Positions 1-64,000 of a stretch of DNA of 64,000 nucleotides are shown one piece after another; position 1 is the first letter of the stretch; each line of letters opens with the position of its first letter. The stretch spans positions 434,001 to 498,000 of the forward strand of contig CANMYO010000002.1 of the NCBI GenBank assembly GCA_947502145.1. The letters run 5' to 3'. The notes under the pieces were generated by a model, which was not told the origin of the DNA, searched no databases, and was given only the letters and a program-made list of their open reading frames with translations. The DNA is from an uncultured Paracoccaceae bacterium. GTDB lineage: Bacteria; Pseudomonadota; Alphaproteobacteria; Rhodobacterales; Rhodobacteraceae. A program made the translations under genes and the position numbers.

Positions 1-1891
1 TGAACGGCTTGCCTGCGCCTTTCCCCTTGTAAGGTTTGTCGTCTTGGCGCCCTTTATGGGGTGGTTTGCCTGACTTGGCTTTCACAGCCCCGTCATGGTC
101 CTTGCGCGCTGGCTTGCTGTGCCGGGGCTTGCGTTGTGGATCGTCTGCAGCGCCTGGTATGATAGGCGCGACGGCTTCTTGCCGTGATGGCGGCGGTGGT
201 GAGGTATCACGTTTCTTGTAGGGTTTGCTGTCGCGCGGCTTGCGGTCGTCGCGTGGCTGGTAGTCGCGCTTGTCCGGGCGCGGGCCGCGTGTCTTGCTGA
301 TTTCCGGTGGACTGTCGAGCGCTGAAAGCTCTGCCTGGTTTTCCAACTTCATCGAAGGGCCGATGTCACGCAGAAAACCTGCAACGGCAGGTTCACTGAT
401 TTCGACGAATGTCTCGTGCGGCTGGATCCGGATTGCGCCGATTTCGTTCTTGGTGATGCCCCCAGCCTTGCAAAGCATCGGCATGAGCCAGCGCGCCTCG
501 GCCTTTTCTTCGCGACCAAGGTTCACGCGGAACCATTTGGAGGGACCAAAGGCCGCCTTTTCACGCTTGGGTCGCTCGTGCCGGTCGGGCATATCCACAA
601 CTGGCGAAAGGTCTTCGGGTGCGGATTGGCGGTTCTGGTAAAGTCGCAGGTAGGCAGCCGCGATCTTGCTTGCATCATGAGTTTCCAGGAGGCGGGACGC
701 AAAGGCGGTTTCGCCATCGGTGAAATCCTCGGACCAAACCGGATCATTCAAGAGGCGGTCTTCGTCCGCCTTGAGGATTTCGTCTGCAGTGGGCGGGGGG
801 GCCCATTCCGCATCAAGTTTGCCCCACTTGAGAAGGTTCTGCGCGCGCCGCTTCATCTTTGGCGGCACGATCAATGCAGAAATCCCCTTGCGCCCGGCGC
901 GACCTGTCCGACCGGATCGATGGAGCAGGATTTCAGCATTTGTCGGTAGTTCAGCGTGGATCACCAACTCAAGATTGGGCAGGTCGATACCACGTGCGGC
1001 AACATCGGTGGCGACACAGACCCGGGCGCGACCATCGCGCATCGCCTGCAGGGCGTGGCTACGTTCGGACTGACTTAACTCTCCCGAGAGCGCAACAACC
1101 GAAAAGCCACGATTGGACAGTCGCGTTGTCAGCCGGGTGACCATGGCGCGGGTATTGGCGAACACGATGGCATTGGGCGCATCGTAAAAGCGCAGCATGT
1201 TGATGATGGCATTGTCGACATCATGATTGGCGACGGGCAGGGCGCGGTATGTAATGTCGCTGTGCTGCTTTTCCTTGCTGACGGTCGTGACCCGCTCTGC
1301 GTCAGTCTGATAGCTTTTGGCGAGCTTCACGATCATCGGCGGCACTGTGGCCGAGAACATCAACGTGCGGCGGTCTTCAGGCGCTTCGCCCAGAATGAAC
1401 TCAAGATCTTCGCGAAATCCCAGGTCGAGCATTTCGTCTGCTTCATCCAGCACGATTGCGCGGATCGCGGAGAGGTCGAGAGAGCCGCGCAGGATGTGAT
1501 CCTTGAGACGCCCCGGAGTGGCAACAACGATATGCGCCCCGCGATCAAGTGCGCGGCGTTCGTCGCGCATGTCCATGCCGCCAACGGTTGACGCCATCAC
1601 GACGCCGGCGGCGTGGTAGAGCCAGGACAATTCGCGTTTGACCTGCAAGGCAAGTTCGCGCGTTGGTGCGATGATAAGCGCCAATGGTGTTGCGGCGGGC
1701 CCAAAGTTGCCGTCGTCGTTAAGGATTGTAGGGCCAATTGCCAGTCCAAAACCAACGGTTTTCCCAGAGCCGGTTTGGGCCGAAACAAGCAGGTCGCGGC
1801 CTTCAAGGGCAGGGTCGGTGACGGCCTCTTGCACGGGGGTCAGGGTGTCATAGCCCTGTTTGGCAAGTGCGTCGGCAAGAGTAGTGATCAT
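1..1891 (-). CDS. DEAD-box ATP-dependent RNA helicase (CsdA/DeaD-like), 3' end outside window
   Basis: Cytoplasmic RNA helicase that unwinds structured RNA with ATP, as in ribosome assembly or cold adaptation. The frame is open from an ATG at 1891 to the window edge, about 630 codons. In order it shows a Q-motif (LTPVQ, about residue 17), Walker A AQTGSGKT (38-45), APTREL, TPGR, the LDEADEML box, the FSAT motif, RGIDL and HRSGRTGRAGR. A DbpA-type RNA-binding region follows at about 470-550, then a very basic low-complexity tail rich in Lys, Arg, Pro and Asp that runs off the window. The tail is typical of CsdA/DeaD-like proteins and probably binds RNA. The full length is unknown. Confidence 0.93.
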   Translation of the reverse strand, partial: MITTLADALAKQGYDTLTPVQEAVTDPALEGRDLLVSAQTGSGKTVGFGLAIGPTILNDDGNFGPAATPLALIIAPTRELALQVKRELSWLYHAAGVVMASTVGGMDMRDERRALDRGAHIVVATPGRLKDHILRGSLDLSAIRAIVLDEADEMLDLGFREDLEFILGEAPEDRRTLMFSATVPPMIVKLAKSYQTDAERVTTVSKEKQHSDITYRALPVANHDVDNAIINMLRFYDAPNAIVFANTRAMVTRLTTRLSNRGFSVVALSGELSQSERSHALQAMRDGRARVCVATDVAARGIDLPNLELVIHAELPTNAEILLHRSGRTGRAGRKGISALIVPPKMKRRAQNLLKWGKLDAEWAPPPTADEILKADEDRLLNDPVWSEDFTDGETAFASRLLETHDASKIAAAYLRLYQNRQSAPEDLSPVVDMPDRHERPKREKAAFGPSKWFRVNLGREEKAEARWLMPMLCKAGGITKNEIGAIRIQPHETFVEISEPAVAGFLRDIGPSMKLENQAELSALDSPPEISKTRGPRPDKRDYQPRDDRKPRDSKPYKKRDTSPPPPSRQEAVAPIIPGAADDPQRKPRHSKPARKDHDGAVKAKSGKPPHKGRQDDKPYKGKGAGKPF

Positions 1892-1945
1892 TTTCGCGGT
1901 CCGGTCTGGTGAAGCACGCGGCCTATGCCTCTTGCGCGGTGCTGT

Positions 1946-2788
1946 CTAGTGCGAAAGCGGCATTGATGGTGGGGTTTTGCGTTGTTCCCATCGGTTGATG
2001 CACAGCAACCCCAGCAATGTCAGAAATACCGGCAACAGATAGTTCACCGCTGTGATGGATTGGGGCCCGTCAAGTCCCGGCATATCAAGGGTTTCGAGCG
2101 AGAGCTGCCCCAGCATTGCATAGCTATTCCAAAGCATGTGCAGTATGATTGCGGGCCAAAGATTACCTGACTGCAGGGTTACGCCGCAAAAGAGGACGCC
2201 GAGTGCTGCGGCGTTCGCCACCTGGAACAATGTCAATGGAACATCCTGTCCAGCCGCCAGGTTGATCAGGTGGAACAGGCCAAATGCCAAGGCGCTGATC
2301 AACGCCGCGTTGCGCGCGTTGGCGTGGGCAAACAAGCCGCGAAAGACGACGCCGCGAAACAGGGTCTCTTCAAACAGCCCGACGAGAAGGTTGAAGGCCA
2401 GCAGAGCAGTGACAATCTGCCCAATGTTCTCGCGCGGAGGGTTAGTCAGAAGCGACCCCGCCAGCATGATGACGAACAACAGCGGAAGCGCGCCAATCCA
2501 AAGTGACCACTTCAAGCCGCGCCGGTCCAGACTGCTGCTTAGGCCGCATGCCCGCAACCAGCCGATGAAAGCAACGATTAGCACGAGGCTGAGACAGACA
2601 ATGGACTGCCCTGGAAGGCTTTGCAGCAGAAATTCAATCGGAAGCCGTCCGGTCGCGTCCGTGATGTCGATTGGCCCGTAAATCAGAACAGGTGCGGCAA
2701 AGACCCCGACGTAGATCAGCAGAACGATGCAGGCCGTTGTCAGTGGGTGGCTTTCGGTCAGGCGATGCAACCGACGCAGAAAGTTCAT
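1946..2788 (-). CDS. CPBP family intramembrane metalloprotease
   Basis: A 280-residue polytopic membrane protein of the CPBP (CAAX protease / bacteriocin-processing, Rce1-like) family. The diagnostic motifs are present: EETLFRG (EExxxR), FHLINL, and HMLWN near the C-terminus. These supply the glutamates and histidines of the intramembrane active site. About seven to eight hydrophobic segments are visible. The start overlaps the end of the upstream HD-domain gene by four bases (ATGA), so it is translationally coupled as the last gene of the 5264-1946 operon. The substrate is unknown. Some members process prenylated or bacteriocin-like peptides, but nothing here shows which. Confidence 0.85.
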   Translation of the reverse strand: MNFLRRLHRLTESHPLTTACIVLLIYVGVFAAPVLIYGPIDITDATGRLPIEFLLQSLPGQSIVCLSLVLIVAFIGWLRACGLSSSLDRRGLKWSLWIGALPLLFVIMLAGSLLTNPPRENIGQIVTALLAFNLLVGLFEETLFRGVVFRGLFAHANARNAALISALAFGLFHLINLAAGQDVPLTLFQVANAAALGVLFCGVTLQSGNLWPAIILHMLWNSYAMLGQLSLETLDMPGLDGPQSITAVNYLLPVFLTLLGLLCINRWEQRKTPPSMPLSH

Positions 2789-3951
2789 TGGCGGGTGGTT
2801 CGCTGGTTTTCGAACCAGGTGTCAATCTGGGCCTGCAGGGCGTGCCAAAGGGCCGGCGCACCCCGCAACACTTTCGCGCCGACGCGGGATTCAATCTGCG
2901 CGCGGGTCACCTGGTATTCTATCCACGAGGTGCCGCCGGTTTCCAGATTGGCGACGACGGGCTGCACGCGGTCGATTGATTTCGCAAATATTGCGTCCGA
3001 CGTTTCTGCGGCTTCGAACTCGTCCCAGAGGGCGCGAAGGCTGCGACCCTGCGCAACGGGCAATAGCCCATAAATCCGGTCAGCGGCGCGTTGTTCAATA
3101 CGATCCTGTTCGGCGGGGTCGTGATTTCCATGGATAGGCTTGTCACCGGCATCAATCTCGACAAGATCATGGATGAGCAACATGCGGATGACACGTGAGA
3201 TATCTGCGGGGCGTTTGGCGTGCTCAGCAAACACCAATGCAAAGAGCGCGATATGCCAGCTGTGTTCGCCGGAGTTTTCGCGCCGGGACCCATCGCAAAG
3301 CGTGGTGGCGCGCAGCGTTGATTTCAATTGATCAGACTCGGCCAGAAACCGCAGACGTTCATTCAATGGCGAGGGTGCGGCATGGCCGCGATTTTCAAGC
3401 AGCGCGGTAGCATAGCCATAAACATCGGGCCAACTGTCAGCCAGCGCGGCAGAGCGCCCCGTGGTCAGGATTGCGCGCAGGATATCGCGATCGGTATCAC
3501 TGGCGCTGGGGTTGGCGAGTTCCTGAAACAGTGGCTGCGTCATGTCCAGGCGTCTGACATAGATTGCCGTCGCGGTTTCACCAGCCTCAAACTCCTGCCA
3601 GATCGCCCAGAGCGCCTTGCCTTGATCTGAGGGGAGCAGGCCAAATATCCGATCTGCTGCGCGCGCTTCCTTCAGCGCGATGTCCGCGTGGTCTTGCGGC
3701 AAGTGAATGGGGTGATCTCCTGCGTCAACCTCGACCAGATCATGCAATAGGGCCATTTTGATCGCGCGGTCGATATCGGCGCCCGGTGGTGCCGTATCGG
3801 CCATGACCATCGCCCAAAGCGCGAGGTGCCAGCTGTGTTCAGCGGTGTTTTCGCGACGACTGCCATCCATCAGGACATTGGCGCGGTTGACGGATTTCAG
3901 TTTGTCGGCCTCTTTCAGAAACGCAAACTGCATGGACACCCGTGCGGTCAT
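2785..3951 (-). CDS. Tandem-duplicated HD domain phosphohydrolase (YfbR-like)
   Basis: A 388-residue protein made of two homologous HD domains joined head to tail, roughly residues 6-195 and 200-388. Each copy has its own complete metal site: RRENTAEHSWH, HDLVEVDAGD and a distal ETATAIYVRRLD in copy 1; RRENSGEHSWH, HDLVEIDAGD and ETSDAIFAKSID in copy 2. The RRExxxEHSWH start is characteristic of the YfbR-type HD family, whose studied members are 5'-deoxynucleotidases of about 200 residues acting as homodimers. A covalent pseudo-dimer is therefore a reasonable inference. Four-base overlaps link it to the neighbours on both sides. Nucleotide specificity cannot be read from sequence. Confidence 0.85.
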   Translation of the reverse strand: MTARVSMQFAFLKEADKLKSVNRANVLMDGSRRENTAEHSWHLALWAMVMADTAPPGADIDRAIKMALLHDLVEVDAGDHPIHLPQDHADIALKEARAADRIFGLLPSDQGKALWAIWQEFEAGETATAIYVRRLDMTQPLFQELANPSASDTDRDILRAILTTGRSAALADSWPDVYGYATALLENRGHAAPSPLNERLRFLAESDQLKSTLRATTLCDGSRRENSGEHSWHIALFALVFAEHAKRPADISRVIRMLLIHDLVEIDAGDKPIHGNHDPAEQDRIEQRAADRIYGLLPVAQGRSLRALWDEFEAAETSDAIFAKSIDRVQPVVANLETGGTSWIEYQVTRAQIESRVGAKVLRGAPALWHALQAQIDTWFENQRTTRQ

Positions 3952-4388
3952 GAGAGCACCTTGTCGGGAGGGGGGGCAACATCCGGGTGTTTGATCCGTT
4001 CAAAGAGATCACCAAACCCATCCCATTTATACAGTCCGTGCCAGGCGTTGAGGTAAGCCTCGATCACGGCGGGGTCGTGAATGGGGGTGCTGGGAAAGTC
4101 CAACTGTCGCTGCTGTTCAAAATCAAACAGAGCGCTGTAGTCGGGGATTTGGTCAAAGCCAGCCAAGGCCCATGTGCCATCTGTCAGGAATTTCGAGCGG
4201 GTCAGCACAAAGGCTGTGATGTCAGAATTGCGCAGCGGGCTGATCGTCGCAACGGCATCAGTGATCCGGCTGGCGAGGGCGCAGAAGACTGTGCCTGCTG
4301 GCAATTTGTCAACTTCGAGTACCTGCCCGACGGCAAATCGCCCATCCAGCAGGGGCACGCGAAAATAGTCCGCTTGCGCGAACTTCAA
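3948..4388 (-). CDS. Unknown protein, weakly Imm26-like
   Basis: A 146-residue soluble protein. Its N-terminus (DYFRVPLLDGRFAVGQVLEV) resembles the opening beta strands of the Imm26 (immunity protein 26) fold family, which also begins with a 'phi-x-IPL-x-DG-x-x-x-GQV' pattern. The remainder has no motif I recognise. It is coupled by ATGA overlaps to the 73-residue gene upstream and the double-HD gene downstream. No toxin gene is nearby, so a role as a toxin immunity protein is not supported. The family resemblance is a pattern match by eye and needs a profile search. Confidence 0.6.
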   Translation of the reverse strand: MKFAQADYFRVPLLDGRFAVGQVLEVDKLPAGTVFCALASRITDAVATISPLRNSDITAFVLTRSKFLTDGTWALAGFDQIPDYSALFDFEQQRQLDFPSTPIHDPAVIEAYLNAWHGLYKWDGFGDLFERIKHPDVAPPPDKVLS

Positions 4389-4606
4389 CTGACGCTCCGC
4401 TTTGCCGCCGCGTCTGATAGCAGCTTGCGCGCGCGCTCTTCGGCGCGCAATACGCGCACAAATGTGGAATACGATTCCTGCAATGACTGTGACGACGCGC
4501 CCAAGAGTTCGCCAATCTGGTCAACGATCTTGCCGTCATCGCTGGCTTTGGCTTCCTTGAACGCTAGCTGCGCCAGTTCAAGCGCGGTGTCATCAACATA
4601 GGACAT
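4385..4606 (-). CDS. Small helical protein of unknown function (73 aa)
   Basis: A short acidic/basic alternating protein predicted to be almost entirely alpha-helical, with ALELAQLAFKEAKA at the N-terminus and VLRAEERARKLL near the C-terminus, so a small coiled coil or helical hairpin is plausible. No cysteine, signal peptide or membrane segment. It starts four bases after the alpha/beta hydrolase stop codon and overlaps the next gene by ATGA, which supports its being a real gene. No function is assigned. Confidence 0.7.
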   Translation of the reverse strand: MSYVDDTALELAQLAFKEAKASDDGKIVDQIGELLGASSQSLQESYSTFVRVLRAEERARKLLSDAAAKRSVS

Positions 4607-4610
4607 ACTG

Positions 4611-5264
4611 CTACCTTGTATTTTCTGTCAGCCGTCGGCGCACGTAATCTGTCACGGTTCCGATCATTGGGTCCATATGGGGATCCTCAAAGAAGTGTCC
4701 CGCGCCATCCATCTCGTCATGCGTGATGGTGATGCCCTTTTGTTCGTGCAGTTTGTTCACGAGGCTGACCGTATCAACAGGGGGCGCGACGCGGTCGTTT
4801 GATCCATTGATGATCAGGCCGGACGACGGGCAAGGGGCAAGAAAGCTGAAGTCGTACATGTTGGCAGGTGGAGATACGCTGATAAAGCCGGTAATCTCGG
4901 GGCGGCGCATCAATAGCTGCATGCCGATCCACGCGCCAAAGCTGAACCCGGCAACCCAACAGTGTTTCGCGTTGTTGTTCATGGATTGCAGATAATCGAG
5001 TGCCGAGGCTGCATCCGAGAGTTCGCCAACGCCCTGATCATATTCACCTTGCGATCGGCCAACGCCGCGAAAGTTAAAGCGCAAGACAGTGAAGCCCATG
5101 TTGTAGAAAGCATAATGCAGGTTGTAGACCACCCGGTTGTTCATCGTTCCGCCAAACTGCGGGTGCGGATGCAGAACAATCGCGATCGGCGCATCACGAT
5201 CCTTTTGGGGGTGGTAGCGCCCTTCGAGGCGGCCTTCGGGTCCGGGGAAAATGACTTCGGGCAT
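4611..5264 (-). CDS. Alpha/beta hydrolase
   Basis: A 217-residue single-domain cytoplasmic alpha/beta hydrolase. Visible features are the oxyanion region HPHPQFGGTMNN at about residue 32, the strand LRFNFRGVGRS, the nucleophile elbow GFSFGA (Ser at about 107), the acid loop NGSNDRVAP, and a late histidine in DGAGHFFED. The set matches the COG2945-type 'serine hydrolase of unknown specificity' found across alphaproteobacteria. It is the first gene of the coupled 5264-1946 operon. The natural ester or amide substrate is unknown. Confidence 0.87.
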   Translation of the reverse strand: MPEVIFPGPEGRLEGRYHPQKDRDAPIAIVLHPHPQFGGTMNNRVVYNLHYAFYNMGFTVLRFNFRGVGRSQGEYDQGVGELSDAASALDYLQSMNNNAKHCWVAGFSFGAWIGMQLLMRRPEITGFISVSPPANMYDFSFLAPCPSSGLIINGSNDRVAPPVDTVSLVNKLHEQKGITITHDEMDGAGHFFEDPHMDPMIGTVTDYVRRRLTENTR

Positions 5265-5316
5265 GTCGTTCCGTTCAGTTGCGGGCCGCGAATTCTTGAC
5301 GAAAACGCTCAGGCAC

Positions 5317-5333
5317 CTTAGAAGAGTTCTAAA
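5317..5333. promoter_or_regulatory. Irr box (iron control element, ICE) upstream of the suf operon
   Basis: The sequence CTTAGAA-GAG-TTCTAAA is a near-perfect inverted repeat and differs at one arm position from the known Irr ICE consensus TTTAGAA-N3-TTCTAAA. It lies 83 bases before the iscR start codon. Irr is the haem-responsive Fur-family regulator of alphaproteobacteria, and suf genes are known Irr targets in Rhodobacterales. Direct Irr binding here is inferred. Confidence 0.72.
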
Positions 5334-5351
5334 CCGGGCAAAGCCGCCCGG
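5334..5351. other. Short GC-rich hairpin in the iscR leader
   Basis: CCGGGC-AAAGCC-GCCCGG gives a six-base-pair stem with a six-base loop directly after the ICE box. There is no T-run, so a terminator is unlikely. It may lie in the 5' leader or simply separate the two operators. Confidence 0.4.
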
Positions 5352-5362
5352 AATGGGGTTGA

Positions 5363-5378
5363 TCTGACCTAATCAGGA
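5363..5378. promoter_or_regulatory. Candidate IscR operator
   Basis: TCTGACCTAATCAGGA is an imperfect inverted repeat (CTGA...TCAG) 38 bases before the iscR start, where an autoregulatory IscR site is expected. The exact consensus for this lineage is not certain to me, so the site is a candidate only. Confidence 0.4.
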
Positions 5379-5415
5379 CAAGCCCCGGCGTCAATGAGAA
5401 TGGGGTCGACTGGCG

Positions 5416-5874
5416 ATGAAACTGAGCACGAAGGGCAGATATGCGATGGTTGCGCTTGCTGATTTGGCGTTGCAGCCCGCAGGCACGCTGGTGAACCTGA
5501 CCGAGATATCCAAACGGCAGGACATTTCCTTGCCCTATCTTGAGCAGCTTTTTGTAAAGCTGCGGCGCGCTGAACTGGTTGAATCGGTACGTGGACCGGG
5601 TGGTGGATATCGTTTGGCGCGACCTGCCTCCGACATGCGGGTGTCTGAAATACTGGGCGCCGTTGATGAAACCGTATCAGCAATGCACAAGGGGGCCGGG
5701 GCCTCTGGCGCGGCATCTGGCAGCCGGGCGCAATCGCTCACAAATCGTTTGTGGGAAGGTCTGTCGGCCCATGTCTATGTCTTTTTGCATCAGGCGCGGT
5801 TGTCGGATGTTGTGTCCAACGATCTTGCACCCTGTCCGGCTGTCCCGGCATTGTTTGAGGTCGTTGATGACTAG
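5416..5874 (+). CDS. iscR: Rrf2 family Fe-S regulator (IscR-type, atypical ligands)
   Basis: A 152-residue Rrf2-family winged-helix regulator (MKLSTKGRYA start, recognition helix around ISLPYLEQLF, wing RGPGGGYRLA) at the head of the suf operon. Enterobacterial IscR binds [2Fe-2S] through three cysteines near residues 92-106. Here that stretch (about residues 88-104) contains none. The only cysteine is in the C-terminal APCPAVPALF. The same one-cysteine situation is known for Rhodobacter sphaeroides IscR, which still binds a cluster by other ligands. It probably represses its own operon together with Irr, judging from the inverted repeats upstream. Confidence 0.88.
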   Translation: MKLSTKGRYAMVALADLALQPAGTLVNLTEISKRQDISLPYLEQLFVKLRRAELVESVRGPGGGYRLARPASDMRVSEILGAVDETVSAMHKGAGASGAASGSRAQSLTNRLWEGLSAHVYVFLHQARLSDVVSNDLAPCPAVPALFEVVDD

Positions 5875-5910
5875 CTTGGTGCACATCATTTTGGCTGGGT
5901 GGCATATGTG

Positions 5911-6948
5911 ATGGCGCGGACCTATCTGGATCACAATGCGACGACGCCGCTTTGCGGCGCTGCGCGTGAGGCTATGATCGCAGCGATGGATGTTGTGGGC
6001 AATCCGTCCTCGGTCCATGCCGAAGGGCGCGCGGCCAAGCGGTTGGTGGAAACCGCGCGGGCAGATCTGGCAGAAGCCCTTGGGGCAGGAAATGCCGATA
6101 TTGTCTTTACCTCTGGCGCGACAGAAGCGGCGGCACTGGCGCTGGCCGGGCGCGATTTGCACGCGTCAGCATTAGAGCATGCGGCAGTGGGGGCATGGGT
6201 TACATCAGATTTGCCGGTGCAGGACGGACGCGTCGTCATTGATGACCCGGCACAATCAGCGGTGCAGCTGGCCAATTCTGAAACAGGATTGCTGCAGGAC
6301 TTGCCGCGCGGTCTGGCGGTCGCCGATGTAACACAGGGTTTTGGCCGGGTTGCGTTCTCATATGCCTGGGCGGGGGTCGAGATGGTCTTTCTGTCCGCGC
6401 ACAAATTCGGTGGTCCTAAGGGTGTCGGTGCGCTGGTGATCCCGCAGGGTCATGATTTGGCCGCGCAGATCAGGGGCGGGGGCCAGGAAATGGGCCGCCG
6501 GTCAGGAACAGAGAACGTGGTGGCGATTGCCGGGATGGCCGCCGCAGCCAAAGCCGCTCAGGCAGATTTGGCCGCGGGAAAATGGAACCGGGTTGCGGAA
6601 CTTAGAAATATTCTAGAAAAGGCCATTGAGGCTGCGGAATTTGAGACTATTTTTGTCGGGAAAGGGATGCCCCGGCTGCCAAACACCTCTTGCATGATCG
6701 CGCCGCGCTGGAAAGGCGAGACACAGGTTATGGCGATGGACCTTGCAGGGTTTGCGGTTTCCGCAGGGTCTGCCTGTTCATCAGGCAAGGTCAAAGCCAG
6801 CGGCGTGCTTGCGGCTTTGGGATACGGCGATGCTGACGCGGCCTGCGCGCTGCGGGTGTCTTTGGGAAATGAGACGTCGGAAGAAGACGTCATGCGGTTT
6901 GCGCAGGCGTGGACCGCAAAACGAATGAAAGCGCGCAAAGCCGCGTAG
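5911..6948 (+). CDS. Cysteine desulfurase, group I (NifS/IscS-like)
   Basis: A PLP enzyme of 345 residues that converts cysteine to alanine and passes persulfide sulfur to Fe-S assembly. It shows the N-terminal YLDHNATTP, the PLP lysine in SAHKFGGPKG, and the catalytic cysteine in SAGSACSSGKV, the long-loop arrangement of group I enzymes. The ATG at 5911 is preferred over the GTG at 5899 because GGGTGG lies eight bases upstream of it. This is a second desulfurase within the same operon as sufS. No iscU partner is present, so it presumably feeds the SufBCD scaffold or another pathway. Confidence 0.9.
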   Translation: MARTYLDHNATTPLCGAAREAMIAAMDVVGNPSSVHAEGRAAKRLVETARADLAEALGAGNADIVFTSGATEAAALALAGRDLHASALEHAAVGAWVTSDLPVQDGRVVIDDPAQSAVQLANSETGLLQDLPRGLAVADVTQGFGRVAFSYAWAGVEMVFLSAHKFGGPKGVGALVIPQGHDLAAQIRGGGQEMGRRSGTENVVAIAGMAAAAKAAQADLAAGKWNRVAELRNILEKAIEAAEFETIFVGKGMPRLPNTSCMIAPRWKGETQVMAMDLAGFAVSAGSACSSGKVKASGVLAALGYGDADAACALRVSLGNETSEEDVMRFAQAWTAKRMKARKAA

Positions 6949-6960
6949 GAAGGAAAGCCG

Positions 6961-8484
6961 ATGGCTGCATTGGATCAGGTTGAGGTCAAGGACGGGGTTG
7001 ATCAGGACACTGTTGACGCCGTTGCCGAACTTTCCGGCAATTATAAGTACGGTTGGGAAACCGAAATCGAGATGGATTATGCCCCTAAGGGTGTGAACCC
7101 CGATATCGTGCGCCTGATCAGCGGCAAGAACGAAGAGCCAAGCTGGATGACTGACTGGCGTCTTCAAGCCTTCGCACGCTGGGAGCAGATCGAAGAGCCA
7201 ACCTGGGCGATGGTCAATTATCCGGACATCGATTTTCAGGACATCCACTACTATGCTCGGCCGAAGAGCATGGAGGAAAAGCCGAAATCTCTTGATGACG
7301 TTGATCCGAAACTCTTGGCGACCTATGACAAACTGGGGATTCCGCTGAAAGAACAGGCAATCCTTGCCGGTGTTGAAGGCGCAGAGGCCATGCCTGCCGA
7401 AGGGCGCAAGGTTGCGGTTGATGCGGTGTTTGATTCCGTCTCGGTTGGGACGACGTTCCAGGCAGAATTGAAGAAGGCCGGCGTCATCTTCTGTTCCATC
7501 TCGGAGGCGATCCGCGAATATCCCGAATTGGTCAAGAAATACCTTGGCACCGTTGTACCGGCCACTGACAATTTTTATGCGACGCTGAATTCTGCTGTCT
7601 TTTCGGACGGGTCATTTGTTTATGTGCCACCCGGTGTACGTTGCCCGATGGAACTGAGTACCTATTTCCGCATCAATGCTGAAAACACCGGCCAGTTTGA
7701 ACGCACTTTGATCATTGCCGACAAAGGGTCTTACGTGTCCTACCTTGAGGGCTGCACAGCCCCAAAGCGGGATACCGCGCAGCTACATGCGGCGGTAGTT
7801 GAAATCATTGTCGAGGAAGATGCCGAAGTTAAATATTCCACCGTGCAGAACTGGTATCCGGGTGATGCAGACGGAAACGGGGGCATTTATAACTTCGTAA
7901 CCAAACGTGCCGATTGCCGCGGTGACCGGTCCAAAGTGATGTGGACGCAAGTTGAAACCGGGTCGGCCGTGACGTGGAAATACCCAAGCTGCATCCTGCG
8001 GGGCGATGAAAGTCAGGGCGAATTCTACTCGATTGCGATTGCCAACAATATGCAGCAGGCCGACACCGGTACGAAGATGGTGCACCTGGGTAAGAACACC
8101 AAAAGTCGGATTGTGTCCAAGGGCATCAGCGCAGGCAAGGCCCAGAACACCTATCGCGGCTTGGTCAGCATGCATCCAAAGGCAAAGGACAGCCGCAATT
8201 ACACGCAATGTGACAGCCTGCTCATAGGCGACAAATGCGGTGCCCATACAGTGCCCTACATTGAGGTGAAGAATAATTCGTCCCGTGTTGAGCACGAGGC
8301 GACCACCTCAAAGGTAGATGATGATCAGCTTTTCTATTGCCGCAGCCGAGGCATGGATGAGGAAGAGGCCGTCGCATTGGTTGTGAATGGATTCTGCAAG
8401 GAAGTGCTACAGGCGCTGCCGATGGAATTCGCGATGGAAGCGCAGGCGCTTGTTGCGATCAGCCTTGAAGGTTCCGTGGGATAA
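6961..8484 (+). CDS. sufB: Fe-S cluster assembly protein SufB
   Basis: A 507-residue scaffold subunit of the SufBCD complex. The beta-helix core contains the conserved stretches [44 protein letters not shown] and SRGMDEEEA. Length and motifs are those of full-length SufB. Twelve bases separate it from the upstream desulfurase, with AGGAAAG as ribosome binding site. It acts in the cytoplasm with SufC and SufD to build clusters from desulfurase sulfur. The gene pair sufB-sufC is split here by two small membrane protein genes. Confidence 0.97.
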
Positions 8485-8486
8485 AG

Positions 8487-8660
8487 ATGCGCCAAATTGC
8501 CCTTACATCTATCCTGACTGGATGTTTCTGCGCTGTTTTCGCAGGCGGCGTTGATGCGGTGACGGATGCGTTGACGATGTGGCAGGTGATCGGCTTTGGC
8601 GCGGTGTCGGGCACCCTTGGTAGCCTTGTTTCGCAACTTGTTCTTAGGCGTAAAGACTAA
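8487..8660 (+). CDS. Small membrane protein in the suf operon (57 aa)
   Basis: A 57-residue frame starting three bases after the sufB stop. It reads MRQIALTSILTG at the N-terminus, has two hydrophobic stretches (about residues 4-22 and 32-53) and ends in a basic LRRKD tail, so two membrane passes with the C-terminus in the cytoplasm are likely. The close spacing to sufB and the continuous hydrophobic pattern support a real gene. Function unknown. Confidence 0.6.
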   Translation: MRQIALTSILTGCFCAVFAGGVDAVTDALTMWQVIGFGAVSGTLGSLVSQLVLRRKD

Positions 8661-8771
8661 TGCCTCAACTTGCACGCATTGGCCGCAACGTGGTCGCGGC
8701 ATGGCCGCAATCCGGTCACGATTGCCCGTTAACCTTTTGTGAAACGTATCGTTTTCCAAAGGTGACGGCTG

Positions 8772-9302
8772 ATGTCCGATCAATTGTCAGGGTTTCATAC
8801 CCGGATCAAGCGGATCAAAGATCCAAAGAATACTTACTACGTCGACGGGGAAACCGGCACGTTCATCCCCAAGCGCGTGAACAAGCAACAGATCAAGCAG
8901 GCCGTGAAGAAACGTCAGGAAAAGGCCACATTTGGCGGTGCGGTCCTTGCGATGCTGCTTGGCGCCCTGGCTTTGATGGTGGCACGCTACGTTCGCTGGA
9001 ATTATCTTGCGATCGACGAGGGCAGCACGGCCGCGGATACGCTGATGATGATGGATTTCGGTATGGCCGCGATCGCAATCTTCCTTCTGGGCGGCGTCAT
9101 AGGGCAAAAGTCGCTGACACATATGGTTGCGCAGGTCGCAGGCATCGCAGTGATGCTGGTCACAATGCACAATCTGATCTGGCTGCTGCCCGAGGAATTC
9201 GCACAGGTTTACGGTCAGGATTACGTCAATCAGGTGCAGGCTGTGACCGCGCCCCAATCTATCTATCTGCGCGGCGAGACGATCGTCATACCGCTCGTCT
9301 AA
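8772..9302 (+). CDS. Unknown membrane protein in the suf operon (176 aa)
   Basis: An unrecognised 176-residue protein. Residues 1-50 are hydrophilic and strongly basic (FHTRIKRIKDPKNTYYVDGE, KKRQEK). Three hydrophobic segments follow at about 54-72, 90-112 and 118-138. The last 40 residues are soluble and look exported or cytoplasmic depending on topology. The gene sits between sufB and sufC in the same direction, so it is co-transcribed with Fe-S assembly genes. No cysteine or histidine cluster suggests direct cluster binding. Confidence 0.75.
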   Translation: MSDQLSGFHTRIKRIKDPKNTYYVDGETGTFIPKRVNKQQIKQAVKKRQEKATFGGAVLAMLLGALALMVARYVRWNYLAIDEGSTAADTLMMMDFGMAAIAIFLLGGVIGQKSLTHMVAQVAGIAVMLVTMHNLIWLLPEEFAQVYGQDYVNQVQAVTAPQSIYLRGETIVIPLV

Positions 9303-9380
9303 GACCCCAAATCTCAATTCAAAATGCGGCCTCGCCTGACATGCGTCAGGGCGGGGTTTCTGCCGTTTAAGGAGCATATC

Positions 9381-10136
9381 ATGTTGGAAATCAAAAACCT
9401 GGCGGTTGATCTTGAAGAAGAGGACAAGTCGATCCTCAAGGGCGTTGACCTGACCATTGAACCGGGCAAGGTGCACGCGATCATGGGGCCGAATGGTTCT
9501 GGCAAGTCGACATTGTCCTATGTTCTTTCTGGTAAGGGTGGGTATGAAGTCACGGGCGGATCAGCAACCTTGGACGGTGCGGACCTGCTGGACATGGAAC
9601 CCGAAGAGCGGGCCGCAGCGGGCCTGTTTCTTGCCTTTCAGTATCCGGTTGAGATTCCCGGCGTTGGCAATATGACGTTCTTGCGCACCGCGATGAATGC
9701 GCAGCGCAAAGCACGGGGCGAGGAAGAGCTATCAGCAGGGGATTTCCTGAAGCTTGTGCGCGAAAAAGCCAAGACGCTGAAAATCGATGCGGATATGCTC
9801 AAGCGTCCGGTCAATGTCGGGTTCTCGGGCGGCGAAAAGAAGCGTAACGAGATCTTGCAGATGGCAATGCTGGAACCAAGAATGTGTGTGCTAGACGAGA
9901 CGGATTCCGGTCTTGACGTTGATGCGATGAAGCTGGTTGCCGAGGGTGTCAACGCGCTCCGTTCTGAGGGGCGGTCGTTCCTTGTTATCACGCATTATCA
10001 GCGGCTTCTTGACCACATCCAGCCTGATGTGGTGCACATCATGGCAGAGGGCCGAATTGTGAAATCGGGCGGTCCTGAACTGGCGCTAGAGGTTGAAAAC
10101 AACGGTTATGCCGACATCCTGGCGGAGGTTGCCTGA
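9381..10136 (+). CDS. sufC: Fe-S assembly ATPase SufC
   Basis: A 251-residue ABC-type ATPase of the SufBCD complex. It has Walker A GPNGSGKST, the signature FSGGEKKRNE and Walker B CVLDETDSGLDVDAM. SufC proteins typically have LDE-I-DSGLD, so the Thr is a small departure. The ATG at 9381 is chosen because GGAG stands seven bases upstream; an in-frame ATG at 9324 would add residues not found in the family. The stop overlaps the sufD start by one base (TGATG). Confidence 0.97.
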   Translation: MLEIKNLAVDLEEEDKSILKGVDLTIEPGKVHAIMGPNGSGKSTLSYVLSGKGGYEVTGGSATLDGADLLDMEPEERAAAGLFLAFQYPVEIPGVGNMTFLRTAMNAQRKARGEEELSAGDFLKLVREKAKTLKIDADMLKRPVNVGFSGGEKKRNEILQMAMLEPRMCVLDETDSGLDVDAMKLVAEGVNALRSEGRSFLVITHYQRLLDHIQPDVVHIMAEGRIVKSGGPELALEVENNGYADILAEVA

Positions 10137-11422
10137 TGGCATTGCCTCAAGTCAAACAAGACGCAACGGCCGCGCGGTTGGACGGGATCACGCTGCCGCA
10201 GGGCGCATCATGGGCCAGTCATGCCCGCAAAAATGCTCTGTCACGGGTCAACGCGATGGGTTTGCCGCATCGCCGCGATGAGTATTGGAAATTCACCGAC
10301 CCGGTGACGCTGGTCCAGCCGGACGCCCCCAAGGCAGCCGTCTTTCAACAGGACGAGGCACCGCTTTTTGAAGATGTTGACCGGGTAAAAGTTGTTTTTG
10401 TGGACGGGGTCTTTGACGCTGCGCAAAGCTCTGACCTGGTTGCCGAGGGTCTGGAAATCGAGCGGCTTGCTGATGCGCTGGCCACTGACATTCACTGGGC
10501 GAAAGATCTTTATGGCGTGCTTGAGACCCGCGGGCAGATGCCCGTTGCGCGGCCATTGGCTGCACTGAACACTGCAACCGCCACTGATGGCGTGGTGATC
10601 CGCGCGACCGGAAAGGCGCAAAAACCCGTCAGTCTGATCTATTTGCACCAGAATGAAACCTCGGATGCGGTAATCCACAACGTGATCCGTGTCGAGGCCG
10701 GAGCAGAGGTAACCCTGCTTGAAACCGGTCCGGCCGCCGCCCGGTTTTCGAAAGTTCTGGAAGTTGACGTGGCTGATGGTGGTAAATTCCATCATGTGCG
10801 GGCTCAGGGCAGGGACCATGAACGCCGCGCCGTAACCCATTGTTTTGCAAGAATTGACTCGGGGTCTTTGTTCAAGTCATTTACCCTGACGGTGAATGGA
10901 TCCCTGACGAGGAACGAATGCGTGATCGAAATTGTCGGTGATGAAGCCATTGCCCATGTCGCGGGCGCATGCGTCGGCGATGGCAAGGACTTTCATCACG
11001 ATGATACCGTCTTTGTGACCCACGATGCGGTGAATTGCGAAAGCCGTCAGGTGTTCAAAAAGGTCTTGCGCAATGGCGCAGTGGGCGTCTTTCAAGGCAA
11101 GATCCTTGTGAAAGAAGGTGCGCAGAAGACGGACGGATATCAGATTAGCCAATCGCTTTTGCTGGATGGAGATAGCCAGTTCCTGGCAAAGCCAGAGCTG
11201 GAAATCTATGCCGATGATGTTGCCTGCTCGCATGGTTCCACATCCGGCGCAATTGATGAAACGGCACTGTTTTATTTGCGATCGCGCGGTATTGATCACA
11301 CGACGGCGACAAACCTGCTGACACTGGCGTTTCTGGCAGAGGCGCTGGAGGAAATTGAGGATGACGTCTTGGCAGGCGCATTGCAGGACCAGCTTGAAGG
11401 CTGGTTGGCGCGTCGGAGCTAA
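10136..11422 (+). CDS. sufD: Fe-S cluster assembly protein SufD
   Basis: A 428-residue paralogue of SufB and partner in the SufBC2D scaffold. Typical motifs are RRDEYWKFTDP near the N-terminus, VGVFQGKILV, the CSHGSTSGAIDE loop and FYLRSRGID near the C-terminus. The histidine in CSHGS is the one implicated in cluster formation in SufD homologues. Coupled to sufC by TGATG and to the next gene by a one-base overlap. Confidence 0.96.
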   Translation: MALPQVKQDATAARLDGITLPQGASWASHARKNALSRVNAMGLPHRRDEYWKFTDPVTLVQPDAPKAAVFQQDEAPLFEDVDRVKVVFVDGVFDAAQSSDLVAEGLEIERLADALATDIHWAKDLYGVLETRGQMPVARPLAALNTATATDGVVIRATGKAQKPVSLIYLHQNETSDAVIHNVIRVEAGAEVTLLETGPAAARFSKVLEVDVADGGKFHHVRAQGRDHERRAVTHCFARIDSGSLFKSFTLTVNGSLTRNECVIEIVGDEAIAHVAGACVGDGKDFHHDDTVFVTHDAVNCESRQVFKKVLRNGAVGVFQGKILVKEGAQKTDGYQISQSLLLDGDSQFLAKPELEIYADDVACSHGSTSGAIDETALFYLRSRGIDHTTATNLLTLAFLAEALEEIEDDVLAGALQDQLEGWLARRS

Positions 11423-11919
11423 TGGCGGTTTCCACGGATATCTTGCGGACATGGCGGGGCCCGCGGGCCGTGATGCGCGATCTGCTCGAGATGGGGCAGC
11501 GCGAGGATCGCGCCATCGCCTATATTATGGCGTCCTGCATTCTGATTTTTATTGCACAAGGACCGCGGTTATCTCGACAGGCGGCAGGGTTTGAAACCGC
11601 AGAAAGCGCAGTGCCACGTGATCTTACGGTAATGTTGTCCTATGAACTGTTCGCCTGGATCATCATCTGGCCGTTGATTTTCTATGCGATTGCCGCGCTA
11701 GTGCATATCATTGCCAAAGTATTTCGCGCCAAGGGATCATTTTACACGGCGAGACTGGCCATGTTCTGGGCCCTGCTGGCGAGTACACCATTGTTGCTAT
11801 TGCATGGTCTTTCAGCAGGATTCATCGGACCTGGACCGCAGACAAATCTTGTTGGGGTACTTTGGATCGCTGCATTTGCCTATTTCTGGGTCCAATGTTT
11901 TCGAGAGACTCAGGCATGA
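11422..11919 (+). CDS. YIP1-like membrane protein
   Basis: A 165-residue protein with about four transmembrane segments, preceded by a cytoplasmic RTWRGPRAVMRDLLEMGQRE region. The arrangement resembles bacterial YIP1-domain proteins. It overlaps sufD by one base and the next YIP1-like gene by four (ATGA), which places it firmly inside the suf transcription unit. It and the next gene look like divergent relatives and may form a heteromer. No known link to cluster chemistry; function not assigned. Confidence 0.75.
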   Translation: MAVSTDILRTWRGPRAVMRDLLEMGQREDRAIAYIMASCILIFIAQGPRLSRQAAGFETAESAVPRDLTVMLSYELFAWIIIWPLIFYAIAALVHIIAKVFRAKGSFYTARLAMFWALLASTPLLLLHGLSAGFIGPGPQTNLVGVLWIAAFAYFWVQCFRETQA

Positions 11920-12503
11920 ATGATCAGAGCGTCGATTTTGCTGGTCTGCTGCGCATGTCCTTCGTTAATCCGCGAGGGGCGGCGGTTTACCTCAATGAGA
12001 TGCGGCTTAACCGCGGTGTCTTGTGGTCATTCTTTGCCCTCGTCGTCTGCCTGTCGACCCTGATGATGGTCGCAAGCATGGCGCTGGCGCCGCTGCCGGA
12101 AGAAACTCCGCTGACGACATTGACCCCATTCGGGCTGGCGATTGCGCTGGGGTCAATTCTGGCGGCGATGGTCTTTGCGCTCTACTTCACCGGGCAGATG
12201 CTGGGCGGCACCGGGCGGTTCCCCGGGGCATTGCTTTTGCTGACGTGGCTGCAGATCATCGGGATCGTGATCAATATCGGGCAAATGGTTGTCTTTGTTG
12301 TATTACCTGCATTGGGATCGCTGCTGACCATGATCGGCTTTGGTTTCATGTTTTATATGATGCTGCATTTCATTGATGTGCTTCATGGGTTCAATAACCT
12401 TGGCAAAGCCTTTGCCACGGTTCTGATCGCTGGACTGGGGGCCGTTTTCGGGCTTGCGATCATCCTCACTTTGATTAGCGTGACGGCCCAAGGATTGATA
12501 TGA
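11916..12503 (+). CDS. YIP1 family membrane protein
   Basis: A 195-residue YIP1-domain protein with five hydrophobic segments and the N-terminal pattern FAGLLRMSFVNPRGAAVYL, which is usual in alphaproteobacterial YIP1 proteins. The ATG at 11916 overlaps the previous stop (ATGA), and the stop at 12501-12503 overlaps the sufS start at 12500. The placement between sufD and sufS suggests co-expression with Fe-S assembly under iron or oxidative stress. The molecular role is unknown. Confidence 0.78.
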   Translation: MNDQSVDFAGLLRMSFVNPRGAAVYLNEMRLNRGVLWSFFALVVCLSTLMMVASMALAPLPEETPLTTLTPFGLAIALGSILAAMVFALYFTGQMLGGTGRFPGALLLLTWLQIIGIVINIGQMVVFVVLPALGSLLTMIGFGFMFYMMLHFIDVLHGFNNLGKAFATVLIAGLGAVFGLAIILTLISVTAQGLI

Positions 12504-13726
12504 TGCCATTTGATGTTTCTGCGATCCGGGCTGAATTTCCGATCCTTTCCCGGCAGGTGAATGGCAAGCCGCTGGTCTATTTGGATAATGGTGCGTCGGC
12601 ACAGAAACCCCAGGTTGTGATTGATGCGGTAACGCGCGGATATAGCGATGAATATGCGAATGTTCACAGAGGGTTACACTATCTGAGCAACCTGTCGACG
12701 GATCGCTACGAGGCGGTGCGCGGCACTGTCGCAACGTTTCTTGGTGCGCAGTCCGAAAACAACATCATCCTCAATTCTGGCACCACCGAAGGCATCAACA
12801 TGGTGGCCTATGGCTGGGCGCCGCCGCGGTTTGAAGCCGGGGACGAAATCGTTCTGTCAATCATGGAGCATCATGCCAATATCGTTCCGTGGCATTTTCT
12901 GCGTGAACGCCAGGGCGTGAAATTGCGGTGGGTTGACATTGAGGCCGATGGATCGCTGGACCCGCAAAAGGTGATTGATGCAATAGGACCCAGAACAAAG
13001 TTGGTTGCGATTACGCAGATGTCGAATGTGCTGGGCACGGCTGTTGACGTAAAAACCATTTGTTCAGGCGCGCACGACAAGGGCGTGCCGGTGTTGGTGG
13101 ACGGCTCTCAAGGTGCGGTGCATATGCCTGTCGACGTGGTCGACATGGGATGTGATTTCTATGCAATTACGGGCCACAAACTATATGGGCCGTCCGGGTC
13201 GGGTGCGATCTACGTCGCGCCGGACAGGATGCGCGAAATGCGGCCCTTCATGGGGGGCGGTGACATGATCCGCGAGGTCACACGTAACGGTGTGACCTAC
13301 AATGACGCGCCGATGAAATTCGAGGCCGGCACGCCGGGTATCGTGCAGACGATTGGGTTTGGCGCTGCACTTGAATGGATGATGAATGTCGGGATGGCGC
13401 GGATTGCGGATCACGAAGCGGGCCTGCGCGACTATGCCGAAGCGAAATTCAAGGGGCTTAACTGGTTGCACGTGCAGGGAAACGCACCGGGAAAGGGTGC
13501 GATATTCTCGTTGACCCTGGAAGGTGCTGCACATGCGCATGACATTTCCACAGTTCTCGACAAGAAGGGCGTGGCCGTCCGGGCTGGCACACATTGCGCA
13601 ATGCCATTGATGGACCACTTGGGCGTGACCGCCACCTGTCGTGCGTCATTCGGCGTCTATAACACAACACAAGAGGTTGATGCTCTGGTTGATGCGCTGG
13701 AACTTTGCCATGAATTGTTCGGCTGA
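12500..13726 (+). CDS. sufS: Cysteine desulfurase SufS (group II)
   Basis: A 408-residue PLP-dependent cysteine desulfurase / selenocysteine lyase. The PLP lysine is in ITGHKLYGPSG and the catalytic cysteine in RAGTHCAMPLM, the short-loop group II arrangement. N-terminal IRAEFPIL and YLDNGASAQKP are typical of SufS. It is the last protein gene of the operon. Genes that often follow in Rhodobacterales (sufT/DUF59 and an A-type carrier) are not present before the tRNA, so these functions and any SufE must be encoded elsewhere. Confidence 0.96.
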   Translation: MMPFDVSAIRAEFPILSRQVNGKPLVYLDNGASAQKPQVVIDAVTRGYSDEYANVHRGLHYLSNLSTDRYEAVRGTVATFLGAQSENNIILNSGTTEGINMVAYGWAPPRFEAGDEIVLSIMEHHANIVPWHFLRERQGVKLRWVDIEADGSLDPQKVIDAIGPRTKLVAITQMSNVLGTAVDVKTICSGAHDKGVPVLVDGSQGAVHMPVDVVDMGCDFYAITGHKLYGPSGSGAIYVAPDRMREMRPFMGGGDMIREVTRNGVTYNDAPMKFEAGTPGIVQTIGFGAALEWMMNVGMARIADHEAGLRDYAEAKFKGLNWLHVQGNAPGKGAIFSLTLEGAAHAHDISTVLDKKGVAVRAGTHCAMPLMDHLGVTATCRASFGVYNTTQEVDALVDALELCHELFG

Positions 13727-13819
13727 TTGGCGATCCTTGTCATCGGGTGAAGAGATCGCATACCGATGCGCGCATTCATGTTGCAGGGGCGGTTTGGGGC
13801 GGATATAGCGGGGCTGTCA

Positions 13820-13896
<77 letters not shown>

Positions 13897-13935
13897 AAAA
13901 CATCTGACAATCACATGGAACAGATCGATCCGCCG

Positions 13936-14922
13936 TCAGGCCATGCGTGCGGCTTTCTGGGCTTCCAGTGCTGAGTGCCGCCGCATTGCCGAATAACGAT
14001 CAATGGCAACGGCAGCGAGAAGGACGCTGCCGCGTACGACGTCATAGATGTAGGGGGAGGCGTTCATGAGATTCAAACCGTTGTCGATCAGCACGAGGAA
14101 GACCGCCCCGATCACTGATCCGATCACAGTGCCAGAGCCGCCGGTCAGCTTGGTACCGCCGAGGATCACAGCCGCAATGACCGTGAACTCAATCCCGATG
14201 CCGATGCCCGACTGAAGACCGCCCACACGGGCAAGAAGGATCAGAGCTGCGATGCCTGTGACCAAACCACTGAACGCATATACGGCAATTGTGACGCGCC
14301 CGACTGGCAGATTGGTTTCTTTGGCCGATCGTTCAGAATTTCCGATGGCACGCGCATAGACCCCAAGCCGTGTCCGGCTGAGCATATAGACACCAATGAT
14401 CACGATGGTGGCCATGATCAGGATTGGCACCGGGACACCCAGGATGCGCCCGTTCCCCAGAAAGCCCATTTCGCGCGGGACCGGGATATTCTGGGCACCC
14501 GTGAGATGGATCGCGGCACCGCGGTAGATCGAATATGTGGCCAGTGTCGTGATCAGTGGCGATACGCGGAAATACACAACGAGCCAGCCGTTCAGCGCGC
14601 CCAATCCGGTGGCGCAAACAATCGTTACGACAAAAGCGATCAGGTAATTTTCTGTATCCAGCATCAGCTGGGCAAAGAGAGCCGACGTCAAAAACAGAAT
14701 GGCGCCGACAGAAATATCAATCCCAGCTGTGAGAATGATGAACGTCATCCCAACGGCCATGATCGCCGTCACGCTTGATTGCACAAGGATGGCTTGGAAA
14801 TTCGAGAGGGTCAGGAACACCGGTGACGCCAGCGACAAAACCGCGGCAAGCACAATTGTTGCCAGGACAACAGCGATCCATTTTTGCCGAGAAATGAGAG
14901 TGCGGATCGTATTACGCGACAT
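13936..14922 (-). CDS. CUT2 (ribose-type) ABC transporter permease, system A
   Basis: A 328-residue inner-membrane permease of the BPD_transp_2 / RbsC family, with the family signatures TAGIDISVGAI near residue 75 and ILGGTKLTGGSGTVIGS near the C-terminus. The ATG at 14922 (MSRNTIRT) is preferred over a start at 15003, which would overlap the ATPase gene extensively. With this start the overlap is 11 bases. It is the last gene of the 18376-13936 operon and the second permease of the system, so the pore is probably a heterodimer with the 16411-17352 product. Confidence 0.93.
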   Translation of the reverse strand: MSRNTIRTLISRQKWIAVVLATIVLAAVLSLASPVFLTLSNFQAILVQSSVTAIMAVGMTFIILTAGIDISVGAILFLTSALFAQLMLDTENYLIAFVVTIVCATGLGALNGWLVVYFRVSPLITTLATYSIYRGAAIHLTGAQNIPVPREMGFLGNGRILGVPVPILIMATIVIIGVYMLSRTRLGVYARAIGNSERSAKETNLPVGRVTIAVYAFSGLVTGIAALILLARVGGLQSGIGIGIEFTVIAAVILGGTKLTGGSGTVIGSVIGAVFLVLIDNGLNLMNASPYIYDVVRGSVLLAAVAIDRYSAMRRHSALEAQKAARMA

Positions 14923-16414
14923 TTGAGACCTCTTCCCCAGAGCTTGCCGCCATCGAGATGATCGCGACGCTGTCGTAGTTTTCACGCTGCACTTCCCCGA
15001 CAATGCGACCTTTGCGCATGACCAGTAAACGATGCGTGATATGCAGAAGCTCGGGCAGGTCTGATGACACGATCAGCACGGTCTTCCCGCTGCGGGCCAA
15101 TTCTGCGATGGCTTCGTGAATGTCGAATTTTGCGCCGATATCAACACCCTTGGTGGGTTCGTCAAATATCAGAATCTCCGGTTCCATTGACAGCCAGCGC
15201 CCAAGAAGGACCTTTTGCTGGTTGCCGCCGGAAAGGTCGCTGACGTGATTTTCGATATGCGGAATAGCGATGTTCATTTCGTCGACCATCTCGGCGGACT
15301 TGGCCTTTTCTCCGCGAAACCCGATCCCGCGCATTGCGCGGCGCACATACTTTGCGATGGCTGCAGCAGACAGATTTTCGCGCACAGGCCGATTGAGGAA
15401 GAGGCCGTTGGTGCGGCGATCCTCGGTCACATAGCAAAGTCCGTTTGCCTTCATTGCAGTGACGTTGCGCGCAACCGGTTTCCCATCAATCAGCACGTCA
15501 CCGGTAGCATGTCGCAATCCAAAGATGGCTTCGGCAAGTTCTGTTCGACCGGCACCCATCAGGCCAGCGATGCCAAGTATCTCGCCCCGGTGGACCGTCA
15601 GATTGACGTCGTGAAAATCGGGGGATGTGAGCCCGCGCACTTCCAAGGCCGGGGATTGTGATGGTGAGCCAAGGGCGACGCGCGCGTCTTCCAATGTGCG
15701 CCCGACCATCATCTCTTCCAAGGTGCGCTGGCTGACGTCGGCCAGCTTTCCCTGACCGACCTGTTTGCCATCCCGAAGCACAACAAAGCTGTCACAGACG
15801 CGGTAAATTTCTTCCATGAAGTGAGAGATAAATATGATCGATAATCCACCGGCCTTCAGCTTGTCGATGATTGCAAACAGCTTTTCGCGCTCAACGGCGG
15901 TCAGTGATGTGGTTGGTTCATCCAGGATCAGAACCCGGTCAGCGTGCAGCAACGCCTTTGCGATTTCCACGACTTGCTGTTTGCCTGCGCCCAATGTTTC
16001 GATCAGGGCACGCGGGTCAATTTCAATGCCAAGAAAGTCGATCTGTTCACGGGCGATTTGTTCTGCCTGATCCCATTTGACCCTTGCGGCACTGCCCGGC
16101 AGGTCAGAGATGCAGATGTTCTCAGCCACACTTAACGAACCAAAGAGGGACAGTTCCTGATGCACGGCGGATATCCCGTGACCCGTTGGGCTGACCCTTT
16201 CGACAGGCTGTCCTGCGACGCTGATCTGCCCACTCGTAGGCAGCAGAAGGCCGCAGAGCATGTTCTTGGTTGTGGATTTGCCTGCGCCGTTTTCGCCCAC
16301 AAGTGCCAGAACCTCGCCCGGGTGCAGGTCAAACGCCAGATCGGACACAACGGTCTTGTCGCCAAAGGTCTTTGTCAGGTTGCGCACTGACAGGCTGGGC
16401 GCGTTGTCGGTCAT
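14912..16414 (-). CDS. CUT2 ABC transporter ATP-binding protein, system A
   Basis: A double-ABC ATPase of the RbsA type, 500 residues. First domain: Walker A GENGAGKST and signature GAGKQQVVE. Second domain: degenerate Walker A GLMGAGRTE, normal in this family, and signature LSGGNQQKV with Walker B LIFDEPTKGVD. The ATG at 16414 overlaps the upstream permease stop (ATGA) and has GGAGGG seven bases upstream, so the longer frame from 16450 is not used. It energises uptake of a monosaccharide-like compound. Confidence 0.94.
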   Translation of the reverse strand: MTDNAPSLSVRNLTKTFGDKTVVSDLAFDLHPGEVLALVGENGAGKSTTKNMLCGLLLPTSGQISVAGQPVERVSPTGHGISAVHQELSLFGSLSVAENICISDLPGSAARVKWDQAEQIAREQIDFLGIEIDPRALIETLGAGKQQVVEIAKALLHADRVLILDEPTTSLTAVEREKLFAIIDKLKAGGLSIIFISHFMEEIYRVCDSFVVLRDGKQVGQGKLADVSQRTLEEMMVGRTLEDARVALGSPSQSPALEVRGLTSPDFHDVNLTVHRGEILGIAGLMGAGRTELAEAIFGLRHATGDVLIDGKPVARNVTAMKANGLCYVTEDRRTNGLFLNRPVRENLSAAAIAKYVRRAMRGIGFRGEKAKSAEMVDEMNIAIPHIENHVSDLSGGNQQKVLLGRWLSMEPEILIFDEPTKGVDIGAKFDIHEAIAELARSGKTVLIVSSDLPELLHITHRLLVMRKGRIVGEVQRENYDSVAIISMAASSGEEVSNVA

Positions 16415-17352
16415 GACTCCCTCCGGGTGCCGAGCTTCATGGCCATCCACGTTCCAAGAAAGATCAGGATGCCTTGAATGATGAGCTGGTCATAAAACGG
16501 GATGCCGATCAGGTTCAGCCCGTTGGTCAACATGGCCAGAATCGCTACGCCAAGAATGGTGCGTTCAACAGAGCCTTCGCCACCGGTCATGCCGGTGCCG
16601 CCAAGCACAACAGCCCCGATGATGATCAACAGGAGTGTATCACCCACGCCCGGGATCGCATTCCCGAGATTGGCGATAGATATAAACCCGGCCACGCCGC
16701 CAAGCGTGCCGGCAAAGAGGTATACACTGAATGTGGTGAATGGGACATTGATCCCCGAGAAGCGGGCGGCCGCTTCGTTGGAACCGACGAGCATGACATG
16801 ACGGCCCCAGGTGGTCCGGGCCATTGCAGTGCCCGAAAGAATAACAATCAAGAGGGCAATGACCATAACGGCGGGAATGCCGAACCAGACCATGAACCCG
16901 AAATCCAGCATCCAATACGGGGTTCCGCGAACCGCAATCCCAGAGCTAAACACAAAGGCAAGACCGCGGGCAATCAACCCGGTCGCCATTGTCGTAATGA
17001 AGGGTGTCATCCGAAAATACCCGATCAGCAGGCCATTCAATGCACCAAAACCAAAGCCCACGATGACTGCGGTTGCGGCACCCAGTGCAACATTGTCCGT
17101 CGCTGCCATCACAAGACCAGAGGCAACGGCGCTGACGCTGATAACGGTTGATATCGACAGGTCGATGCCGCCAGCCAGGAATACGACGGTCATGCCAACG
17201 GCTGCGATCAGTACAACCGCATTTGCACCCAGCATCGCCTCAACATTGCCAATTGTGAGAAAGAATGGAGACAGAAGGGAAAAACCGGTCAACAGCACTG
17301 CGATGATCGCGAGGGCCGGATAGGATTTCAGGAATTTCGTTGCAGACTGCAC
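16411..17352 (-). CDS. CUT2 ABC transporter permease, system A (first permease)
   Basis: A 313-residue RbsC-family permease with AGGIDLSISTVIS near residue 60 and VLGGTGMTGGEGSVE near residue 250. Eight or more hydrophobic segments. It follows the binding-protein gene by 70 bases, which contain a stable hairpin, and is translationally coupled to the ATPase gene. It shares the same general plan as the 13936-14922 permease but differs clearly in sequence, so the two are not a recent duplication. Confidence 0.92.
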   Translation of the reverse strand: MQSATKFLKSYPALAIIAVLLTGFSLLSPFFLTIGNVEAMLGANAVVLIAAVGMTVVFLAGGIDLSISTVISVSAVASGLVMAATDNVALGAATAVIVGFGFGALNGLLIGYFRMTPFITTMATGLIARGLAFVFSSGIAVRGTPYWMLDFGFMVWFGIPAVMVIALLIVILSGTAMARTTWGRHVMLVGSNEAAARFSGINVPFTTFSVYLFAGTLGGVAGFISIANLGNAIPGVGDTLLLIIIGAVVLGGTGMTGGEGSVERTILGVAILAMLTNGLNLIGIPFYDQLIIQGILIFLGTWMAMKLGTRRES

Positions 17353-17377
17353 GCCTCAGATCTCCGGACATTATTCT

Positions 17378-17405
17378 GCGATGCGCCACGAGAGCAGCGC
17401 ATCGC
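17378..17405. other. Intra-operon hairpin after the system A binding-protein gene
   Basis: GCGATGCGC - ten-base loop - GCGCATCGC, a perfect nine-base-pair stem 18 bases downstream of the binding-protein stop (minus strand). No T-run follows. Hairpins at this position in ABC operons commonly protect the binding-protein mRNA or reduce read-through to the permease. Confidence 0.6.
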
Positions 17406-17422
17406 GTTGTTACTGCGCAGGA

Positions 17423-18376
17423 TTACTTGGGTGCGCCCCAGATCTTGGCGGCGTTCGCCTCAGTATTCTCGATCGTATAGAGATCGCCACCGACGTAGTT
17501 GACGCGATCAACGGTTTCACCGGCGAGAATGCGAGATACCAGATCGACGGCTGTGCGGCCCGTTGCGTCAGTTCCCATGACGACAAAGGCGTCAGCGGTT
17601 CCTGAAAGAACAGCATCATATCCATCGCGGGAGCCGTTGACACCCGTGATGACGACGTGACCTTCTTCGCCCATTGGTACCAGCTTTCCGGTGTCCGCCA
17701 GAACGGTCTCAACAGCTGGAATATGTGTGTCGGTCGCGGCAAAAACAGCGGCAACATCAGGATTGGCCTGAATTGCGTTCTGGGTGCCAGAAAGGGCGCG
17801 CGCAGAGTCCCAATCGGTCGGAACTTCGATCAGCTTGACGTTTTCGAGCGATGCGATGCCTTCCCGGAAACCTGCAGAACGGTCGATGCCGTTTTGGTCG
17901 TTCAGGGCGCCGATGAGCTCAACAATCACGATTTCGCCTTCGGCGTCGGCAAGTGCTTTGGCGGTGTATTCACCTGCCAGGCGGCCATCTACCAGTGAAT
18001 CGGGCCCAACGAAGGCCTGCACAACGCGGCTGTCTGGCAAATCGCGGTCATAGGCGACAACGGGAATGCCGGCGCGCTGCGCAGCAATCAACGCACGTTC
18101 GATGGTGTTTTGGTCAACAGCACAGACCAGAATTGCATCCACGCCCTGCGCAATCAGCGATTGAATCTGGGCGTTTTGCTGTTGCGGGTCGCCGTCTGCG
18201 ACAACCTCGATAACTTCGTAGCCCTTATCCGCCGCACCAGCCTTGATTCCGTTGTTCACAGCGACACGACTTTCGAACAATTGATCCACAGAAAGGCCAA
18301 TTGTAATGTCGTCTGCCATGACTGCAGTTGCCATGGATACAGCAGCGGCCGTGATGGCCCCTAAAAACTTTCTCAT
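17423..18376 (-). CDS. CUT2 substrate-binding protein, system A
   Basis: A 317-residue periplasmic binding protein of the ribose/galactose type (Peripla_BP_4). A Sec signal peptide occupies about residues 1-21 (ending VMADD). The mature part begins ITIGLSVDQLFESR and shows the fold's typical ligand-loop motifs: VAYDRDLPD, VGPDSLVDGRLAGEY, IELIGALNDQNG, FAATDTH and ITGVNGSRDGYD. The alternating Asp/Asn/Arg residues suggest a polyhydroxylated ligand. It is the first gene of its operon with GGAGG ten bases upstream. The ligand is unknown. Confidence 0.92.
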   Translation of the reverse strand: MRKFLGAITAAAVSMATAVMADDITIGLSVDQLFESRVAVNNGIKAGAADKGYEVIEVVADGDPQQQNAQIQSLIAQGVDAILVCAVDQNTIERALIAAQRAGIPVVAYDRDLPDSRVVQAFVGPDSLVDGRLAGEYTAKALADAEGEIVIVELIGALNDQNGIDRSAGFREGIASLENVKLIEVPTDWDSARALSGTQNAIQANPDVAAVFAATDTHIPAVETVLADTGKLVPMGEEGHVVITGVNGSRDGYDAVLSGTADAFVVMGTDATGRTAVDLVSRILAGETVDRVNYVGGDLYTIENTEANAAKIWGAPK

Positions 18377-18463
18377 TTCCGATTTCCTCCAAAAAACGTC
18401 CAGCCAAGCACCGGCCCGCTCCCCCGCGTTCTCTCAGCGCTCAGTAGTAACGTTTTTATTAAA

Positions 18464-18490
18464 GCAAGTAACTTTTATATTTGCAAGTGC
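18464..18490 (-). promoter_or_regulatory. Operator/promoter element of the system A operon (shared motif)
   Basis: Plus-strand GCAAG half-sites at 18464 and 18483 flank an AT-rich core. The block 18470-18489 matches 29395-29414 at 17 of 20 positions, in the same orientation relative to the genes. Read towards the gene, TTGCAA could be a -35 and TTAATA, 18 bases on, a -10. It lies about 90 bases before the binding-protein start. Likely target of the IclR protein encoded at 30339, by inference. Confidence 0.6.
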
Positions 18491-18701
18491 CGGATGCATG
18501 GAAGTTGCGTGAAATTTCGGCAAAATCAGGGTTTCTCAACCGGTTTGGGGAAACAGGCGAATGAATTTAAAAAACAATCGGTTAGGGATGTGACAAGCCG
18601 TCGCGATTGCGGCAGCAGCGACCAAGACGGGGCGTGTCAAATCATCCGTCGCCCTGTGCATTCAACTGCGATACGCCTGCCAAACGTGTAAATTTCCGAT
18701 G
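18491..18701. other. Intergenic region without recognised gene
   Basis: The space between the shared operator and the aldehyde dehydrogenase operon end. It contains short frames only, none with a ribosome binding site, and no further motif that I recognise. Confidence 0.4.
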
Positions 18702-18730
18702 TGACACACCCGATTTTGACGGGCATGTCA
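18702..18730 (-). terminator. Candidate terminator of the 29355-18750 operon
   Basis: An inverted repeat TGACACACCCG - ATTTTGA - CGGGCATGTCA can form an eleven-pair stem (two G-T wobbles when read as minus-strand RNA) 20 bases after the aldehyde dehydrogenase stop. No T-run follows, so it may instead be a 3'-end stabilising hairpin. Confidence 0.45.
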
Positions 18731-18749
18731 TATCACGTTTTCTTGCAGG

Positions 18750-20183
18750 TCAGAATTTTTGATAGACGGTTCTCTTTTGCAGGTAACCTTCGATCCCGTG
18801 CATCCCGTCTTCGCCCCCAACACCGCTGAGCTTGTGCCCGTTGTGGTAGCCTTGAATGTAGCCAACGATACCGGAGTTCAAAAAGATTGTGCCGGTCTCG
18901 AGCCGCTGAATGGCATCCCAATAGATCGACGGATTCTGCGTCCAAAGATAGGCCGAAAGTCCATCCGGGCGCGCATTTGCGATGGCGAGCGCCTCTTCAT
19001 AATCGGCGACGCGTACAATGGGCAGGACCGGGCCAAATATCTCTTCCTGCACGGCCGTGGAATCCGGCTTTGCGTTGACCAGAACGGTGGGTTCATACCA
19101 GTTGCCCGATTTGAACGCATCCCCGTCTGGCCGCTTGCCGCCCATCGCGATTTCTGCGCCGTCAGCGACGGAGTCTGCGACGATCCTTTCCACGCGCTCA
19201 AGTGCGGCGGGGGTGGTGATTGGACCCATGCCGCCATTTGTCGCCGGATCGCCAACGTGCACTTCAGCTGCGCGTTTCAGCAGTTTCTGTGTGAATTCAT
19301 CTGCAACGGCCTCTTCCACCAAGACCGTTTCGTTGCAAATGCAGACCTGACCGGCATTGGCAAAGCGTGCGATGACTGCGGCCTCAACCGCGGCATCAAT
19401 ATCTGCATCCTTTAGGACGATGAACGGAGCGCTTCCGCCAAGTTCCAGCGACAGCGCGGTGATGTTCTTTGATGACGCCTCGGCAACCATTTGGCCCGCA
19501 CGAATGGAGCCTGTGAGGGTGATCATGCGGACAATCGGACTGGTCGTAAGTGGCGCGCCAACATCGGCACCCGTTCCGGTAAGCATATTGATAACGCCAG
19601 GGGGAACGCCTGCCTCTTGCACAATGCGGCAGAACACAGAAGCGGTGACTGGCGTCGCCTCGTGCGGTTTGATGATCATGGTGTTACCGGTGACAAGAGC
19701 CGGACCCGCTTTACGGCCAATCAGTGCCAGCGGGTAATTGTAAGCGCAAAGCCCGAGCGTGACACCATAGGGTACTTTGTAGATGTAAAGCTGTTCACGT
19801 GGATTGTCAGACGGCAGGATATCGCCGCGGAGGCGGCGTGCAGCTTCTGCGGCGTAAGTGAAATAACGGATGGTGTCGGTGACTTCACCGGCGGCTTCGG
19901 CTTTGGTCTTACCTTGCTCCATCACCAGCAAATCTTCAAACAGATCCCGTTCGGATTCGATCCCGGCAGCGATTTCATAAATGTATTTTGCGCGTTCGAA
20001 TGCAGGAAGCATTTGCCAAGAGCGTTGGGCGATCTGTGAACTTTCAAGTGCCCTTGCGACATCATCCGGCGTGCAGGCGGGCACTTCTGCCCATTGTTCG
20101 CCATTGGCCGGATTGTATACCGGCATACGCGCACCGTTGGAGGCCTCAACCCATTCATTGTCGATAAAACATTTGTAAAACAT
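18750..20183 (-). CDS. Aldehyde dehydrogenase, AldA-like (glycol/lactaldehyde type)
   Basis: A 477-residue NAD(P)-dependent aldehyde dehydrogenase. Catalytic elements: the [11 protein letters not shown] region with the oxyanion Asn, LELGGSAPF with the general-base Glu, and the nucleophile Cys in [10 protein letters not shown]. The tail [16 protein letters not shown]...YLQKRTVYQ closely follows that of Escherichia coli AldA, so glycolaldehyde- or lactaldehyde-like hydroxyaldehydes are plausible substrates. The ATG at 20183 has AGGCGAAG upstream; a TTG at 20210 would overlap the ATPase gene. It is the final gene of the long catabolic operon. Confidence 0.92.
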
Positions 20184-20206
20184 GGTCTTCGCCTTTCCTG
20201 TTCGCG

Positions 20207-21706
20207 TCAATGTGGCTGGCCAACGCCAGCCATGTCAGAGAGCATCTGGTCTTTTTCGAAATTGGGGTACGTGTATTCAGATACCGGGCTGCCTTGATAA
20301 AGCGTGATCACGCGGTCCGCGAGCATGATGACCTCGTCGATTTCATAGGACAGGATCAGGATTGCAACGCCGCGCTCTGACAGCTCTTCGATGATGCGGT
20401 AAATGTCCGCCTTGGCGTGCACGTCGATGCCGCGTGTTGGCTCCAGCAAGATCAGAAATTCAAGATCGGGATCAAGCCAGCGCGAGAAACAGATTTTTTG
20501 CTTGTTGCCGCCTGACAGGAACCGGATTTCCTGATCGGGAGAAGATGTTTTCGTAGAGGTGTCAGCAATTGCCTTGTTGACCAGCGTGTCAATGCGCTTG
20601 CCGTCGATGATGCCGCCACGCACGGATTTTTCAAGGAAGGGCAGGGCGATGTTGTCGCGCACGGATAACTGCGGCAGGATCCCGTTCTTATCCCTGTTTT
20701 CTGTTACGAGCCCCATGCCATCACGTACCGATGCCGCCGGGCCGCGCCCCGGTTTGAGCTGCTTCCCACCGTAGGAAATTGTACCGGAATAGTCCGCATC
20801 CAAGCCAAAGATCGCCTTGGCAATTTCAGGTGCACCGCAGCCGCGCAGACCCGTCAAAACCAGAATCTCGCCGCGCCGCACATCAAATGAGATGTCATTA
20901 TATGTGCCTGGCTTTGTCAGCGTTGAAACAGAAAGCGTGACATTGCCGTCGATATCCTTGTGGGGTTTAACGAAACCGTCCAATTCGGTGCCGGTCATCG
21001 TCTTAATCACTGCGTCCTCTGTTGTTTTGGCTGTTCGTTCGGAGAGGACGATCTTGCCGTCGCGCATCACGGTGACCTGTTCGGCGATGCCAAAAATTTC
21101 AGGCATATGATGCGAGATGTAGATGATCGATATGCCTTCGGATTTCATTCGGCGAATGAATTCAAACAAGCGGCCTTTGTCTTCCTCGGACAGGGCTGAC
21201 GTTGGTTCGTCCATCACGATCAGCCAACTATCCGACATCAACGCGCGGATGATTTCGACAATTTGTTTTTCGCCGGAGTTCAGCTCTCGGACAGGGCGGT
21301 TAGGGTCAAGATCAAGACCAAAGCGATCAAGCTGCTGTTTGACCCGTCGCGCCATTTCGCTTTTGTCGAGAAAGGGCCCGTTGCGCCGCAACTCCCGGCC
21401 AAGAAAGATGTTGCCCGCGACCGTCAGTTCATTGATCAGCGAATATTCTTGATGGATCATTGAAATGCCAAGGCGGCCCGCGTCGGCGGGCGCGGCAATT
21501 TCAACCCGCTCGCCGTTCACCTCAATGATGCCTTCGTCGCGGGAAATGACGCCGCCCAAAACTTTCATCAAGGTTGATTTACCTGCACCGTTCAGACCAA
21601 CAAGCGCGTGCACCTCGCCAGACACACAAGAGAAATCAACGTTGTCCAGCGCACGGGTGGCAAAGAAGCTTTTTCCGATGCCTTTCATGTCAATACGTTT
21701 AGTCAT
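20207..21706 (-). CDS. CUT2 ABC transporter ATP-binding protein, system B
   Basis: A 499-residue double-ABC ATPase (RbsA type). First domain: Walker [10 protein letters not shown], signature [10 protein letters not shown] (a departure from LSGGQ, tolerated in this family). Second domain: altered Walker [10 protein letters not shown], signature LSGGNKQKI and Walker [11 protein letters not shown], where Leu replaces the usual phenylalanine and Leu-Glu the Asp-Glu pair. Only the first site is likely to hydrolyse ATP efficiently. Coupled by ATGA to the permease gene upstream. Confidence 0.93.
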
Positions 21707-22677
21707 ACCGATTTGCCCCGCTGGGTATAAGTATCCAAGAGAACGACCCCCAAGAGGATCATGCCTTTGATCAGGCTTTGCAGGTATGGATTGGTGCCTG
21801 TCAGGACCAAGCCATTGATGATAATCCCGTAGAGAAGAACGCCCAGTATGGTGCCAAGTAGGCGCCCACGTCCGCCTGAAAGCGCCGTTCCGCCGAGGAT
21901 CACGGCTGTGATCGCATCAAACTCCAGGAAGAGCCCGGCCCAGGGTTGACCCGATGAAACGCGACCCACCGTGACGATGGCAGACAAGCCCGCCAATGCG
22001 CCAGAAAGGACATAGATCCAAACGACACTGCGTTCAGGTCGCCGGCCAAGGACAAAAGCCGTGTTGAAATTTGAACCAGCGGCATAGACGTTGCGACCAA
22101 ATGTCGTGCGGTACAGCAGGACGGACAGAGCGATGAACATCAGTGCGACAAAAGGGATCACGACCGGGAGGTTGTTCCAGCTGGTGCCGCCGAGCCAGAG
22201 AAAAGCTGCGTTGTCGACATTGATCGAATCCGCGTCATATATCACCAGCGCGAGACCCCGCGCCAAGGCAAAGGTCGCAAGTGTGACCATGAAGGCAGAC
22301 AATCGTAAGCGGCCAATAAAGACGCCATTCACCCAGCCAATCGCCATACCCGCGAGCAGGGCGCAAATGAAACCGATTGTCGCCGATCCGGTTGTTGTCA
22401 GGGCAACAACACCAACCCCACCGGAAAACGCCACGTTAGAGCCAACGCTGAGGTCAATGCCGCCCGTCAGCATGATAAACGTCATGCCCATTGAGACCAA
22501 GAACAGCACCGAAATGGAGCGCAGCAAAATCCCGACATTGGTAATCGAGTAGAAATTGCTGTTTGCAAGACTGAACCCAACAGAGGCAATTACGATCAGG
22601 CCGACCAGTACGGCATAGCGCAGCATCAGGCCATCCAATGCGAATGTGCGGCGCGGCGAAACGGCGGCATCAGACAT
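21703..22677 (-). CDS. CUT2 ABC transporter permease, system B (second)
   Basis: A 324-residue RbsC-family permease with TGGIDLSVGSNVAFSG near residue 70 and ILGGTALSGGRGRLLG near residue 255. It lies 72 bases downstream of the binding-protein gene, after a strong hairpin, and is coupled to the ATPase gene. It forms the translocation pore with the 23842-24798 permease, by analogy with other two-permease CUT2 systems. Confidence 0.92.
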   Translation of the reverse strand: MSDAAVSPRRTFALDGLMLRYAVLVGLIVIASVGFSLANSNFYSITNVGILLRSISVLFLVSMGMTFIMLTGGIDLSVGSNVAFSGGVGVVALTTTGSATIGFICALLAGMAIGWVNGVFIGRLRLSAFMVTLATFALARGLALVIYDADSINVDNAAFLWLGGTSWNNLPVVIPFVALMFIALSVLLYRTTFGRNVYAAGSNFNTAFVLGRRPERSVVWIYVLSGALAGLSAIVTVGRVSSGQPWAGLFLEFDAITAVILGGTALSGGRGRLLGTILGVLLYGIIINGLVLTGTNPYLQSLIKGMILLGVVLLDTYTQRGKSV

Positions 22678-22710
22678 GTTTGCTCTCCTTGGGTATCAAA
22701 ATTCGGGGGC

Positions 22711-22741
22711 TGCCCCGGCAGACGCGTGGCCTGCCGGGGCA
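22711..22741. other. Strong intra-operon hairpin after the system B binding-protein gene
   Basis: TGCCCCGGCAG - nine-base loop - CTGCCGGGGCA, a perfect GC-rich eleven-base-pair stem eight bases after the binding-protein stop. It lacks a T-run. It occupies the same relative position as the hairpin at 17378-17405 in system A and probably sets differential mRNA levels. Confidence 0.7.
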
Positions 22742-22749
22742 ATACTTAT

Positions 22750-23787
22750 TTATTGAACGGAGTCCGGACCGAACTCGAGGTAGCCTTTGGTCGCAACTTC
22801 AAGTGCGCGATCCACGTAGAAGACTTCAATGTCTTCCGGGAACCCGTTTGCCAGGGCTTTTTCGTGATTGGCTTCAGACAGAACCAATGGTGTGAAGAAG
22901 TCATAGACCTTGTCCAATTCTTCACCCTTGTGGATCCGGTAGGCCATCTGCACAAAGTTCCAGCCCTCGCGGGTACCTGACAAAAGAATGTCAGCCATCA
23001 CGTTGCCACCTTCCATCTGCTGGATGATCGGCACGTCACCGTCGTAACCGTAGAACTGCAGATCATCACGACCACTGTTCTGCGCCACTGCAATTGCAGG
23101 GTACATATAGCCATCCGTAACACCCGAGATCGCGTCCAGATCAGGGAATTGGGTTAACCAGTTTTCGGCGATCGACTGTGCCTTAACAGTGTCCCAATCG
23201 GCAGGCTGCTCGGCCACGACTTCGATGTTGTCACAGCTGCTGATGCCCTCAAGAATCCCTTGACGGCGTGCTTCGCCGGATGGGTTACCCGCCTGGCCCA
23301 GCATCACACCGACCTGAAATGGCTCTCCGCCAGAGAGTGCACACATCGCCAGACCTTGGTTGCGGCCGTTGGTCACGTCACCAAGGGTAAAGCTGTAATC
23401 GGCGCTTTCCATGGGGGAGTGTACGGCAATCCAAGTGATGCCTTCGGCCTGAGCTTTGGCGACCAGCGGCTCAAACGCGTCAACGTTGATCGCGTTGACA
23501 AACATCACGTCCGGCTTTTCGTTGATGGTTACTTCGGCCTGCTGGATCATCTTTTCCAGTGACCCTTCTGCGGACAGCCAGCGCCCGGTTACTTCAAGAT
23601 CGCTGAAGGCTTCATCATAGGCTGCAATGGCATCCTCAAAGCCAGACAGCCATGCGACGTGGTATGGCGCAACGTGACCGTCATTGATGAAAACAATGTC
23701 CAGGGTCCCTTCATCCGCCAATGCTGTTGTGCCCATCAGGCCGCCAGCTACCGCGAGTGTCGCGGTCATTTTCTTTAGTATTGTCAT
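22750..23787 (-). CDS. CUT2-type substrate-binding protein, system B
   Basis: A 345-residue periplasmic binding protein with a Sec signal peptide of about 24 residues (MTILKKMTATLAVAGG..., cleavage near TALADE). Mature motifs include IVFINDGHVAPYHVAWLSGF, MFVNAINVDAFEP, WIAVHSPMES and FYGYDGDVPIIQQME, the last typical of the ribose-type fold. It resembles system A's binding protein only in fold, so the two importers probably prefer different but related ligands. AGGAGGA lies close upstream of the start. Confidence 0.9.
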   Translation of the reverse strand: MTILKKMTATLAVAGGLMGTTALADEGTLDIVFINDGHVAPYHVAWLSGFEDAIAAYDEAFSDLEVTGRWLSAEGSLEKMIQQAEVTINEKPDVMFVNAINVDAFEPLVAKAQAEGITWIAVHSPMESADYSFTLGDVTNGRNQGLAMCALSGGEPFQVGVMLGQAGNPSGEARRQGILEGISSCDNIEVVAEQPADWDTVKAQSIAENWLTQFPDLDAISGVTDGYMYPAIAVAQNSGRDDLQFYGYDGDVPIIQQMEGGNVMADILLSGTREGWNFVQMAYRIHKGEELDKVYDFFTPLVLSEANHEKALANGFPEDIEVFYVDRALEVATKGYLEFGPDSVQ

Positions 23788-23841
23788 TGGTCTTCCTCCT
23801 TGTTGATTTCGAAATGGGGCAGGGTGCCCCTGTTGTTGGCG

Positions 23842-24798
23842 TCAATGCGCGTCTGCCTGGCGCGATTGCCAAAGCATCCAGTTGATCGCCAATGCCGCGA
23901 GAATGACTGCGCCCTTGAAAACCTGGTGCCAGACGTCAACGACGTTCAGCAGGTTCAGCGCGTTATTGATGATGCCGATGAAGAGAAGCCCCCAGAAGGC
24001 TCCGCCGATGGTGCCCCGACCACCCAGGATCAGGGTGCCGCCAATGATGATGGCCGCGATGCCGTCCAGCAAAAGCCCGTTGCCATCCAGACCAGGCTGA
24101 ACAAATCCCATGCGCGAGGACAGCACCAATCCGGCAAAGCCACTGCAAAGGGCGGAAAACATGAAGATGCCAATTTTGACGCGATCGACATTGATCCCGG
24201 CAAGTTTGGCGTTTTCTTCGCTATTGCCGATCGCGACGACATATGCGCCCCAGCGCGTGTGATTGTAGACGACATAAGCAAGCGCAAAGAGTGCGATGAG
24301 GAACAGGAATGACCAGTACAGCCCCATAAACTTCCCCGCACCGACAAAGCGGAAGAAATCCCCGATCAGGAAAATCTGCTGCCCACGCGGGATGATCAGG
24401 CCTGACAGGCCCTGCGCCATGAACAGCGTTGAGAGAGTCACGATAAATGCGGGGAGCTTGAGCTTGGCGACAAGCACCCCGTTAAAGAATCCAAGTGCGA
24501 GCGAACAGACGATCACCGCAACAATCCCAACCGCAACGCCACCGGTCAGGCCAAAGAACACACCCAGCACGATGGCGAACAGGACGGAACCCATCCCCAT
24601 CGACAGGTCGATGTTGCCGGAAACAACCACGAAGAACTGGCCCAGCGCAATCAGCCCGATGGGTACGATCTGACGCGAAATCGCCGACATGTTGTCAACG
24701 CTGAGGAACCGCGGACTGACCATATAGAAGACAATGCAGAGAGCAATTGTCACAAAGACAATGTTGTGTTCTCGAAAGATTCTTGCGGTATTTGTCAT
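23842..24798 (-). CDS. CUT2 ABC transporter permease, system B (first)
   Basis: A 318-residue RbsC-family permease with VSGNIDLSMGMGSV near residue 60 and IIGGTLILGGRGTIGGAFWG near residue 255. The Asn in SGNIDLS replaces the Gly that is usual in this motif. One base separates it from the upstream GMC dehydrogenase gene, so uptake and first oxidation are coupled at the operon level. Confidence 0.92.
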   Translation of the reverse strand: MTNTARIFREHNIVFVTIALCIVFYMVSPRFLSVDNMSAISRQIVPIGLIALGQFFVVVSGNIDLSMGMGSVLFAIVLGVFFGLTGGVAVGIVAVIVCSLALGFFNGVLVAKLKLPAFIVTLSTLFMAQGLSGLIIPRGQQIFLIGDFFRFVGAGKFMGLYWSFLFLIALFALAYVVYNHTRWGAYVVAIGNSEENAKLAGINVDRVKIGIFMFSALCSGFAGLVLSSRMGFVQPGLDGNGLLLDGIAAIIIGGTLILGGRGTIGGAFWGLLFIGIINNALNLLNVVDVWHQVFKGAVILAALAINWMLWQSRQADAH

Positions 24799-24799
24799 G

Positions 24800-26422
24800 T
24801 CATAGATTTCCTAAAACCAGATCTGCACAGCGGTCGCCGATCATCATGGCAGGTGCATTGGTGTTCCCAGCGGGGATTTCTGGAACGGCGGACATATCGC
24901 AGATACGAAGACCGTCGATACCGCGGACCCGCAAACGCGCATCCAGTACCGCCATGGGGTCACCGTCAGCCCCCATTTTCGCTGTGCCAACTGGGTGATA
25001 ATTGGTCTTAACGAACCGGCGGCAGTGATCTTTCAGAGCGTCGTCGGAGAAATTGTCGGGCTTGGGCGCAACAATCTCTGATATTTTGTCCGCCATTGGC
25101 TTGGTTTCCATGGTTTCGCGGAAAAACCGCAGGCCCTTTACCATTTCGTCCATGTCACGCGGATCCTTGAGGAAGTTCGGTGAAATGGCAGGCATGTCGT
25201 CCGGATTTGCGGAGGCCAGTCTGACCTCCCCTTTCGAGTGTGGTTTGAGCAATACGATCTGGATTGAGACGCCATGCCCATCGCCAATTTCCTTGAGCTT
25301 GGCGTCATCAAGATACATGACCGGGATGCAGTAGGCCTCGTGGGATGGCGGCTTATCGCGCTCTGTCGGGTTCAGGAAAGTCGCGGCTTCAAGCCCCGTG
25401 GTGGTGATGCGACCGCGACCGAACAGTTTGAATTCGATGCCGTTGCGCAGCATATTCCAGCCGCTGTCCTGCTTCCAGTAGCCATATGGCCCATTTGCGC
25501 GCGCAACGATTGAAACGTCCGGGTGATCTTTGAGGTTTTGGCCAACGCCCGGCATGTCAGCAATGACGTCAATGCCATGTTCACGCAGGTGGTCGGCCGG
25601 GCCTAGCCCGGATAGCATCATCAACTTTGGTGTTATCAGCGCCCCCGCGGACAGGATGATCTCACCCTTGCTGCGCACCTGGTGAGTTGCACCGGACTTG
25701 TCTTTGTAGATCAATCCGACGGCACGATTGTTTTCGATAATGATTTTTTGGACCGCAGATTCCAGACGCAGTGTCAGATTGGGGTTCTTCATCAAGGGTT
25801 CGATAAAGGCATAGGCCGCCGAGACCCGCTGTCCGCGGTTGTAGGTAAACTGGAAATATCCCGCGCCACGTTGCGTCTTGCCGTTAAAGTCCGGGTTGAA
25901 CGGTTCGCCCTGCGCCTGAAGCGATTGCACAAACCAACGCGCCATGTCGTCAACATATCCAGGGTCCGAGACGATGAGCTTGCCCTCAGTGCCGTGCAAG
26001 TCGTCGTTGAACTTCTGATTGCCCTCTAACCGTTTGAAATGTGGAAGGACTTCTTCCCATGCCCAGCTGATTGAATCGTTGTTGCCACGCAGAATTTCAT
26101 GCCATTCATCATAGTCTGATGGTCGTCCTCTGACATAGGCCTGCCCATTCACCGACGATCCACCGCCCAGCACGTTGCCCTGTGGAATCTCGGCCCGACG
26201 GCCACCAAGATGTTCTTGCGGCACGGATTCATGCGTCTTGAAAAACTTGGAACCGTTCTTGAGCAGTTTGAAAACGCCCGGCGGCATATCAAGCAATGGG
26301 TGACGATGATGATAGCCAGCTTCAAGCAGCAAGACTTTGCTGCCTGCCTCTACCAGCCGCGAGGTTGCGACGCAGCCTGCTGAGCCGCCTCCAACTACGA
26401 TATGATCGAATTCTTCTGTCAC
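24800..26422 (-). CDS. GMC family FAD-dependent alcohol dehydrogenase (choline dehydrogenase-like)
   Basis: A 540-residue cytoplasmic flavoprotein. The N-terminal FAD-binding motif is VVGGGSAGCVATSRL with LLLEAG. The GMC signatures GNVLGGGSSVNGQAYVRG and GALITPKLMMLSGLGP are present. The C-terminal active-site pair is the histidine of NYHPVGTAKMG and the asparagine of GNTNAPAM. Members oxidise primary alcohols, including choline and polyols. No betB or choline transporter lies nearby, and the flanking sugar transporter argues for a polyol or hydroxy compound rather than choline. Confidence 0.92.
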   Translation of the reverse strand: MTEEFDHIVVGGGSAGCVATSRLVEAGSKVLLLEAGYHHRHPLLDMPPGVFKLLKNGSKFFKTHESVPQEHLGGRRAEIPQGNVLGGGSSVNGQAYVRGRPSDYDEWHEILRGNNDSISWAWEEVLPHFKRLEGNQKFNDDLHGTEGKLIVSDPGYVDDMARWFVQSLQAQGEPFNPDFNGKTQRGAGYFQFTYNRGQRVSAAYAFIEPLMKNPNLTLRLESAVQKIIIENNRAVGLIYKDKSGATHQVRSKGEIILSAGALITPKLMMLSGLGPADHLREHGIDVIADMPGVGQNLKDHPDVSIVARANGPYGYWKQDSGWNMLRNGIEFKLFGRGRITTTGLEAATFLNPTERDKPPSHEAYCIPVMYLDDAKLKEIGDGHGVSIQIVLLKPHSKGEVRLASANPDDMPAISPNFLKDPRDMDEMVKGLRFFRETMETKPMADKISEIVAPKPDNFSDDALKDHCRRFVKTNYHPVGTAKMGADGDPMAVLDARLRVRGIDGLRICDMSAVPEIPAGNTNAPAMMIGDRCADLVLGNL

Positions 26423-26443
26423 GTGTCCCCCCCGGAAACGTTG

Positions 26444-27496
26444 CTATGAGTCTGCGTTGCCACTTCCCATCAGAATGATCTTTCCGAACGCCTCCCCCGA
26501 CGCCATGAATTCAAGTGCTGTTCCGGCCTCCGCGAGTGGAAACGCCCGAGCTGTCAAAACGTCAAAGTCGATGCTGCCCGATTCAATCAGCTGCACCGCC
26601 TCTTCAAATTCGCGGTTGAACTGAAAGGATCCGACAATTGCGATTTCCTTCAACATGATCAAATGCAATGCGATCTCGGCCGATCGCATTTGAATATTGC
26701 TCAGTATCGCGATCTTGCCCTTTTGGCGGACCGCTTTCAGCGCTGTGTTGAACGCCGGAATGGCCCCGCTGGCCTCAACAACAACGTCAAAGGCTTTTTC
26801 AATGTCAGCGTCATCGTATTCGCCAGCGATCAGGCCGGTTTTGGCGCCCGCCTTTTTGGCAACTGCAACTGCATTGGGCCGCAGGTCGAGTGCGGTGACC
26901 TCCGCGCCCCGTGCGGCTGCCCCGGCAATTGCCAGGAGCCCCATCGGACCGCAGCCGGTGACAAGTACCTTTTGGCCCGCTTCTACACCGCCTTTGTTCA
27001 ATGCATGCAGGGCACAGGCCAGCGGTTCGGCGAACGTCAGGTGGCACGGATCTACATGCGCGGCGACTGGCCGGCAGCATCTTGCAGGGTGATCAATTGA
27101 ATCACGAAAGAACCCATCCAAATGCGGGACCGTTGTTGCCGATCCAGGAAATTTCTTGGAAGTGCAGAGGTTCTCTTCACCTCGTTTGCAGGCCTCGCAT
27201 GTTTGACAGTTCATGATCGGATTGAGCGCGACCAATTCGCCGACCTTGAGGTCAGATCCGTTCGGGTTCACCACGTAGGCGCAGGCCTCGTGGCCAAGCG
27301 TGACTGGGTTTTGCAAAAGAAACCCGGCGTTCGCAAACTGTGAATAGTAGTGCAAGTCTGTGCCGCAAAGACTGGCAACCGCAAGTCGAAGTCGCGCGTG
27401 GCCTTGCGGCGTATCTGACGTGCCTTGCGGCGCAGTCGAGACCATTTTTGCTGCAGTCAGTTTGGTTTCGATTTTTGACACGGTTTTGTCTTTCAA
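26444..27496 (-). CDS. Zinc-dependent alcohol dehydrogenase, L-idonate 5-dehydrogenase-like
   Basis: A 350-residue medium-chain dehydrogenase. Catalytic zinc ligands lie in LCGTDLHYY (Cys) and LGHEACA (His-Glu). Structural zinc is held by CQTCEACKRGEENLC. The Rossmann motif is VTGCGPMGLLAI. The layout, including PHLDGFFRD and FAEPLACALHA, follows L-idonate 5-dehydrogenase (IdnD) and sorbitol-type enzymes that oxidise secondary hydroxyls of sugar acids or polyols. It overlaps the SDR gene by four bases, recalling idnD-idnO pairings. The exact substrate is not known. Confidence 0.88.
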   Translation of the reverse strand: MKDKTVSKIETKLTAAKMVSTAPQGTSDTPQGHARLRLAVASLCGTDLHYYSQFANAGFLLQNPVTLGHEACAYVVNPNGSDLKVGELVALNPIMNCQTCEACKRGEENLCTSKKFPGSATTVPHLDGFFRDSIDHPARCCRPVAAHVDPCHLTFAEPLACALHALNKGGVEAGQKVLVTGCGPMGLLAIAGAAARGAEVTALDLRPNAVAVAKKAGAKTGLIAGEYDDADIEKAFDVVVEASGAIPAFNTALKAVRQKGKIAILSNIQMRSAEIALHLIMLKEIAIVGSFQFNREFEEAVQLIESGSIDFDVLTARAFPLAEAGTALEFMASGEAFGKIILMGSGNADS

Positions 27497-28209
27497 AATC
27501 CGATGGCGTAGCCGCCGTCAACGGGCAGATTGACCCCGTTGACGTAGGCCGCCTGATCGGAGGCGAGATAATAGATGGTGTTGGCTACGTCTTGGGGCGT
27601 GCCAAAGCGATGGGTTGGAATGCGCGCCTCGATCCGGTCCCGGCGTGCCGGATCCTTTGCAAGGATCGCGCGCGTCATGTCGGTGTCAATGAAGCCAGGG
27701 CTGACCGCATTGCAGCGGATCCCAAACGGTGCAGCGTCTACTGCGACTGAGCGGGTCAACCCGACCACCGCGGTTTTGGCTGTGACATAAGCGGCAGAGG
27801 CGGGCAGGGCCATGATGCCGCCCATCGAGGCGACATTCACAATCGCGCCACCAGTTTCACGATGCAGGGCAACATAACGACCGCAGGCCGCGAACATGGC
27901 CCGCACATTTACGTCGAGCACTTTGTCCAATTCGTCCGAAGAGACATCCCAGACCGGCTTTTTCAGATGAACGCCAGCATTATTGATCAATGCGGCGATT
28001 GGGCCGGATTCTTTGTGTATGCCAGCCAGCCAGGACGCATCCTTGTCGGCTGCGATGTCGTGTTCATGAAAGATACAGCTTGTGCCCAGCACTTCAACGT
28101 CAGCGCGGCTGCGTGCAACCACATGGACGTCATATCCAGCGTCGATGAACCGCTTGGACTGGCTTAGCCCAAGACCTTTATTTCCACCTGTGATGACGGC
28201 GACGGGCAT
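27493..28209 (-). CDS. Short-chain dehydrogenase/reductase (gluconate 5-dehydrogenase-like)
   Basis: A 238-residue classical SDR. Cofactor motif TGGNKGLG, structural NNAG in INNAGVHLKKP, catalytic Ser in NVASMGG, and YVTAK with catalytic Tyr and Lys. The NNAGxxxKKP variant and the C-terminal VNGVNLPVDGGYAIGF resemble sugar-acid 5-dehydrogenases (IdnO/Gno type) and 3-oxoacyl reductases. Unusually, the motif following TGGNKGLG lacks the common I in GxGIG. It lies three bases downstream of the solute-binding-like gene. Confidence 0.88.
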   Translation of the reverse strand: MPVAVITGGNKGLGLSQSKRFIDAGYDVHVVARSRADVEVLGTSCIFHEHDIAADKDASWLAGIHKESGPIAALINNAGVHLKKPVWDVSSDELDKVLDVNVRAMFAACGRYVALHRETGGAIVNVASMGGIMALPASAAYVTAKTAVVGLTRSVAVDAAPFGIRCNAVSPGFIDTDMTRAILAKDPARRDRIEARIPTHRFGTPQDVANTIYYLASDQAAYVNGVNLPVDGGYAIGF

Positions 28210-28212
28210 CAG

Positions 28213-29325
28213 TTAAGCACCTCTTGCATGATGGCGATAAAGCGAGTTGAGCGCGGCGAGAAAGGTGTCAGTCGGGATGTTCTTGCGAAAGAAATCCGAG
28301 ATGATCTCGCAAACGGCATCGACATACCCAAGAAACCAGGGTTCGCGCGGGCGGGTCCAGGCATTGTCGATTGTGCGATAACCGCCTTTGTAGAATCCTG
28401 ACAGCTCTGGATCGTCTTGGAATGATTGCCAAGTGTGACGGTTTGCCGGTTGCCCGTTGTTGGCCTGATATACGCCCGACTGCACCTCGGCAGAGGTTAT
28501 CCACTGCGCAAATGCGATCGCCTCTTCTGGGTGCGCAGTTTGCGCCGACACGCCAATCCCGGCACCACCGAGAATGGCGCGCGGCTGGGAGAAGCCTTCG
28601 CACAGGGGCATGTCAAAGTAAGTGACCTGATGTTTCCTGAAACCGCGCCGGACATAATTCACATAGCCGAACAGGCAGGGAGAGCAGGCGAAATCATCCA
28701 CATCCGACAAGGTTTCGAGCACCCGGATTGGGTTCATTTCGACCTGTTCTTCGGGTCCCAATTGATACAGGGCCCGCATGATGGAAAGCGCATAGTTTCC
28801 GTTTGCGTCACTGACAAAGCGCTCGTCATTGAACGGCATCGCCGCACCACCACGTCCAGCGACGAGGGTCATAAACATGTCAAAGGCATCAACAGGCAGA
28901 AGCGGTGTAAGGGGCCGGAAAGTCGCAGCGTCCGGACCAAGGAACTCTTCCCAACAGGCAGGGCGTTGTGCCAGCAAATCCGGCCGGCAAGCCGACATTT
29001 GGCATGCCGCATCAATTGCGTACGCCCAGCACTGTCCATCCCAAACGTAGCTTTCTGCTGAGCCACCAAGCGAAGCGGTTTCATCCGTTGGCGCTGGCAA
29101 CGGTAGCAACGCACCGGTTTCGGCGATTTGCCCCACGTGGGGGTGATCCAACACAATGAAATCATAAGACTTTGCCAAGTCTGCAATCGGTGCATCTGCA
29201 AAGGCCTGAAGGGATCTTTTGTCCCAGGAAATCGTTGCCCCGTTCTGACGCGCATAGGATTCTGACGCGGCTACGACCGGGTCGTATCCACGTGGGTGGT
29301 CCCATGTCATCCCTTGGAGAATCAT
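28213..29325 (-). CDS. Solute-binding-fold protein lacking a signal peptide
   Basis: A 370-residue protein with the general plan of family 1 extracellular solute-binding proteins (YDFIVLDHPHVGQIAETGAL near residue 60; EEAIAFAQWITSAEVQSG in the C-terminal lobe). It has no hydrophobic N-terminus from either ATG (29355 or 29325) and carries about ten cysteines, including ACSPC, so it is most likely cytoplasmic. ATG 29325 has AAGGCGG upstream. It is the first gene of the long catabolic operon and stands opposite CoA-transferase genes. An enzymatic, sensory or chaperone role is more likely than transport. The ligand is unknown. Confidence 0.8.
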   Translation of the reverse strand: MILQGMTWDHPRGYDPVVAASESYARQNGATISWDKRSLQAFADAPIADLAKSYDFIVLDHPHVGQIAETGALLPLPAPTDETASLGGSAESYVWDGQCWAYAIDAACQMSACRPDLLAQRPACWEEFLGPDAATFRPLTPLLPVDAFDMFMTLVAGRGGAAMPFNDERFVSDANGNYALSIMRALYQLGPEEQVEMNPIRVLETLSDVDDFACSPCLFGYVNYVRRGFRKHQVTYFDMPLCEGFSQPRAILGGAGIGVSAQTAHPEEAIAFAQWITSAEVQSGVYQANNGQPANRHTWQSFQDDPELSGFYKGGYRTIDNAWTRPREPWFLGYVDAVCEIISDFFRKNIPTDTFLAALNSLYRHHARGA

Positions 29326-29380
29326 TGATGCCGCCTTGCAATTTACTGAACGCAACTGTGGTCCAAATTGAATTCAGTTT

Positions 29381-29414
29381 GCAAGTATAAAAATAACTTT
29401 TAAATGTGCAAGCG
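29381..29414 (-). promoter_or_regulatory. Operator/promoter element of the long catabolic operon (shared motif)
   Basis: Plus-strand GCAAG half-sites at 29381 and 29408 flank an AT-rich core. The block 29395-29414 matches 18470-18489 at 17 of 20 positions. Read towards the gene, TTGCAC with ATACTT 17 bases on could serve as -35 and -10. It lies in the divergent region between the solute-binding-like gene and the hydratase gene, close to the IclR gene. Confidence 0.6.
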
Positions 29415-29574
29415 ACATGCTAGACCAGAAAGGCGGCATAATTTTTGAGGCGATCTTTTGCCTCATCGGGGCGCAACAAGAGGGGGACATCTGGATGCTT
29501 TTTGAGACTTTCAAGCCAGGTTCTTGCAGTTTGGGGTGCCACAAGTCAGGGCCTGTCACCAAAGCGGGGACACA

Positions 29575-30339
29575 ATGACCCAAACAGATGATGGTGACGT
29601 CCGGCTTGAGATTGAAGGCAATATCGGCGAGATCGTTTTGGATCGCCCGCGCAAACACAACGCGCTGACACCGCATATGTACAAACAGATTGCGGCATGC
29701 TGTGCAGCCGCAAATGATTCCCCCGACGTTCGCGTCGTCATTTTTCGCGGTGCGGGAGATCGTGCTTTCTGCGCCGGATCCGACATCAAGGCGCTGGAGG
29801 GATACGAGGATTTTTGGGCCTGGCGCAATCGGGCAGACTATATTCCGCCCATCCTTGATTTACGCAAACCAGCAATTGCCGCTGTCAAGGGATGGGCCCT
29901 TGGCGGTGGTTTGGAAATCGCTTTGGCGTGCGACCTCCGGGTTGTCGCCCGATCTGCGACATTTGCAGCGCCAGAAGTTCAATTGGGATGGAATGGCGCA
30001 GGCGGCGCGGCGCAGCACCTGACCCGCCTCTGTGGCTACGGTCAGGCAATGCGCTTGTTGTTGACCGGCGATCGGTTCAGTGCCCAAGAGGCTTCGGATC
30101 TTGGCATGGTGGAATGGTTGGTTGACGATGGCGAAGAGCTGGCGCGCGCGCGGCAGATCGCAGACCAGATTGCCGCGCATTCAAGTGTCGCGACACAGGC
30201 GGTCAAGTCTGCGGTGCGCGGCGCAATGGATTTGACTGTCTCTCAGGGATTGCGGCACGAGAACGAGCTGATGTCACTTTGCTTTGCAAAGGTTGAACAG
30301 GCTAAGCTGCGCGCATCACTGGATGGAGAGATCGAGTAA
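29575..30339 (+). CDS. Enoyl-CoA hydratase/isomerase family protein
   Basis: A 254-residue crotonase-fold enzyme acting on CoA thioesters. Both acidic residues used by hydratases are present: Glu in GGGLEIALACD and Glu in APEVQLGW. The oxyanion-hole region DRAFCAGSDIKALEG is typical. The ATG at 29575 is chosen since the residues before it (from 29524) do not belong to the family. The stop overlaps the iclR start (TAATG). With the adjacent CoA-transferases it implies that a carboxylate intermediate is handled as a CoA thioester, and dehydration or hydration is the expected step. Confidence 0.9.
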   Translation: MTQTDDGDVRLEIEGNIGEIVLDRPRKHNALTPHMYKQIAACCAAANDSPDVRVVIFRGAGDRAFCAGSDIKALEGYEDFWAWRNRADYIPPILDLRKPAIAAVKGWALGGGLEIALACDLRVVARSATFAAPEVQLGWNGAGGAAQHLTRLCGYGQAMRLLLTGDRFSAQEASDLGMVEWLVDDGEELARARQIADQIAAHSSVATQAVKSAVRGAMDLTVSQGLRHENELMSLCFAKVEQAKLRASLDGEIE

Positions 30340-31145
30340 TGCGGCAGGACAAGGTTGACACACAATTGGACAGGAAATCAAAAACGGCCGTCCCAGCGGT
30401 CGAAAAAGCGCTGGACGTGCTGGAACTGCTCGCAGGGTCGCCGGATGGGCTGACCATGAACGAAATTGTCGATGCGCTTGGTCGCACGATGGGAGAGCTT
30501 TACCGTGTGGTCGTTTTTCTGGCCGACCGGGGCTACCTGCAGCAGAATGTCGAAACAAGCCGCTACGCGTTGACGCTCAAACTGTTTGAATTATCACACA
30601 CGCACGATCCAACTGAGCGGTTGATCGCCGCCGGTCTGCCGATGTTGGAACGGATCGCCGCCGGCACGCGGCAATCTTGCCATCTGGGTGTACTGAATCG
30701 CACAAATGTGCTGGTTCTGGCTTCGGTGCAAAGCCCATTACCGGCAGGGTATTCTGTCCGTACTGGTGCCCTGTTTCCGGTGGAACAGACAAGTTCAGGG
30801 CACGTGATCTTGGCTTTTTCGTCAGCGGAAACGCAGAAACGTTATATCGGACGTCTGCCAAAGGGTGACAGGGATGCGACAAAGGCCCGGCTTGAGCGCA
30901 TTCGTCTGAATGGATTTGAAGATACGCCAAGTACGATGATCTATGGCGTGCGTAACCTGTGCGTTCCGGTTCTTGATACGCGCGGGGTCACAGCGGCCAT
31001 TACGTCGGGGTTTATTGAGCAACACGATGTGGCGGCCTCTGCTGACGCGGTTCTGGCGACCATCCGCCTGACTGCGCTTGAACTTTCGCGATCACTTGGC
31101 TTTCGGCCTGAAACCAGCCCGTTCGAAGCCGCTCTATCACTTTGA
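30339..31145 (+). CDS. IclR family transcriptional regulator
   Basis: A 268-residue regulator with an N-terminal winged helix (about 20-85: AVEKALDVLELLAGSPDGLT, then EIVDALGRTMGELYRVVVFL) and a C-terminal IclR effector domain (about 100-260). IclR proteins control catabolic operons in response to pathway metabolites. It is co-transcribed with the hydratase and CoA-transferase genes and lies about 1 kb from the shared operator at 29381-29414, so it is the most economical candidate for control of both divergent arms and of system A. Direct binding is inferred. Confidence 0.92.
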   Translation: MRQDKVDTQLDRKSKTAVPAVEKALDVLELLAGSPDGLTMNEIVDALGRTMGELYRVVVFLADRGYLQQNVETSRYALTLKLFELSHTHDPTERLIAAGLPMLERIAAGTRQSCHLGVLNRTNVLVLASVQSPLPAGYSVRTGALFPVEQTSSGHVILAFSSAETQKRYIGRLPKGDRDATKARLERIRLNGFEDTPSTMIYGVRNLCVPVLDTRGVTAAITSGFIEQHDVAASADAVLATIRLTALELSRSLGFRPETSPFEAALSL

Positions 31146-31160
31146 GGACAAGACCAACAC

Positions 31161-32315
31161 ATGACCGATGCTGCCATTGACCTGCCACTAAAGGGCCTGC
31201 GCGTTCTCGACTTTGCCCAATTTCTTGCCGGACCGGTTGCTGCGCTGCGGCTGTGTGATCTTGGGGCAGAAGTTATCAAGATTGAACGTCCCCAAGGGGG
31301 CGATTTGTGTCGGGCCATGGTTGTGAACGATCAGCGGCTGGATGGTGATAGCCTTGTGTTTCACACTTTTAACCGCGGCAAGAAGAGTGTCGCAGCCGAT
31401 CTTAAGAACCCTGATGATCTGGCGGCCGTGCGCCGCCTGATTCAGACTGCAGATGTCATGATTCACAACTTTCGCCCAGGCGTGATGGAACGGATTGGCT
31501 TGGGCTATGCGGATGTATCGGCCTTGAACCCGCGGATTGTCTATGGTGCCGTGTCTGGATATGGCACAAATGGGCCGTGGCGGGACAAGCCGGGGCAGGA
31601 CCTGTTGGTGCAGTCGCTGTCCGGGATTGGTTGGCTTAGCGGGGATGCAGACGACGGTCCCGTTCCGACGGGATACGCGGCACTCGACGTGGCGACCGCC
31701 GGAAATCTTGTGCAGGGTATATTGGCCTGTCTCTTACGGCGTGCTGTTAGCAACAAGGGCGGGCTTGTTGAGGTCGACCTTCTGTCTGCCGCAATTGATA
31801 TGACATTTGAGCAGTTCACGTGTTTCCTGAATGACAAGGAAACCCAACCAGTTCGTCACAAGTCCGGCAATGCCAATCCTTATCAACCGGCACCATATGG
31901 AATTTACAAAACCGTCGACGGCTATCTGGCCTTTGCCATGACACCATTGGCAAAGGTTGCCGACCTGCTGGGGGCACCCGAAATAGCGGCGTTTGGTCAG
32001 GAGGGGGCGTTCTCGCATCTGAATGAGATCAAATCCCTAATCGCCGAAATTTTTGAAAAACGGTCCACGCAGCATTGGCTGGATTTGCTGGAGCCCGCGG
32101 GCATTTGGTGCGCGCCTTGCCTTGACTGGCCGGGGTTTGTCGCAACCGAGGGGTTTAGGGCGCTTGATCCGGTTCAGACAATACGTTCAGAACAGGGGAC
32201 AGAAGCAAAGACAACGGCCTGCCCGATCCGCATTGACGGCGCGATGCTGAAATCCGGCAAAGGCGCACCCGCATTGGGGGCCCATACCGACGAACTGATC
32301 GCTGAGAAAGTGTAG
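31161..32315 (+). CDS. Type III CoA-transferase (CaiB/BaiF family), first of pair
   Basis: A 384-residue family III CoA-transferase. Conserved elements: LRVLDFAQFLAGPVA at the N-terminus, GAEVIKIERPQGGD, FNRGKKS, NFRPGVMERIGLGY, and SGYGTNGPWRDKPGQD, where the final Asp is the expected acyl-anhydride nucleophile. It moves CoA between carboxylic acids, usually from succinyl-CoA or a product thioester. It lies 15 bases after iclR and three bases before its paralogue, so a heterodimer is likely. Confidence 0.92.
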   Translation: MTDAAIDLPLKGLRVLDFAQFLAGPVAALRLCDLGAEVIKIERPQGGDLCRAMVVNDQRLDGDSLVFHTFNRGKKSVAADLKNPDDLAAVRRLIQTADVMIHNFRPGVMERIGLGYADVSALNPRIVYGAVSGYGTNGPWRDKPGQDLLVQSLSGIGWLSGDADDGPVPTGYAALDVATAGNLVQGILACLLRRAVSNKGGLVEVDLLSAAIDMTFEQFTCFLNDKETQPVRHKSGNANPYQPAPYGIYKTVDGYLAFAMTPLAKVADLLGAPEIAAFGQEGAFSHLNEIKSLIAEIFEKRSTQHWLDLLEPAGIWCAPCLDWPGFVATEGFRALDPVQTIRSEQGTEAKTTACPIRIDGAMLKSGKGAPALGAHTDELIAEKV

Positions 32316-32318
32316 CGG

Positions 32319-33455
32319 ATGTCGGCGCCGCTCGATGGGATCCTGGTCGTCGATTTCAGTCAGTTTTTGTCAGGACCATATGCGTCACTTCAACTGATGG
32401 ATCTGGGGGCACGGGTCATCAAGGTTGAGAACCCGAATGGTGGCGACCTTTGCCGCAAACATTATGTGAGCGAAACGCAGATTGATGGAGATTCGACCAT
32501 CTTTCACGCGATCAATCGTGGCAAGCAAAGCATTGCGCTGGACCTCAAGGCAGAGGTCGATTTGGCAAAGGCGCGCCGGTTGATCGCGAAGGCGGACATC
32601 GTGATACAAAACTTCCGCCCCGGCGTAGTGGAGCGGCTGGGGCTCGCCTATGAGTCTGCCAAAAAGATCAGACCTGACATTATTTACGGGTCAATTTCCG
32701 GATACGGGGAAATGGGAGACTGGTCTGAAGCGCCGGGCCAAGACCTGCTTGCGCAAGCGCGGTCAGGCGTGATGTGGCTAAGTGGGAATGCAGGCAATGG
32801 CCCAGTTCCTATCGGGATTCCGATTGCAGACATCACCGCAGGTGCCAATCTCGCGCAGGGCATCTTGGGTGCATTGTTTCATCACGCCCGAACAGGGCAG
32901 GGAACTTTCGTGCAAACCAGCCTGCTGGAAGCCCTGATTGATCTCCAGTTTGAGTTCCTGACCACCTACTGCAACAACGGCGCCACGCCGCCACAGCGGT
33001 TGGAACGTGGATCGGCGCATGGGTATCTTGCTTCGCCATATGGCGTCTATAGGACGCAAGAGGGGCACCTCGCGCTGGCTATGACCCCACTTCCCAAGCT
33101 GGCGCAGGCATTGGATGCGCCAACTATGTTTGATGGTTTTGAGGGGACGTTGGCATCATTTCATTCACGCGACGCATTGTTTCGTATCATTGAGGCCAGG
33201 TTAAGGTCCCGGCCAGCTGCCGATTGGGACCGGGCACTTGGTGCCGCGGGAATTTGGTGTGCCAAGGTGCTCGACTGGCCCGAAGTTCTTGCCTCTGATG
33301 CGGTTCAATCACTGGACATGCGCGCGCGCGTTGCCGGCGAATTTGAGGTGTTCCGTTCTCCGATCAGAATGAATGGACGCCGACCTGACGCGCATAGCAT
33401 CGCGCCACGCTTGAACGCGCAGGCGGAAGATATCTGCCGCGAGTTTGACTTGTAG
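32319..33455 (+). CDS. Type III CoA-transferase (CaiB/BaiF family), second of pair
   Basis: A 378-residue paralogue of the preceding protein with the same motif series (ILVVDFSQFLSGPYA, GARVIKVENPNGGD, INRGKQS, NFRPGVVERLGLAY, EAPGQDLLAQARSG). The nucleophilic Asp is retained, so both copies could be active. Similar adjacent pairs form heteromeric enzymes such as succinyl-CoA:benzylsuccinate and succinyl-CoA:malate CoA-transferases. Which acid is activated here is unknown. Confidence 0.92.
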   Translation: MSAPLDGILVVDFSQFLSGPYASLQLMDLGARVIKVENPNGGDLCRKHYVSETQIDGDSTIFHAINRGKQSIALDLKAEVDLAKARRLIAKADIVIQNFRPGVVERLGLAYESAKKIRPDIIYGSISGYGEMGDWSEAPGQDLLAQARSGVMWLSGNAGNGPVPIGIPIADITAGANLAQGILGALFHHARTGQGTFVQTSLLEALIDLQFEFLTTYCNNGATPPQRLERGSAHGYLASPYGVYRTQEGHLALAMTPLPKLAQALDAPTMFDGFEGTLASFHSRDALFRIIEARLRSRPAADWDRALGAAGIWCAKVLDWPEVLASDAVQSLDMRARVAGEFEVFRSPIRMNGRRPDAHSIAPRLNAQAEDICREFDL

Positions 33456-33548
33456 CGCGGGCATTTAGGGGGCGACCATGCGCCGGCATGTTGCAGGGTC
33501 CATGGCACCCCTGCCGCCGATCTTTGCCTTACTTCACCGCAAGAGACG

Positions 33549-34138
33549 GTGGAGCATCCAGTGCGGGATCTTTTCAATCTTGAGCAAATCCCATCGACCG
33601 TGTCGCAACGGCGGCGAGGCGGGATTTGGTCGAGGATTGCGCGGCGCAATTGGCCGTTCAAGTTGCCGGAGTTCATGAATGACGCAGAGTTTGCTTCGGA
33701 TCTTGAGCTTTTCGGGCCGCTGCTTGCGCAAAATGCATTCCTACATACCATGGACCGTCCGCTCGCACGGGTGAACGTCATGGCCTACGGTGAGGGACAG
33801 GCGCTGAACTGGCATTTCGACCGGTCGGAATTTACCACGACGTTGCAGCTGGAGCAGCCCGATGCGGGTTGGTGAATTGAATATGACCAGGACTTGCGCA
33901 GCGAAAGTGACCCGAAGTGTGATTGCGTCGCGGATTTGGTCGCCGGGCGTCGAAAACCAATCAGTATGGACTTTACGCACGGAACACTGAACGCTTTTCC
34001 GGGGTAAGAAGCGCGGACTGGGTGACGCCTGTGCAGGGCAAGAAGGATCGATGCATCGCGGTATTTTCATATTATGATCGCCTAGGTGTCGCATTCAGTG
34101 AAAATGGGCGAATTGGCTTCTACGGGCGTCATGCTTGA
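33549..34138 (+). pseudogene. Decayed 2-oxoglutarate/Fe(II) oxygenase (HalD/BesD-like)
   Basis: Remains of a roughly 195-residue 2OG-Fe(II) oxygenase. Frame 1 from a GTG at 33549 gives NVMAYGEGQALNWHFDRSEF, then a TGA at 33873-33875. The same frame continues IEYDQDLRSESDPKCDC and ends at TAA 34005. Homology resumes in another frame (ADWVTPVQGKKDRCIAVFSY, ending FYGRHA at 34138). So one nonsense codon and one frameshift separate the parts. The HFD iron triad half is intact, with the Asp of hydroxylases rather than the Gly of halogenases. It probably once belonged to the adjacent catabolic cluster. Confidence 0.75.
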
Positions 34139-34170
34139 CGAACGTTGAGAATGTCGTGGAGGTGGCCCAT

Positions 34171-34184
34171 GGCGGCAAGCCGCC
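34171..34184 (-). terminator. Weak hairpin after the Tad operon
   Basis: GGCGG-CAAG-CCGCC forms a compact five-pair hairpin about 15 bases after the cpaA stop. Only short T-rich sequence is nearby, so efficiency as a terminator is doubtful. Confidence 0.35.
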
Positions 34185-34198
34185 GTTGATTTGGTGGC

Positions 34199-34669
34199 CT
34201 AACCAGTCAGGCTTTGCAGTAGCCAGGCATGGGCAATGCCTGAAAATGCGATTGAGATTCCCATGGGGAATTGTCCGGCCGCCTGCATAGAAACCCAGTG
34301 CCCGGATCCCGCGATTTGGATCCGTCTCAGGATCAGGATTGCGATGATCCCAAGGGCCATGGAAAACGAAAAGACATAGCCATAAAGGGCAATCGACTGC
34401 GGCGGGATAAACAACATCAATGCGGCCAGCATCTTGACGTCGCCGCCACCAAGCAGGCGCAGTGCAAACAGGCCAAATCCGATCAGAAATACGACGGTGG
34501 CGGCCAAAAGGCGCATGCCCACATCCGCAAGCGGGAGAAATGGCGCGGTAAAGGCGAAAAGAACAAGCGCGGTGTAGACCAGCGGATTGGGAATACGCAT
34601 GTAGCGCAAGTCGCAATAGCCAACCGCGATAAGGACCGGCGTTAGCAGGAAAAGCGGCAGCAATGACAT
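34199..34669 (-). CDS. cpaA: Flp prepilin peptidase CpaA/TadV
   Basis: A 156-residue inner-membrane aspartic prepilin peptidase. The two catalytic aspartates are in YCDLRYMRIPN and GGGDVKMLAA, and about five transmembrane segments are present. It cleaves the Flp prepilin and the TadE/TadF-type pseudopilins after their Gly-x-x-x-x-Glu sites. It is the distal gene of the Tad locus, one base after the LuxR-type gene. The missing N-terminal methylase domain is normal for this subfamily. Confidence 0.9.
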   Translation of the reverse strand: MSLLPLFLLTPVLIAVGYCDLRYMRIPNPLVYTALVLFAFTAPFLPLADVGMRLLAATVVFLIGFGLFALRLLGGGDVKMLAALMLFIPPQSIALYGYVFSFSMALGIIAILILRRIQIAGSGHWVSMQAAGQFPMGISIAFSGIAHAWLLQSLTG

Positions 34670-34670
34670 T

Positions 34671-35513
34671 CTACATCGCCAGCGATTGATGGTTCGCTGC
34701 CCCCCCGGGTCGCGGGGCCAAAAGTTGGAACATCAGTTCAGCCTGATTGGCGGTTTCGGTTTTGGAATAGATGTTGCGCAAATGGGTGCGAAGGGTCGAT
34801 TTTGAAATGCTCAGCTCGTCCAGCAGCGCCGTCTTAGACAATCCCCGGGTTAGTAGCACACAGACCCGGTATTCCGCCCGGCTGAGTTTGCAGCGGTTTT
34901 CAAGGTCAAGGATCGGTGTGTCCGCCCGGAGTTTTGTATGAATGCAGGCGGATTCGAGCAAGCTATCAAGAAACAATCCAGGTTGACGTCTTTCCCAAGC
35001 CCTCACGATTGTACCGACAAAACAATTCAGCAAGGCCTGAGCTTGTGGGTCCAACGGTGCGGCAAAATGCAGTTCCAGGAGGTCCGTGCCGCGCGCTGTT
35101 TGTGCCAGCGGGATAACGGTCAAATCTTTCAAACCACGCTGGTTTTGAAACCTTGTCAGGGCAGGGTCCTGATCGTCATCCATCGTAGTTGATTGCCAGA
35201 TGGTGGCGGGCTTGGCCAATGCCAGATACTCGCCCATGACGGCGGCACCATATGACCGTTTGAGGGCAGGCGCGCCAACGTTCCGACCCCGATAATCGAC
35301 ACAAATTGCGCGACCGGGCTTGCCGCTTTCCGGACGCAACCGGACGATCGCAGCTGCATCCGCACACATCGCCTTGCAAAGCGCAAGCAACCCGCCGTTA
35401 AACGTATCTTTGCCTTGTAGGGTTTCACACCATACTGCGATAGCTTCGACGAGTCCCAACTCTTCGGATTGCAGCGAATGACCCAATTGGGCCGGATTAA
35501 ACACTTGTCCCAT
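34671..35513 (-). CDS. LuxR-type transcriptional regulator
   Basis: A 280-residue protein with a C-terminal LuxR helix-turn-helix (about 205-270: LSRAEYRVCVLLTRGLSKTA, then SISKSTLRTHLRNIYSKTET). The N-terminal 200 residues do not match an autoinducer-binding or receiver domain by eye and may be a GAF-like sensor. It lies between tadC and cpaA in the pilus locus with its own 228-base upstream space, so it may control pilus genes. The effector is unknown. Confidence 0.85.
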   Translation of the reverse strand: MGQVFNPAQLGHSLQSEELGLVEAIAVWCETLQGKDTFNGGLLALCKAMCADAAAIVRLRPESGKPGRAICVDYRGRNVGAPALKRSYGAAVMGEYLALAKPATIWQSTTMDDDQDPALTRFQNQRGLKDLTVIPLAQTARGTDLLELHFAAPLDPQAQALLNCFVGTIVRAWERRQPGLFLDSLLESACIHTKLRADTPILDLENRCKLSRAEYRVCVLLTRGLSKTALLDELSISKSTLRTHLRNIYSKTETANQAELMFQLLAPRPGGAANHQSLAM

Positions 35514-35741
35514 TTACCATCCCCCAAAGCTGCCCCCACAGCTTTGCCAACAATTTGCCGATAAATATTCGCTCGGCTCACTCTTCAACGTGATCAGTGT
35601 GCGCGTTGGGAACGATTTCTGTCAATAAAATGGCAGGTTTAAGGCTAACGGAGCAAATTTTGCAACCAGAGCGGGAAAACATGCGCGACCTGTTGATGGA
35701 TTTAGGGGGAATGTCGCAACAGTCGCCTCATTCCTGACACA

Positions 35742-36746
35742 TTAGGAACCGGCCATCAGGCGAACGTAGCGAATCAAAACAGGGCCAATTGTGGTTAGAA
35801 CCAACGCAGGCAACATCAGGGATGCGAGAACGGCGGACATCTTGACGGGCAATTTGTTCGCCATTTCCTGCGCTTTCAGCTCTCTGTATTTACGCATCTC
35901 TGCAGCATAGGTGGTCAGCGCATCGGCCATCGGTGTCCCGAACTGTATCGTCTGGTTCACAACATTGGCAAAAGAACGAACCTGTTCGACACCCGTGCGT
36001 TGCGCCATGTCCATAAGGGCAACCTCACGGGGGCGACCAGCCTGGACCTGGTGTTGCACGCTCAGAAACTCGAATGCGAGCTCTGGTGCGGTGTTGACCA
36101 TTTCGTTGCCGACCCGGGTCATTGCAGCATCAAAGCCCAAGCCCGCTTCAACGGAGACCTGCAACAGATCCAGTGCGTTGGGGAAGTTTTCAGAGATGCG
36201 CAACTGGCGTTCGTTCAAGCGACTGCGCAGCCATAGTGCTGGCAGATAGTAACCTGCAGCAATCAAGATCGAGAGACCTTGAAAGATCTGCAAGTTACCG
36301 AGCGTGCCAATTCGTTCGTTCAGATCAAAGGGCAGGGTGAGGCCAGGCACCTTTGCGCTGACCACAAGAGCCAGCAAGAGCGCGGGCAGGAGGATGCCGA
36401 AGGATACACGAACGAGCATGTAGATCTGAAGGGCGCGGGGGCCATGAAAACCCGCCTGTTCCAGCTTTAGCTTGAGCGCATTTCGCTCGTCCGAGGTTGC
36501 TGGCAGCAGCGTCTTGAGAATACCCTTGGTCGTTTCCACGTCATGTTTCAGCAGACCTCGGTCTCTGCGGGCCGCACGTCTGGCCGGGTTACCTGCGGCA
36601 ATGCGAATGGCGGCGGGGTCCTTTTCGAACACCACCTGGCTGATCCCAAAAACGGTGGCGATGGCGCCCAGTGCAATCCCAATCAGAACAATCATCTCGG
36701 GCGTGACATTCAACCGGGTTGCAAGTGTTTCAACAAGATCAATCAT
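35742..36746 (-). CDS. tadC: Tad pilus inner-membrane protein TadC
   Basis: A 334-residue type II secretion F-domain protein. The core motif VEAGLGFDAAMTRVGNEM and the C-terminal hydrophobic segments match TadC. It pairs with TadB as the platform protein on which the TadA ATPase acts. The 228 bases upstream of the LuxR gene and 15 bases after tadB show that it ends the main structural part of the operon. Confidence 0.93.
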   Translation of the reverse strand: MIDLVETLATRLNVTPEMIVLIGIALGAIATVFGISQVVFEKDPAAIRIAAGNPARRAARRDRGLLKHDVETTKGILKTLLPATSDERNALKLKLEQAGFHGPRALQIYMLVRVSFGILLPALLLALVVSAKVPGLTLPFDLNERIGTLGNLQIFQGLSILIAAGYYLPALWLRSRLNERQLRISENFPNALDLLQVSVEAGLGFDAAMTRVGNEMVNTAPELAFEFLSVQHQVQAGRPREVALMDMAQRTGVEQVRSFANVVNQTIQFGTPMADALTTYAAEMRKYRELKAQEMANKLPVKMSAVLASLMLPALVLTTIGPVLIRYVRLMAGS

Positions 36747-36761
36747 TGGAGGTTCCCTTTG

Positions 36762-37760
36762 TCACAGCCGGAAATTCACGAGACGGCGCAGAACGATGAA
36801 ATTCAGCAGGATAAACGTCGCGATGGCCATCATCATTGGATTGAACATCGGATCGTCAGCAACGCCGCCAAAATAGGACGGGGTAGAAATGTGGGTGAAA
36901 CCAAGGATCGCGACTGGCAAAACTGAAAGGAAGATCCCTGTCAATCGGCCCTCTGAGGTAATGGCGCGAATTCTTCGGCGCATCGCGATACGGTCCCGTA
37001 TGACGTTAGCCAAAATGCTGATAACGCGGGCCAGATCGCCACCTGTACCGTGTTGTATACCGATGCTCGCGGAGAGGTAATGCACATCTTCAACGTCAAT
37101 ACGTTCAGCAAATTCGGCAAACGCGTCAGGCAGATCATCACCATAGCTGACCTGATCAAAGATGATCCCGAACTCACTTCCGATTGGGTCTGCCATTTCC
37201 TCTGCGACGGCCTTGACAGAGGTGTTCAATGGGTGACCGACCCGCAGGCCACGGGCTATCAGATCAAGTGAATCCGGCAATTGGCTGATAAGTGCATTGA
37301 TCCGGGTGGTGCGCTTGTTACGTACGATGGTGATCGGCAGCACGAAGCCGACAACAAAGGCAATCGCCACGGCCGGGCTTGGCGCGGTAATGGCCGCAAA
37401 GATCGCAAGCACGCAAACAAAGATCGTAACGCAGATCATCATGAATGTTTTTGGTGACATGAAAATGCCGGCCTGCAACATCGTGACCGGCAGATCACCG
37501 ACAAAGGGGAGGCGGTTGAGAAGCCCGTGCTTGGTGTCGGGCTTCAGCAGCGCCAGGAGTTCCGGAGTGGTTGCCCCTTTGTCGATGAGCCGCATCCGGC
37601 GCGACAACGCTTCTGAGCGCATCTCGCGGCGGCTGAGAAATGAGGACAGCCCGGTATAGAGCAGCAGAACCCCAAGAAATGTTCCAGCATATATGACGTA
37701 GGTCCCGTATGGGCCGGTCATGAAATCCTGCACAGTGGTGATCAGTTCAGTCATCGGCAA
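36762..37760 (-). CDS. tadB: Tad pilus inner-membrane protein TadB
   Basis: A 332-residue F-domain platform protein with LIARGLRVGHPLNTSVKAVA, SIGIQHGTGGDLARVISILA and C-terminal transmembrane segments (FGGVADDPMFNPMMM...). It is typical TadB in length and layout. The start is one base from the tadA stop, so the two are translationally coupled. Confidence 0.93.
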   Translation of the reverse strand: MPMTELITTVQDFMTGPYGTYVIYAGTFLGVLLLYTGLSSFLSRREMRSEALSRRMRLIDKGATTPELLALLKPDTKHGLLNRLPFVGDLPVTMLQAGIFMSPKTFMMICVTIFVCVLAIFAAITAPSPAVAIAFVVGFVLPITIVRNKRTTRINALISQLPDSLDLIARGLRVGHPLNTSVKAVAEEMADPIGSEFGIIFDQVSYGDDLPDAFAEFAERIDVEDVHYLSASIGIQHGTGGDLARVISILANVIRDRIAMRRRIRAITSEGRLTGIFLSVLPVAILGFTHISTPSYFGGVADDPMFNPMMMAIATFILLNFIVLRRLVNFRL

Positions 37761-39149
37761 TCACCTTTGAACCAGAAAGGCGGAGGGATCGAGATTAACA
37801 CCGGCGGCCTCAAGTTCCTCAGCGCAGCGGGGACGAATTCCTGTTGGAGTGAAATCGCCAAGCACTTCGCCATTTTCGCCGCGGCCAGATTTGCGGAATA
37901 CAAAGATATCCTGCATACCGATGACGTCGCCTTCCATGCCGGTAATTTCGGAGATGGACATCACGCGGCGGCGACCGTCAGCGAGCCGTGACAGCTGTAC
38001 GACGAAATGCAGGCCGGACGCGATCTGCCCGCGCACAGCGCTCATCGGGAAATCAATGCCCATCATTGTAACCATCTGTTCCAGTCGTCCCAGCGCGTCG
38101 CGCGCGGAGTTTGCGTGAACCGTGGTCATGGATCCGTCGTGACCCGTGTTCATGGCCTGCAGCATGTCGAACGTCTCAGCGCCGCGCACCTCGCCCACGA
38201 TGATGCGATCGGGCCGCATCCGAAGAGCGTTCTTCACAAGGTCGCGCTGTAGGACCGCACCCCCACCAGACGGATTTGGCGGGCGGGTTTCAAGCCGGAC
38301 GACATGGTCTTGTTGCAGTTGCAGTTCGGCGGCATCTTCAATGGTGACGATGCGTTCGGCGCCAGAGATGAACGCTGACATCGCGTTGAGCATCGTCGTT
38401 TTGCCAGACCCTGTACCGCCAGAAATCAAGACGTTCATGCGGGCTTCGACCAAACCCCGCAGCAACGTACCGGCTGTGCCTGATAGCGCGCCACCGTCGA
38501 TCAACCGATCCAACGTATAGGGCTGGGCAGAGAATTTCCGGATCGAAATTGAGGGGCCATCAATCGCGCAAGGACGGATGATTGCATTTACGCGGCTGCC
38601 GTCTTCAAGTCGGGCGTCCACCCATGGCTGGCTTTCGTCGACGCGTCGACCGATGCGGCTGACGATCTTGTCGATGATCCGCAAAAGGTGTTTTTCATCA
38701 CTGAAACGTGTCGATGACAGTTCAAGCTTGCCAAACCGTTCCACGAAAACCTGCTTGTAGCCGTTCACAAGGATGTCGTTGACGGTCGGATCGGCCAGTA
38801 GTGGTTCAAGGGGCCCGAACCCAAGCACTTCATCCATCAGCTCGTCGACGACCTGTTTGAATTCCTCAGACGGCAGCGGCGTGCCTTTTTCCGTCAGCAC
38901 CCGTGATGCAAGCCCGGTGACTTCACGGCGCAATTCCTCGCGATCAATCTTTTCAATCACGGAGAGGTTGAGGCGGTCTAGAAGCGCCTGATGCAGTTCG
39001 GTCTTCAAAGCGATCCGTTTTACCAGCTCAGGGTTTTCAGGCTCATAAATCGGCATTTCAACTGTGGGTTCCGAGATAGAATGGGCCGGGTTAAGCGCAA
39101 TGACCTTGGATGCGTCATCAGGTCGGTCTTTGGTGAAATTCTTGAACAT
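37761..39149 (-). CDS. cpaF: Tad pilus ATPase TadA/CpaF
   Basis: A 462-residue type IV secretion/pilus ATPase. Walker [16 protein letters not shown], Asp box IEDAAELQL, Walker [12 protein letters not shown] and His box [15 protein letters not shown] are all intact. An N-terminal helical domain of about 100 residues precedes them. It powers both extension and retraction of Flp pili in characterised Tad systems. AAGGAG upstream of the start. Confidence 0.95.
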
Positions 39150-39159
39150 GATGAACTCC

Positions 39160-40380
39160 TTACACAGTCATTTGCGCCGAAGCGGCTTGGTTGTTCTTGT
39201 TGTCAGCGATAATCTTTGTACCGATCTGGAAAATCGCCTTTGCCACAGGCGATCTGCGGTGAGCTGCGGATAGCGTCTCACCCCGGTCTATGCATTGGCG
39301 CAGGGTCTTGGGGTCAGACGGAATCCAGTGGGCCAGCGGACGTTCAAGAACTTTGACCGCCTCGTTATGGTGGCGCGCCATGATCATGGGTTTGCGTTCT
39401 TGATTGACGACCATGTCCAGGTTGAGTGTTGGAACTTCCTCTAGGAAAAAGTCGACCAACCTGCGTGATTGCAGAATTGAAGGTACTGTCGTGTCCGTTA
39501 CCAGCAACATCTTATCGGTGCGCTCAAGGACACCAGCCAGCCAGGGCACAAGAGTGCGGGGCAGGTCAATCACAACAAAGTCGAACTGCGCCCGAAGGTG
39601 ATCAATCAGCGCGACCACTTGACCACGATCCAAGGCATCTAAAGGCGCAAATTGGCGCGGAGAGGTCAGCACGAGCAGATTCGGCAGCGGCTCGACCATG
39701 GATTGTTCCAGAAAGAGGCCATCTGGTGTGATGTCTCCAGTTGCCAACGTGAAAAGGGCCGCGTGTTGGTCGACATCAAAGATGCTGGCCTGAGATCCGA
39801 ACTGCAGATCCAAATCAATCAGCGCGACACGGTTCTTCGCGGATTTGCGCAGCCGCCCTTGTTCATCGCGCAGGCGATCCGCAAGGTTCGCAGCGATTGT
39901 GCTGGCACCGATGCCGCCGCGCGCGGGGCAGATGGTGATGACCTGACCAAACCGAGGAGATTGTGACATCAGTGCGGGCACCGGCGCTGCAGGCGCAGTC
40001 CACCGGTCTATCTGGGTCAGCAACTCACCGTCTTCCAGCGGATAAGCAAGCACCTCATCCACGCCGGCCCGGGTGAGTTTGCGAGCGTCTGCCAATGAGA
40101 GGCTGTCATCGGTCAAAGCCAGCAGAGTTGCATCTTCGCTCAATTTCTCGCGCAGCGCGGTAATTGCCAGGATGTCCTGTTCAAGGTCAGACTCTGTCTT
40201 GAACAGGACGATATCATTGGCGCTTGCAGCGGCAACTGCTGTGCCATTCATCTTGGTTAGCGTTGCCTTGTGGTTGATGACGTCAATGTCTGGTCGATCA
40301 ACGACTGCGCGGCTGATCGAAGAAGTCACCTCAGCGTCTTCGGAGATTACGGCAATGGTTTTTGTTACTTGGGTCATCAT
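39160..40380 (-). CDS. cpaE: Tad pilus localisation ATPase TadZ/CpaE
   Basis: A 406-residue protein with an atypical receiver-like N-terminal half (about 1-130) and a MinD/ParA-like C-terminal ATPase. The deviant Walker A CPARGGIGASTIAANLADRL lacks the signature lysine, as in other TadZ proteins. VALIDLDLQFGSQ and FVVIDLPR are the A' and B motifs. CpaE/TadZ places the pilus at the cell pole in Caulobacter. Confidence 0.92.
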   Translation of the reverse strand: MMTQVTKTIAVISEDAEVTSSISRAVVDRPDIDVINHKATLTKMNGTAVAAASANDIVLFKTESDLEQDILAITALREKLSEDATLLALTDDSLSLADARKLTRAGVDEVLAYPLEDGELLTQIDRWTAPAAPVPALMSQSPRFGQVITICPARGGIGASTIAANLADRLRDEQGRLRKSAKNRVALIDLDLQFGSQASIFDVDQHAALFTLATGDITPDGLFLEQSMVEPLPNLLVLTSPRQFAPLDALDRGQVVALIDHLRAQFDFVVIDLPRTLVPWLAGVLERTDKMLLVTDTTVPSILQSRRLVDFFLEEVPTLNLDMVVNQERKPMIMARHHNEAVKVLERPLAHWIPSDPKTLRQCIDRGETLSAAHRRSPVAKAIFQIGTKIIADNKNNQAASAQMTV

Positions 40381-40393
40381 TAAATCCTTTGCA

Positions 40394-41029
40394 CTATCCG
40401 TCGGTACCGAGGGCGAGATCTTCTGCGGGCAGGGATGCGCTTAATGCGGGGAAGGCGATATCCGACCCCAGCCCTGCAGCCGGTGTTGCACCGGTCAGCG
40501 CGACCAATTGGCCAAGTGGAGAAACAAACTCGAACGTCAGGTTCTGAAGCTCGACGGTGACGACGGGAACGTAAGGTCCGCCAAGAAAGCCCAGATTGGG
40601 ATCTGTGGCGTAGGAAAACTGAAGATTATCTATGGTTGCTGTGTTCGGAAGAGTGCCCTGAACGATCGCCCAGATTTCTGCCGCGGTCTGGTTTGCGCCA
40701 TCCCCATCGCAGGTGATTGTTCCCGGACTTGCGCAGATATTTGCGCCCGCGCCACAGTTGGTGCCAAAGGGCGGAGCGGGTGACGCCGAACCGCGGCCAT
40801 TGATTGCCGGGACACCACTGCAGGCCGCGGGACGGACAGCAGCGACACGGGCTGCAACCTGCATCGCCTTTTCTGCATTGACGTAATGGAACCCCATGCG
40901 ACCAAAGTCGATAAGGCCAAAGAACAGCATCAGAAACGCCGAGATGGCCAAGGCATATTCGAACAGGGTTGTGCCGCTGTCGTCGCGCGCAAACTCGCGC
41001 GCAAGTTTATGGGTCCGCGCGCCGATCAT
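40394..41029 (-). CDS. TadE/TadF-like minor pseudopilin
   Basis: A 211-residue protein with a short basic N-terminus, the type IV prepilin-like segment DDSGTTLFEYALAISAFLML and a periplasmic region with several cysteines (PAACSG, TNCGAG, NICAS, TITCDG) that could form disulfides. The Glu of LFEY fits the +5 position after a CpaA cleavage site at the Gly. It overlaps the next TadE gene by four bases (ATGA). Confidence 0.85.
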   Translation of the reverse strand: MIGARTHKLAREFARDDSGTTLFEYALAISAFLMLFFGLIDFGRMGFHYVNAEKAMQVAARVAAVRPAACSGVPAINGRGSASPAPPFGTNCGAGANICASPGTITCDGDGANQTAAEIWAIVQGTLPNTATIDNLQFSYATDPNLGFLGGPYVPVVTVELQNLTFEFVSPLGQLVALTGATPAAGLGSDIAFPALSASLPAEDLALGTDG

Positions 41030-41523
41030 GTGCCGAATATCCGCGCTTGGTCTGTGACGGTTGTGTTGATCGTCAGCAGATTGTGAGAAATCAGATCAAA
41101 CACCGATGCAAACGGGAAGGTAATCTGCAGGTTTGCCTGGACCTGAGCAACCGGCGCTGGTGAAATGCGAAAAGTCCCAGCCACACAGGTTAACGACGGC
41201 GTTACCGAGGTGACTGAAATGCCGGACGGAAACAGCGTGTTGCCGCTGGAATTGTTTTCAATGATCGACTTGAGTTGCGCAGAGTATGTGGCAACTGATC
41301 CACCATTTGCACAAATTGTGGCAGGTGCGACCCTCGCCAGGTAACGTGCTGCATCACGCACCCCGGCAGCAGTTGCCTGATAGGACCACATCAGGCGGCT
41401 GCCTTCGATGATCATGGCAAATGTCACAAGGGTGAGCGGCAACATGATGGCAAATTCCACCAATGCGGCTCCGTTCTCATCGCGACGCAAGCGGCGGAGG
41501 GTATGATTAATACGTTCCATCAA
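41026..41523 (-). CDS. TadE-like pseudopilin
   Basis: A 165-residue TadE-family protein with RRDENGAALVEFAIMLPLTL, a single hydrophobic N-terminal helix and a periplasmic domain. The VEFAIMLP core is diagnostic. It is embedded by overlaps between the TadG-like and second TadE-like genes. Confidence 0.88.
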   Translation of the reverse strand: MMERINHTLRRLRRDENGAALVEFAIMLPLTLVTFAMIIEGSRLMWSYQATAAGVRDAARYLARVAPATICANGGSVATYSAQLKSIIENNSSGNTLFPSGISVTSVTPSLTCVAGTFRISPAPVAQVQANLQITFPFASVFDLISHNLLTINTTVTDQARIFGT

Positions 41524-43004
41524 CGATACAACTGGACAACATCGCGGAAAATCCCACCGTCATCAGCCGCTCCGGCACCGTCACCACCTGCAGAGCCAAC
41601 AATTTCGACCCAGATGTCCACATTTGGTGGCGAAGAGCCGTCCTGGCCTACAGGCTCTGTCAGGAAGACTTTATAAAACTCAGCAACCGGCACGTTCGTG
41701 GCTGCGCCGTTTATTGGATTTGCAGTACAATCTATGCCTGCTGCGATCACAATCCGGCGGGCAGGATCATCGCTTTGATGTGGCGAACAGGACGGACGTC
41801 CGGATTCGGCAAGTCCGGTCAAAATCGGTTGGCCGGATGCCGGACCACCTGCATTTGCGATTTCAGCAAGATATAGCTCGTAGCGGGTGAGCGCGGTTGC
41901 GTCAGGATCAACCCCGCCATGATTGGTAGTGACGTAATTGGCGCGCTGGGAGGCCCAGTTTCCATCACCGACGCGGCCGTTGCCAGCACAGGTGCTGTTG
42001 AGAAAGCAATCGTCGCGGGGAAGGGCGACAGTGTCGGGCGATGGAGCCTCGTTATTTCCGATACATGCATTGCCGCCGCCGCCTGTGGCACGCACGATGC
42101 CTTTGATGACATTTGGGGCGGGCGCATACAGCGGATCGTTGCGCTCTCCGTTCATGATCGACTTGTAGATGTCAAAACGGATATTGAAGACCGCGTCTTC
42201 GATTCCGACTTTTTGACCGGGTTCAATATCAACGCCACGCTGTGCAAAACACTGTGTAACGCTGCCGATGGCGCCAATCAGACACGTGTCGAGATTCACA
42301 CCAGATTTGCCTGCGCATGGGCCGGACGTATCGACAAGGACCTTTGATGGATCAAGAAATCCAAAATCACCAGGGCCCCAGGCTGCGCCCTGACCACCAG
42401 AGCGGAGTTGGATCATGGTCCCAATATTGTCGTTGGCTTTGAAGCCCGGGCTTGGGATGCAGAACATCAGCGGAGTGACATCGCAGGCATATTGGGTAAA
42501 TCCGGCCACAGCCGTTGCCGCGACCTGGTTATTTTGCGCCTGGTTACCGGTCAGCGCGGCAAAGGCGGCGCCAAATGTCAGGTCAATCGTGGCGGTATTC
42601 ACAGTGACGCGGGCAAAGGCGGCATCTGCAGGGTTGGTGGTTATCGCGGTCATGGCCGCAGTGTCATTTGCTGGCAGGTCAGACAGGAAGGTGAGCGTGT
42701 AATCGGACGCGCCGCCAAGCGCATTGTTGGCATTCCCAAATGTCTGTGTGTCCGCGATCATTGTGGCCGCCGCAGAGGTGGCACGCGTGATCGCGTCAGA
42801 TCCGCCGTCAAGCTCGCCCGCTGCTGCAAGTGCAACCTGATCGGCGTAGGCCTGAAGTTCGGTCTGGGTGACAGCAACGCGCCCCATATCAAACGACAGC
42901 GCCACAAGCCCAAGCATGATCGCAAGTGCAGCCGCCCAGAAGGCGAGAATAGCGCCTTCGTCTGACCGTCGAAATGTTGAGATGATTGCGCGCATTGCCA
43001 TCAA
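41520..43004 (-). CDS. TadG-like Flp pilus assembly protein
   Basis: A 494-residue protein with an N-terminal pilin-like segment (SDEGAILAFWAAALAIMLG) and TadG-type continuation SFDMGRVAVTQTELQAYADQ, followed by a large cysteine-containing exported domain. The von Willebrand domain of some TadG proteins is not evident here. TadG is required for adherence but is not part of the ATP-driven core. Overlaps of four bases with the next gene and a two-base gap from cpaB. Confidence 0.85.
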   Translation of the reverse strand: MMAMRAIISTFRRSDEGAILAFWAAALAIMLGLVALSFDMGRVAVTQTELQAYADQVALAAAGELDGGSDAITRATSAAATMIADTQTFGNANNALGGASDYTLTFLSDLPANDTAAMTAITTNPADAAFARVTVNTATIDLTFGAAFAALTGNQAQNNQVAATAVAGFTQYACDVTPLMFCIPSPGFKANDNIGTMIQLRSGGQGAAWGPGDFGFLDPSKVLVDTSGPCAGKSGVNLDTCLIGAIGSVTQCFAQRGVDIEPGQKVGIEDAVFNIRFDIYKSIMNGERNDPLYAPAPNVIKGIVRATGGGGNACIGNNEAPSPDTVALPRDDCFLNSTCAGNGRVGDGNWASQRANYVTTNHGGVDPDATALTRYELYLAEIANAGGPASGQPILTGLAESGRPSCSPHQSDDPARRIVIAAGIDCTANPINGAATNVPVAEFYKVFLTEPVGQDGSSPPNVDIWVEIVGSAGGDGAGAADDGGIFRDVVQLYR

Positions 43005-43006
43005 CC

Positions 43007-43807
43007 TCAGTTGATGTCTTGCACTTCGACGCCACGGCGAACCGTGATGGTCGTGGTCTTTTGGCCTTCTGGCACGGGGGACAGTTCCTGCAACAGATCG
43101 CTGACCCGAACACTTTCAAGCGGCGCATCCTCTTCGGATTCCAGTGAACGTAGCGTCAGGCTAAGCGTACCGACATTCTGTGCCAGCGCGAGTTTTTGAC
43201 CTTGCTCTGCTGTGACTTCGACAGTCACGGTCCGGGCAACTTCGGGGTTGTCTTCCAATTCATCCGATTGTTGATCGACGCCGACCACGCGAATGTTCTG
43301 AAGGATGGTAACCGCGCGCATCGCCTCATCACGGCCTTGCGTCAAAACGACGTCAACAAAATCGCCCGGGGTCACAAAACCGCCGACTGCTGTTTCGGCG
43401 CTGACCTTGATCGCCATCGCCCGGCTATTGGGTGAAAGCGTCTGGACGATGGTGACCTTTTCACCAAAGTCGGACACCTTCGATGCCAGCAGCAATTCGC
43501 CCGTTGCAAGCGCGCGTCTGGCGCGGCGCGGGTCACCTCCATCTGTAGGCAGCAGTTGCGCATAGTCGATGTAGACACCATCTGGCACGGCATCGCGCGG
43601 CCAATCAATGGTTGTCAGCATGTGGGATTCGATGGCCTGCCCAAAGGCAATGTCGCGACTGGCGACAATGACTGTGACGGTTGATGCCTCAACCACGGCA
43701 GCGGAGGCATCCGCGCTGCGCACTGCCAACATATCTCGCGCGACATAAACGGAGCCGCCGGCAACGGCCAGACCGGTGATTGCGGTGAGGAGAGATGTGA
43801 GGCGCAT
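43007..43807 (-). CDS. cpaB: Flp pilus assembly protein CpaB/RcpC
   Basis: A 266-residue protein with an N-terminal signal anchor and a SAF domain (VIVASRDIAFGQAIESHML..., about 45-115), followed by MAIKVSAETAVGGFVTPGDFVDVVLTQ, the RcpC core. It normally contacts the outer-membrane secretin. No secretin gene follows, and the next gene is tadG-like instead. Confidence 0.92.
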   Translation of the reverse strand: MRLTSLLTAITGLAVAGGSVYVARDMLAVRSADASAAVVEASTVTVIVASRDIAFGQAIESHMLTTIDWPRDAVPDGVYIDYAQLLPTDGGDPRRARRALATGELLLASKVSDFGEKVTIVQTLSPNSRAMAIKVSAETAVGGFVTPGDFVDVVLTQGRDEAMRAVTILQNIRVVGVDQQSDELEDNPEVARTVTVEVTAEQGQKLALAQNVGTLSLTLRSLESEEDAPLESVRVSDLLQELSPVPEGQKTTTITVRRGVEVQDIN

Positions 43808-43934
43808 TGCAAATATCCTTGCTGAGTTTCAATGGCGGCACGTCGCATTCGCACGGGCAGCGGTGCGGAAACCGGATTCTTATCTAAATGGGCCCTGTCC
43901 TGAGGTCCGCCAGATTGGCCGAAAGGGCAGGGAG

Positions 43935-43967
43935 TTATGCTGGCACCTACAAAAGGCGCCAGCATAA
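43935..43967. other. Strong hairpin between flp and cpaB
   Basis: TTATGCTGGCACC - TACAAAA - GGCGCCAGCATAA gives a 13-pair stem (one wobble as minus-strand RNA) about ten bases after the flp stop. No T-run follows. It is well placed to stabilise the flp mRNA and limit read-through, giving more pilin than assembly proteins. Confidence 0.72.
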
Positions 43968-43977
43968 TGTCGTTGCC

Positions 43978-44154
43978 TTAGGGCATTGCAGCAGCAGCGT
44001 TACCCATCGAGGCCGAGAAGCCGTTGCCTAGTACTGTCATCGCAGCTACACCAAATGTGATTGCCAGCAGCAGAGCGATTGCATACTCGACCAACGTGAC
44101 ACCACGGTCGTCATGCTTCAGGCTGATCATTGTCTTCAGAATTGCGTCCCGCAT
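43978..44154 (-). CDS. flp: Flp-type pilin
   Basis: A 58-residue Flp prepilin. The leader ends ...HDDRG and cleavage before VTLVEYAIALLLAI is expected, with the Glu at +5 and the Glu-Tyr pair typical of Flp pilins. The hydrophobic helix of about 25 residues and short Gly/Ala-rich tail (GFSASMGNAAAAMP) match the family. The ATG at 44154 has AAGGAG at a suitable distance; the longer frame to 44295 is not pilin-like. Confidence 0.92.
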   Translation of the reverse strand: MRDAILKTMISLKHDDRGVTLVEYAIALLLAITFGVAAMTVLGNGFSASMGNAAAAMP

Positions 44155-44452
44155 GTGGGATCTCCTTACAGTTACTTTACCAAATCGCCGGGCTGCCCCG
44201 GCAGTCTTCACCACAATTGAATTGCGTGGCTGTCTATAAGGATAGGGTGGCGCCCATTGATGAGGCATCACCCCTAACGCAGAAAGATTCACCAATAAGT
44301 TGTGTTAGTGGCCGTCGCAGTGCGAATTGCATTGCATAAGGTGGGCTGCCGCAAATCAGCGTCGGGTCGGACGAATCGCTAAGTTGGTCAGGGCGTGGCC
44401 CGGCTATTGAGCAGACTTCTGATTGTAGCTTTCAGTTCGGTCCGATAGACTG
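44155..44452. other. Divergent intergenic region between flp and fnrL
   Basis: A 298-base region that must hold the flp and fnrL promoters. I see no FNR-type TTGAT-N4-ATCAA site or other recognised operator in it, and no gene. Confidence 0.5.
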
Positions 44453-45214
44453 ATGGTCACGCAAACTTATCAGCCCAGGGTTCCGATGAACGACCTCAGC
44501 CCCCTCAACAACGGATGCAGCTCCTGCCCAATTCGGCATCGGGCCATTTGTGCGAGTTGCGAGCCTGATGAGTTGGAGGTGCTTGATTCAATAAAGTACT
44601 ATCGGACCTATGCGGCAGGTCAGACAATTACGTGGGCGGGTGATCGAATGGAGTTTGTCGCCTCTGTTGTGGCCGGGACGGCAACGATGGAACACTTGAC
44701 CGCTGATGGACGCAAACAGACCGTCGGACTCCTGCTGCCCTCCGATTTTATCGGGCGGCCCGGGCGGGAAACGGCCGTCTACGACGTCACTGCAGTGACA
44801 GAGGTCACGCTGTGCTGTTTTCGCCGCAAGCAATTTGAAAAACTGGTCAAGGAAACGCCGCATGTGGCACAGCGCATGCTGGAAATGGCCTTGGATGAGC
44901 TTGATGCTGCGCGGGACTGGATGTTTCTGCTTGGACGAAAAACCGCACGCGAAAAGATTGCCAGCTTCTTGTTGTTGATCGAACGGCGCACCACGGATTC
45001 CTCTGACCCTGTAGCCAGAAACTCTGCATCACTTTCTTTACCACTCACGCGTGATGCAATGTCTGACTATTTGGGACTGACCATCGAAACTGTGAGCCGC
45101 CAGTTTTCGAAACTGAAGGCGGATGGGGTGATCAAGCTTGAGGGGAAACGCGGCGTCACCATTCCTGATGTTGCCGCTTTGCGCGCCGAAGCAGGCAATC
45201 CAGACGCCTGCTAA
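44453..45214 (+). CDS. fnrL: CRP/FNR family oxygen regulator FnrL
   Basis: A 253-residue FNR-type regulator. N-terminal cysteines fit a [4Fe-4S] site (CSSCPIRHRAICASC, Cys22, 25, 33, 36) with further cysteines in LCCF. A cyclic-nucleotide-like beta barrel follows, and the recognition helix TIETVSRQFSKLK carries the E-x-x-SR residues that read TTGAT half-sites. The ATG at 44486 is an alternative start with AGGG upstream. It is expected to activate the two operons downstream through the boxes at 46151 and 49810. Confidence 0.9.
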   Translation: MVTQTYQPRVPMNDLSPLNNGCSSCPIRHRAICASCEPDELEVLDSIKYYRTYAAGQTITWAGDRMEFVASVVAGTATMEHLTADGRKQTVGLLLPSDFIGRPGRETAVYDVTAVTEVTLCCFRRKQFEKLVKETPHVAQRMLEMALDELDAARDWMFLLGRKTAREKIASFLLLIERRTTDSSDPVARNSASLSLPLTRDAMSDYLGLTIETVSRQFSKLKADGVIKLEGKRGVTIPDVAALRAEAGNPDAC

Positions 45215-46059
45215 CGGGCCATCAGGACCGGCACAGTCGAATCCCGCAGCATTGAACGGGTGACGCCACCCAAGACCGCTTCACGCAGGCGCGAGTGGCC
45301 GTATCCTCCCATCACTATGACGCCGGCCCCCGTTTCCGTTGCGTGTTGCAGCAGTTGTTCAGCGATCGAGTTGCGCAGGCGGGCCGCAACCGTAATTTCA
45401 ATCGTGGCGCCAGAGCGGGCCAGCATCTGTGCGAGGCGTCCGCCCGGATCGGACCGGTCTGGCCCCCGCCCGGGTGGGTCAATCAGGCAAATCTCGGTTT
45501 TCTTGGCGGATTGAATCAGTGGACGTGCGGCCTTCGTTGCTGCCATCGCCTCGGCCCCGTCATCCCAAGCGATCAACACGCGGGAGGTATCAAGCGACAT
45601 GTCCCGTCCGGTTGGAACGACCAGTACCGGAATGTCTGCGCCGAACAGACAGGCTTCAAAAGCGGCGACGTCAGTCTGATCACAATTGGGCGCGTAGGGG
45701 AGGGGCAGAATCGCAAGATCGTGGAACCGCATGTGATTTGCCAGAAATGGTGACAGCCCGTTGGCCATGACAGTCACGGTTTCCACGTCCCAGCGAATAT
45801 CCTCACGTTTTAAGCGGGCTTCTGCCTTGTCTTGCAGCGTTGCGGCTTCGTCTTGGGCAAGTTCCAGGTTCTGTTGGACTGCGATCGCCTGTGCGCCGGC
45901 GTAATAATAGCCGGGGTCCGTCGCATCCACGCCGATGCAGACCACATGCAAGTGCGCATCCCACTTGCGGGCCGCATCAATTGCGAAACCCAGTACATTC
46001 AACGCCCCCTCCCCAGGGTCGGCGTCATGTAGAAATGTCGTTATGGAATTATAACGCAT
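45211..46059 (-). CDS. Tandem universal stress protein (UspA)
   Basis: A 282-residue protein with two Usp domains (about 1-150 and 155-282). The second has the ATP-binding pattern MGGYGHSRLREAVLGGVTRSML; the first lacks it. The ATG at 46059 (MRYNSITTFL) is preferred over the frame start at 46164, which overlaps the FNR box. It is convergent with fnrL and divergent from ccoN, so it probably shares FnrL control. Confidence 0.9.
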   Translation of the reverse strand: MRYNSITTFLHDADPGEGALNVLGFAIDAARKWDAHLHVVCIGVDATDPGYYYAGAQAIAVQQNLELAQDEAATLQDKAEARLKREDIRWDVETVTVMANGLSPFLANHMRFHDLAILPLPYAPNCDQTDVAAFEACLFGADIPVLVVPTGRDMSLDTSRVLIAWDDGAEAMAATKAARPLIQSAKKTEICLIDPPGRGPDRSDPGGRLAQMLARSGATIEITVAARLRNSIAEQLLQHATETGAGVIVMGGYGHSRLREAVLGGVTRSMLRDSTVPVLMAR

Positions 46060-46150
46060 CGGCTTGGTCCTTCCTCCGTTGGTCCGGCCAGATTGCCGCA
46101 GGCGGAAAAGGTGGTCTTTGATCTGGCTCAAAATGCCAACCTTGGATTCC

Positions 46151-46164
46151 TTGACCCAGATCAA
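46151..46164. promoter_or_regulatory. FNR box between uspA-like gene and ccoN
   Basis: TTGAC-CCAG-ATCAA matches the FNR consensus TTGAT-N4-ATCAA at nine of ten specific positions. It lies 69 bases before the ccoN start and 92 before the stress-protein start. Low-oxygen activation by FnrL is expected for ccoNOQP. Confidence 0.85.
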
Positions 46165-46232
46165 GGTAGCGCGGCGGTGCAGCCGTCAAAAGACACTCAA
46201 CAAAAAGTCGCGCCGGAAGAAAGGGACCTCCG

Positions 46233-47831
46233 ATGTTGAATTATATCAAGCTGCTCCTGCTTGGGCTTGTGTTCCTGTTTGCAGCGTTGGGTGCAAACTG
46301 GGGACGTGATCTTGCCTATCAGGTTCACGCTATCTTAATCATGGCTGTGTCAGCAGCCATGTTCATCTGGGTGTTGCGAAACACTGACGAACCGGCAGTA
46401 GCCGTCGATCGGACGGGGTACATGGACGGAGTGGTCCGGGCCGGTGTCATTGCCACAGGGTTCTGGGGCGTCGTCGGATTTCTGGTTGGCGTCGTGATTG
46501 CGGCGCAATTGGCGTTTCCGGTTCTCAATATCGAATGGGCGCAGCCTTTCGCCAACTTTGGGCGCCTGCGGCCGCTGCACACGTCAGCCGTCATCTTTGC
46601 CTTTGGTGGCAACGCATTGATCATGTCGTCGTTCTATATCGTGCAGCGCACCTGCGGTGCACGCCTTTGGGGCGGCAACCTCGCGTGGTTCGTTTTCTGG
46701 GGGTATCAGCTATTTATCGTCCTGGCGGCGACCGGATATTTGCTGGGGGCTACGCAGTCCAAAGAATATGCGGAGCCTGAATGGTATGTCGATATCTGGC
46801 TGACCATCGTCTGGGTGGCATTTCTTGCTGTCTATCTTGGTACGATCTTCATGCGCCGCGAGAAACATATCTACGTCGCCAACTGGTTCCTGCTGAGCTT
46901 TATTGTCACCGTTGCGATGCTGCACATTGTCAATAACATCAGCATCCCGGTCAGCATCTGGGGCAGCAAGTCTGTCCAGATTTTTGCGGGCGTACAGGAC
47001 GCCATGACCCAGTGGTGGTATGGCCACAACGCGGTCGGCTTCTTCCTTACGGCCGGTTTTCTGGGAATGATGTATTACTTTGTGCCTAAGCAGGCTGGGC
47101 GGCCGGTCTTTAGCTACAAGCTGTCCATCATTCACTTCTGGGCGTTGATTTTCCTTTATATCTGGGCCGGTCCGCACCATTTGCACTACACGGCGCTGCC
47201 GGATTGGGCATCGACACTTGGCATGGTCTTTTCGATCATTCTGTGGATGCCGAGCTGGGGTGGTATGATCAACGGTCTGATGACACTGCAGGGTGCCTGG
47301 GACAAGCTGCGCACAGATCCGATTATCCGGATGATGGTCGTCAGCCTTGCCTTCTATGGCATGTCCACATTCGAAGGTCCGATGATGTCGATCCGCGCAG
47401 TGAACTCGCTAAGCCATTATACCGACTGGACCATTGGACACGTGCACTCTGGTGCCTTGGGCTGGAATGGAATGATCACCTTCGGTGCGCTCTATTTCCT
47501 GACGCCAAAGCTTTGGGGACGTGCGCAGATGTATTCGATGAGCGCAATCAACTGGCACTTCTGGTTGGCCACGATTGGTATCGTGCTTTATGCGGCATCC
47601 ATGTGGGTGACCGGCATCATGGAGGGCCTGATGTGGCGTGAAGTTGATGCACAAGGCTTCCTTGTGAACAGCTTTGCCGACACCGTCAGCGCAAAATTCC
47701 CGATGTATGTCGTGCGTACCTTGGGTGGGGTCCTATTCCTGTCGGGCGCTCTCATCATGGTCTGGAACATGTGGATGACGATCCGCGGCGGCAGCAAAGT
47801 GACTGCACCCGTTGGCGTCCCCGCAGAATAG
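46233..47831 (+). CDS. ccoN: cbb3-type cytochrome c oxidase subunit I
   Basis: The 532-residue catalytic subunit of the high-affinity proton-pumping cbb3 oxidase. About 13-14 transmembrane segments, haem and copper ligand histidines in [41 protein letters not shown] and [14 protein letters not shown]. It reduces oxygen to water at low oxygen tension. First gene of ccoNOQP. Confidence 0.97.
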
Positions 47832-47846
47832 GAAGGAACAGGCCAA

Positions 47847-48572
47847 ATGGCATTTCTAGACAAACACCAAATCCTTGAACGCAGCCCGACGCTGCTGTTG
47901 GTCGGCTCTTTCCTTGTCGTCACAGTGGGTGGGATCGTTGAAATCGCACCACTGTTCTACCTCGAGAACACGATCGAGAAGGTAGAAGGCGTGCGACCAT
48001 ATTCACCGCTCGAACTGGCGGGTCGGGATATCTACATCCGGGAGGGCTGCTATACCTGCCACAGCCAGATGATCCGCCCGATGCGTGATGAGGTCGAACG
48101 CTATGGCCATTACTCTTTGGCAGCCGAGTCAATGTATGATCACCCGCACCAGTGGGGGTCCAAACGGACCGGTCCGGATGTGGCGCGTGTTGGTGGGCGA
48201 TATTCGGACGCCTGGCATGTGGATCACCTGCAAGATCCGCAATCAGTGGTGCCTGAATCGATCATGCCAAAGTACGCATTCCTGTCTGATGTGGTGATCG
48301 ACGGCGAATACATTCAGGACCTGCTTGAGACACATCGTTTGGTTGGCGTTCCCTATACCGACGAGATGATTGCCAATGCCCGGGCAGACTTCGTTGTGCA
48401 GGCCGATCCCGACGGGGATTGGGACGCCTTGGTCGAACGCTACCCCGGTGCCGTCGTGAGCAATTTTGACGGGCAACCAGAACTGACCGAAATGGATGCA
48501 CTCGTGTCCTATCTGCAGATGCTGGGCACGCTGGTCGATTTTTCAACATTCACCCCGGATGCCAGCCGCTAA
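47847..48572 (+). CDS. ccoO: cbb3-type cytochrome c oxidase subunit II (monohaem cytochrome c)
   Basis: A 241-residue membrane-anchored cytochrome c with one N-terminal transmembrane segment and the haem site [17 protein letters not shown]. It passes electrons to CcoN. AGGAAG upstream of the start, 15 bases after ccoN. Confidence 0.96.
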
Positions 48573-48584
48573 AGGAGAAATCTG

Positions 48585-48812
48585 ATGGAAACCTATTCAT
48601 TCCTTCGCCAATTGGCCGACAGCTGGGTCCTGCTTGCGCTGACGGTCTTTTTCCTTGGCACAGTGGTCTGGGCAATTCGGCCGGGCAGTCGCGAAACCCA
48701 CAACGACACCGCGTCGATCCCGTTTCGTAACGATACATTGCCTTGTGACAAGGGCTGCCCTGACTGTGTTTGCGAAGCCGCCCATGACTTCATCCCGGAG
48801 GCCCGGACATGA
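48585..48812 (+). CDS. ccoQ: cbb3 oxidase subunit CcoQ with a cysteine-rich tail
   Basis: A 75-residue single-pass protein (METYSFLRQLADSWVLLALT...). It has the usual FFLGTVVWAIRPGSR topology of CcoQ, but the C-terminal extension contains CDKGCPDCVC, four cysteines in ten residues. The stop overlaps the ccoP start (ATGA). CcoQ is thought to stabilise the complex; the cysteine cluster has no assigned role. Confidence 0.88.
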   Translation: METYSFLRQLADSWVLLALTVFFLGTVVWAIRPGSRETHNDTASIPFRNDTLPCDKGCPDCVCEAAHDFIPEART

Positions 48813-49672
48813 CCCAACAAGACATTGATCAAGAAACCGGGACCGAGACCACAGGTCATGACTGGGACGGGATCAAGGAACTGAACAACCCTTTGCCGCG
48901 ATGGTGGCTCTGGTGCTTTTACCTGACAATCCTTTGGGGCGTCGGCTATGTCATCGCCTATCCGGCATGGCCATTGGTGAATGGTGCGACGGAAGGCTTG
49001 CTTGGCTATTCGACACGTGGCGAAGTCAGTGCGGAAATCGCCCGATATGAAGAGCAGAACAGTGACCTGACGGAGGCTCTTGCCGCCGTAGACCTGACGA
49101 CATTGGCCGACAACGATGAGCTGAACCGTTTTGCCATCGCAGGGGGTGCCGCGGTGTTTCGCGCGAATTGTTCGCAGTGCCACGGATCGGGTGCGGCCGG
49201 TGCATTGGGATATCCTAATCTGCTGGACGATGACTGGCTTTGGGGCGGAGATATTGAAAACATCGCACTGACCATCCGCCACGGCATTCGCAATGAGATT
49301 GATCCGGATGCACGTTGGTCCGAAATGCCCGCCTTTGGCGACATCCTGGAGCGTGACGAAATCGACAACGTGGTTCAGCACGTAATGGCTATCTCAGGTC
49401 AGGATCACGACGCCGATAAGGCTGCGCTGGGTGGAGAGGTCTTCTATGATAACTGCGCCGCATGTCATGGCGATGACGGCATGGGAAGCCGTGATCAGGG
49501 CGCGCCAAACCTCACGGATGCGATCTGGCTGTTTGGTGGTGACGCCGGCGCGCTGAAAGAAACCGTTGAAAACGCAAGGTTCGGGATCATGCCACCTTGG
49601 GGCACCCGACTGACTGATGATGAAGTCAATGCAGTTGCTGCCTATGTCCACCAGTTGGGTGGCGGCGAATAG
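48809..49672 (+). CDS. ccoP: cbb3-type cytochrome c oxidase subunit III (dihaem cytochrome c)
   Basis: A 287-residue subunit with an N-terminal cytoplasmic part (DWDGIKELNNPLPRWWLW), one transmembrane anchor and two haem c sites, CSQCHG and CAACHG. It receives electrons from soluble or membrane cytochromes c. It is the last gene before a strong terminator. Confidence 0.97.
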   Translation: MTQQDIDQETGTETTGHDWDGIKELNNPLPRWWLWCFYLTILWGVGYVIAYPAWPLVNGATEGLLGYSTRGEVSAEIARYEEQNSDLTEALAAVDLTTLADNDELNRFAIAGGAAVFRANCSQCHGSGAAGALGYPNLLDDDWLWGGDIENIALTIRHGIRNEIDPDARWSEMPAFGDILERDEIDNVVQHVMAISGQDHDADKAALGGEVFYDNCAACHGDDGMGSRDQGAPNLTDAIWLFGGDAGALKETVENARFGIMPPWGTRLTDDEVNAVAAYVHQLGGGE

Positions 49673-49727
49673 GGCTCTTTTCCGCGCCGCTGTTCTGTTC
49701 GCACCAAACAGCGGCAAGGGAGGAAGG

Positions 49728-49760
49728 AAAGGGCGCTCACCCCAGTGGGCGCCCTTTTTT
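49728..49760 (+). terminator. Rho-independent terminator of ccoNOQP
   Basis: AAAGGGCGC-T-CAC / GTG-G-GCGCCCTTT stem with a CCCA loop, followed by six T residues. It ends the oxidase operon 55 bases after ccoP. Confidence 0.9.
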
Positions 49761-49809
49761 CATACCGGCAGAAATCGTTGTCCAGATTGTGGTATTTGGC
49801 TGCAATTTC

Positions 49810-49823
49810 TTGATCCATATCAA
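49810..49823 (+). promoter_or_regulatory. FNR box upstream of ccoG
   Basis: TTGAT-CCAT-ATCAA is a perfect FNR consensus, 63 bases before the ccoG start codon. It should activate the assembly operon ccoGHIS under low oxygen together with the oxidase operon. Confidence 0.88.
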
Positions 49824-49886
49824 AGAGCTTTATTCCAAAGTCCTTAAACCCAATCCTGCGAACAGAACCCCAAAGGCAGGTGCCAA

Positions 49887-51299
49887 ATGCCCTCACCCGA
49901 ATCCCAACCGCTCTATGCGCCGCAAGAGCCCATTTTCCCACGTCGCGTGAGCGGTTTTTTCAGGACGTTCAAGTGGTGGATCATGGCCGTTACTCTGGGG
50001 ATATACTATCTGACCCCATGGATCCGTTGGGATCGCGGGCCATCACTGCCTGATCAGGCCGTACTGGTCGATCTGGCACACCGTCGTTTCTATTTCTTCT
50101 GGATCGAGATCTGGCCGCACGAGTTCTATTTTGTTGCAGGCCTTCTGATCATGGCTGGGTTGGGTCTGTTCCTGTTCACCTCGGCGCTCGGACGGGTTTG
50201 GTGTGGGTATGCTTGCCCACAGACGGTCTGGACTGATTTGTTCATTCTGGTTGAACGCTGGATTGAAGGCGACCGGAACGCGCGCGTGCGCCTTTGGAAA
50301 GCCAAGTGGGACGCACGCAAGTGGCGTCTGCGCCTGACAAAGTGGGTCGTCTGGCTGCTGATCGCAGTTGCGACTGGCGGGGCATGGGTCTTCTACTTCA
50401 CCGATGCGCCAACGCTTGCAGTCAATTTGGTTAGGCTTGAAGCACCATTTATCGCATACGCAACAATTGCCGTTTTGACGGCGACCACATTTCTATTTGG
50501 CGGTTTCATGCGTGAACAGGTGTGCATTTACATGTGCCCTTGGCCCCGCATTCAAGGCGCGATGATGGATGACGACACGCTGACCGTGGCCTACCGCGAT
50601 TGGCGTGGTGAGCCGCGCGGCAAAAAGCGGGTTGAAGGGGCAGGAGACTGTATTGACTGCATGGCCTGCGTCAACGTCTGCCCGATGGGTATCGACATTC
50701 GAGACGGCCAGCAGATGGAGTGCATCACCTGCGCGCTGTGCATTGACGCCTGCGATGATGTCATGGACAAAATTGGCAAGCCACGTGGGTTGATCGACTA
50801 TCTGGCCCTGTCGGATGAACCGCAAGAACGGGCCGGTCAGCCACCCAAACCGATTATCCAGCACATTCTGCGCCCCCGAACAGTGATCTACACGCTGATG
50901 TGGTCATTTATCGGTTTCGCATTGGTTTTTGCGTTGTTCATTCGCTCTGAGATTGACCTTACCGTTGAGCCGGTGCGCAACCCGATGTTTGTGGTGCAGT
51001 CCGACGGGTCGATCAGGAACAGCTATACGCTTCGTCTGCGCAATAAGCATGGCGAACCACGCGAGTTTCGTGTGTCCCTGACGTCTGACGAAATTCTGCG
51101 GATTGACCTGGAAGGTGAAGCAACGCGGGTGATTACCGTGCCAGCTGACAGCACCACAAGTCAGCGGGTCTACGTCACCGCCAGACCTCAGGACCCAGCG
51201 GGCAGCATTAACCACACGGATTTGCGGTTCTGGGTCGAAGATGTTTCAGATGGCGCACGCGCATTCCGCGACAGCAGCTTTAACGGAAAGGTAAACTGA
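49887..51299 (+). CDS. ccoG: cbb3 oxidase maturation protein CcoG (RdxA-like ferredoxin)
   Basis: A 470-residue membrane protein with about five transmembrane segments, two 4Fe-4S motifs (CIDCMACVNVCPMG and CITCALCIDACDDVM), further CGYACP and CIYMCPWP motifs, and a C-terminal periplasmic Ig-like FixG domain. CcoG is a cupric reductase that supplies Cu(I) for the CuB centre. It overlaps ccoH by one base (TGATG). Confidence 0.95.
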   Translation: MPSPESQPLYAPQEPIFPRRVSGFFRTFKWWIMAVTLGIYYLTPWIRWDRGPSLPDQAVLVDLAHRRFYFFWIEIWPHEFYFVAGLLIMAGLGLFLFTSALGRVWCGYACPQTVWTDLFILVERWIEGDRNARVRLWKAKWDARKWRLRLTKWVVWLLIAVATGGAWVFYFTDAPTLAVNLVRLEAPFIAYATIAVLTATTFLFGGFMREQVCIYMCPWPRIQGAMMDDDTLTVAYRDWRGEPRGKKRVEGAGDCIDCMACVNVCPMGIDIRDGQQMECITCALCIDACDDVMDKIGKPRGLIDYLALSDEPQERAGQPPKPIIQHILRPRTVIYTLMWSFIGFALVFALFIRSEIDLTVEPVRNPMFVVQSDGSIRNSYTLRLRNKHGEPREFRVSLTSDEILRIDLEGEATRVITVPADSTTSQRVYVTARPQDPAGSINHTDLRFWVEDVSDGARAFRDSSFNGKVN

Positions 51300-51763
51300 T
51301 GACGGACGCAGTTGCTAAACCACTGACGGGGCGCAAAGTCCTCTTTATCGTGTGTTCCGGATTTGCGGTCATTATCGCGGTCAACCTGACGCTGGCCTAT
51401 AAGGCTGTGGCGACATTTCCCGGACTTGAAGTGAGAAATTCCTACGTTGCAAGCCAGAAATTTGAAGAAGCCCGCGCCGCACAACTGGCGTTGGATTGGG
51501 ACGTGCGCGCGATCGCAATGGATGGGCAGTTCCGACTGGAAATCCTGAAGGATGGAGAGCCCGTAAACGCAACCATCCTGTCGGCGGTTCTGGGGCGGGC
51601 GACAAATGTTGCTGAGGACAAATTTCCTGATCTTCGCTTTGATGGACAGGCATATGTTGCGCCGATTGATTTGGCTGACGGAAATTGGAACTTGCGGCTT
51701 GTTGCCGAAGCAGAGGATGGAACGCCTTTTCAGCAACGCGTCATCGTGCGGATAGCCCGGTGA
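51299..51763 (+). CDS. ccoH: cbb3 oxidase assembly protein CcoH (FixH)
   Basis: A 154-residue single-pass membrane protein of the FixH family: one N-terminal transmembrane helix (VLFIVCSGFAVIIAVNLTLA) and a periplasmic beta-sandwich domain. It binds assembly intermediates of the oxidase. Its stop overlaps the GTG start of ccoI. Confidence 0.9.
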   Translation: MTDAVAKPLTGRKVLFIVCSGFAVIIAVNLTLAYKAVATFPGLEVRNSYVASQKFEEARAAQLALDWDVRAIAMDGQFRLEILKDGEPVNATILSAVLGRATNVAEDKFPDLRFDGQAYVAPIDLADGNWNLRLVAEAEDGTPFQQRVIVRIAR

Positions 51764-53916
51764 GTGCCGTGGCCCCAGCCTCCGCCTGTGCGGCCTGTTC
51801 TGTGGTGCCGCTTGCTCAGGATGTTGCATCGCGCAGCCTGATCAAGGGTGGCATCGTCCTGTCCTTGCCATCGGTTCACTGTGCGGCCTGTATTGGGGCG
51901 GTAGAACGCGCATTGCTTGGTGTGCCCGGTGTCAGGGCCGCACGCGTCAACCTTAGCCGAAAACGGGTCACGATTGATGCTAAAGACGTTGGCGCGGACC
52001 ATCTGATCAACGTGCTTGGCGACGTGGGCTATGAGGCGCAGGAGCTTGATGCGCAAATGTTGGCGGCGACTGAAACTGATGCTGAAGGTCGCACCTTGTT
52101 GATGCGTCTGGCCGTCGCGGGTTTCGCGATGATGAACGTGATGCTGTTTTCCGTTGCCGTCTGGTCCGGCGCGTCGGAGGCAACGCGGATTATGTTTCAT
52201 TGGATTTCTGCTGGAATTGCAGTGCCGGCGCTGTTGTTCTCAGCGCAGACATTCTTCGGCTCTGCCTGGCGCGCGTTGCGGGTGGGGCATTTGAATATGG
52301 ATGTTCCCATCTCGCTTGCGATCATCCTGGCCTGCATCATGTCGGTTTACGAAACCACACGGGGCAGTGAGCAGGTCTATTTTGATGCGGCATTGTCGCT
52401 GACGTTTTTCCTGCTGATCGGGCGTTATCTTGATCACCGCAGCCGTGTCGCAGCCCGGTCTGCCGCACGCGAACTGACAGCGCTTGAGCTGCCGCGCGCG
52501 ACACGGATCATTGATGGGAGGCGTGAAACTGTCGATTTGGATGCGATTGCCATCGGTGACCAAGTTGCTGTTGCTGTGGGCATGAGAATTCCAGTGGATG
52601 GGGTTTTGTTGACAGGAACGACTGACGTTGATCGGTCTTTCATGACCGGCGAAAGCCGGGCAGTGCCTGTTGCACCCGGCGCGATGATGTCGGCCGGCGA
52701 GGTGAACTTGACCGGTCCGATTGTCCTGCGCGTCACGGCCGTTGGCGAAAATACCACGTTGCGCCAGATGGCGGCGTTGGTTGAGGTTGCTGAAGGGACA
52801 CGCAACCGCTACACGGCCCTCGCAGATCGTGCGGCGCAAATTTATGCGCCCGGTGTGCATCTGCTGGCGCTGCTGACCTTCATAGGCTGGTGGTCGCTAA
52901 GTGGGCAATTTGCCTATTCGCTCAATATTGCGATTTCTGTGCTGATTATCACATGCCCCTGTGCTCTCGGCCTTGCGGTGCCTGCGGTCATGACCGCGGC
53001 GTCTGGCAACCTGTTTAGGCGGGGTCTTTTAGTCAAGAATGCCACCGCGATCGAACGGTTGGCGGAAGTCGACAGTGTTGTGTTTGACAAGACCGGGACG
53101 CTGACAACAGGGCACGCAACGTTTGAGATTGACGGGTTGGGGGAGGATGAGATTTGCGTATTGGCCGGGTTGACGCAGGCCTCAGAACACCCTGTTTCCC
53201 GTGCGATTCACGCTGCCTTGCCCGATACGGCCACAGCTGCAGCGCTACACAGCATCGTTGAACACCCCGGTCTTGGTATCACGGCAAAATGGATTGATCT
53301 GACTGTTAGCCTTGGTCGGGGCGATTGGGTGGGTGCCGAAACTTCGCCCGCTTTACGCCTCGGCGCAGCGCCGGCGATCCCGTTGCCAATCTGTGAAACC
53401 CTTCGTGACGGGGCGTATTATGCCGTTTCAGAGTTTACGAAATTGGAGATGAAACCACTGTTGCTGACCGGGGATTCTGCGGATGCGGCCGCAACGATCG
53501 CAGTAGAGCTTGGCGGAATCCCGGTTTTGTCAGGAGTTTCCCCAGCAGAGAAAAGCGATCGCATTAAGGATATGTCGTCCGCAGGAGAGCGGGTGCTAAT
53601 GGTAGGCGACGGGTTGAATGATACGGTTGCTTTGGCGCAGGCACATGCTTCAATTTCGCCTGCTTCCGCATTGGATGCATCGCGCGCGGCGTCGGATATC
53701 GTGCTTTTGGGGCAAAGTCTTGCGCCGCTTCCAGGGGCTGTCCAGACAGCTAAGAGCGCACGAAAACGGGTGATTGAAAATTTTGGCATTGCGGCAACCT
53801 ACAACATGATCGCAATTCCGGTCGCTGTGCTGGGTTATGCAACGCCGCTTGGCGCGGCCATCACTATGTCGGTATCGTCCATCACTGTGCTGTTGAACGC
53901 ACTTCGGTTAAGGTGA
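51760..53916 (+). CDS. ccoI: Copper-transporting P-type ATPase CcoI (FixI)
   Basis: A 718-residue P1B ATPase. N-terminal metal-binding domain with VHCAACIGAVERALLG and an additional N-terminal ACAAC, membrane CPC motif ITCPCALGLAVP, phosphorylation site DKTGTLT, hinge GDGLNDTVALAQA. It moves copper for cbb3 maturation. The GTG at 51760 overlaps the ccoH stop (GTGA). A start at 51685 would lie deep within ccoH and is rejected. Confidence 0.94.
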   Translation: MSAVAPASACAACSVVPLAQDVASRSLIKGGIVLSLPSVHCAACIGAVERALLGVPGVRAARVNLSRKRVTIDAKDVGADHLINVLGDVGYEAQELDAQMLAATETDAEGRTLLMRLAVAGFAMMNVMLFSVAVWSGASEATRIMFHWISAGIAVPALLFSAQTFFGSAWRALRVGHLNMDVPISLAIILACIMSVYETTRGSEQVYFDAALSLTFFLLIGRYLDHRSRVAARSAARELTALELPRATRIIDGRRETVDLDAIAIGDQVAVAVGMRIPVDGVLLTGTTDVDRSFMTGESRAVPVAPGAMMSAGEVNLTGPIVLRVTAVGENTTLRQMAALVEVAEGTRNRYTALADRAAQIYAPGVHLLALLTFIGWWSLSGQFAYSLNIAISVLIITCPCALGLAVPAVMTAASGNLFRRGLLVKNATAIERLAEVDSVVFDKTGTLTTGHATFEIDGLGEDEICVLAGLTQASEHPVSRAIHAALPDTATAAALHSIVEHPGLGITAKWIDLTVSLGRGDWVGAETSPALRLGAAPAIPLPICETLRDGAYYAVSEFTKLEMKPLLLTGDSADAAATIAVELGGIPVLSGVSPAEKSDRIKDMSSAGERVLMVGDGLNDTVALAQAHASISPASALDASRAASDIVLLGQSLAPLPGAVQTAKSARKRVIENFGIAATYNMIAIPVAVLGYATPLGAAITMSVSSITVLLNALRLR

Positions 53917-53920
53917 GGCC

Positions 53921-54079
53921 ATGAATGTTCTCATAATCCTCGTCCCTGTGTCGCTTACACTTGCCTGCTTGGCGCTCGTCGCCTTTGTGTGGAGCTTGCG
54001 AAACGATCAGTACGACGATTTGGAAGGTGATGCCTGGAGGATTCTGAACGACAAAGATGGGCAGGGGCCGCGGGATTAG
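53921..54079 (+). CDS. ccoS: cbb3 oxidase maturation protein CcoS
   Basis: A 52-residue protein (MNVLIILVPVSLTLACLALV...) with one transmembrane helix and the CcoS tail WSLRNDQYDDLEGDAWRIL. It follows ccoI by four bases and converges on the peroxidase gene, overlapping its 3' end by four bases. CcoS is needed for cofactor insertion into the oxidase. Confidence 0.9.
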   Translation: MNVLIILVPVSLTLACLALVAFVWSLRNDQYDDLEGDAWRILNDKDGQGPRD

Positions 54080-56697
54080 CCGAGTTTGACAATCACCTGC
54101 GCCTCGTACGGCTTGGCTGTGTGGCGGGCAGCTGGACCAAAGGCGTCAAGATTGTCGGACAACTGTGGAAATAGATCGCGTATCTCCTGCCGCGCTTCTT
54201 CCGACATTGCACCAAGACCGATTGCGCCCGGGTGAAAACTCTCTGACGGGATACCATCCGCGATGACGATCTGATGGGTGTCGAACAGAAGGTGGATGTA
54301 GTCGACTGTTCCGCCCCTGCGACGTTGGATAGAACCGTCATTCAGCAGATGCAGGGCAGGGGCCAGCACTTCATCAGTGCCGCACACCAATTCACAACGC
54401 CAATCCGAAAGTAACATCCGATGCTGCGGTGATACCTCCATGTCGCGAGAATTCCCCAATGCCCCGCGGGCAATGCGAATTGGGGCGTGACGTCCTTCTG
54501 CAAGCACTGTCGTTCTGCCAATCCATCTAAGCGGTTGCAGCCCATTGTCGAGCGTATAGACGGCGTCGCCAGCTTTCAGCTTCTCGATTGCAATGGCGCC
54601 ATTCGCAGTGATGATCCTGGTACCTGGTGTAAAGCAGGTGACAGTTTCTACATTCTGAAATTCTGTTGTGATGCCCGTCTCGGTCCCGTCGTTATCCAGA
54701 TAGACGATTGTTCCGGCGTTAGTACGCGGATCGCCATTTTCCCAATCCACCCGAAATCGGCCGCCCGTGACTGAGATCTGATCGGGGCCGCGGCCACCGT
54801 CGATGTTGCTGACATCTGCGCCGTGCTCAAGTACAATCTGGTCTGGTCCGTTTCCGGTCTGAAGGCTGTTAACGGTCGCCCGGGCATCGACTTCGACGCG
54901 ATCCGATCCATTGCCCGTCGCGATCATGTCCACGACCGCATTTCCGGTTACGCAAACATCATCTTTGCCATTGCCGGTCTTGATCACTGTCGCTGAAGCG
55001 TCACCACTCAGGACGATCTTGTCATTCCCTTCGCCCATTCGGGTGGTTCCGCTGACCTTGCCGCTTGACGCCAGCAAGAGGTCATCTCCGCTGCCCAAGT
55101 TTGCCCCGTCATTGAGATTTGATCCGCCGCGCAGCAGAACGGTGTCATCGCCACGCCCGGTTGCGAGTTCTCCCGAAACATCCTTAGCAGCGAGGTCATG
55201 GAAATCGTCATCAGGCGTACAATCAGGCGCGATCATCTCCGTCAGACCCAATGGGGTTGCCACAAACGGGTCATCCTGAATCATGTCAATTTCGGTGTTG
55301 CGCAGGATGATGTCCGACAGCGATGTGTTCTCAACCTCTGCGATGATGTCGGCACCCAGAGATGGGTCAAGTTCACCAAAGCTTTCGTCCGCCGCCCGCG
55401 TGCGGCCAAATTGATCCGCAATGATTGCCGTAAAGGTATGACCCATCTGGGTCGCGCCAATCTTGTCTTCGGCTAAACCACCGACCCAAAGTTCCACATC
55501 ATGCACGGAGTCATATGTGCCAGCCAATTCTGCCTGCAAGACCGGATCGCTTGTGATGATACCAAAATTTCCTGGATCAATGGTCGCGGGATCAATGTCG
55601 CCAATCAGTGCGGCACGTGTGTCGATGTAGGATTGCAGCCCGTGATCCTGCCCGCGTAGCAGGTTCAGCGCAACAAGACTGAATCCGTTGATGCCGTCAG
55701 GCGTGAACAGAAACAAGTTCAGATCATCAACAACCTGCGTATCAAGTTCCTGTGCGGTGCTTGCCGCCTGGCCGCGCAGGATTGCGTCAATGCCGCCGTC
55801 TCGCAGCGGTGCAGAGTTAAAGAACGCCTCCATCAGATTAAGATCTTCAGCGGCTTGCGTCCCATCTGCATTCAGTTGGGGCAGGGTGGAAGACACCATG
55901 GTGTGACCAAACCGAAAGGCGGCGGTTGAGAACTCGACTGAAATTTGACCTTCGGCATCTGGGTCATATCCCGTATCGGGCCCAACTGCATCGCCAACAA
56001 GGTATGGCAACCATTCTTCGTAGGTGACTTTCTGGAGTTCATACTCAACGATCTGGCGCGCGCCCTGAAATAGCTGCTCATCAGACCAATCGGGGTGCTC
56101 ATCTGCCAGCCTGTCGGCCCAGTAATTATGGTCGCGCGCCATCAACGTGTGCAGTGATGCCAATGCAGGGTTTTCATTTGCGCGGATATCACCCGCCAGG
56201 AACATCGGGTTCCCGGGCTCGCCTGTGCCCGCCATGAAAGTGTCGTGATCCGCTTCTGGCATAAGCCCCATGTTGGAGCTTGCATCCTCACCCATCCGCA
56301 GATGACCGTTCTCGAAACTGCGCAGCGCGTCTGTGCGATCAGTCGAGCTGCCGTAGATTTGGCTACCGTCGATTGCCCAGGTGATGGCATTAACGGGGAC
56401 GCGCGCACCGCTGTCATCAATCGTATATTGTGACCGGTGCAAAGGTGCCATGAGGCCCTCAGCGCTGATTGTCTCATCTTCACCCTCTGGGCTGAGACTG
56501 AGATCGTGGTCAAGAAACTGACCCCATGCGACAAACAGATTTGACAAGCCCGCGGTATTGTCGATCGCACCGTCCTGATCAAACAGACCAGCGGAGATGC
56601 TGACCGGGTCAGTGCCGCCCGCAGGTGTATGCGCACCATCACTGTAATTGGCGGAGGTTAGCCGGATAAGCGGAGCGGGATCGTCAGTAAATGGCAT
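54076..56697 (-). CDS. Animal-type haem peroxidase with RTX-like repeats and a Hint domain
   Basis: A large secreted-type protein (873 residues from the ATG at 56697; a TTG at 56718 adds seven). Peroxidase domain about 1-500: distal WGQFLDHDLSL (His about 64), GSQIYGSS, ARDHN with the catalytic Arg, and proximal AFRFGHT (His about 265). Next, about 530-680, are Asp/Gly-rich repeats (GRGDDTV, LGSGDDLLL, TGNGSDRVE) that likely bind calcium. A C-terminal Hint domain (about 690-830) starts at CFTPGTRI and includes VSPQHRMLL. No N-terminal signal, so type I export is likely. Confidence 0.88.
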   Translation of the reverse strand: MPFTDDPAPLIRLTSANYSDGAHTPAGGTDPVSISAGLFDQDGAIDNTAGLSNLFVAWGQFLDHDLSLSPEGEDETISAEGLMAPLHRSQYTIDDSGARVPVNAITWAIDGSQIYGSSTDRTDALRSFENGHLRMGEDASSNMGLMPEADHDTFMAGTGEPGNPMFLAGDIRANENPALASLHTLMARDHNYWADRLADEHPDWSDEQLFQGARQIVEYELQKVTYEEWLPYLVGDAVGPDTGYDPDAEGQISVEFSTAAFRFGHTMVSSTLPQLNADGTQAAEDLNLMEAFFNSAPLRDGGIDAILRGQAASTAQELDTQVVDDLNLFLFTPDGINGFSLVALNLLRGQDHGLQSYIDTRAALIGDIDPATIDPGNFGIITSDPVLQAELAGTYDSVHDVELWVGGLAEDKIGATQMGHTFTAIIADQFGRTRAADESFGELDPSLGADIIAEVENTSLSDIILRNTEIDMIQDDPFVATPLGLTEMIAPDCTPDDDFHDLAAKDVSGELATGRGDDTVLLRGGSNLNDGANLGSGDDLLLASSGKVSGTTRMGEGNDKIVLSGDASATVIKTGNGKDDVCVTGNAVVDMIATGNGSDRVEVDARATVNSLQTGNGPDQIVLEHGADVSNIDGGRGPDQISVTGGRFRVDWENGDPRTNAGTIVYLDNDGTETGITTEFQNVETVTCFTPGTRIITANGAIAIEKLKAGDAVYTLDNGLQPLRWIGRTTVLAEGRHAPIRIARGALGNSRDMEVSPQHRMLLSDWRCELVCGTDEVLAPALHLLNDGSIQRRRGGTVDYIHLLFDTHQIVIADGIPSESFHPGAIGLGAMSEEARQEIRDLFPQLSDNLDAFGPAARHTAKPYEAQVIVKLG

Positions 56698-56792
56698 ATC
56701 AAAGGCACTGGTGAACAAAGATTTTCAACATTAAGCCGGGCGATGTTCCCTTTGGCCAGAACTAATACGGGACCGTGTTGCGCAAATGGAAA

Positions 56793-56812
56793 CGGCGCGC
56801 CATGGCACGCCG
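56793..56812 (-). terminator. Candidate terminator after the DUF882 gene
   Basis: A GC-rich inverted repeat (CGGCGCGCC / GGCACGCCG) about 30 bases after the stop of the DUF882 gene on the minus strand, without a strong T-run. Confidence 0.35.
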
Positions 56813-56843
56813 CATTGTCCTTAAAAATTGATCAAAAACGGGC

Positions 56844-57413
56844 TTAACGACCCCAGGTGCGAATTTGGCCGCAATCCATATGGACAAAATTCGATCCAGA
56901 ATAGCGCCCAACGCCACCCGCGTTGCAGGACGCGGCAGCCCGTGCAATTTGGCTGACTGATCGACCGGACAGACGTAGGTCAGCGGCCTGACCGCGCATA
57001 TGCAGGGAGTTGCGCGCAACACCACGCGAGCGGCTTCGCAACATTGCGTTTGTCTTTGGAGAGCGGTAGCCGGACAACAGCATGAATGGTTCATTCACAT
57101 CCAATAGCCGCAGCGAGGCGGCCATGATATCAACAGTGCGCGTATCCATCTGGATCGCTTCACCGGTGCGCCAGTCCCGCATGAATTTGTTCACTTCGCG
57201 GATTGCTTCGCCGATGTACTGACCTTCAATCCAATAGATTGTATCCAGCCGTTCACCGGTTCGCCCTGAGAACATGCGAATGCGGCGAATGTCTCCGCCA
57301 CCGCGCAAGAAACCAGCTGCATTTGAGAATGTTGGTGCTGCGGTGATTGCAGTCGCTGCAAATGCACCCAGTAATCCACGCCGAGTTATACCCGAAGAGT
57401 TCAGTTTAGCCAT
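56844..57413 (-). CDS. Tat-exported DUF882 protein (YcbK-like peptidoglycan hydrolase family)
   Basis: A 189-residue protein with a Tat-like leader (SSGITRRGLLGAFAA) and a DUF882/peptidase M15-like domain: MLLSGYRSP, NSLHMRGQAADLRL and NFVHMDCGQIRTW hold the zinc-type His and Asp residues. Escherichia coli YcbK is a relative. Fits a periplasmic murein hydrolase. The ATG at 57413 is preferred over 57440. It is divergent from the L,D-transpeptidase. Confidence 0.87.
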   Translation of the reverse strand: MAKLNSSGITRRGLLGAFAATAITAAPTFSNAAGFLRGGGDIRRIRMFSGRTGERLDTIYWIEGQYIGEAIREVNKFMRDWRTGEAIQMDTRTVDIMAASLRLLDVNEPFMLLSGYRSPKTNAMLRSRSRGVARNSLHMRGQAADLRLSGRSVSQIARAAASCNAGGVGRYSGSNFVHMDCGQIRTWGR

Positions 57414-57717
57414 GTGAGTAGCGCCTGTCCCGTCGCCCATATTTCACGCATTGCCCTGCGCGTTGTTGCCATCTCATCCCCAGATGCAACTCCTCTATGA
57501 CACAGGTCGATTCTTCGACCAACCCCTTGTTAGAAAATCTTAGTTAATGAACTAAAAATCGGCGAAATTCTGCGCAGAATTTCCGACTTTTCGGTCGGTG
57601 CGAAGAAAATATCAACGACTTTGGAGCAACACATTGTCGAAGATTGGCAAACCCGCGGCTTTGTGAATGGACATGGGACCCTGTTCTTCGACTAAATGAT
57701 CCGAATTTTGCGCTGCC
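57414..57717. other. Divergent intergenic region
   Basis: A 304-base AT-rich region between two peptidoglycan genes. It must contain both promoters. No recognised operator, RNA gene or repeat was seen. Confidence 0.5.
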
Positions 57718-57729
57718 GTGCACATCATC

Positions 57730-59370
57730 ATGATTGAAAAAGGGGTTTCGACCTTGTCCGCCTTGTTTATGCGTTTGCCTGTTTTGCGTTTCGCCGTACC
57801 GCTTGTCTTGGGTTGTACATTCTGGTTGTCGTCTGCGCCCGGCGCAGAGGCGCAAGTTACGGCCTTTCGGCAGGCTGTTGCGGAAACTGCGGCACGGGAC
57901 GAAGACATCGCTGCATTCTATCGCGCGCGTTCTTTTGAGGGGCTTTGGGCAGGCGACGATGCAGGCGCAATGGCGCGGCGGAATGCCCTGCTTGCAGCCT
58001 TTGATGATGCAACGCTGCACGGGCTGCCTTCAAGCCGGTATGATGTGAATGCACTTGTCGCGCAATTGCGCGCTGCCCGGACCCCGGCTGAGCGGGGGGT
58101 GATGGATGTCACCCTGACCAAGCTATTCCTGCAATATGCGCAGGACGTGCAGTCTGGAATACTCGATCCTTCGCGTGTTGTGTCCGATATTAAGCGCGAC
58201 GCGCCTGTGCGCGACCGTCTGGAAATTCTTCAGACATTTGAACGCGGTAATCCGACGGCTGTTCTGCGGTCATTGCCCCCGTCCAGCCCGGAATATACGC
58301 GACTCATGCGCGAAAAGCTCAACCTTGAGCGGATGATTCAAGAGGGTGGCTGGGGGCCCGTTGTCAATGCCAACAGTCTAGAGGCGGGCGACAGCGGGGC
58401 CGCTGTCATTCAACTGCGTAACCGTCTGATCGCTATGGGCTTCATGAAGCGCAGCGCGACGCCGACATATGATGCGGACTTGGTCGAAGCGGTGCGCCGT
58501 TTCCAGACTTCGCACGGGCTTGCCATTGACGGCGAAGCCGGGCAGGGCACTCTACGCGAAATCAACGTGACAATGGAACAACGCCTCAGGTCGGTGATTG
58601 TCGCGATGGAGCGTGAGAGATGGACAAATATTCCCCGAGGTGAGCGACATATCTGGGTCAACCTGACCGACTTCACGGCTGCAATCGTGGACAATGACCG
58701 GGTCACATTTTCCACGCGGTCGGTGATTGGCGCAAATAACAGCGATCGCCGCAGTCCGGAATTTTCCGACATGATGGAGTTTATGGTTATCAACCCAAGC
58801 TGGTATGTGCCTCGCTCTATCATCACCAAAGAGTATCTACCGCAGTTGCAGCGCAATCCAGGCGCGGTGAGCCATCTGGAAATCACCGACCGAAACGGGC
58901 GGCGGGTCAACCGTGGGGCCGTCAACTTTGCCAGCTACAACGCGCGCAACTTTCCGTTTTCGATGCGTCAGCCGCCCAGCCGGGCCAACGCGCTTGGCCT
59001 TGTGAAGTTCATGTTCCCAAATCGCTATAATATCTATTTGCATGACACCCCTGCCAAGAGCCTGTTTGGCAGAGAGGTCCGCGCCTTTAGTCATGGTTGC
59101 ATACGCCTGAATGATCCTTTTGATTTTGCCTATGCGCTGCTTGCGAAGCAAACCGCTGATCCGGAAGGCTTTTTCAAGTCACAGCTTAATACGGGTCGGG
59201 AAAGCCGGGTTAACCTGGAACAGCCTGTGCCAGTTCATCTTGTCTATCGCACGGCCTTTACAAATGTGACCGGAAGCCTGCAATTCCGCCGTGATATCTA
59301 TGGTCGTGACGCGGCGATCTGGGATGCCTTGGCACGTGAAGGGGTGGCGGTACGGGCCGTTCAGGGCTAA
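57730..59370 (+). CDS. L,D-transpeptidase (YcbB/LdtD-like)
   Basis: A 546-residue periplasmic enzyme that forms 3-3 crosslinks or attaches proteins to peptidoglycan. An N-terminal hydrophobic leader (about 13-40), a peptidoglycan-binding domain (LEAGDSGAAVIQLRNRLIAM, VRRFQTSHGLAIDGEAGQGT) and the YkuD catalytic motif FSHGCIRLNDPFDFA are visible. The start is uncertain: GTG 57718, ATG 57730 or TTG 57754, the last with AAAGGGG upstream. Long YcbB-type proteins are the closest architecture. Confidence 0.92.
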   Translation: MIEKGVSTLSALFMRLPVLRFAVPLVLGCTFWLSSAPGAEAQVTAFRQAVAETAARDEDIAAFYRARSFEGLWAGDDAGAMARRNALLAAFDDATLHGLPSSRYDVNALVAQLRAARTPAERGVMDVTLTKLFLQYAQDVQSGILDPSRVVSDIKRDAPVRDRLEILQTFERGNPTAVLRSLPPSSPEYTRLMREKLNLERMIQEGGWGPVVNANSLEAGDSGAAVIQLRNRLIAMGFMKRSATPTYDADLVEAVRRFQTSHGLAIDGEAGQGTLREINVTMEQRLRSVIVAMERERWTNIPRGERHIWVNLTDFTAAIVDNDRVTFSTRSVIGANNSDRRSPEFSDMMEFMVINPSWYVPRSIITKEYLPQLQRNPGAVSHLEITDRNGRRVNRGAVNFASYNARNFPFSMRQPPSRANALGLVKFMFPNRYNIYLHDTPAKSLFGREVRAFSHGCIRLNDPFDFAYALLAKQTADPEGFFKSQLNTGRESRVNLEQPVPVHLVYRTAFTNVTGSLQFRRDIYGRDAAIWDALAREGVAVRAVQG

Positions 59371-59396
59371 GCCTGCCCCGGCAAGGGGGAAACTGC

Positions 59397-60452
59397 GTGG
59401 TAAAAGTCAAAGACATTGCTGCACTTCTGAACGCCACCGCATATGGCAATACCGAACTCGACGTTGTTCGACCGTCGGAACCAGTCAACGCGCGGCGCGA
59501 TGATCTCGCGCTTGCGATGACGCCGTCCTACGGCGAAGCGCTTGGGATAAGTGCGGCGCGCGTCGCGATCATCTGGCCGGGGGCCGATTGGCGTGCAATG
59601 GGTTTGGACGCGGCCATAGAAGTCCCGCGTGCAAGGCTTGCGATGGCGCGATTGACACAAGCCTTTGACACAGGACCCCGTGAAAGTGGTATCCATCCCA
59701 GTGCGGTGATTGATGCAACCGCGAAAATTGGCGATGGCGTCAGTATAGGGCCGTTCTCTGTGATCGGGGCGGATGCGAAGGTCGGTGATGGTTGCTGGAT
59801 CGGCAGTCATGTTTCCATTGCGACTGGCGCGCAAATCGGTGCGGGCGGATTGATTCATGCCGGCGTGCGGATCGGCAGCCGGGTGCGGATTGGGGATCAC
59901 GTGATACTGCAACCCAATGTGGTGATTGGCGCTGATGGGTTTTCTTTTGTGACCGAAGAACCCGCCAACGAGGAGCGTGCATTGCGCACCATGGGGCGCG
60001 AACCGCTTGCACCGCCACGTGATGCCAAACGGCACCGCATCCATTCGCTGGGGGGCGTCGTGATCGGCAAGCATGTCGAAGTTGGCGCAGGGAGTACTCT
60101 GGATGCAGGAACAATCAGGGCAACGCGGATCGGCGATGGTACAAAAATCGACAACCTTGTCCAGATTGGCCACAACGTGATTATCGGAGATGATTGCGTG
60201 CTGTGCGCGCAGGCGGCAGTTGCAGGATCAGCAATTCTGGGCGACAGGGTTGTGATGGGCGGAAAGTCCGGGATCAAGGACAACATCAGCGTTGGCGCGG
60301 ATGTCGTGTTGGGTGGGGCGGCGATTGTCCTGACCAGCGTTGGGGATGGCGTATTCATGATGGGCTATCCGGCGGTTCCGATGCCGGCATTTCGTGCACA
60401 ACAAAAGGCGCTTCGTCAGAAAGCTGTTTCAAACTCCGGTCACAATGACTAA
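59397..60452 (+). CDS. lpxD: UDP-3-O-acylglucosamine N-acyltransferase LpxD
   Basis: A 351-residue lipid A biosynthesis enzyme. The N-terminal uridine-binding domain is followed by a left-handed beta-helix of hexapeptide repeats (about 105-320, e.g. IGDGVSIGPFSVIGADAKVG), with the active histidine in QIGHNVIIG. It adds a second hydroxyacyl chain to the UDP-glucosamine. Start is GTG with AAGGGGGA nearby. It heads lpxD-acp-ketosynthase. Confidence 0.93.
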   Translation: MVKVKDIAALLNATAYGNTELDVVRPSEPVNARRDDLALAMTPSYGEALGISAARVAIIWPGADWRAMGLDAAIEVPRARLAMARLTQAFDTGPRESGIHPSAVIDATAKIGDGVSIGPFSVIGADAKVGDGCWIGSHVSIATGAQIGAGGLIHAGVRIGSRVRIGDHVILQPNVVIGADGFSFVTEEPANEERALRTMGREPLAPPRDAKRHRIHSLGGVVIGKHVEVGAGSTLDAGTIRATRIGDGTKIDNLVQIGHNVIIGDDCVLCAQAAVAGSAILGDRVVMGGKSGIKDNISVGADVVLGGAAIVLTSVGDGVFMMGYPAVPMPAFRAQQKALRQKAVSNSGHND

Positions 60453-60485
60453 ATCCACGTCATATCTTTCGGGGACACATGCGCT

Positions 60486-60749
60486 ATGAACGTCAAAGAC
60501 CAGATTATTGCAATCATTGCGGAACAGGCCCTGCTGACACCCGCGGATGTCAAGATGGATCATACGCTTGAGGATTTGGGGATCGATAGCCTTGGCCTTG
60601 TTGAAAGTATCTTTGCGATTGAAGAGGTATTCGATATCACCGTTCCCTTTAATGCAAACGAACCTTCCAGCAGCGATTTTGACATTTCTTCTGTTGCGGC
60701 CATCGTCAAAGCTGTCGAGACGTTGGTGAGGGATCAAGGCAAGGTCTGA
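60486..60749 (+). CDS. Acyl carrier protein
   Basis: An 87-residue carrier protein with the phosphopantetheine serine in LGIDSLGLVESIF. It resembles AcpXL-type carriers more than housekeeping AcpP in its IFAIEEVFDITVPF stretch, which fits lipid A or long-chain acyl synthesis. Its stop overlaps the ketosynthase start by one base. Confidence 0.9.
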   Translation: MNVKDQIIAIIAEQALLTPADVKMDHTLEDLGIDSLGLVESIFAIEEVFDITVPFNANEPSSSDFDISSVAAIVKAVETLVRDQGKV

Positions 60750-61957
60750 TGCGTCGCGTCGTCATCACCGGTGCCGGGACGATCAACCCGCTTGGGACAG
60801 ACGTTCAAAGTACATTTGAGGCCATGCGCGAAGGCATCTGCGGGATTGGGCCGCTGGATATTCGTGATGTGGACCGTTTGTCGATTCAGATCGGTGGACA
60901 GGTCCGCAACTATGATGAGCATGCCAACTTCAATCGCCAGCAAATCGCTCTCTATGACCGGTTTACCCAGTTCACATTACTCGCTGCCAGGGAAGCCCTT
61001 CTGCAATCCGGATTGGAGTTCAACGGCCGTCTGGCGGACCGTTCTGGCGTCGTTCTGGGCACATCCGGCGGTGGGCTGAATACACAAGACGAAAACTATC
61101 GCGCCGTTTACGAAGAGGGCAAGAACCGCGTCCATCCCTTCATCGTGCCCAAATTGATGAACAATGCCGCGGTCAGCCAGGTCTCGATGGAATGGAACCT
61201 GCGTGGGCCCTCATTCACGGTGGCGACAGCCTGTGCGAGCAGCAATCATGCGATGGGGCAGGCTTTCAACATGGTGAAATCCGGCATGGCAGATGTCATG
61301 GTGACCGGCGGTTCGGAATCGATGCTATGTTTTGGCGGCATCAAAGCGTGGGAAGGCTTGCGGGTCATGTCCCGGGACGCCTGTCGTCCTTTCAGTGCGA
61401 CGCGCAATGGGATGGTCCAAGGCGAAGGGGCCGGTATATTCGTTTTCGAAGACCGCAAGCATGCCAAGAAGCGCGGCGCGGAAATCCTATGCGAGGTTGC
61501 AGGATTTGCGATGTCGTCTGACGCGTCCGATATTGTCACGCCCTCAAAGCAGGGTGCGGCCCGGGCCATCGCGGGGGCAGTCAGGGACGCACGCATCGCT
61601 TTGGACGATGTGGGGTACATCAATGCGCATGGCACCGGCACTGCTGCAAACGACAAAACGGAATGTGCAGCAGTTGCCGATGTTTTTGGCGCGCATGCAG
61701 ACAATCTGATGATCTCCTCCACAAAATCCATGCATGGTCACCTGATTGGCGGCACAGGTGCCGTGGAATTGCTGGCCTGCATCATGGCACTGCGGGATGG
61801 GGTTGTCGCGCCGACAATTGGATACGAAGAGCCCGATCCAGAATGCGCATTGGACGTCGTGCCAAACGTTGCACGTGATGCAAAGGTTGATGTTGCCCTG
61901 TCCAATGCCTTTGCATTTGGTGGGCTGAACGCGGTGCTGGCACTGCGTAAGGCATAA
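60749..61957 (+). CDS. Beta-ketoacyl-ACP synthase II (FabF-like)
   Basis: A 402-residue condensing enzyme. Catalytic Cys in VATACASSNHAMG, His in NAHGTGTAANDKTE and HLIGGTGAVELLACI are all present. With the linked ACP and lpxD it may elongate a specialised acyl chain for lipid A, as in acpXL operons. Its general FabF role cannot be excluded. Confidence 0.9.
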   Translation: MRRVVITGAGTINPLGTDVQSTFEAMREGICGIGPLDIRDVDRLSIQIGGQVRNYDEHANFNRQQIALYDRFTQFTLLAAREALLQSGLEFNGRLADRSGVVLGTSGGGLNTQDENYRAVYEEGKNRVHPFIVPKLMNNAAVSQVSMEWNLRGPSFTVATACASSNHAMGQAFNMVKSGMADVMVTGGSESMLCFGGIKAWEGLRVMSRDACRPFSATRNGMVQGEGAGIFVFEDRKHAKKRGAEILCEVAGFAMSSDASDIVTPSKQGAARAIAGAVRDARIALDDVGYINAHGTGTAANDKTECAAVADVFGAHADNLMISSTKSMHGHLIGGTGAVELLACIMALRDGVVAPTIGYEEPDPECALDVVPNVARDAKVDVALSNAFAFGGLNAVLALRKA

Positions 61958-61959
61958 GA

Positions 61960-61986
61960 AAGGCCACCCGGCGTACGGGTGGCCTT
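61960..61986. terminator. Bidirectional-type hairpin terminator between ketosynthase and ialB-like gene
   Basis: AAGGCCACCCG - GCGTA - CGGGTGGCCTT is a perfect eleven-pair hairpin three bases after the ketosynthase stop, between convergent genes. Short T tracts lie within the arms on both strands. Confidence 0.8.
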
Positions 61987-62011
61987 ACAGCGCATAGATC
62001 TGATCAGTCTT

Positions 62012-62650
62012 TTATTCTGGCGTTGCGTATGAGCCTTCGAACCCTGCGGTGAAACCAGCAAGGGACATGGTCAGAATTACTTCTTGATCCGGTGCCGCGG
62101 CAGGGACCATGCGGATTTGTGCACCGTTTCCACGCTTAAATTGGGCAATCTCTTCGGCCGTAAAGCCAACCCGCGACACACAGCCACCCTGGTTGCAGAA
62201 TGTGAACGGATAGCGGCGACCCTGTCCACCATCAACGGACAGCGTCAATTGCTCTGTCAGCAGCGTCTCAAGGGGGGCGACGATATTGGCGCCTGCAGCG
62301 GCGCGGCCGCCTTCAGGCAGTGGATAAATGCTGATTTCTGCTACCGGATTGCCGTTATCGTCCAGCAACAGTTGGTAAAGCTGACACGGGTCGCTTTGGC
62401 CCTCGGCGGTTTTGACACAACGGATTTTCCAGTCGTCATGTACTTGCAGTACATAAAATTGTCCGGGCCTCAAAGCCGCAAGCTCCTCGGCTGTGATGGG
62501 TTCGCTTGGGATTTCCAATTCGCCCATGCTGAGATCAGATGGCGTGGCATCCTCTGCAGGTGCGGCGTCGGTTGTGGTTTCTTGCGCGAATGCAGTTGAC
62601 CCGCTGGCCAGCAATAAGCTGAGCAGTATGGGCTTGACGGTGTTCAACAT
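62012..62650 (-). CDS. Invasion-associated locus B (IalB) family protein
   Basis: A 212-residue exported protein with a Sec signal peptide (cleavage after AFAQ, about residue 22), an acidic linker and the IalB domain (DDWKIRCVKTAEGQSDPCQL, then FCNQGGCVSRVGFTAEE), with paired cysteines for disulfides. The ATG at 62650 has GGAG eight bases upstream. IalB-like proteins in free-living Rhodobacterales are common and need not mean virulence. Confidence 0.88.
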   Translation of the reverse strand: MLNTVKPILLSLLLASGSTAFAQETTTDAAPAEDATPSDLSMGELEIPSEPITAEELAALRPGQFYVLQVHDDWKIRCVKTAEGQSDPCQLYQLLLDDNGNPVAEISIYPLPEGGRAAAGANIVAPLETLLTEQLTLSVDGGQGRRYPFTFCNQGGCVSRVGFTAEEIAQFKRGNGAQIRMVPAAAPDQEVILTMSLAGFTAGFEGSYATPE

Positions 62651-62747
62651 CAGACACTCCAAATAGATAATTTTGCGTTGGCTTAGCACGGGCCGTTGGG
62701 CGTGTCAGGTGAGAAATGCGTGACATGGCAAGGACCTGCAACAATGA

Positions 62748-62776
62748 AAAAAGGGTCCGCAAACTGGACCCTTTTT
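62748..62776. terminator. Bidirectional hairpin terminator
   Basis: AAAAAGGGTCC - GCAAACT - GGACCCTTTTT, an eleven-pair stem with T tracts on both strands. No annotated gene ends at it; see the small-RNA finding. Confidence 0.75.
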
Positions 62777-63021
62777 CCGTTCTCCCTATCGGACTTAGCC
62801 GACTAATTGGGGGCAAGCTAGGACAAGGTTCCTCTGTCGTCAACAGGGATTCTCATCACAATTGCTCCAGCAAAAAAAGTGGCCGCGCAAGGGAGGCGCG
62901 GCCAGTCTGACAGGGAGAAAGTGCCCGCCACCTCGGGGACAATTGAGACAGCAGGCAGGAATACTCTGGCATGGATTGGTTAAGAATGTATTTTAACCAA
63001 AAATGGGGAGGCGGGATCATA
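62777..63021. ncRNA. Possible minus-strand small RNA region
   Basis: A roughly 245-base stretch without a protein gene, holding a second terminator whose T-run is on the minus strand. Together with the hairpin at 62748 it could define one or two small transcripts running leftwards. No known RNA family (4.5S, 6S, tmRNA) is recognised. Low confidence. Confidence 0.25.
62873..62905 (-). terminator. Intrinsic terminator, minus strand
   Basis: TGGCCGCGC - seven-base loop - GCGCGGCCA, a perfect nine-pair GC stem; on the minus strand it is followed by C and seven T. No minus-strand gene lies upstream of it within the known frames. Confidence 0.8.
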
Positions 63022-64000
63022 TGTCAGACAGTATTTTCATCGGCGGCGGCGGCGCGGAGTATAGCGATCCGCAGGCAATTCTGCTGGACAAATCCAACCG
63101 ACACGGGTTGATCGCGGGCGCGACAGGAACCGGAAAAACGGTTACACTTCAAATTCTTGCGGAAGGTTTTTCATCCGCCGGAGTTCCGGTCTTTTTGTCT
63201 GACGTCAAGGGTGATCTGTCGGGTCTTGCTGCTGCGGGATCAGCGGATTTCAAACTGCACGATGCATTCACAAAGCGGGCGGCGACCATTGGGCTTGATC
63301 TGAAATATGATGCCTTCCCGGTAACGTTTTGGGATCTGTTTGGCGAACAAGGCCACCCGATCCGCGCGACTGTTGCGGAAATGGGACCGCTTTTGTTGTC
63401 GCGTCTGATGGAACTGACAGATGTGCAAGAGGGCGTTCTGAATGTTGCCTTTCGGGTTGCTGACGAAGAGGGACTGCCGCTGCTGGACCTCAAGGATCTG
63501 CAGGCGCTTTTGGTCTGGGTGGGTCAAAACGCGAAAGAATTGTCGCTGCGTTATGGCAACGTTGCAGCCTCATCCGTCGGTGCGATTCAGCGCCAATTGC
63601 TGGTTCTCGAAAATCAGGGCGGTACACAGTTGTTCGGAGAGCCAGCGTTGCAGCTTTCGGACATTATCCGCAGCGAATCTGACGGACGCGGTGCAATCAA
63701 TATTCTGGCAGCCGATCGGCTGATGGCTTCGCCGCGACTGTACGCGACATTTTTGCTTTGGCTTTTGTCAGAGCTGTTCGAAGAGCTGCCTGAGGTCGGG
63801 AATCCGGACAAACCGAAACTGGTCTTCTTTTTTGACGAAGCGCACTTGCTTTTTGATGATGCGCCCAAGGCCCTTGTCGACAAGGTTGAGCAGGTTGCAC
63901 GCCTGATCCGGTCGAAAGGTGTCGGCGTGTTTTTCATCACCCAAAACCCCGCCGACGTGCCAGATGATGTCCTTGGGCAGTTGGGAAACCGGGTCCAGCA
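63022..64000 (+). CDS. HerA/VirD4-like ATPase, DUF853 family (YjgR-like), 3' end outside window
   Basis: The frame is open from ATG 63022 to the window end, 326 codons. Walker [14 protein letters not shown] and Walker [15 protein letters not shown] are intact, with [11 protein letters not shown] and [20 protein letters not shown] as in bacterial DUF853 (HerA-type) proteins. Function is not well known; related ATPases handle DNA or act as hexameric motors. GGAGG occurs close upstream. Confidence 0.9.

Follow-up and report, generated by a model that had tools for sequence, protein, structure and literature searches.

In the literature that we found, the CoA activation of sugar acids is limited to isolated cases, of which deoxyribonate is an example. 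In deoxyribonate catabolism, according to the available part of PMC6365646, the sugar is converted to an acid and then to CoA thioesters, and the proposal for Klebsiella includes a CoA-synthetase, a beta-hydroxyacyl-CoA dehydrogenase, a thiolase and a CoA-transferase. The gene cluster considered here, which lies in a window of 64,000 nucleotides (the whole stretch of DNA analysed) from a marine-type bacterium, likewise seems to oxidise a sugar to an acid and to process CoA thioesters, but its CoA-transferases are of type III, and it also encodes a crotonase and a leaderless binding protein. By Pfam, the thiolase, beta-keto acid cleavage enzyme and glycerate kinase of the deoxyribonate pathway are absent from its 17 genes, as is any other kinase, which counts against the reading favoured below. 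The preliminary description of this DNA had called the combination no textbook pathway, a fair remark, although deoxyribonate does provide a precedent for CoA-bound sugar-acid catabolism in the available part of PMC6365646.

The oxidative L-fucose/L-fuconate pathway of Xanthomonas is described in PMC5507952, the available text of which also reports TRAP importers for L-fuconate and L-galactonate; its main text gives no match to CoA, MaoC or CaiB. Enzyme types of this pathway surround many relatives of the SBP8-CaiB genes discussed below, but in the cluster considered here none of the 17 genes encodes its lactonase, L-fuconate dehydratase or diketo-deoxyfuconate hydrolase.

Pfam and NCBIfam profile searches of the window place these 17 genes at 13936-33455 in two divergent arms, and the families named in the preliminary description are all present where it had put them. 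On the minus strand, the gene for SBP8, a leaderless MBP-like solute-binding-fold protein (28213..29325), is followed by those for an SDR dehydrogenase (27493..28209; PF13561/PF00106), a zinc alcohol dehydrogenase (ADH) resembling L-idonate 5-dehydrogenase (26444..27496; PF08240/PF00107; NF007375 at 217 bits, below its cut-off of 469) and a choline dehydrogenase-like GMC oxidoreductase (24800..26422; PF00732, PF05199). Next come the CUT2-1 importer (20207-24798), made up of permease B (23842..24798), the periplasmic receptor (22750..23787), permease A (21703..22677) and the ATPase (20207..21706), and an AldA-like aldehyde dehydrogenase (18750..20210; PF00171). The CUT2-2 importer (13936-18376), on the same strand, has the order periplasmic receptor (17423..18376), permease D (16411..17352), ATPase (14912..16450) and permease C (13936..15003), the true start of the last being probably further in. 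Both importers are complete, with a PF13407-type receptor, PF02653 permeases and a double-domain ATPase (two PF00005 stretches); peak hydropathy over the first 32 residues of the receptors is 2.14 for CUT2-2 and 1.76 for CUT2-1, with 1.9 as the threshold used. The plus-strand arm encodes a crotonase-family protein, ECH (29575..30339, with its ATG at 29575; PF00378), an IclR-family regulator (30339..31145; PF09339, PF01614) and two type III CoA-transferases of PF02515, CaiB1 (31161..32315) and CaiB2 (32319..33455). The end of CaiB2 at 33455 is the right-hand boundary, with 33456-34138 lying outside the cluster. Further on, a type IV leader peptidase is encoded at 34199-34669.

Among the matches listed (the best 25 per table), none of the 17 genes reaches an NCBIfam cut-off, and thus exact functions and steps are not assigned by family. 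The aldehyde dehydrogenase scores 473 bits against a cut-off of 500 for NF007497, which we take to be the AldA model. The conserved Asp of the CoA-transferases, residue 176 in CaiB1 and also present in CaiB2, is kept in 110 of 111 aligned CaiB rows, the remaining row being gapped; the crotonase carries the two Glu motifs GGGLE and APEV, and the YxxxK motif of the SDR, the zinc motifs of the ADH, the His and Asn motifs of the GMC protein and the Cys and Glu motifs of the aldehyde dehydrogenase are in place as well. We take these motif residues, the Asp and Glu included, to be the catalytic ones. CaiB1 and CaiB2 share their family, the Asp and the tandem arrangement with described type III CoA-transferases (formyl-CoA transferase, SUGCT, the benzylsuccinate CoA-transferase pair), but they fall below the cut-offs of all seven NCBIfam models matched; the best solved relative of CaiB1 is 10uh, at 182 bits. 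The carnitine Cai system was considered and rejected, the L-carnitine CoA-transferase equivalog being matched at 61 and 72 of 413 bits and crotonobetainyl-CoA hydratase at 133 of 500.

On balance we favour the view that the cluster is one catabolic system, probably IclR-controlled, that handles a sugar-like compound and the corresponding acid via CoA thioesters, with SBP8 as a cytoplasmic partner. The computed basis for it consists of gene content, co-occurrence, a common operator-like site, the absence of a leader from SBP8, its fold and conserved pocket-type residues, and its linkage to CoA-transferases. In the order of steps that we infer, uptake would occur via CUT2-1, joined in some relatives by CUT2-2 or a TRAP carboxylate-type importer; the GMC and AldA-like dehydrogenases would convert a terminal alcohol or aldehyde to the carboxylate, which a type III CoA-transferase would make into a CoA thioester, and the crotonase would dehydrate or cleave the thioester, a role that in relatives may fall to a MaoC-type hydratase or to a crotonase with a 3-hydroxyacyl-CoA dehydrogenase. 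Secondary hydroxyls would be oxidised along the route by the SDR and zinc dehydrogenases. If this is correct, a conserved sugar-uptake/CoA-transferase module in plant, soil and marine bacteria fills a gap in carbohydrate catabolism.

The compound imported had been described as polyol-like; the wider context favours a sugar, or a sugar acid, resembling L-fucose/L-fuconate over a polyol, and our guess at the substrate is a hexonate or 6-deoxyhexonate, for example L-fuconate. A narrower proposal is that only a 6-deoxy sugar acid of the L-fucose/L-fuconate type serves as substrate and that the cluster offers a CoA-dependent way round the known oxidative route for L-fucose; to this we would give a hesitant no, while granting that the idea has real merit. 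We scored five L-fucose-type markers (MR/MLE dehydratase, mutarotase, Gfo/Idh dehydrogenase, Amidohydro_2 and CUT1 receptor) in the 93 SBP8 loci that are not of window type, and found at least two of them in 63 loci and at least three in 50. Among solved structures, 4ovt (224 bits) and 4o8m (194 bits) come closest to the alternative TRAP receptor, and they were reportedly solved with L-fuconate and L-galactonate, although the model of the TRAP receptor is poor (pLDDT 41). Against this, the other 30 of the 93 loci, including all five actinobacterial ones, have fewer than two markers, FAH is seen in only four of the 93 (with a fragment as the reference), Pfam detects neither a lactonase nor an MR/MLE dehydratase, a mutarotase or an FAH gene among the window cluster's 17 genes, and the 1-oxidation of an aldose needs no GMC protein plus aldehyde dehydrogenase. 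In favour of the proposal again, two of the window-type loci carry a sulfatase gene (L077) and a radical-SAM/SPASM gene (L068), which would suit sulfated fucans.

The most unusual part of the cluster, and the new point, is SBP8. It matches only the generic PF13416 and PF01547 in Pfam and no model in NCBIfam, and it belongs to a family of at least 572 relatives. Its AlphaFold2 model (pLDDT 93.9) has an MBP-like two-lobe fold. Sixteen residues, picked for conservation in A1, were checked in 110 rows: W8, R12, D55, D60, P62, D105, A107 and G253 are invariant in all 110, and R325 is kept in 109, with one gap. The trehalose receptor LpqY (7ape; CUT1/MBP-like) contacts its ligand through Asp80 and Arg404, and likewise through Asn134, according to the available part of PMC7949145. 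SBP8 shares the fold, and in the alignments its D60 and R325 fall at the positions of Asp80 and Arg404, but it has Ala107 in place of Asn134, and equivalents of LpqY Glu241 and Trp259 were not found; the pocket therefore differs, and the ligand may be something other than a sugar. SBP8 further differs from LpqY in being leaderless, linked to CoA-transferases and without permeases of its own: the window operon contains no permease and ATPase for it, and the CUT2 permeases there come with their own receptors.

Across bacteria, a CaiB gene lies in the examined stretch at 97 of 109 SBP8 loci, which are rich in Rhizobiaceae and Phyllobacteriaceae and so are not independent, and 91 of those 97 also have a crotonase or MaoC gene. 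The remaining 12 have no CaiB in the examined stretch, and for five of them no CaiB was found. CaiB lies within 100 nucleotides of SBP8 on the same strand at 78 of the 109, and at 21 the two matches overlap or are at most 20 nucleotides apart (measured between tblastn match ends), a subunit-like arrangement; in window-type loci CaiB seldom adjoins SBP8. We read SBP8 as a former ABC-transport receptor retained in the cytoplasm, where its ligand would most likely be the acid or the CoA ester made from it, and where it would cooperate with the CoA-transferase, in a physical partnership that we infer. More broadly, and with less than even confidence, we propose that SBP8 is the first of a class of cytoplasmic, enzyme-linked binding proteins, in which an ABC receptor has come to serve type III CoA-transferases, whether as a subunit, as a delivery factor or even as a partner in catalysis, within an undescribed CoA route for sugar acids that is widespread. 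SBP8 offers a testable example of a transport receptor drafted into metabolism, and a conserved sugar-uptake/CoA-transferase module would give an annotation to hundreds of signal-less genes labelled "extracellular solute-binding protein". A purely sensory protein in the cytoplasm, which would inform the regulator or the enzymes of an intermediate and take no part in catalysis or delivery, would also keep the fold of a binding protein and its conserved pocket-type residues, and IclR genes are often nearby, but the type of regulator changes (IclR, LacI) while CaiB mostly persists and, as noted, may lie hard against SBP8; we consider a sensor unlikely.

It is likewise improbable, in our estimation, that the CoA genes handle a non-sugar, such as a cyclitol or hydroaromatic acid, brought in by sugar-type transporters. 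The IclR protein does match the PcaR/PcaU/PobR model best, at 75.5 of 284.75 bits and so far below the cut-off, but the cluster has two CUT2 systems and an AldA-like enzyme, and sugar-acid clusters surround the 63 relatives counted above.

Two unrelated systems might lie side by side by chance, and the 373 bases that separate CUT2-2 from the rest, together with the absence of CUT2-2 from half of the genomes concerned, could be read that way. The crotonase and the CUT2-1 receptor, however, have an identical phyletic pattern: among 394 genomes of the family, orthologues of the crotonase (72-100% identity) occur in six, and those of the receptor (80-100% identity) in exactly the same six, all of which belong to the eight with SBP8 at 54% or more. 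One extra genome (G085) has a 44% crotonase match, the crotonase match in G257 contains a TAA, and G314 and G319 have a window-type SBP8 and no crotonase orthologue. CUT2-2 is present in only three of the six, and a TRAP carboxylate-type importer in four. Both window-type arms occur in one stretch at seven of 16 window-type loci (L031, L032, L059, L065, L066, L067 and L070) and are also together in G257 and G383. Linkage of the arms thus extends over several genera, but within the stretches examined neither GMC nor CUT2-1 genes are seen in L059 and L065. SDR follows SBP8 in 15 of the 16, the other (L078) being cut off. Independent occurrence of the arms had been named in advance as the observation that would refute a single system, and on this the outcome is mixed: the crotonase and the CUT2-1 receptor do not occur independently, but SBP8-SDR-ADH is accompanied by different CoA genes at eight of the 16 loci (L068, L069 and L072-L077), and in G007 the GMC-CUT2-1 operon sits on a separate contig, with the same operator.

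The pattern TTGCAARTATAAAARTWACTT has three matches in the window where 0.01 would be expected, one of them, with no mismatches, before the CUT2-2 operon (18466..18486, minus strand); a palindromic operator-like element lies between the divergent arms at 29379..29411. A related 18-base pattern, derived in part from sequences that it hits, matches twice in the whole 4.03-Mb genome, at the divergent promoter and before CUT2-2, and the reversed-pattern control matches once. The sole match in G007 precedes its GMC-CUT2-1 operon; G025, G310, G314 and G319 have no match to the pattern. The cluster is probably controlled by its own IclR protein, which may bind at this site. With the shared six genomes and the arm linkage in several genera, the common site bears out the earlier joining of import, oxidation and CoA-acid chemistry into one system, and chance adjacency appears very unlikely.

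The preferred start of SBP8 is the ATG at 29325, which gives 370 amino acids and stands immediately upstream of a conserved G[MLIV]TW motif. An export signal was tested for and is absent: the N-terminus is hydrophobic in one of 103 SBP8 proteins, as against 59 of 63 CUT1, four of five CUT2 and six of seven TRAP receptors from the same loci. That SBP8 is really a periplasmic receptor, either decayed or annotated from the wrong start, as its orphan state in the window and a longer hydrophobic start flagged in just one of the 109 loci (L076) might suggest, is scarcely credible given a start codon no more than 15 residues ahead of the motif in 108 of the 109, full-length frames and residues invariant across phyla. 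The proposed class would extend over Pseudomonadota and Actinomycetota and, in metagenome bins, Bacteroidota and Spirochaetota.

All of the gene families named in the preliminary description were recovered in the cluster (13936-33455, both strands) by Pfam and NCBIfam searches, and active-site motifs were found in the cluster enzymes. The minus arm reads SBP8, the leaderless solute-binding-fold protein (28213-29325), then SDR, zinc ADH, GMC, the first sugar-type importer (CUT2-1) and ALDH, with gaps that are small or replaced by overlaps, and the operon of the second importer (CUT2-2) begins 373 bases past the ALDH end. The plus arm consists of crotonase, IclR, and two type III CoA-transferases, CaiB1 and CaiB2. 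A carnitine system was rejected, as scores against its NCBIfam models are far under the cut-offs.

The predicted structure of SBP8 is very good (pLDDT 93.9) and resembles maltose-binding protein, with TM-scores by query length of 0.72-0.79 and 14-17% identity in the 50 matches listed. By sequence, the closest solved proteins are the trehalose receptor LpqY and other sugar receptors. SBP8 residues D60 and R325 align with the LpqY ligand contacts Asp80 and Arg404, whereas a further contact, Asn134, is replaced by Ala107. In an alignment in which the SBP8 under study is 29-73% identical to the other 25 sequences, 16 residues were chosen for their conservation, and 8 of these 16 are invariant in all 110 rows of a larger set. 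Tests of the start and of N-terminal hydrophobicity found no export leader in the SBP8 proteins of the loci examined; the identical N-terminus test gave a hydrophobic result for 59 of 63 CUT1 receptors from these loci.

A profile search of genome contigs gave at least 593 pattern matches, among them at least 572 SBP8 relatives. The locus set (L-numbers below) is made up of the best 80 of these, loci from family genomes (G-numbers) and five from plasmids; Rhizobiaceae and Phyllobacteriaceae are over-represented in it. Carriers belong to the Pseudomonadota and Actinomycetota and, as metagenome bins, also to the Bacteroidota and Spirochaetota. Sinorhizobium meliloti 1021 has an SBP8-CaiB pair, with SBP8 at 732444-733568 of pSymB. 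In a tree of the 110 rows (quick method, midpoint root), the 17 rows of the window type (at least 54% identity to the window's SBP8 in the family genomes) form one clade with an SH-aLRT of 100. This clade includes Gammaproteobacteria and one Spirochaetales bin, which suggests, from the sequences compared, that window-type SBP8 moved by horizontal transfer.

To score linkage we used 109 loci, leaving out L033 (the same as L062), L071 (the same as L032) and the flank stretches L056-L058. By tblastn, CaiB lies in the stretch examined at 97 of the 109, accompanied by MaoC in 72, by crotonase in 19 and by neither in 6; at 78 of the 109 it is on the same strand and within 100 nt. It was not found in the stretch examined at the other 12 (L046, L050, L052, L055, L078, which is cut off, L083, L104, L112, L118, L120, L125 and L143). 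Seven of these 12 genomes, from L083 to L143 in that list, were searched together with that of L131, a locus with CaiB, and each of the seven has a CaiB relative at 53-65%; in all but L083, and provided that it shares the contig of the locus, it would lie no more than 0.5 kb past the edge. Our new idea is that SBP8 is a cytoplasmic partner of the CoA-transferase; it is possible instead that SBP8 is a sensor, or an enzyme. None of the titles and abstract openings listed by searches of an open-licence library mentions a leaderless binding protein with CaiB, and one may be in print elsewhere; a term search of PMC9007349 likewise returned no mention of the module.

The preliminary description joined the two arms into one system, and we considered their distribution in 394 family genomes from 393 genera. 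SBP8 matches 45 of them (E <= 1e-40), eight being of the window type, and crotonase matches seven (E <= 1e-60), six at 72-100% identity and one, G085, at 44%. Those six and no others match the CUT2-1 receptor, and three of them also have that of CUT2-2 (E <= 1e-80). The cluster is complete or nearly so in Yoonia tamlensis (strain DSM 26879, L066, where it is complete), Jannaschia marina (L067), G025, G257 and G383. The arms are thus tied together as regards crotonase and the CUT2-1 receptor, but SBP8-SDR-ADH occurs with other CoA genes in 8 of 16 window-type loci (again without the duplicate L071): five with a different crotonase, CaiB and a 3-hydroxyacyl-CoA dehydrogenase (L068, L073, L074, L076, L077) and three with CaiB and MaoC (L069, L072, L075). 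The window-type crotonase-IclR-CaiB arm is found in seven, and the remaining locus is the cut-off L078. Linkage between the arms is not absolute; that they are two independent systems is nonetheless largely rejected by the phyletic pattern and by an operator-like site common to both arms. In the draft genome G007 the cluster is scattered over contigs C2, C19 and C25, with the site kept before the GMC-CUT2-1 operon. The G257 crotonase match (C7:181169-181900) contains one in-frame TAA, either because the gene may be broken there or because the match may extend beyond its end.

The site was found by comparing intergenic regions and was searched with the pattern TTGCAARTATAAAARTWACTT. With up to three mismatches it matches the window three times against 0.01 expected. 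Two matches fall in a palindromic element at 29379-29411 and the third at 18466-18486. An 18-base form, allowing two mismatches, matches the whole genome only at these two places; the reversed control pattern has one match. Among 12 genomes searched, the 18-base pattern matched G000, G007 (before the GMC-CUT2-1 operon, L160), G257 and G383, and did not match G025, G310, G314 and G319, all with window-type SBP8, or G333, G001, G002 and G003. The element also precedes CUT2-2 in L059 (Jannaschia sp. M317), with two mismatches. As the pattern was built from some of these sequences, their matches arise partly by construction, and it is the lack of further sites that is informative. We infer that it is a putative binding site for IclR.

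Read most simply, the cluster would process an acid derived from a sugar by way of CoA thioesters. A neutral imported compound would be converted to the acid by GMC and ALDH, a TRAP importer in relatives would take up the acid itself, and SDR, ADH, crotonase and CaiB would act in later steps, after the acid is made or imported. The nearest published precedent is deoxyribonate catabolism, described as running through CoA-bound intermediates (PMC6365646).

Assigning a substrate from the CUT2 receptors was dropped, the best solved relatives scoring 72 and 99 bits, too weak for the purpose, as was assignment from the TRAP receptor, for which an AlphaFold2 model from three rows was poor (pLDDT 41). 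That receptor, at 75-80% identity to the L065 copy, is present in four of the six crotonase genomes; the window's genome and G257 gave no match. The ligand of 4ovt, a solved relative of the TRAP receptor, is reportedly L-fuconate. Five markers were used for clusters of the L-fucose type: outside the window type, 63 of 93 loci carry at least two of them, and 50 carry at least three. Because of the gene neighbourhoods, L-fuconate-like acids are our first guess. Gene names in the neighbourhood table come from BLAST against a reference set, 'UgpC' or 'ATP' at 25-50% meaning only an ABC ATPase, and in some rows an overlapping frame stands in place of SBP8, SDR or ADH, which a separate view of the loci shows.

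Directly before the CUT2-2 operon of L059, a gene for a beta-keto acid cleavage enzyme (PF05853, 27944-28870) is a candidate for the cleavage step that the cluster lacks. Sulfatase genes in L077 (15937-17478, Pfam) and L078 (64-1566, 55% BLAST identity) and a radical-SAM/SPASM gene in L068 (8419-9750) lie close to SBP8 in metagenome bins, a possible hint that the substrate comes from a sulfated source.

A tRNA-Arg(CCG) gene (13820-13896) adjoins one end of the cluster. G333, of the same genus (L153), conserves this tRNA and the SufS gene (83% identity), lacks the tested cluster proteins (SBP8, crotonase and both CUT2 receptors, at the cut-offs used) and has no long DNA match past the tRNA; the cluster was therefore probably gained or lost next to a tRNA gene. 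A plasmid DNA search in near mode with the whole stretch gave a sole match, of 77 bases in Mesorhizobium. Genes for a type IV leader peptidase, a LuxR-type protein, T2SSF and T2SSE (34199-39149) also adjoin the cluster and are probably a Tad/Flp-type pilus locus, the Tad name being our interpretation. Elsewhere in the window, an 880-aa protein (54076-56718) combines an animal haem peroxidase domain with a C-terminal Hint_2 domain.
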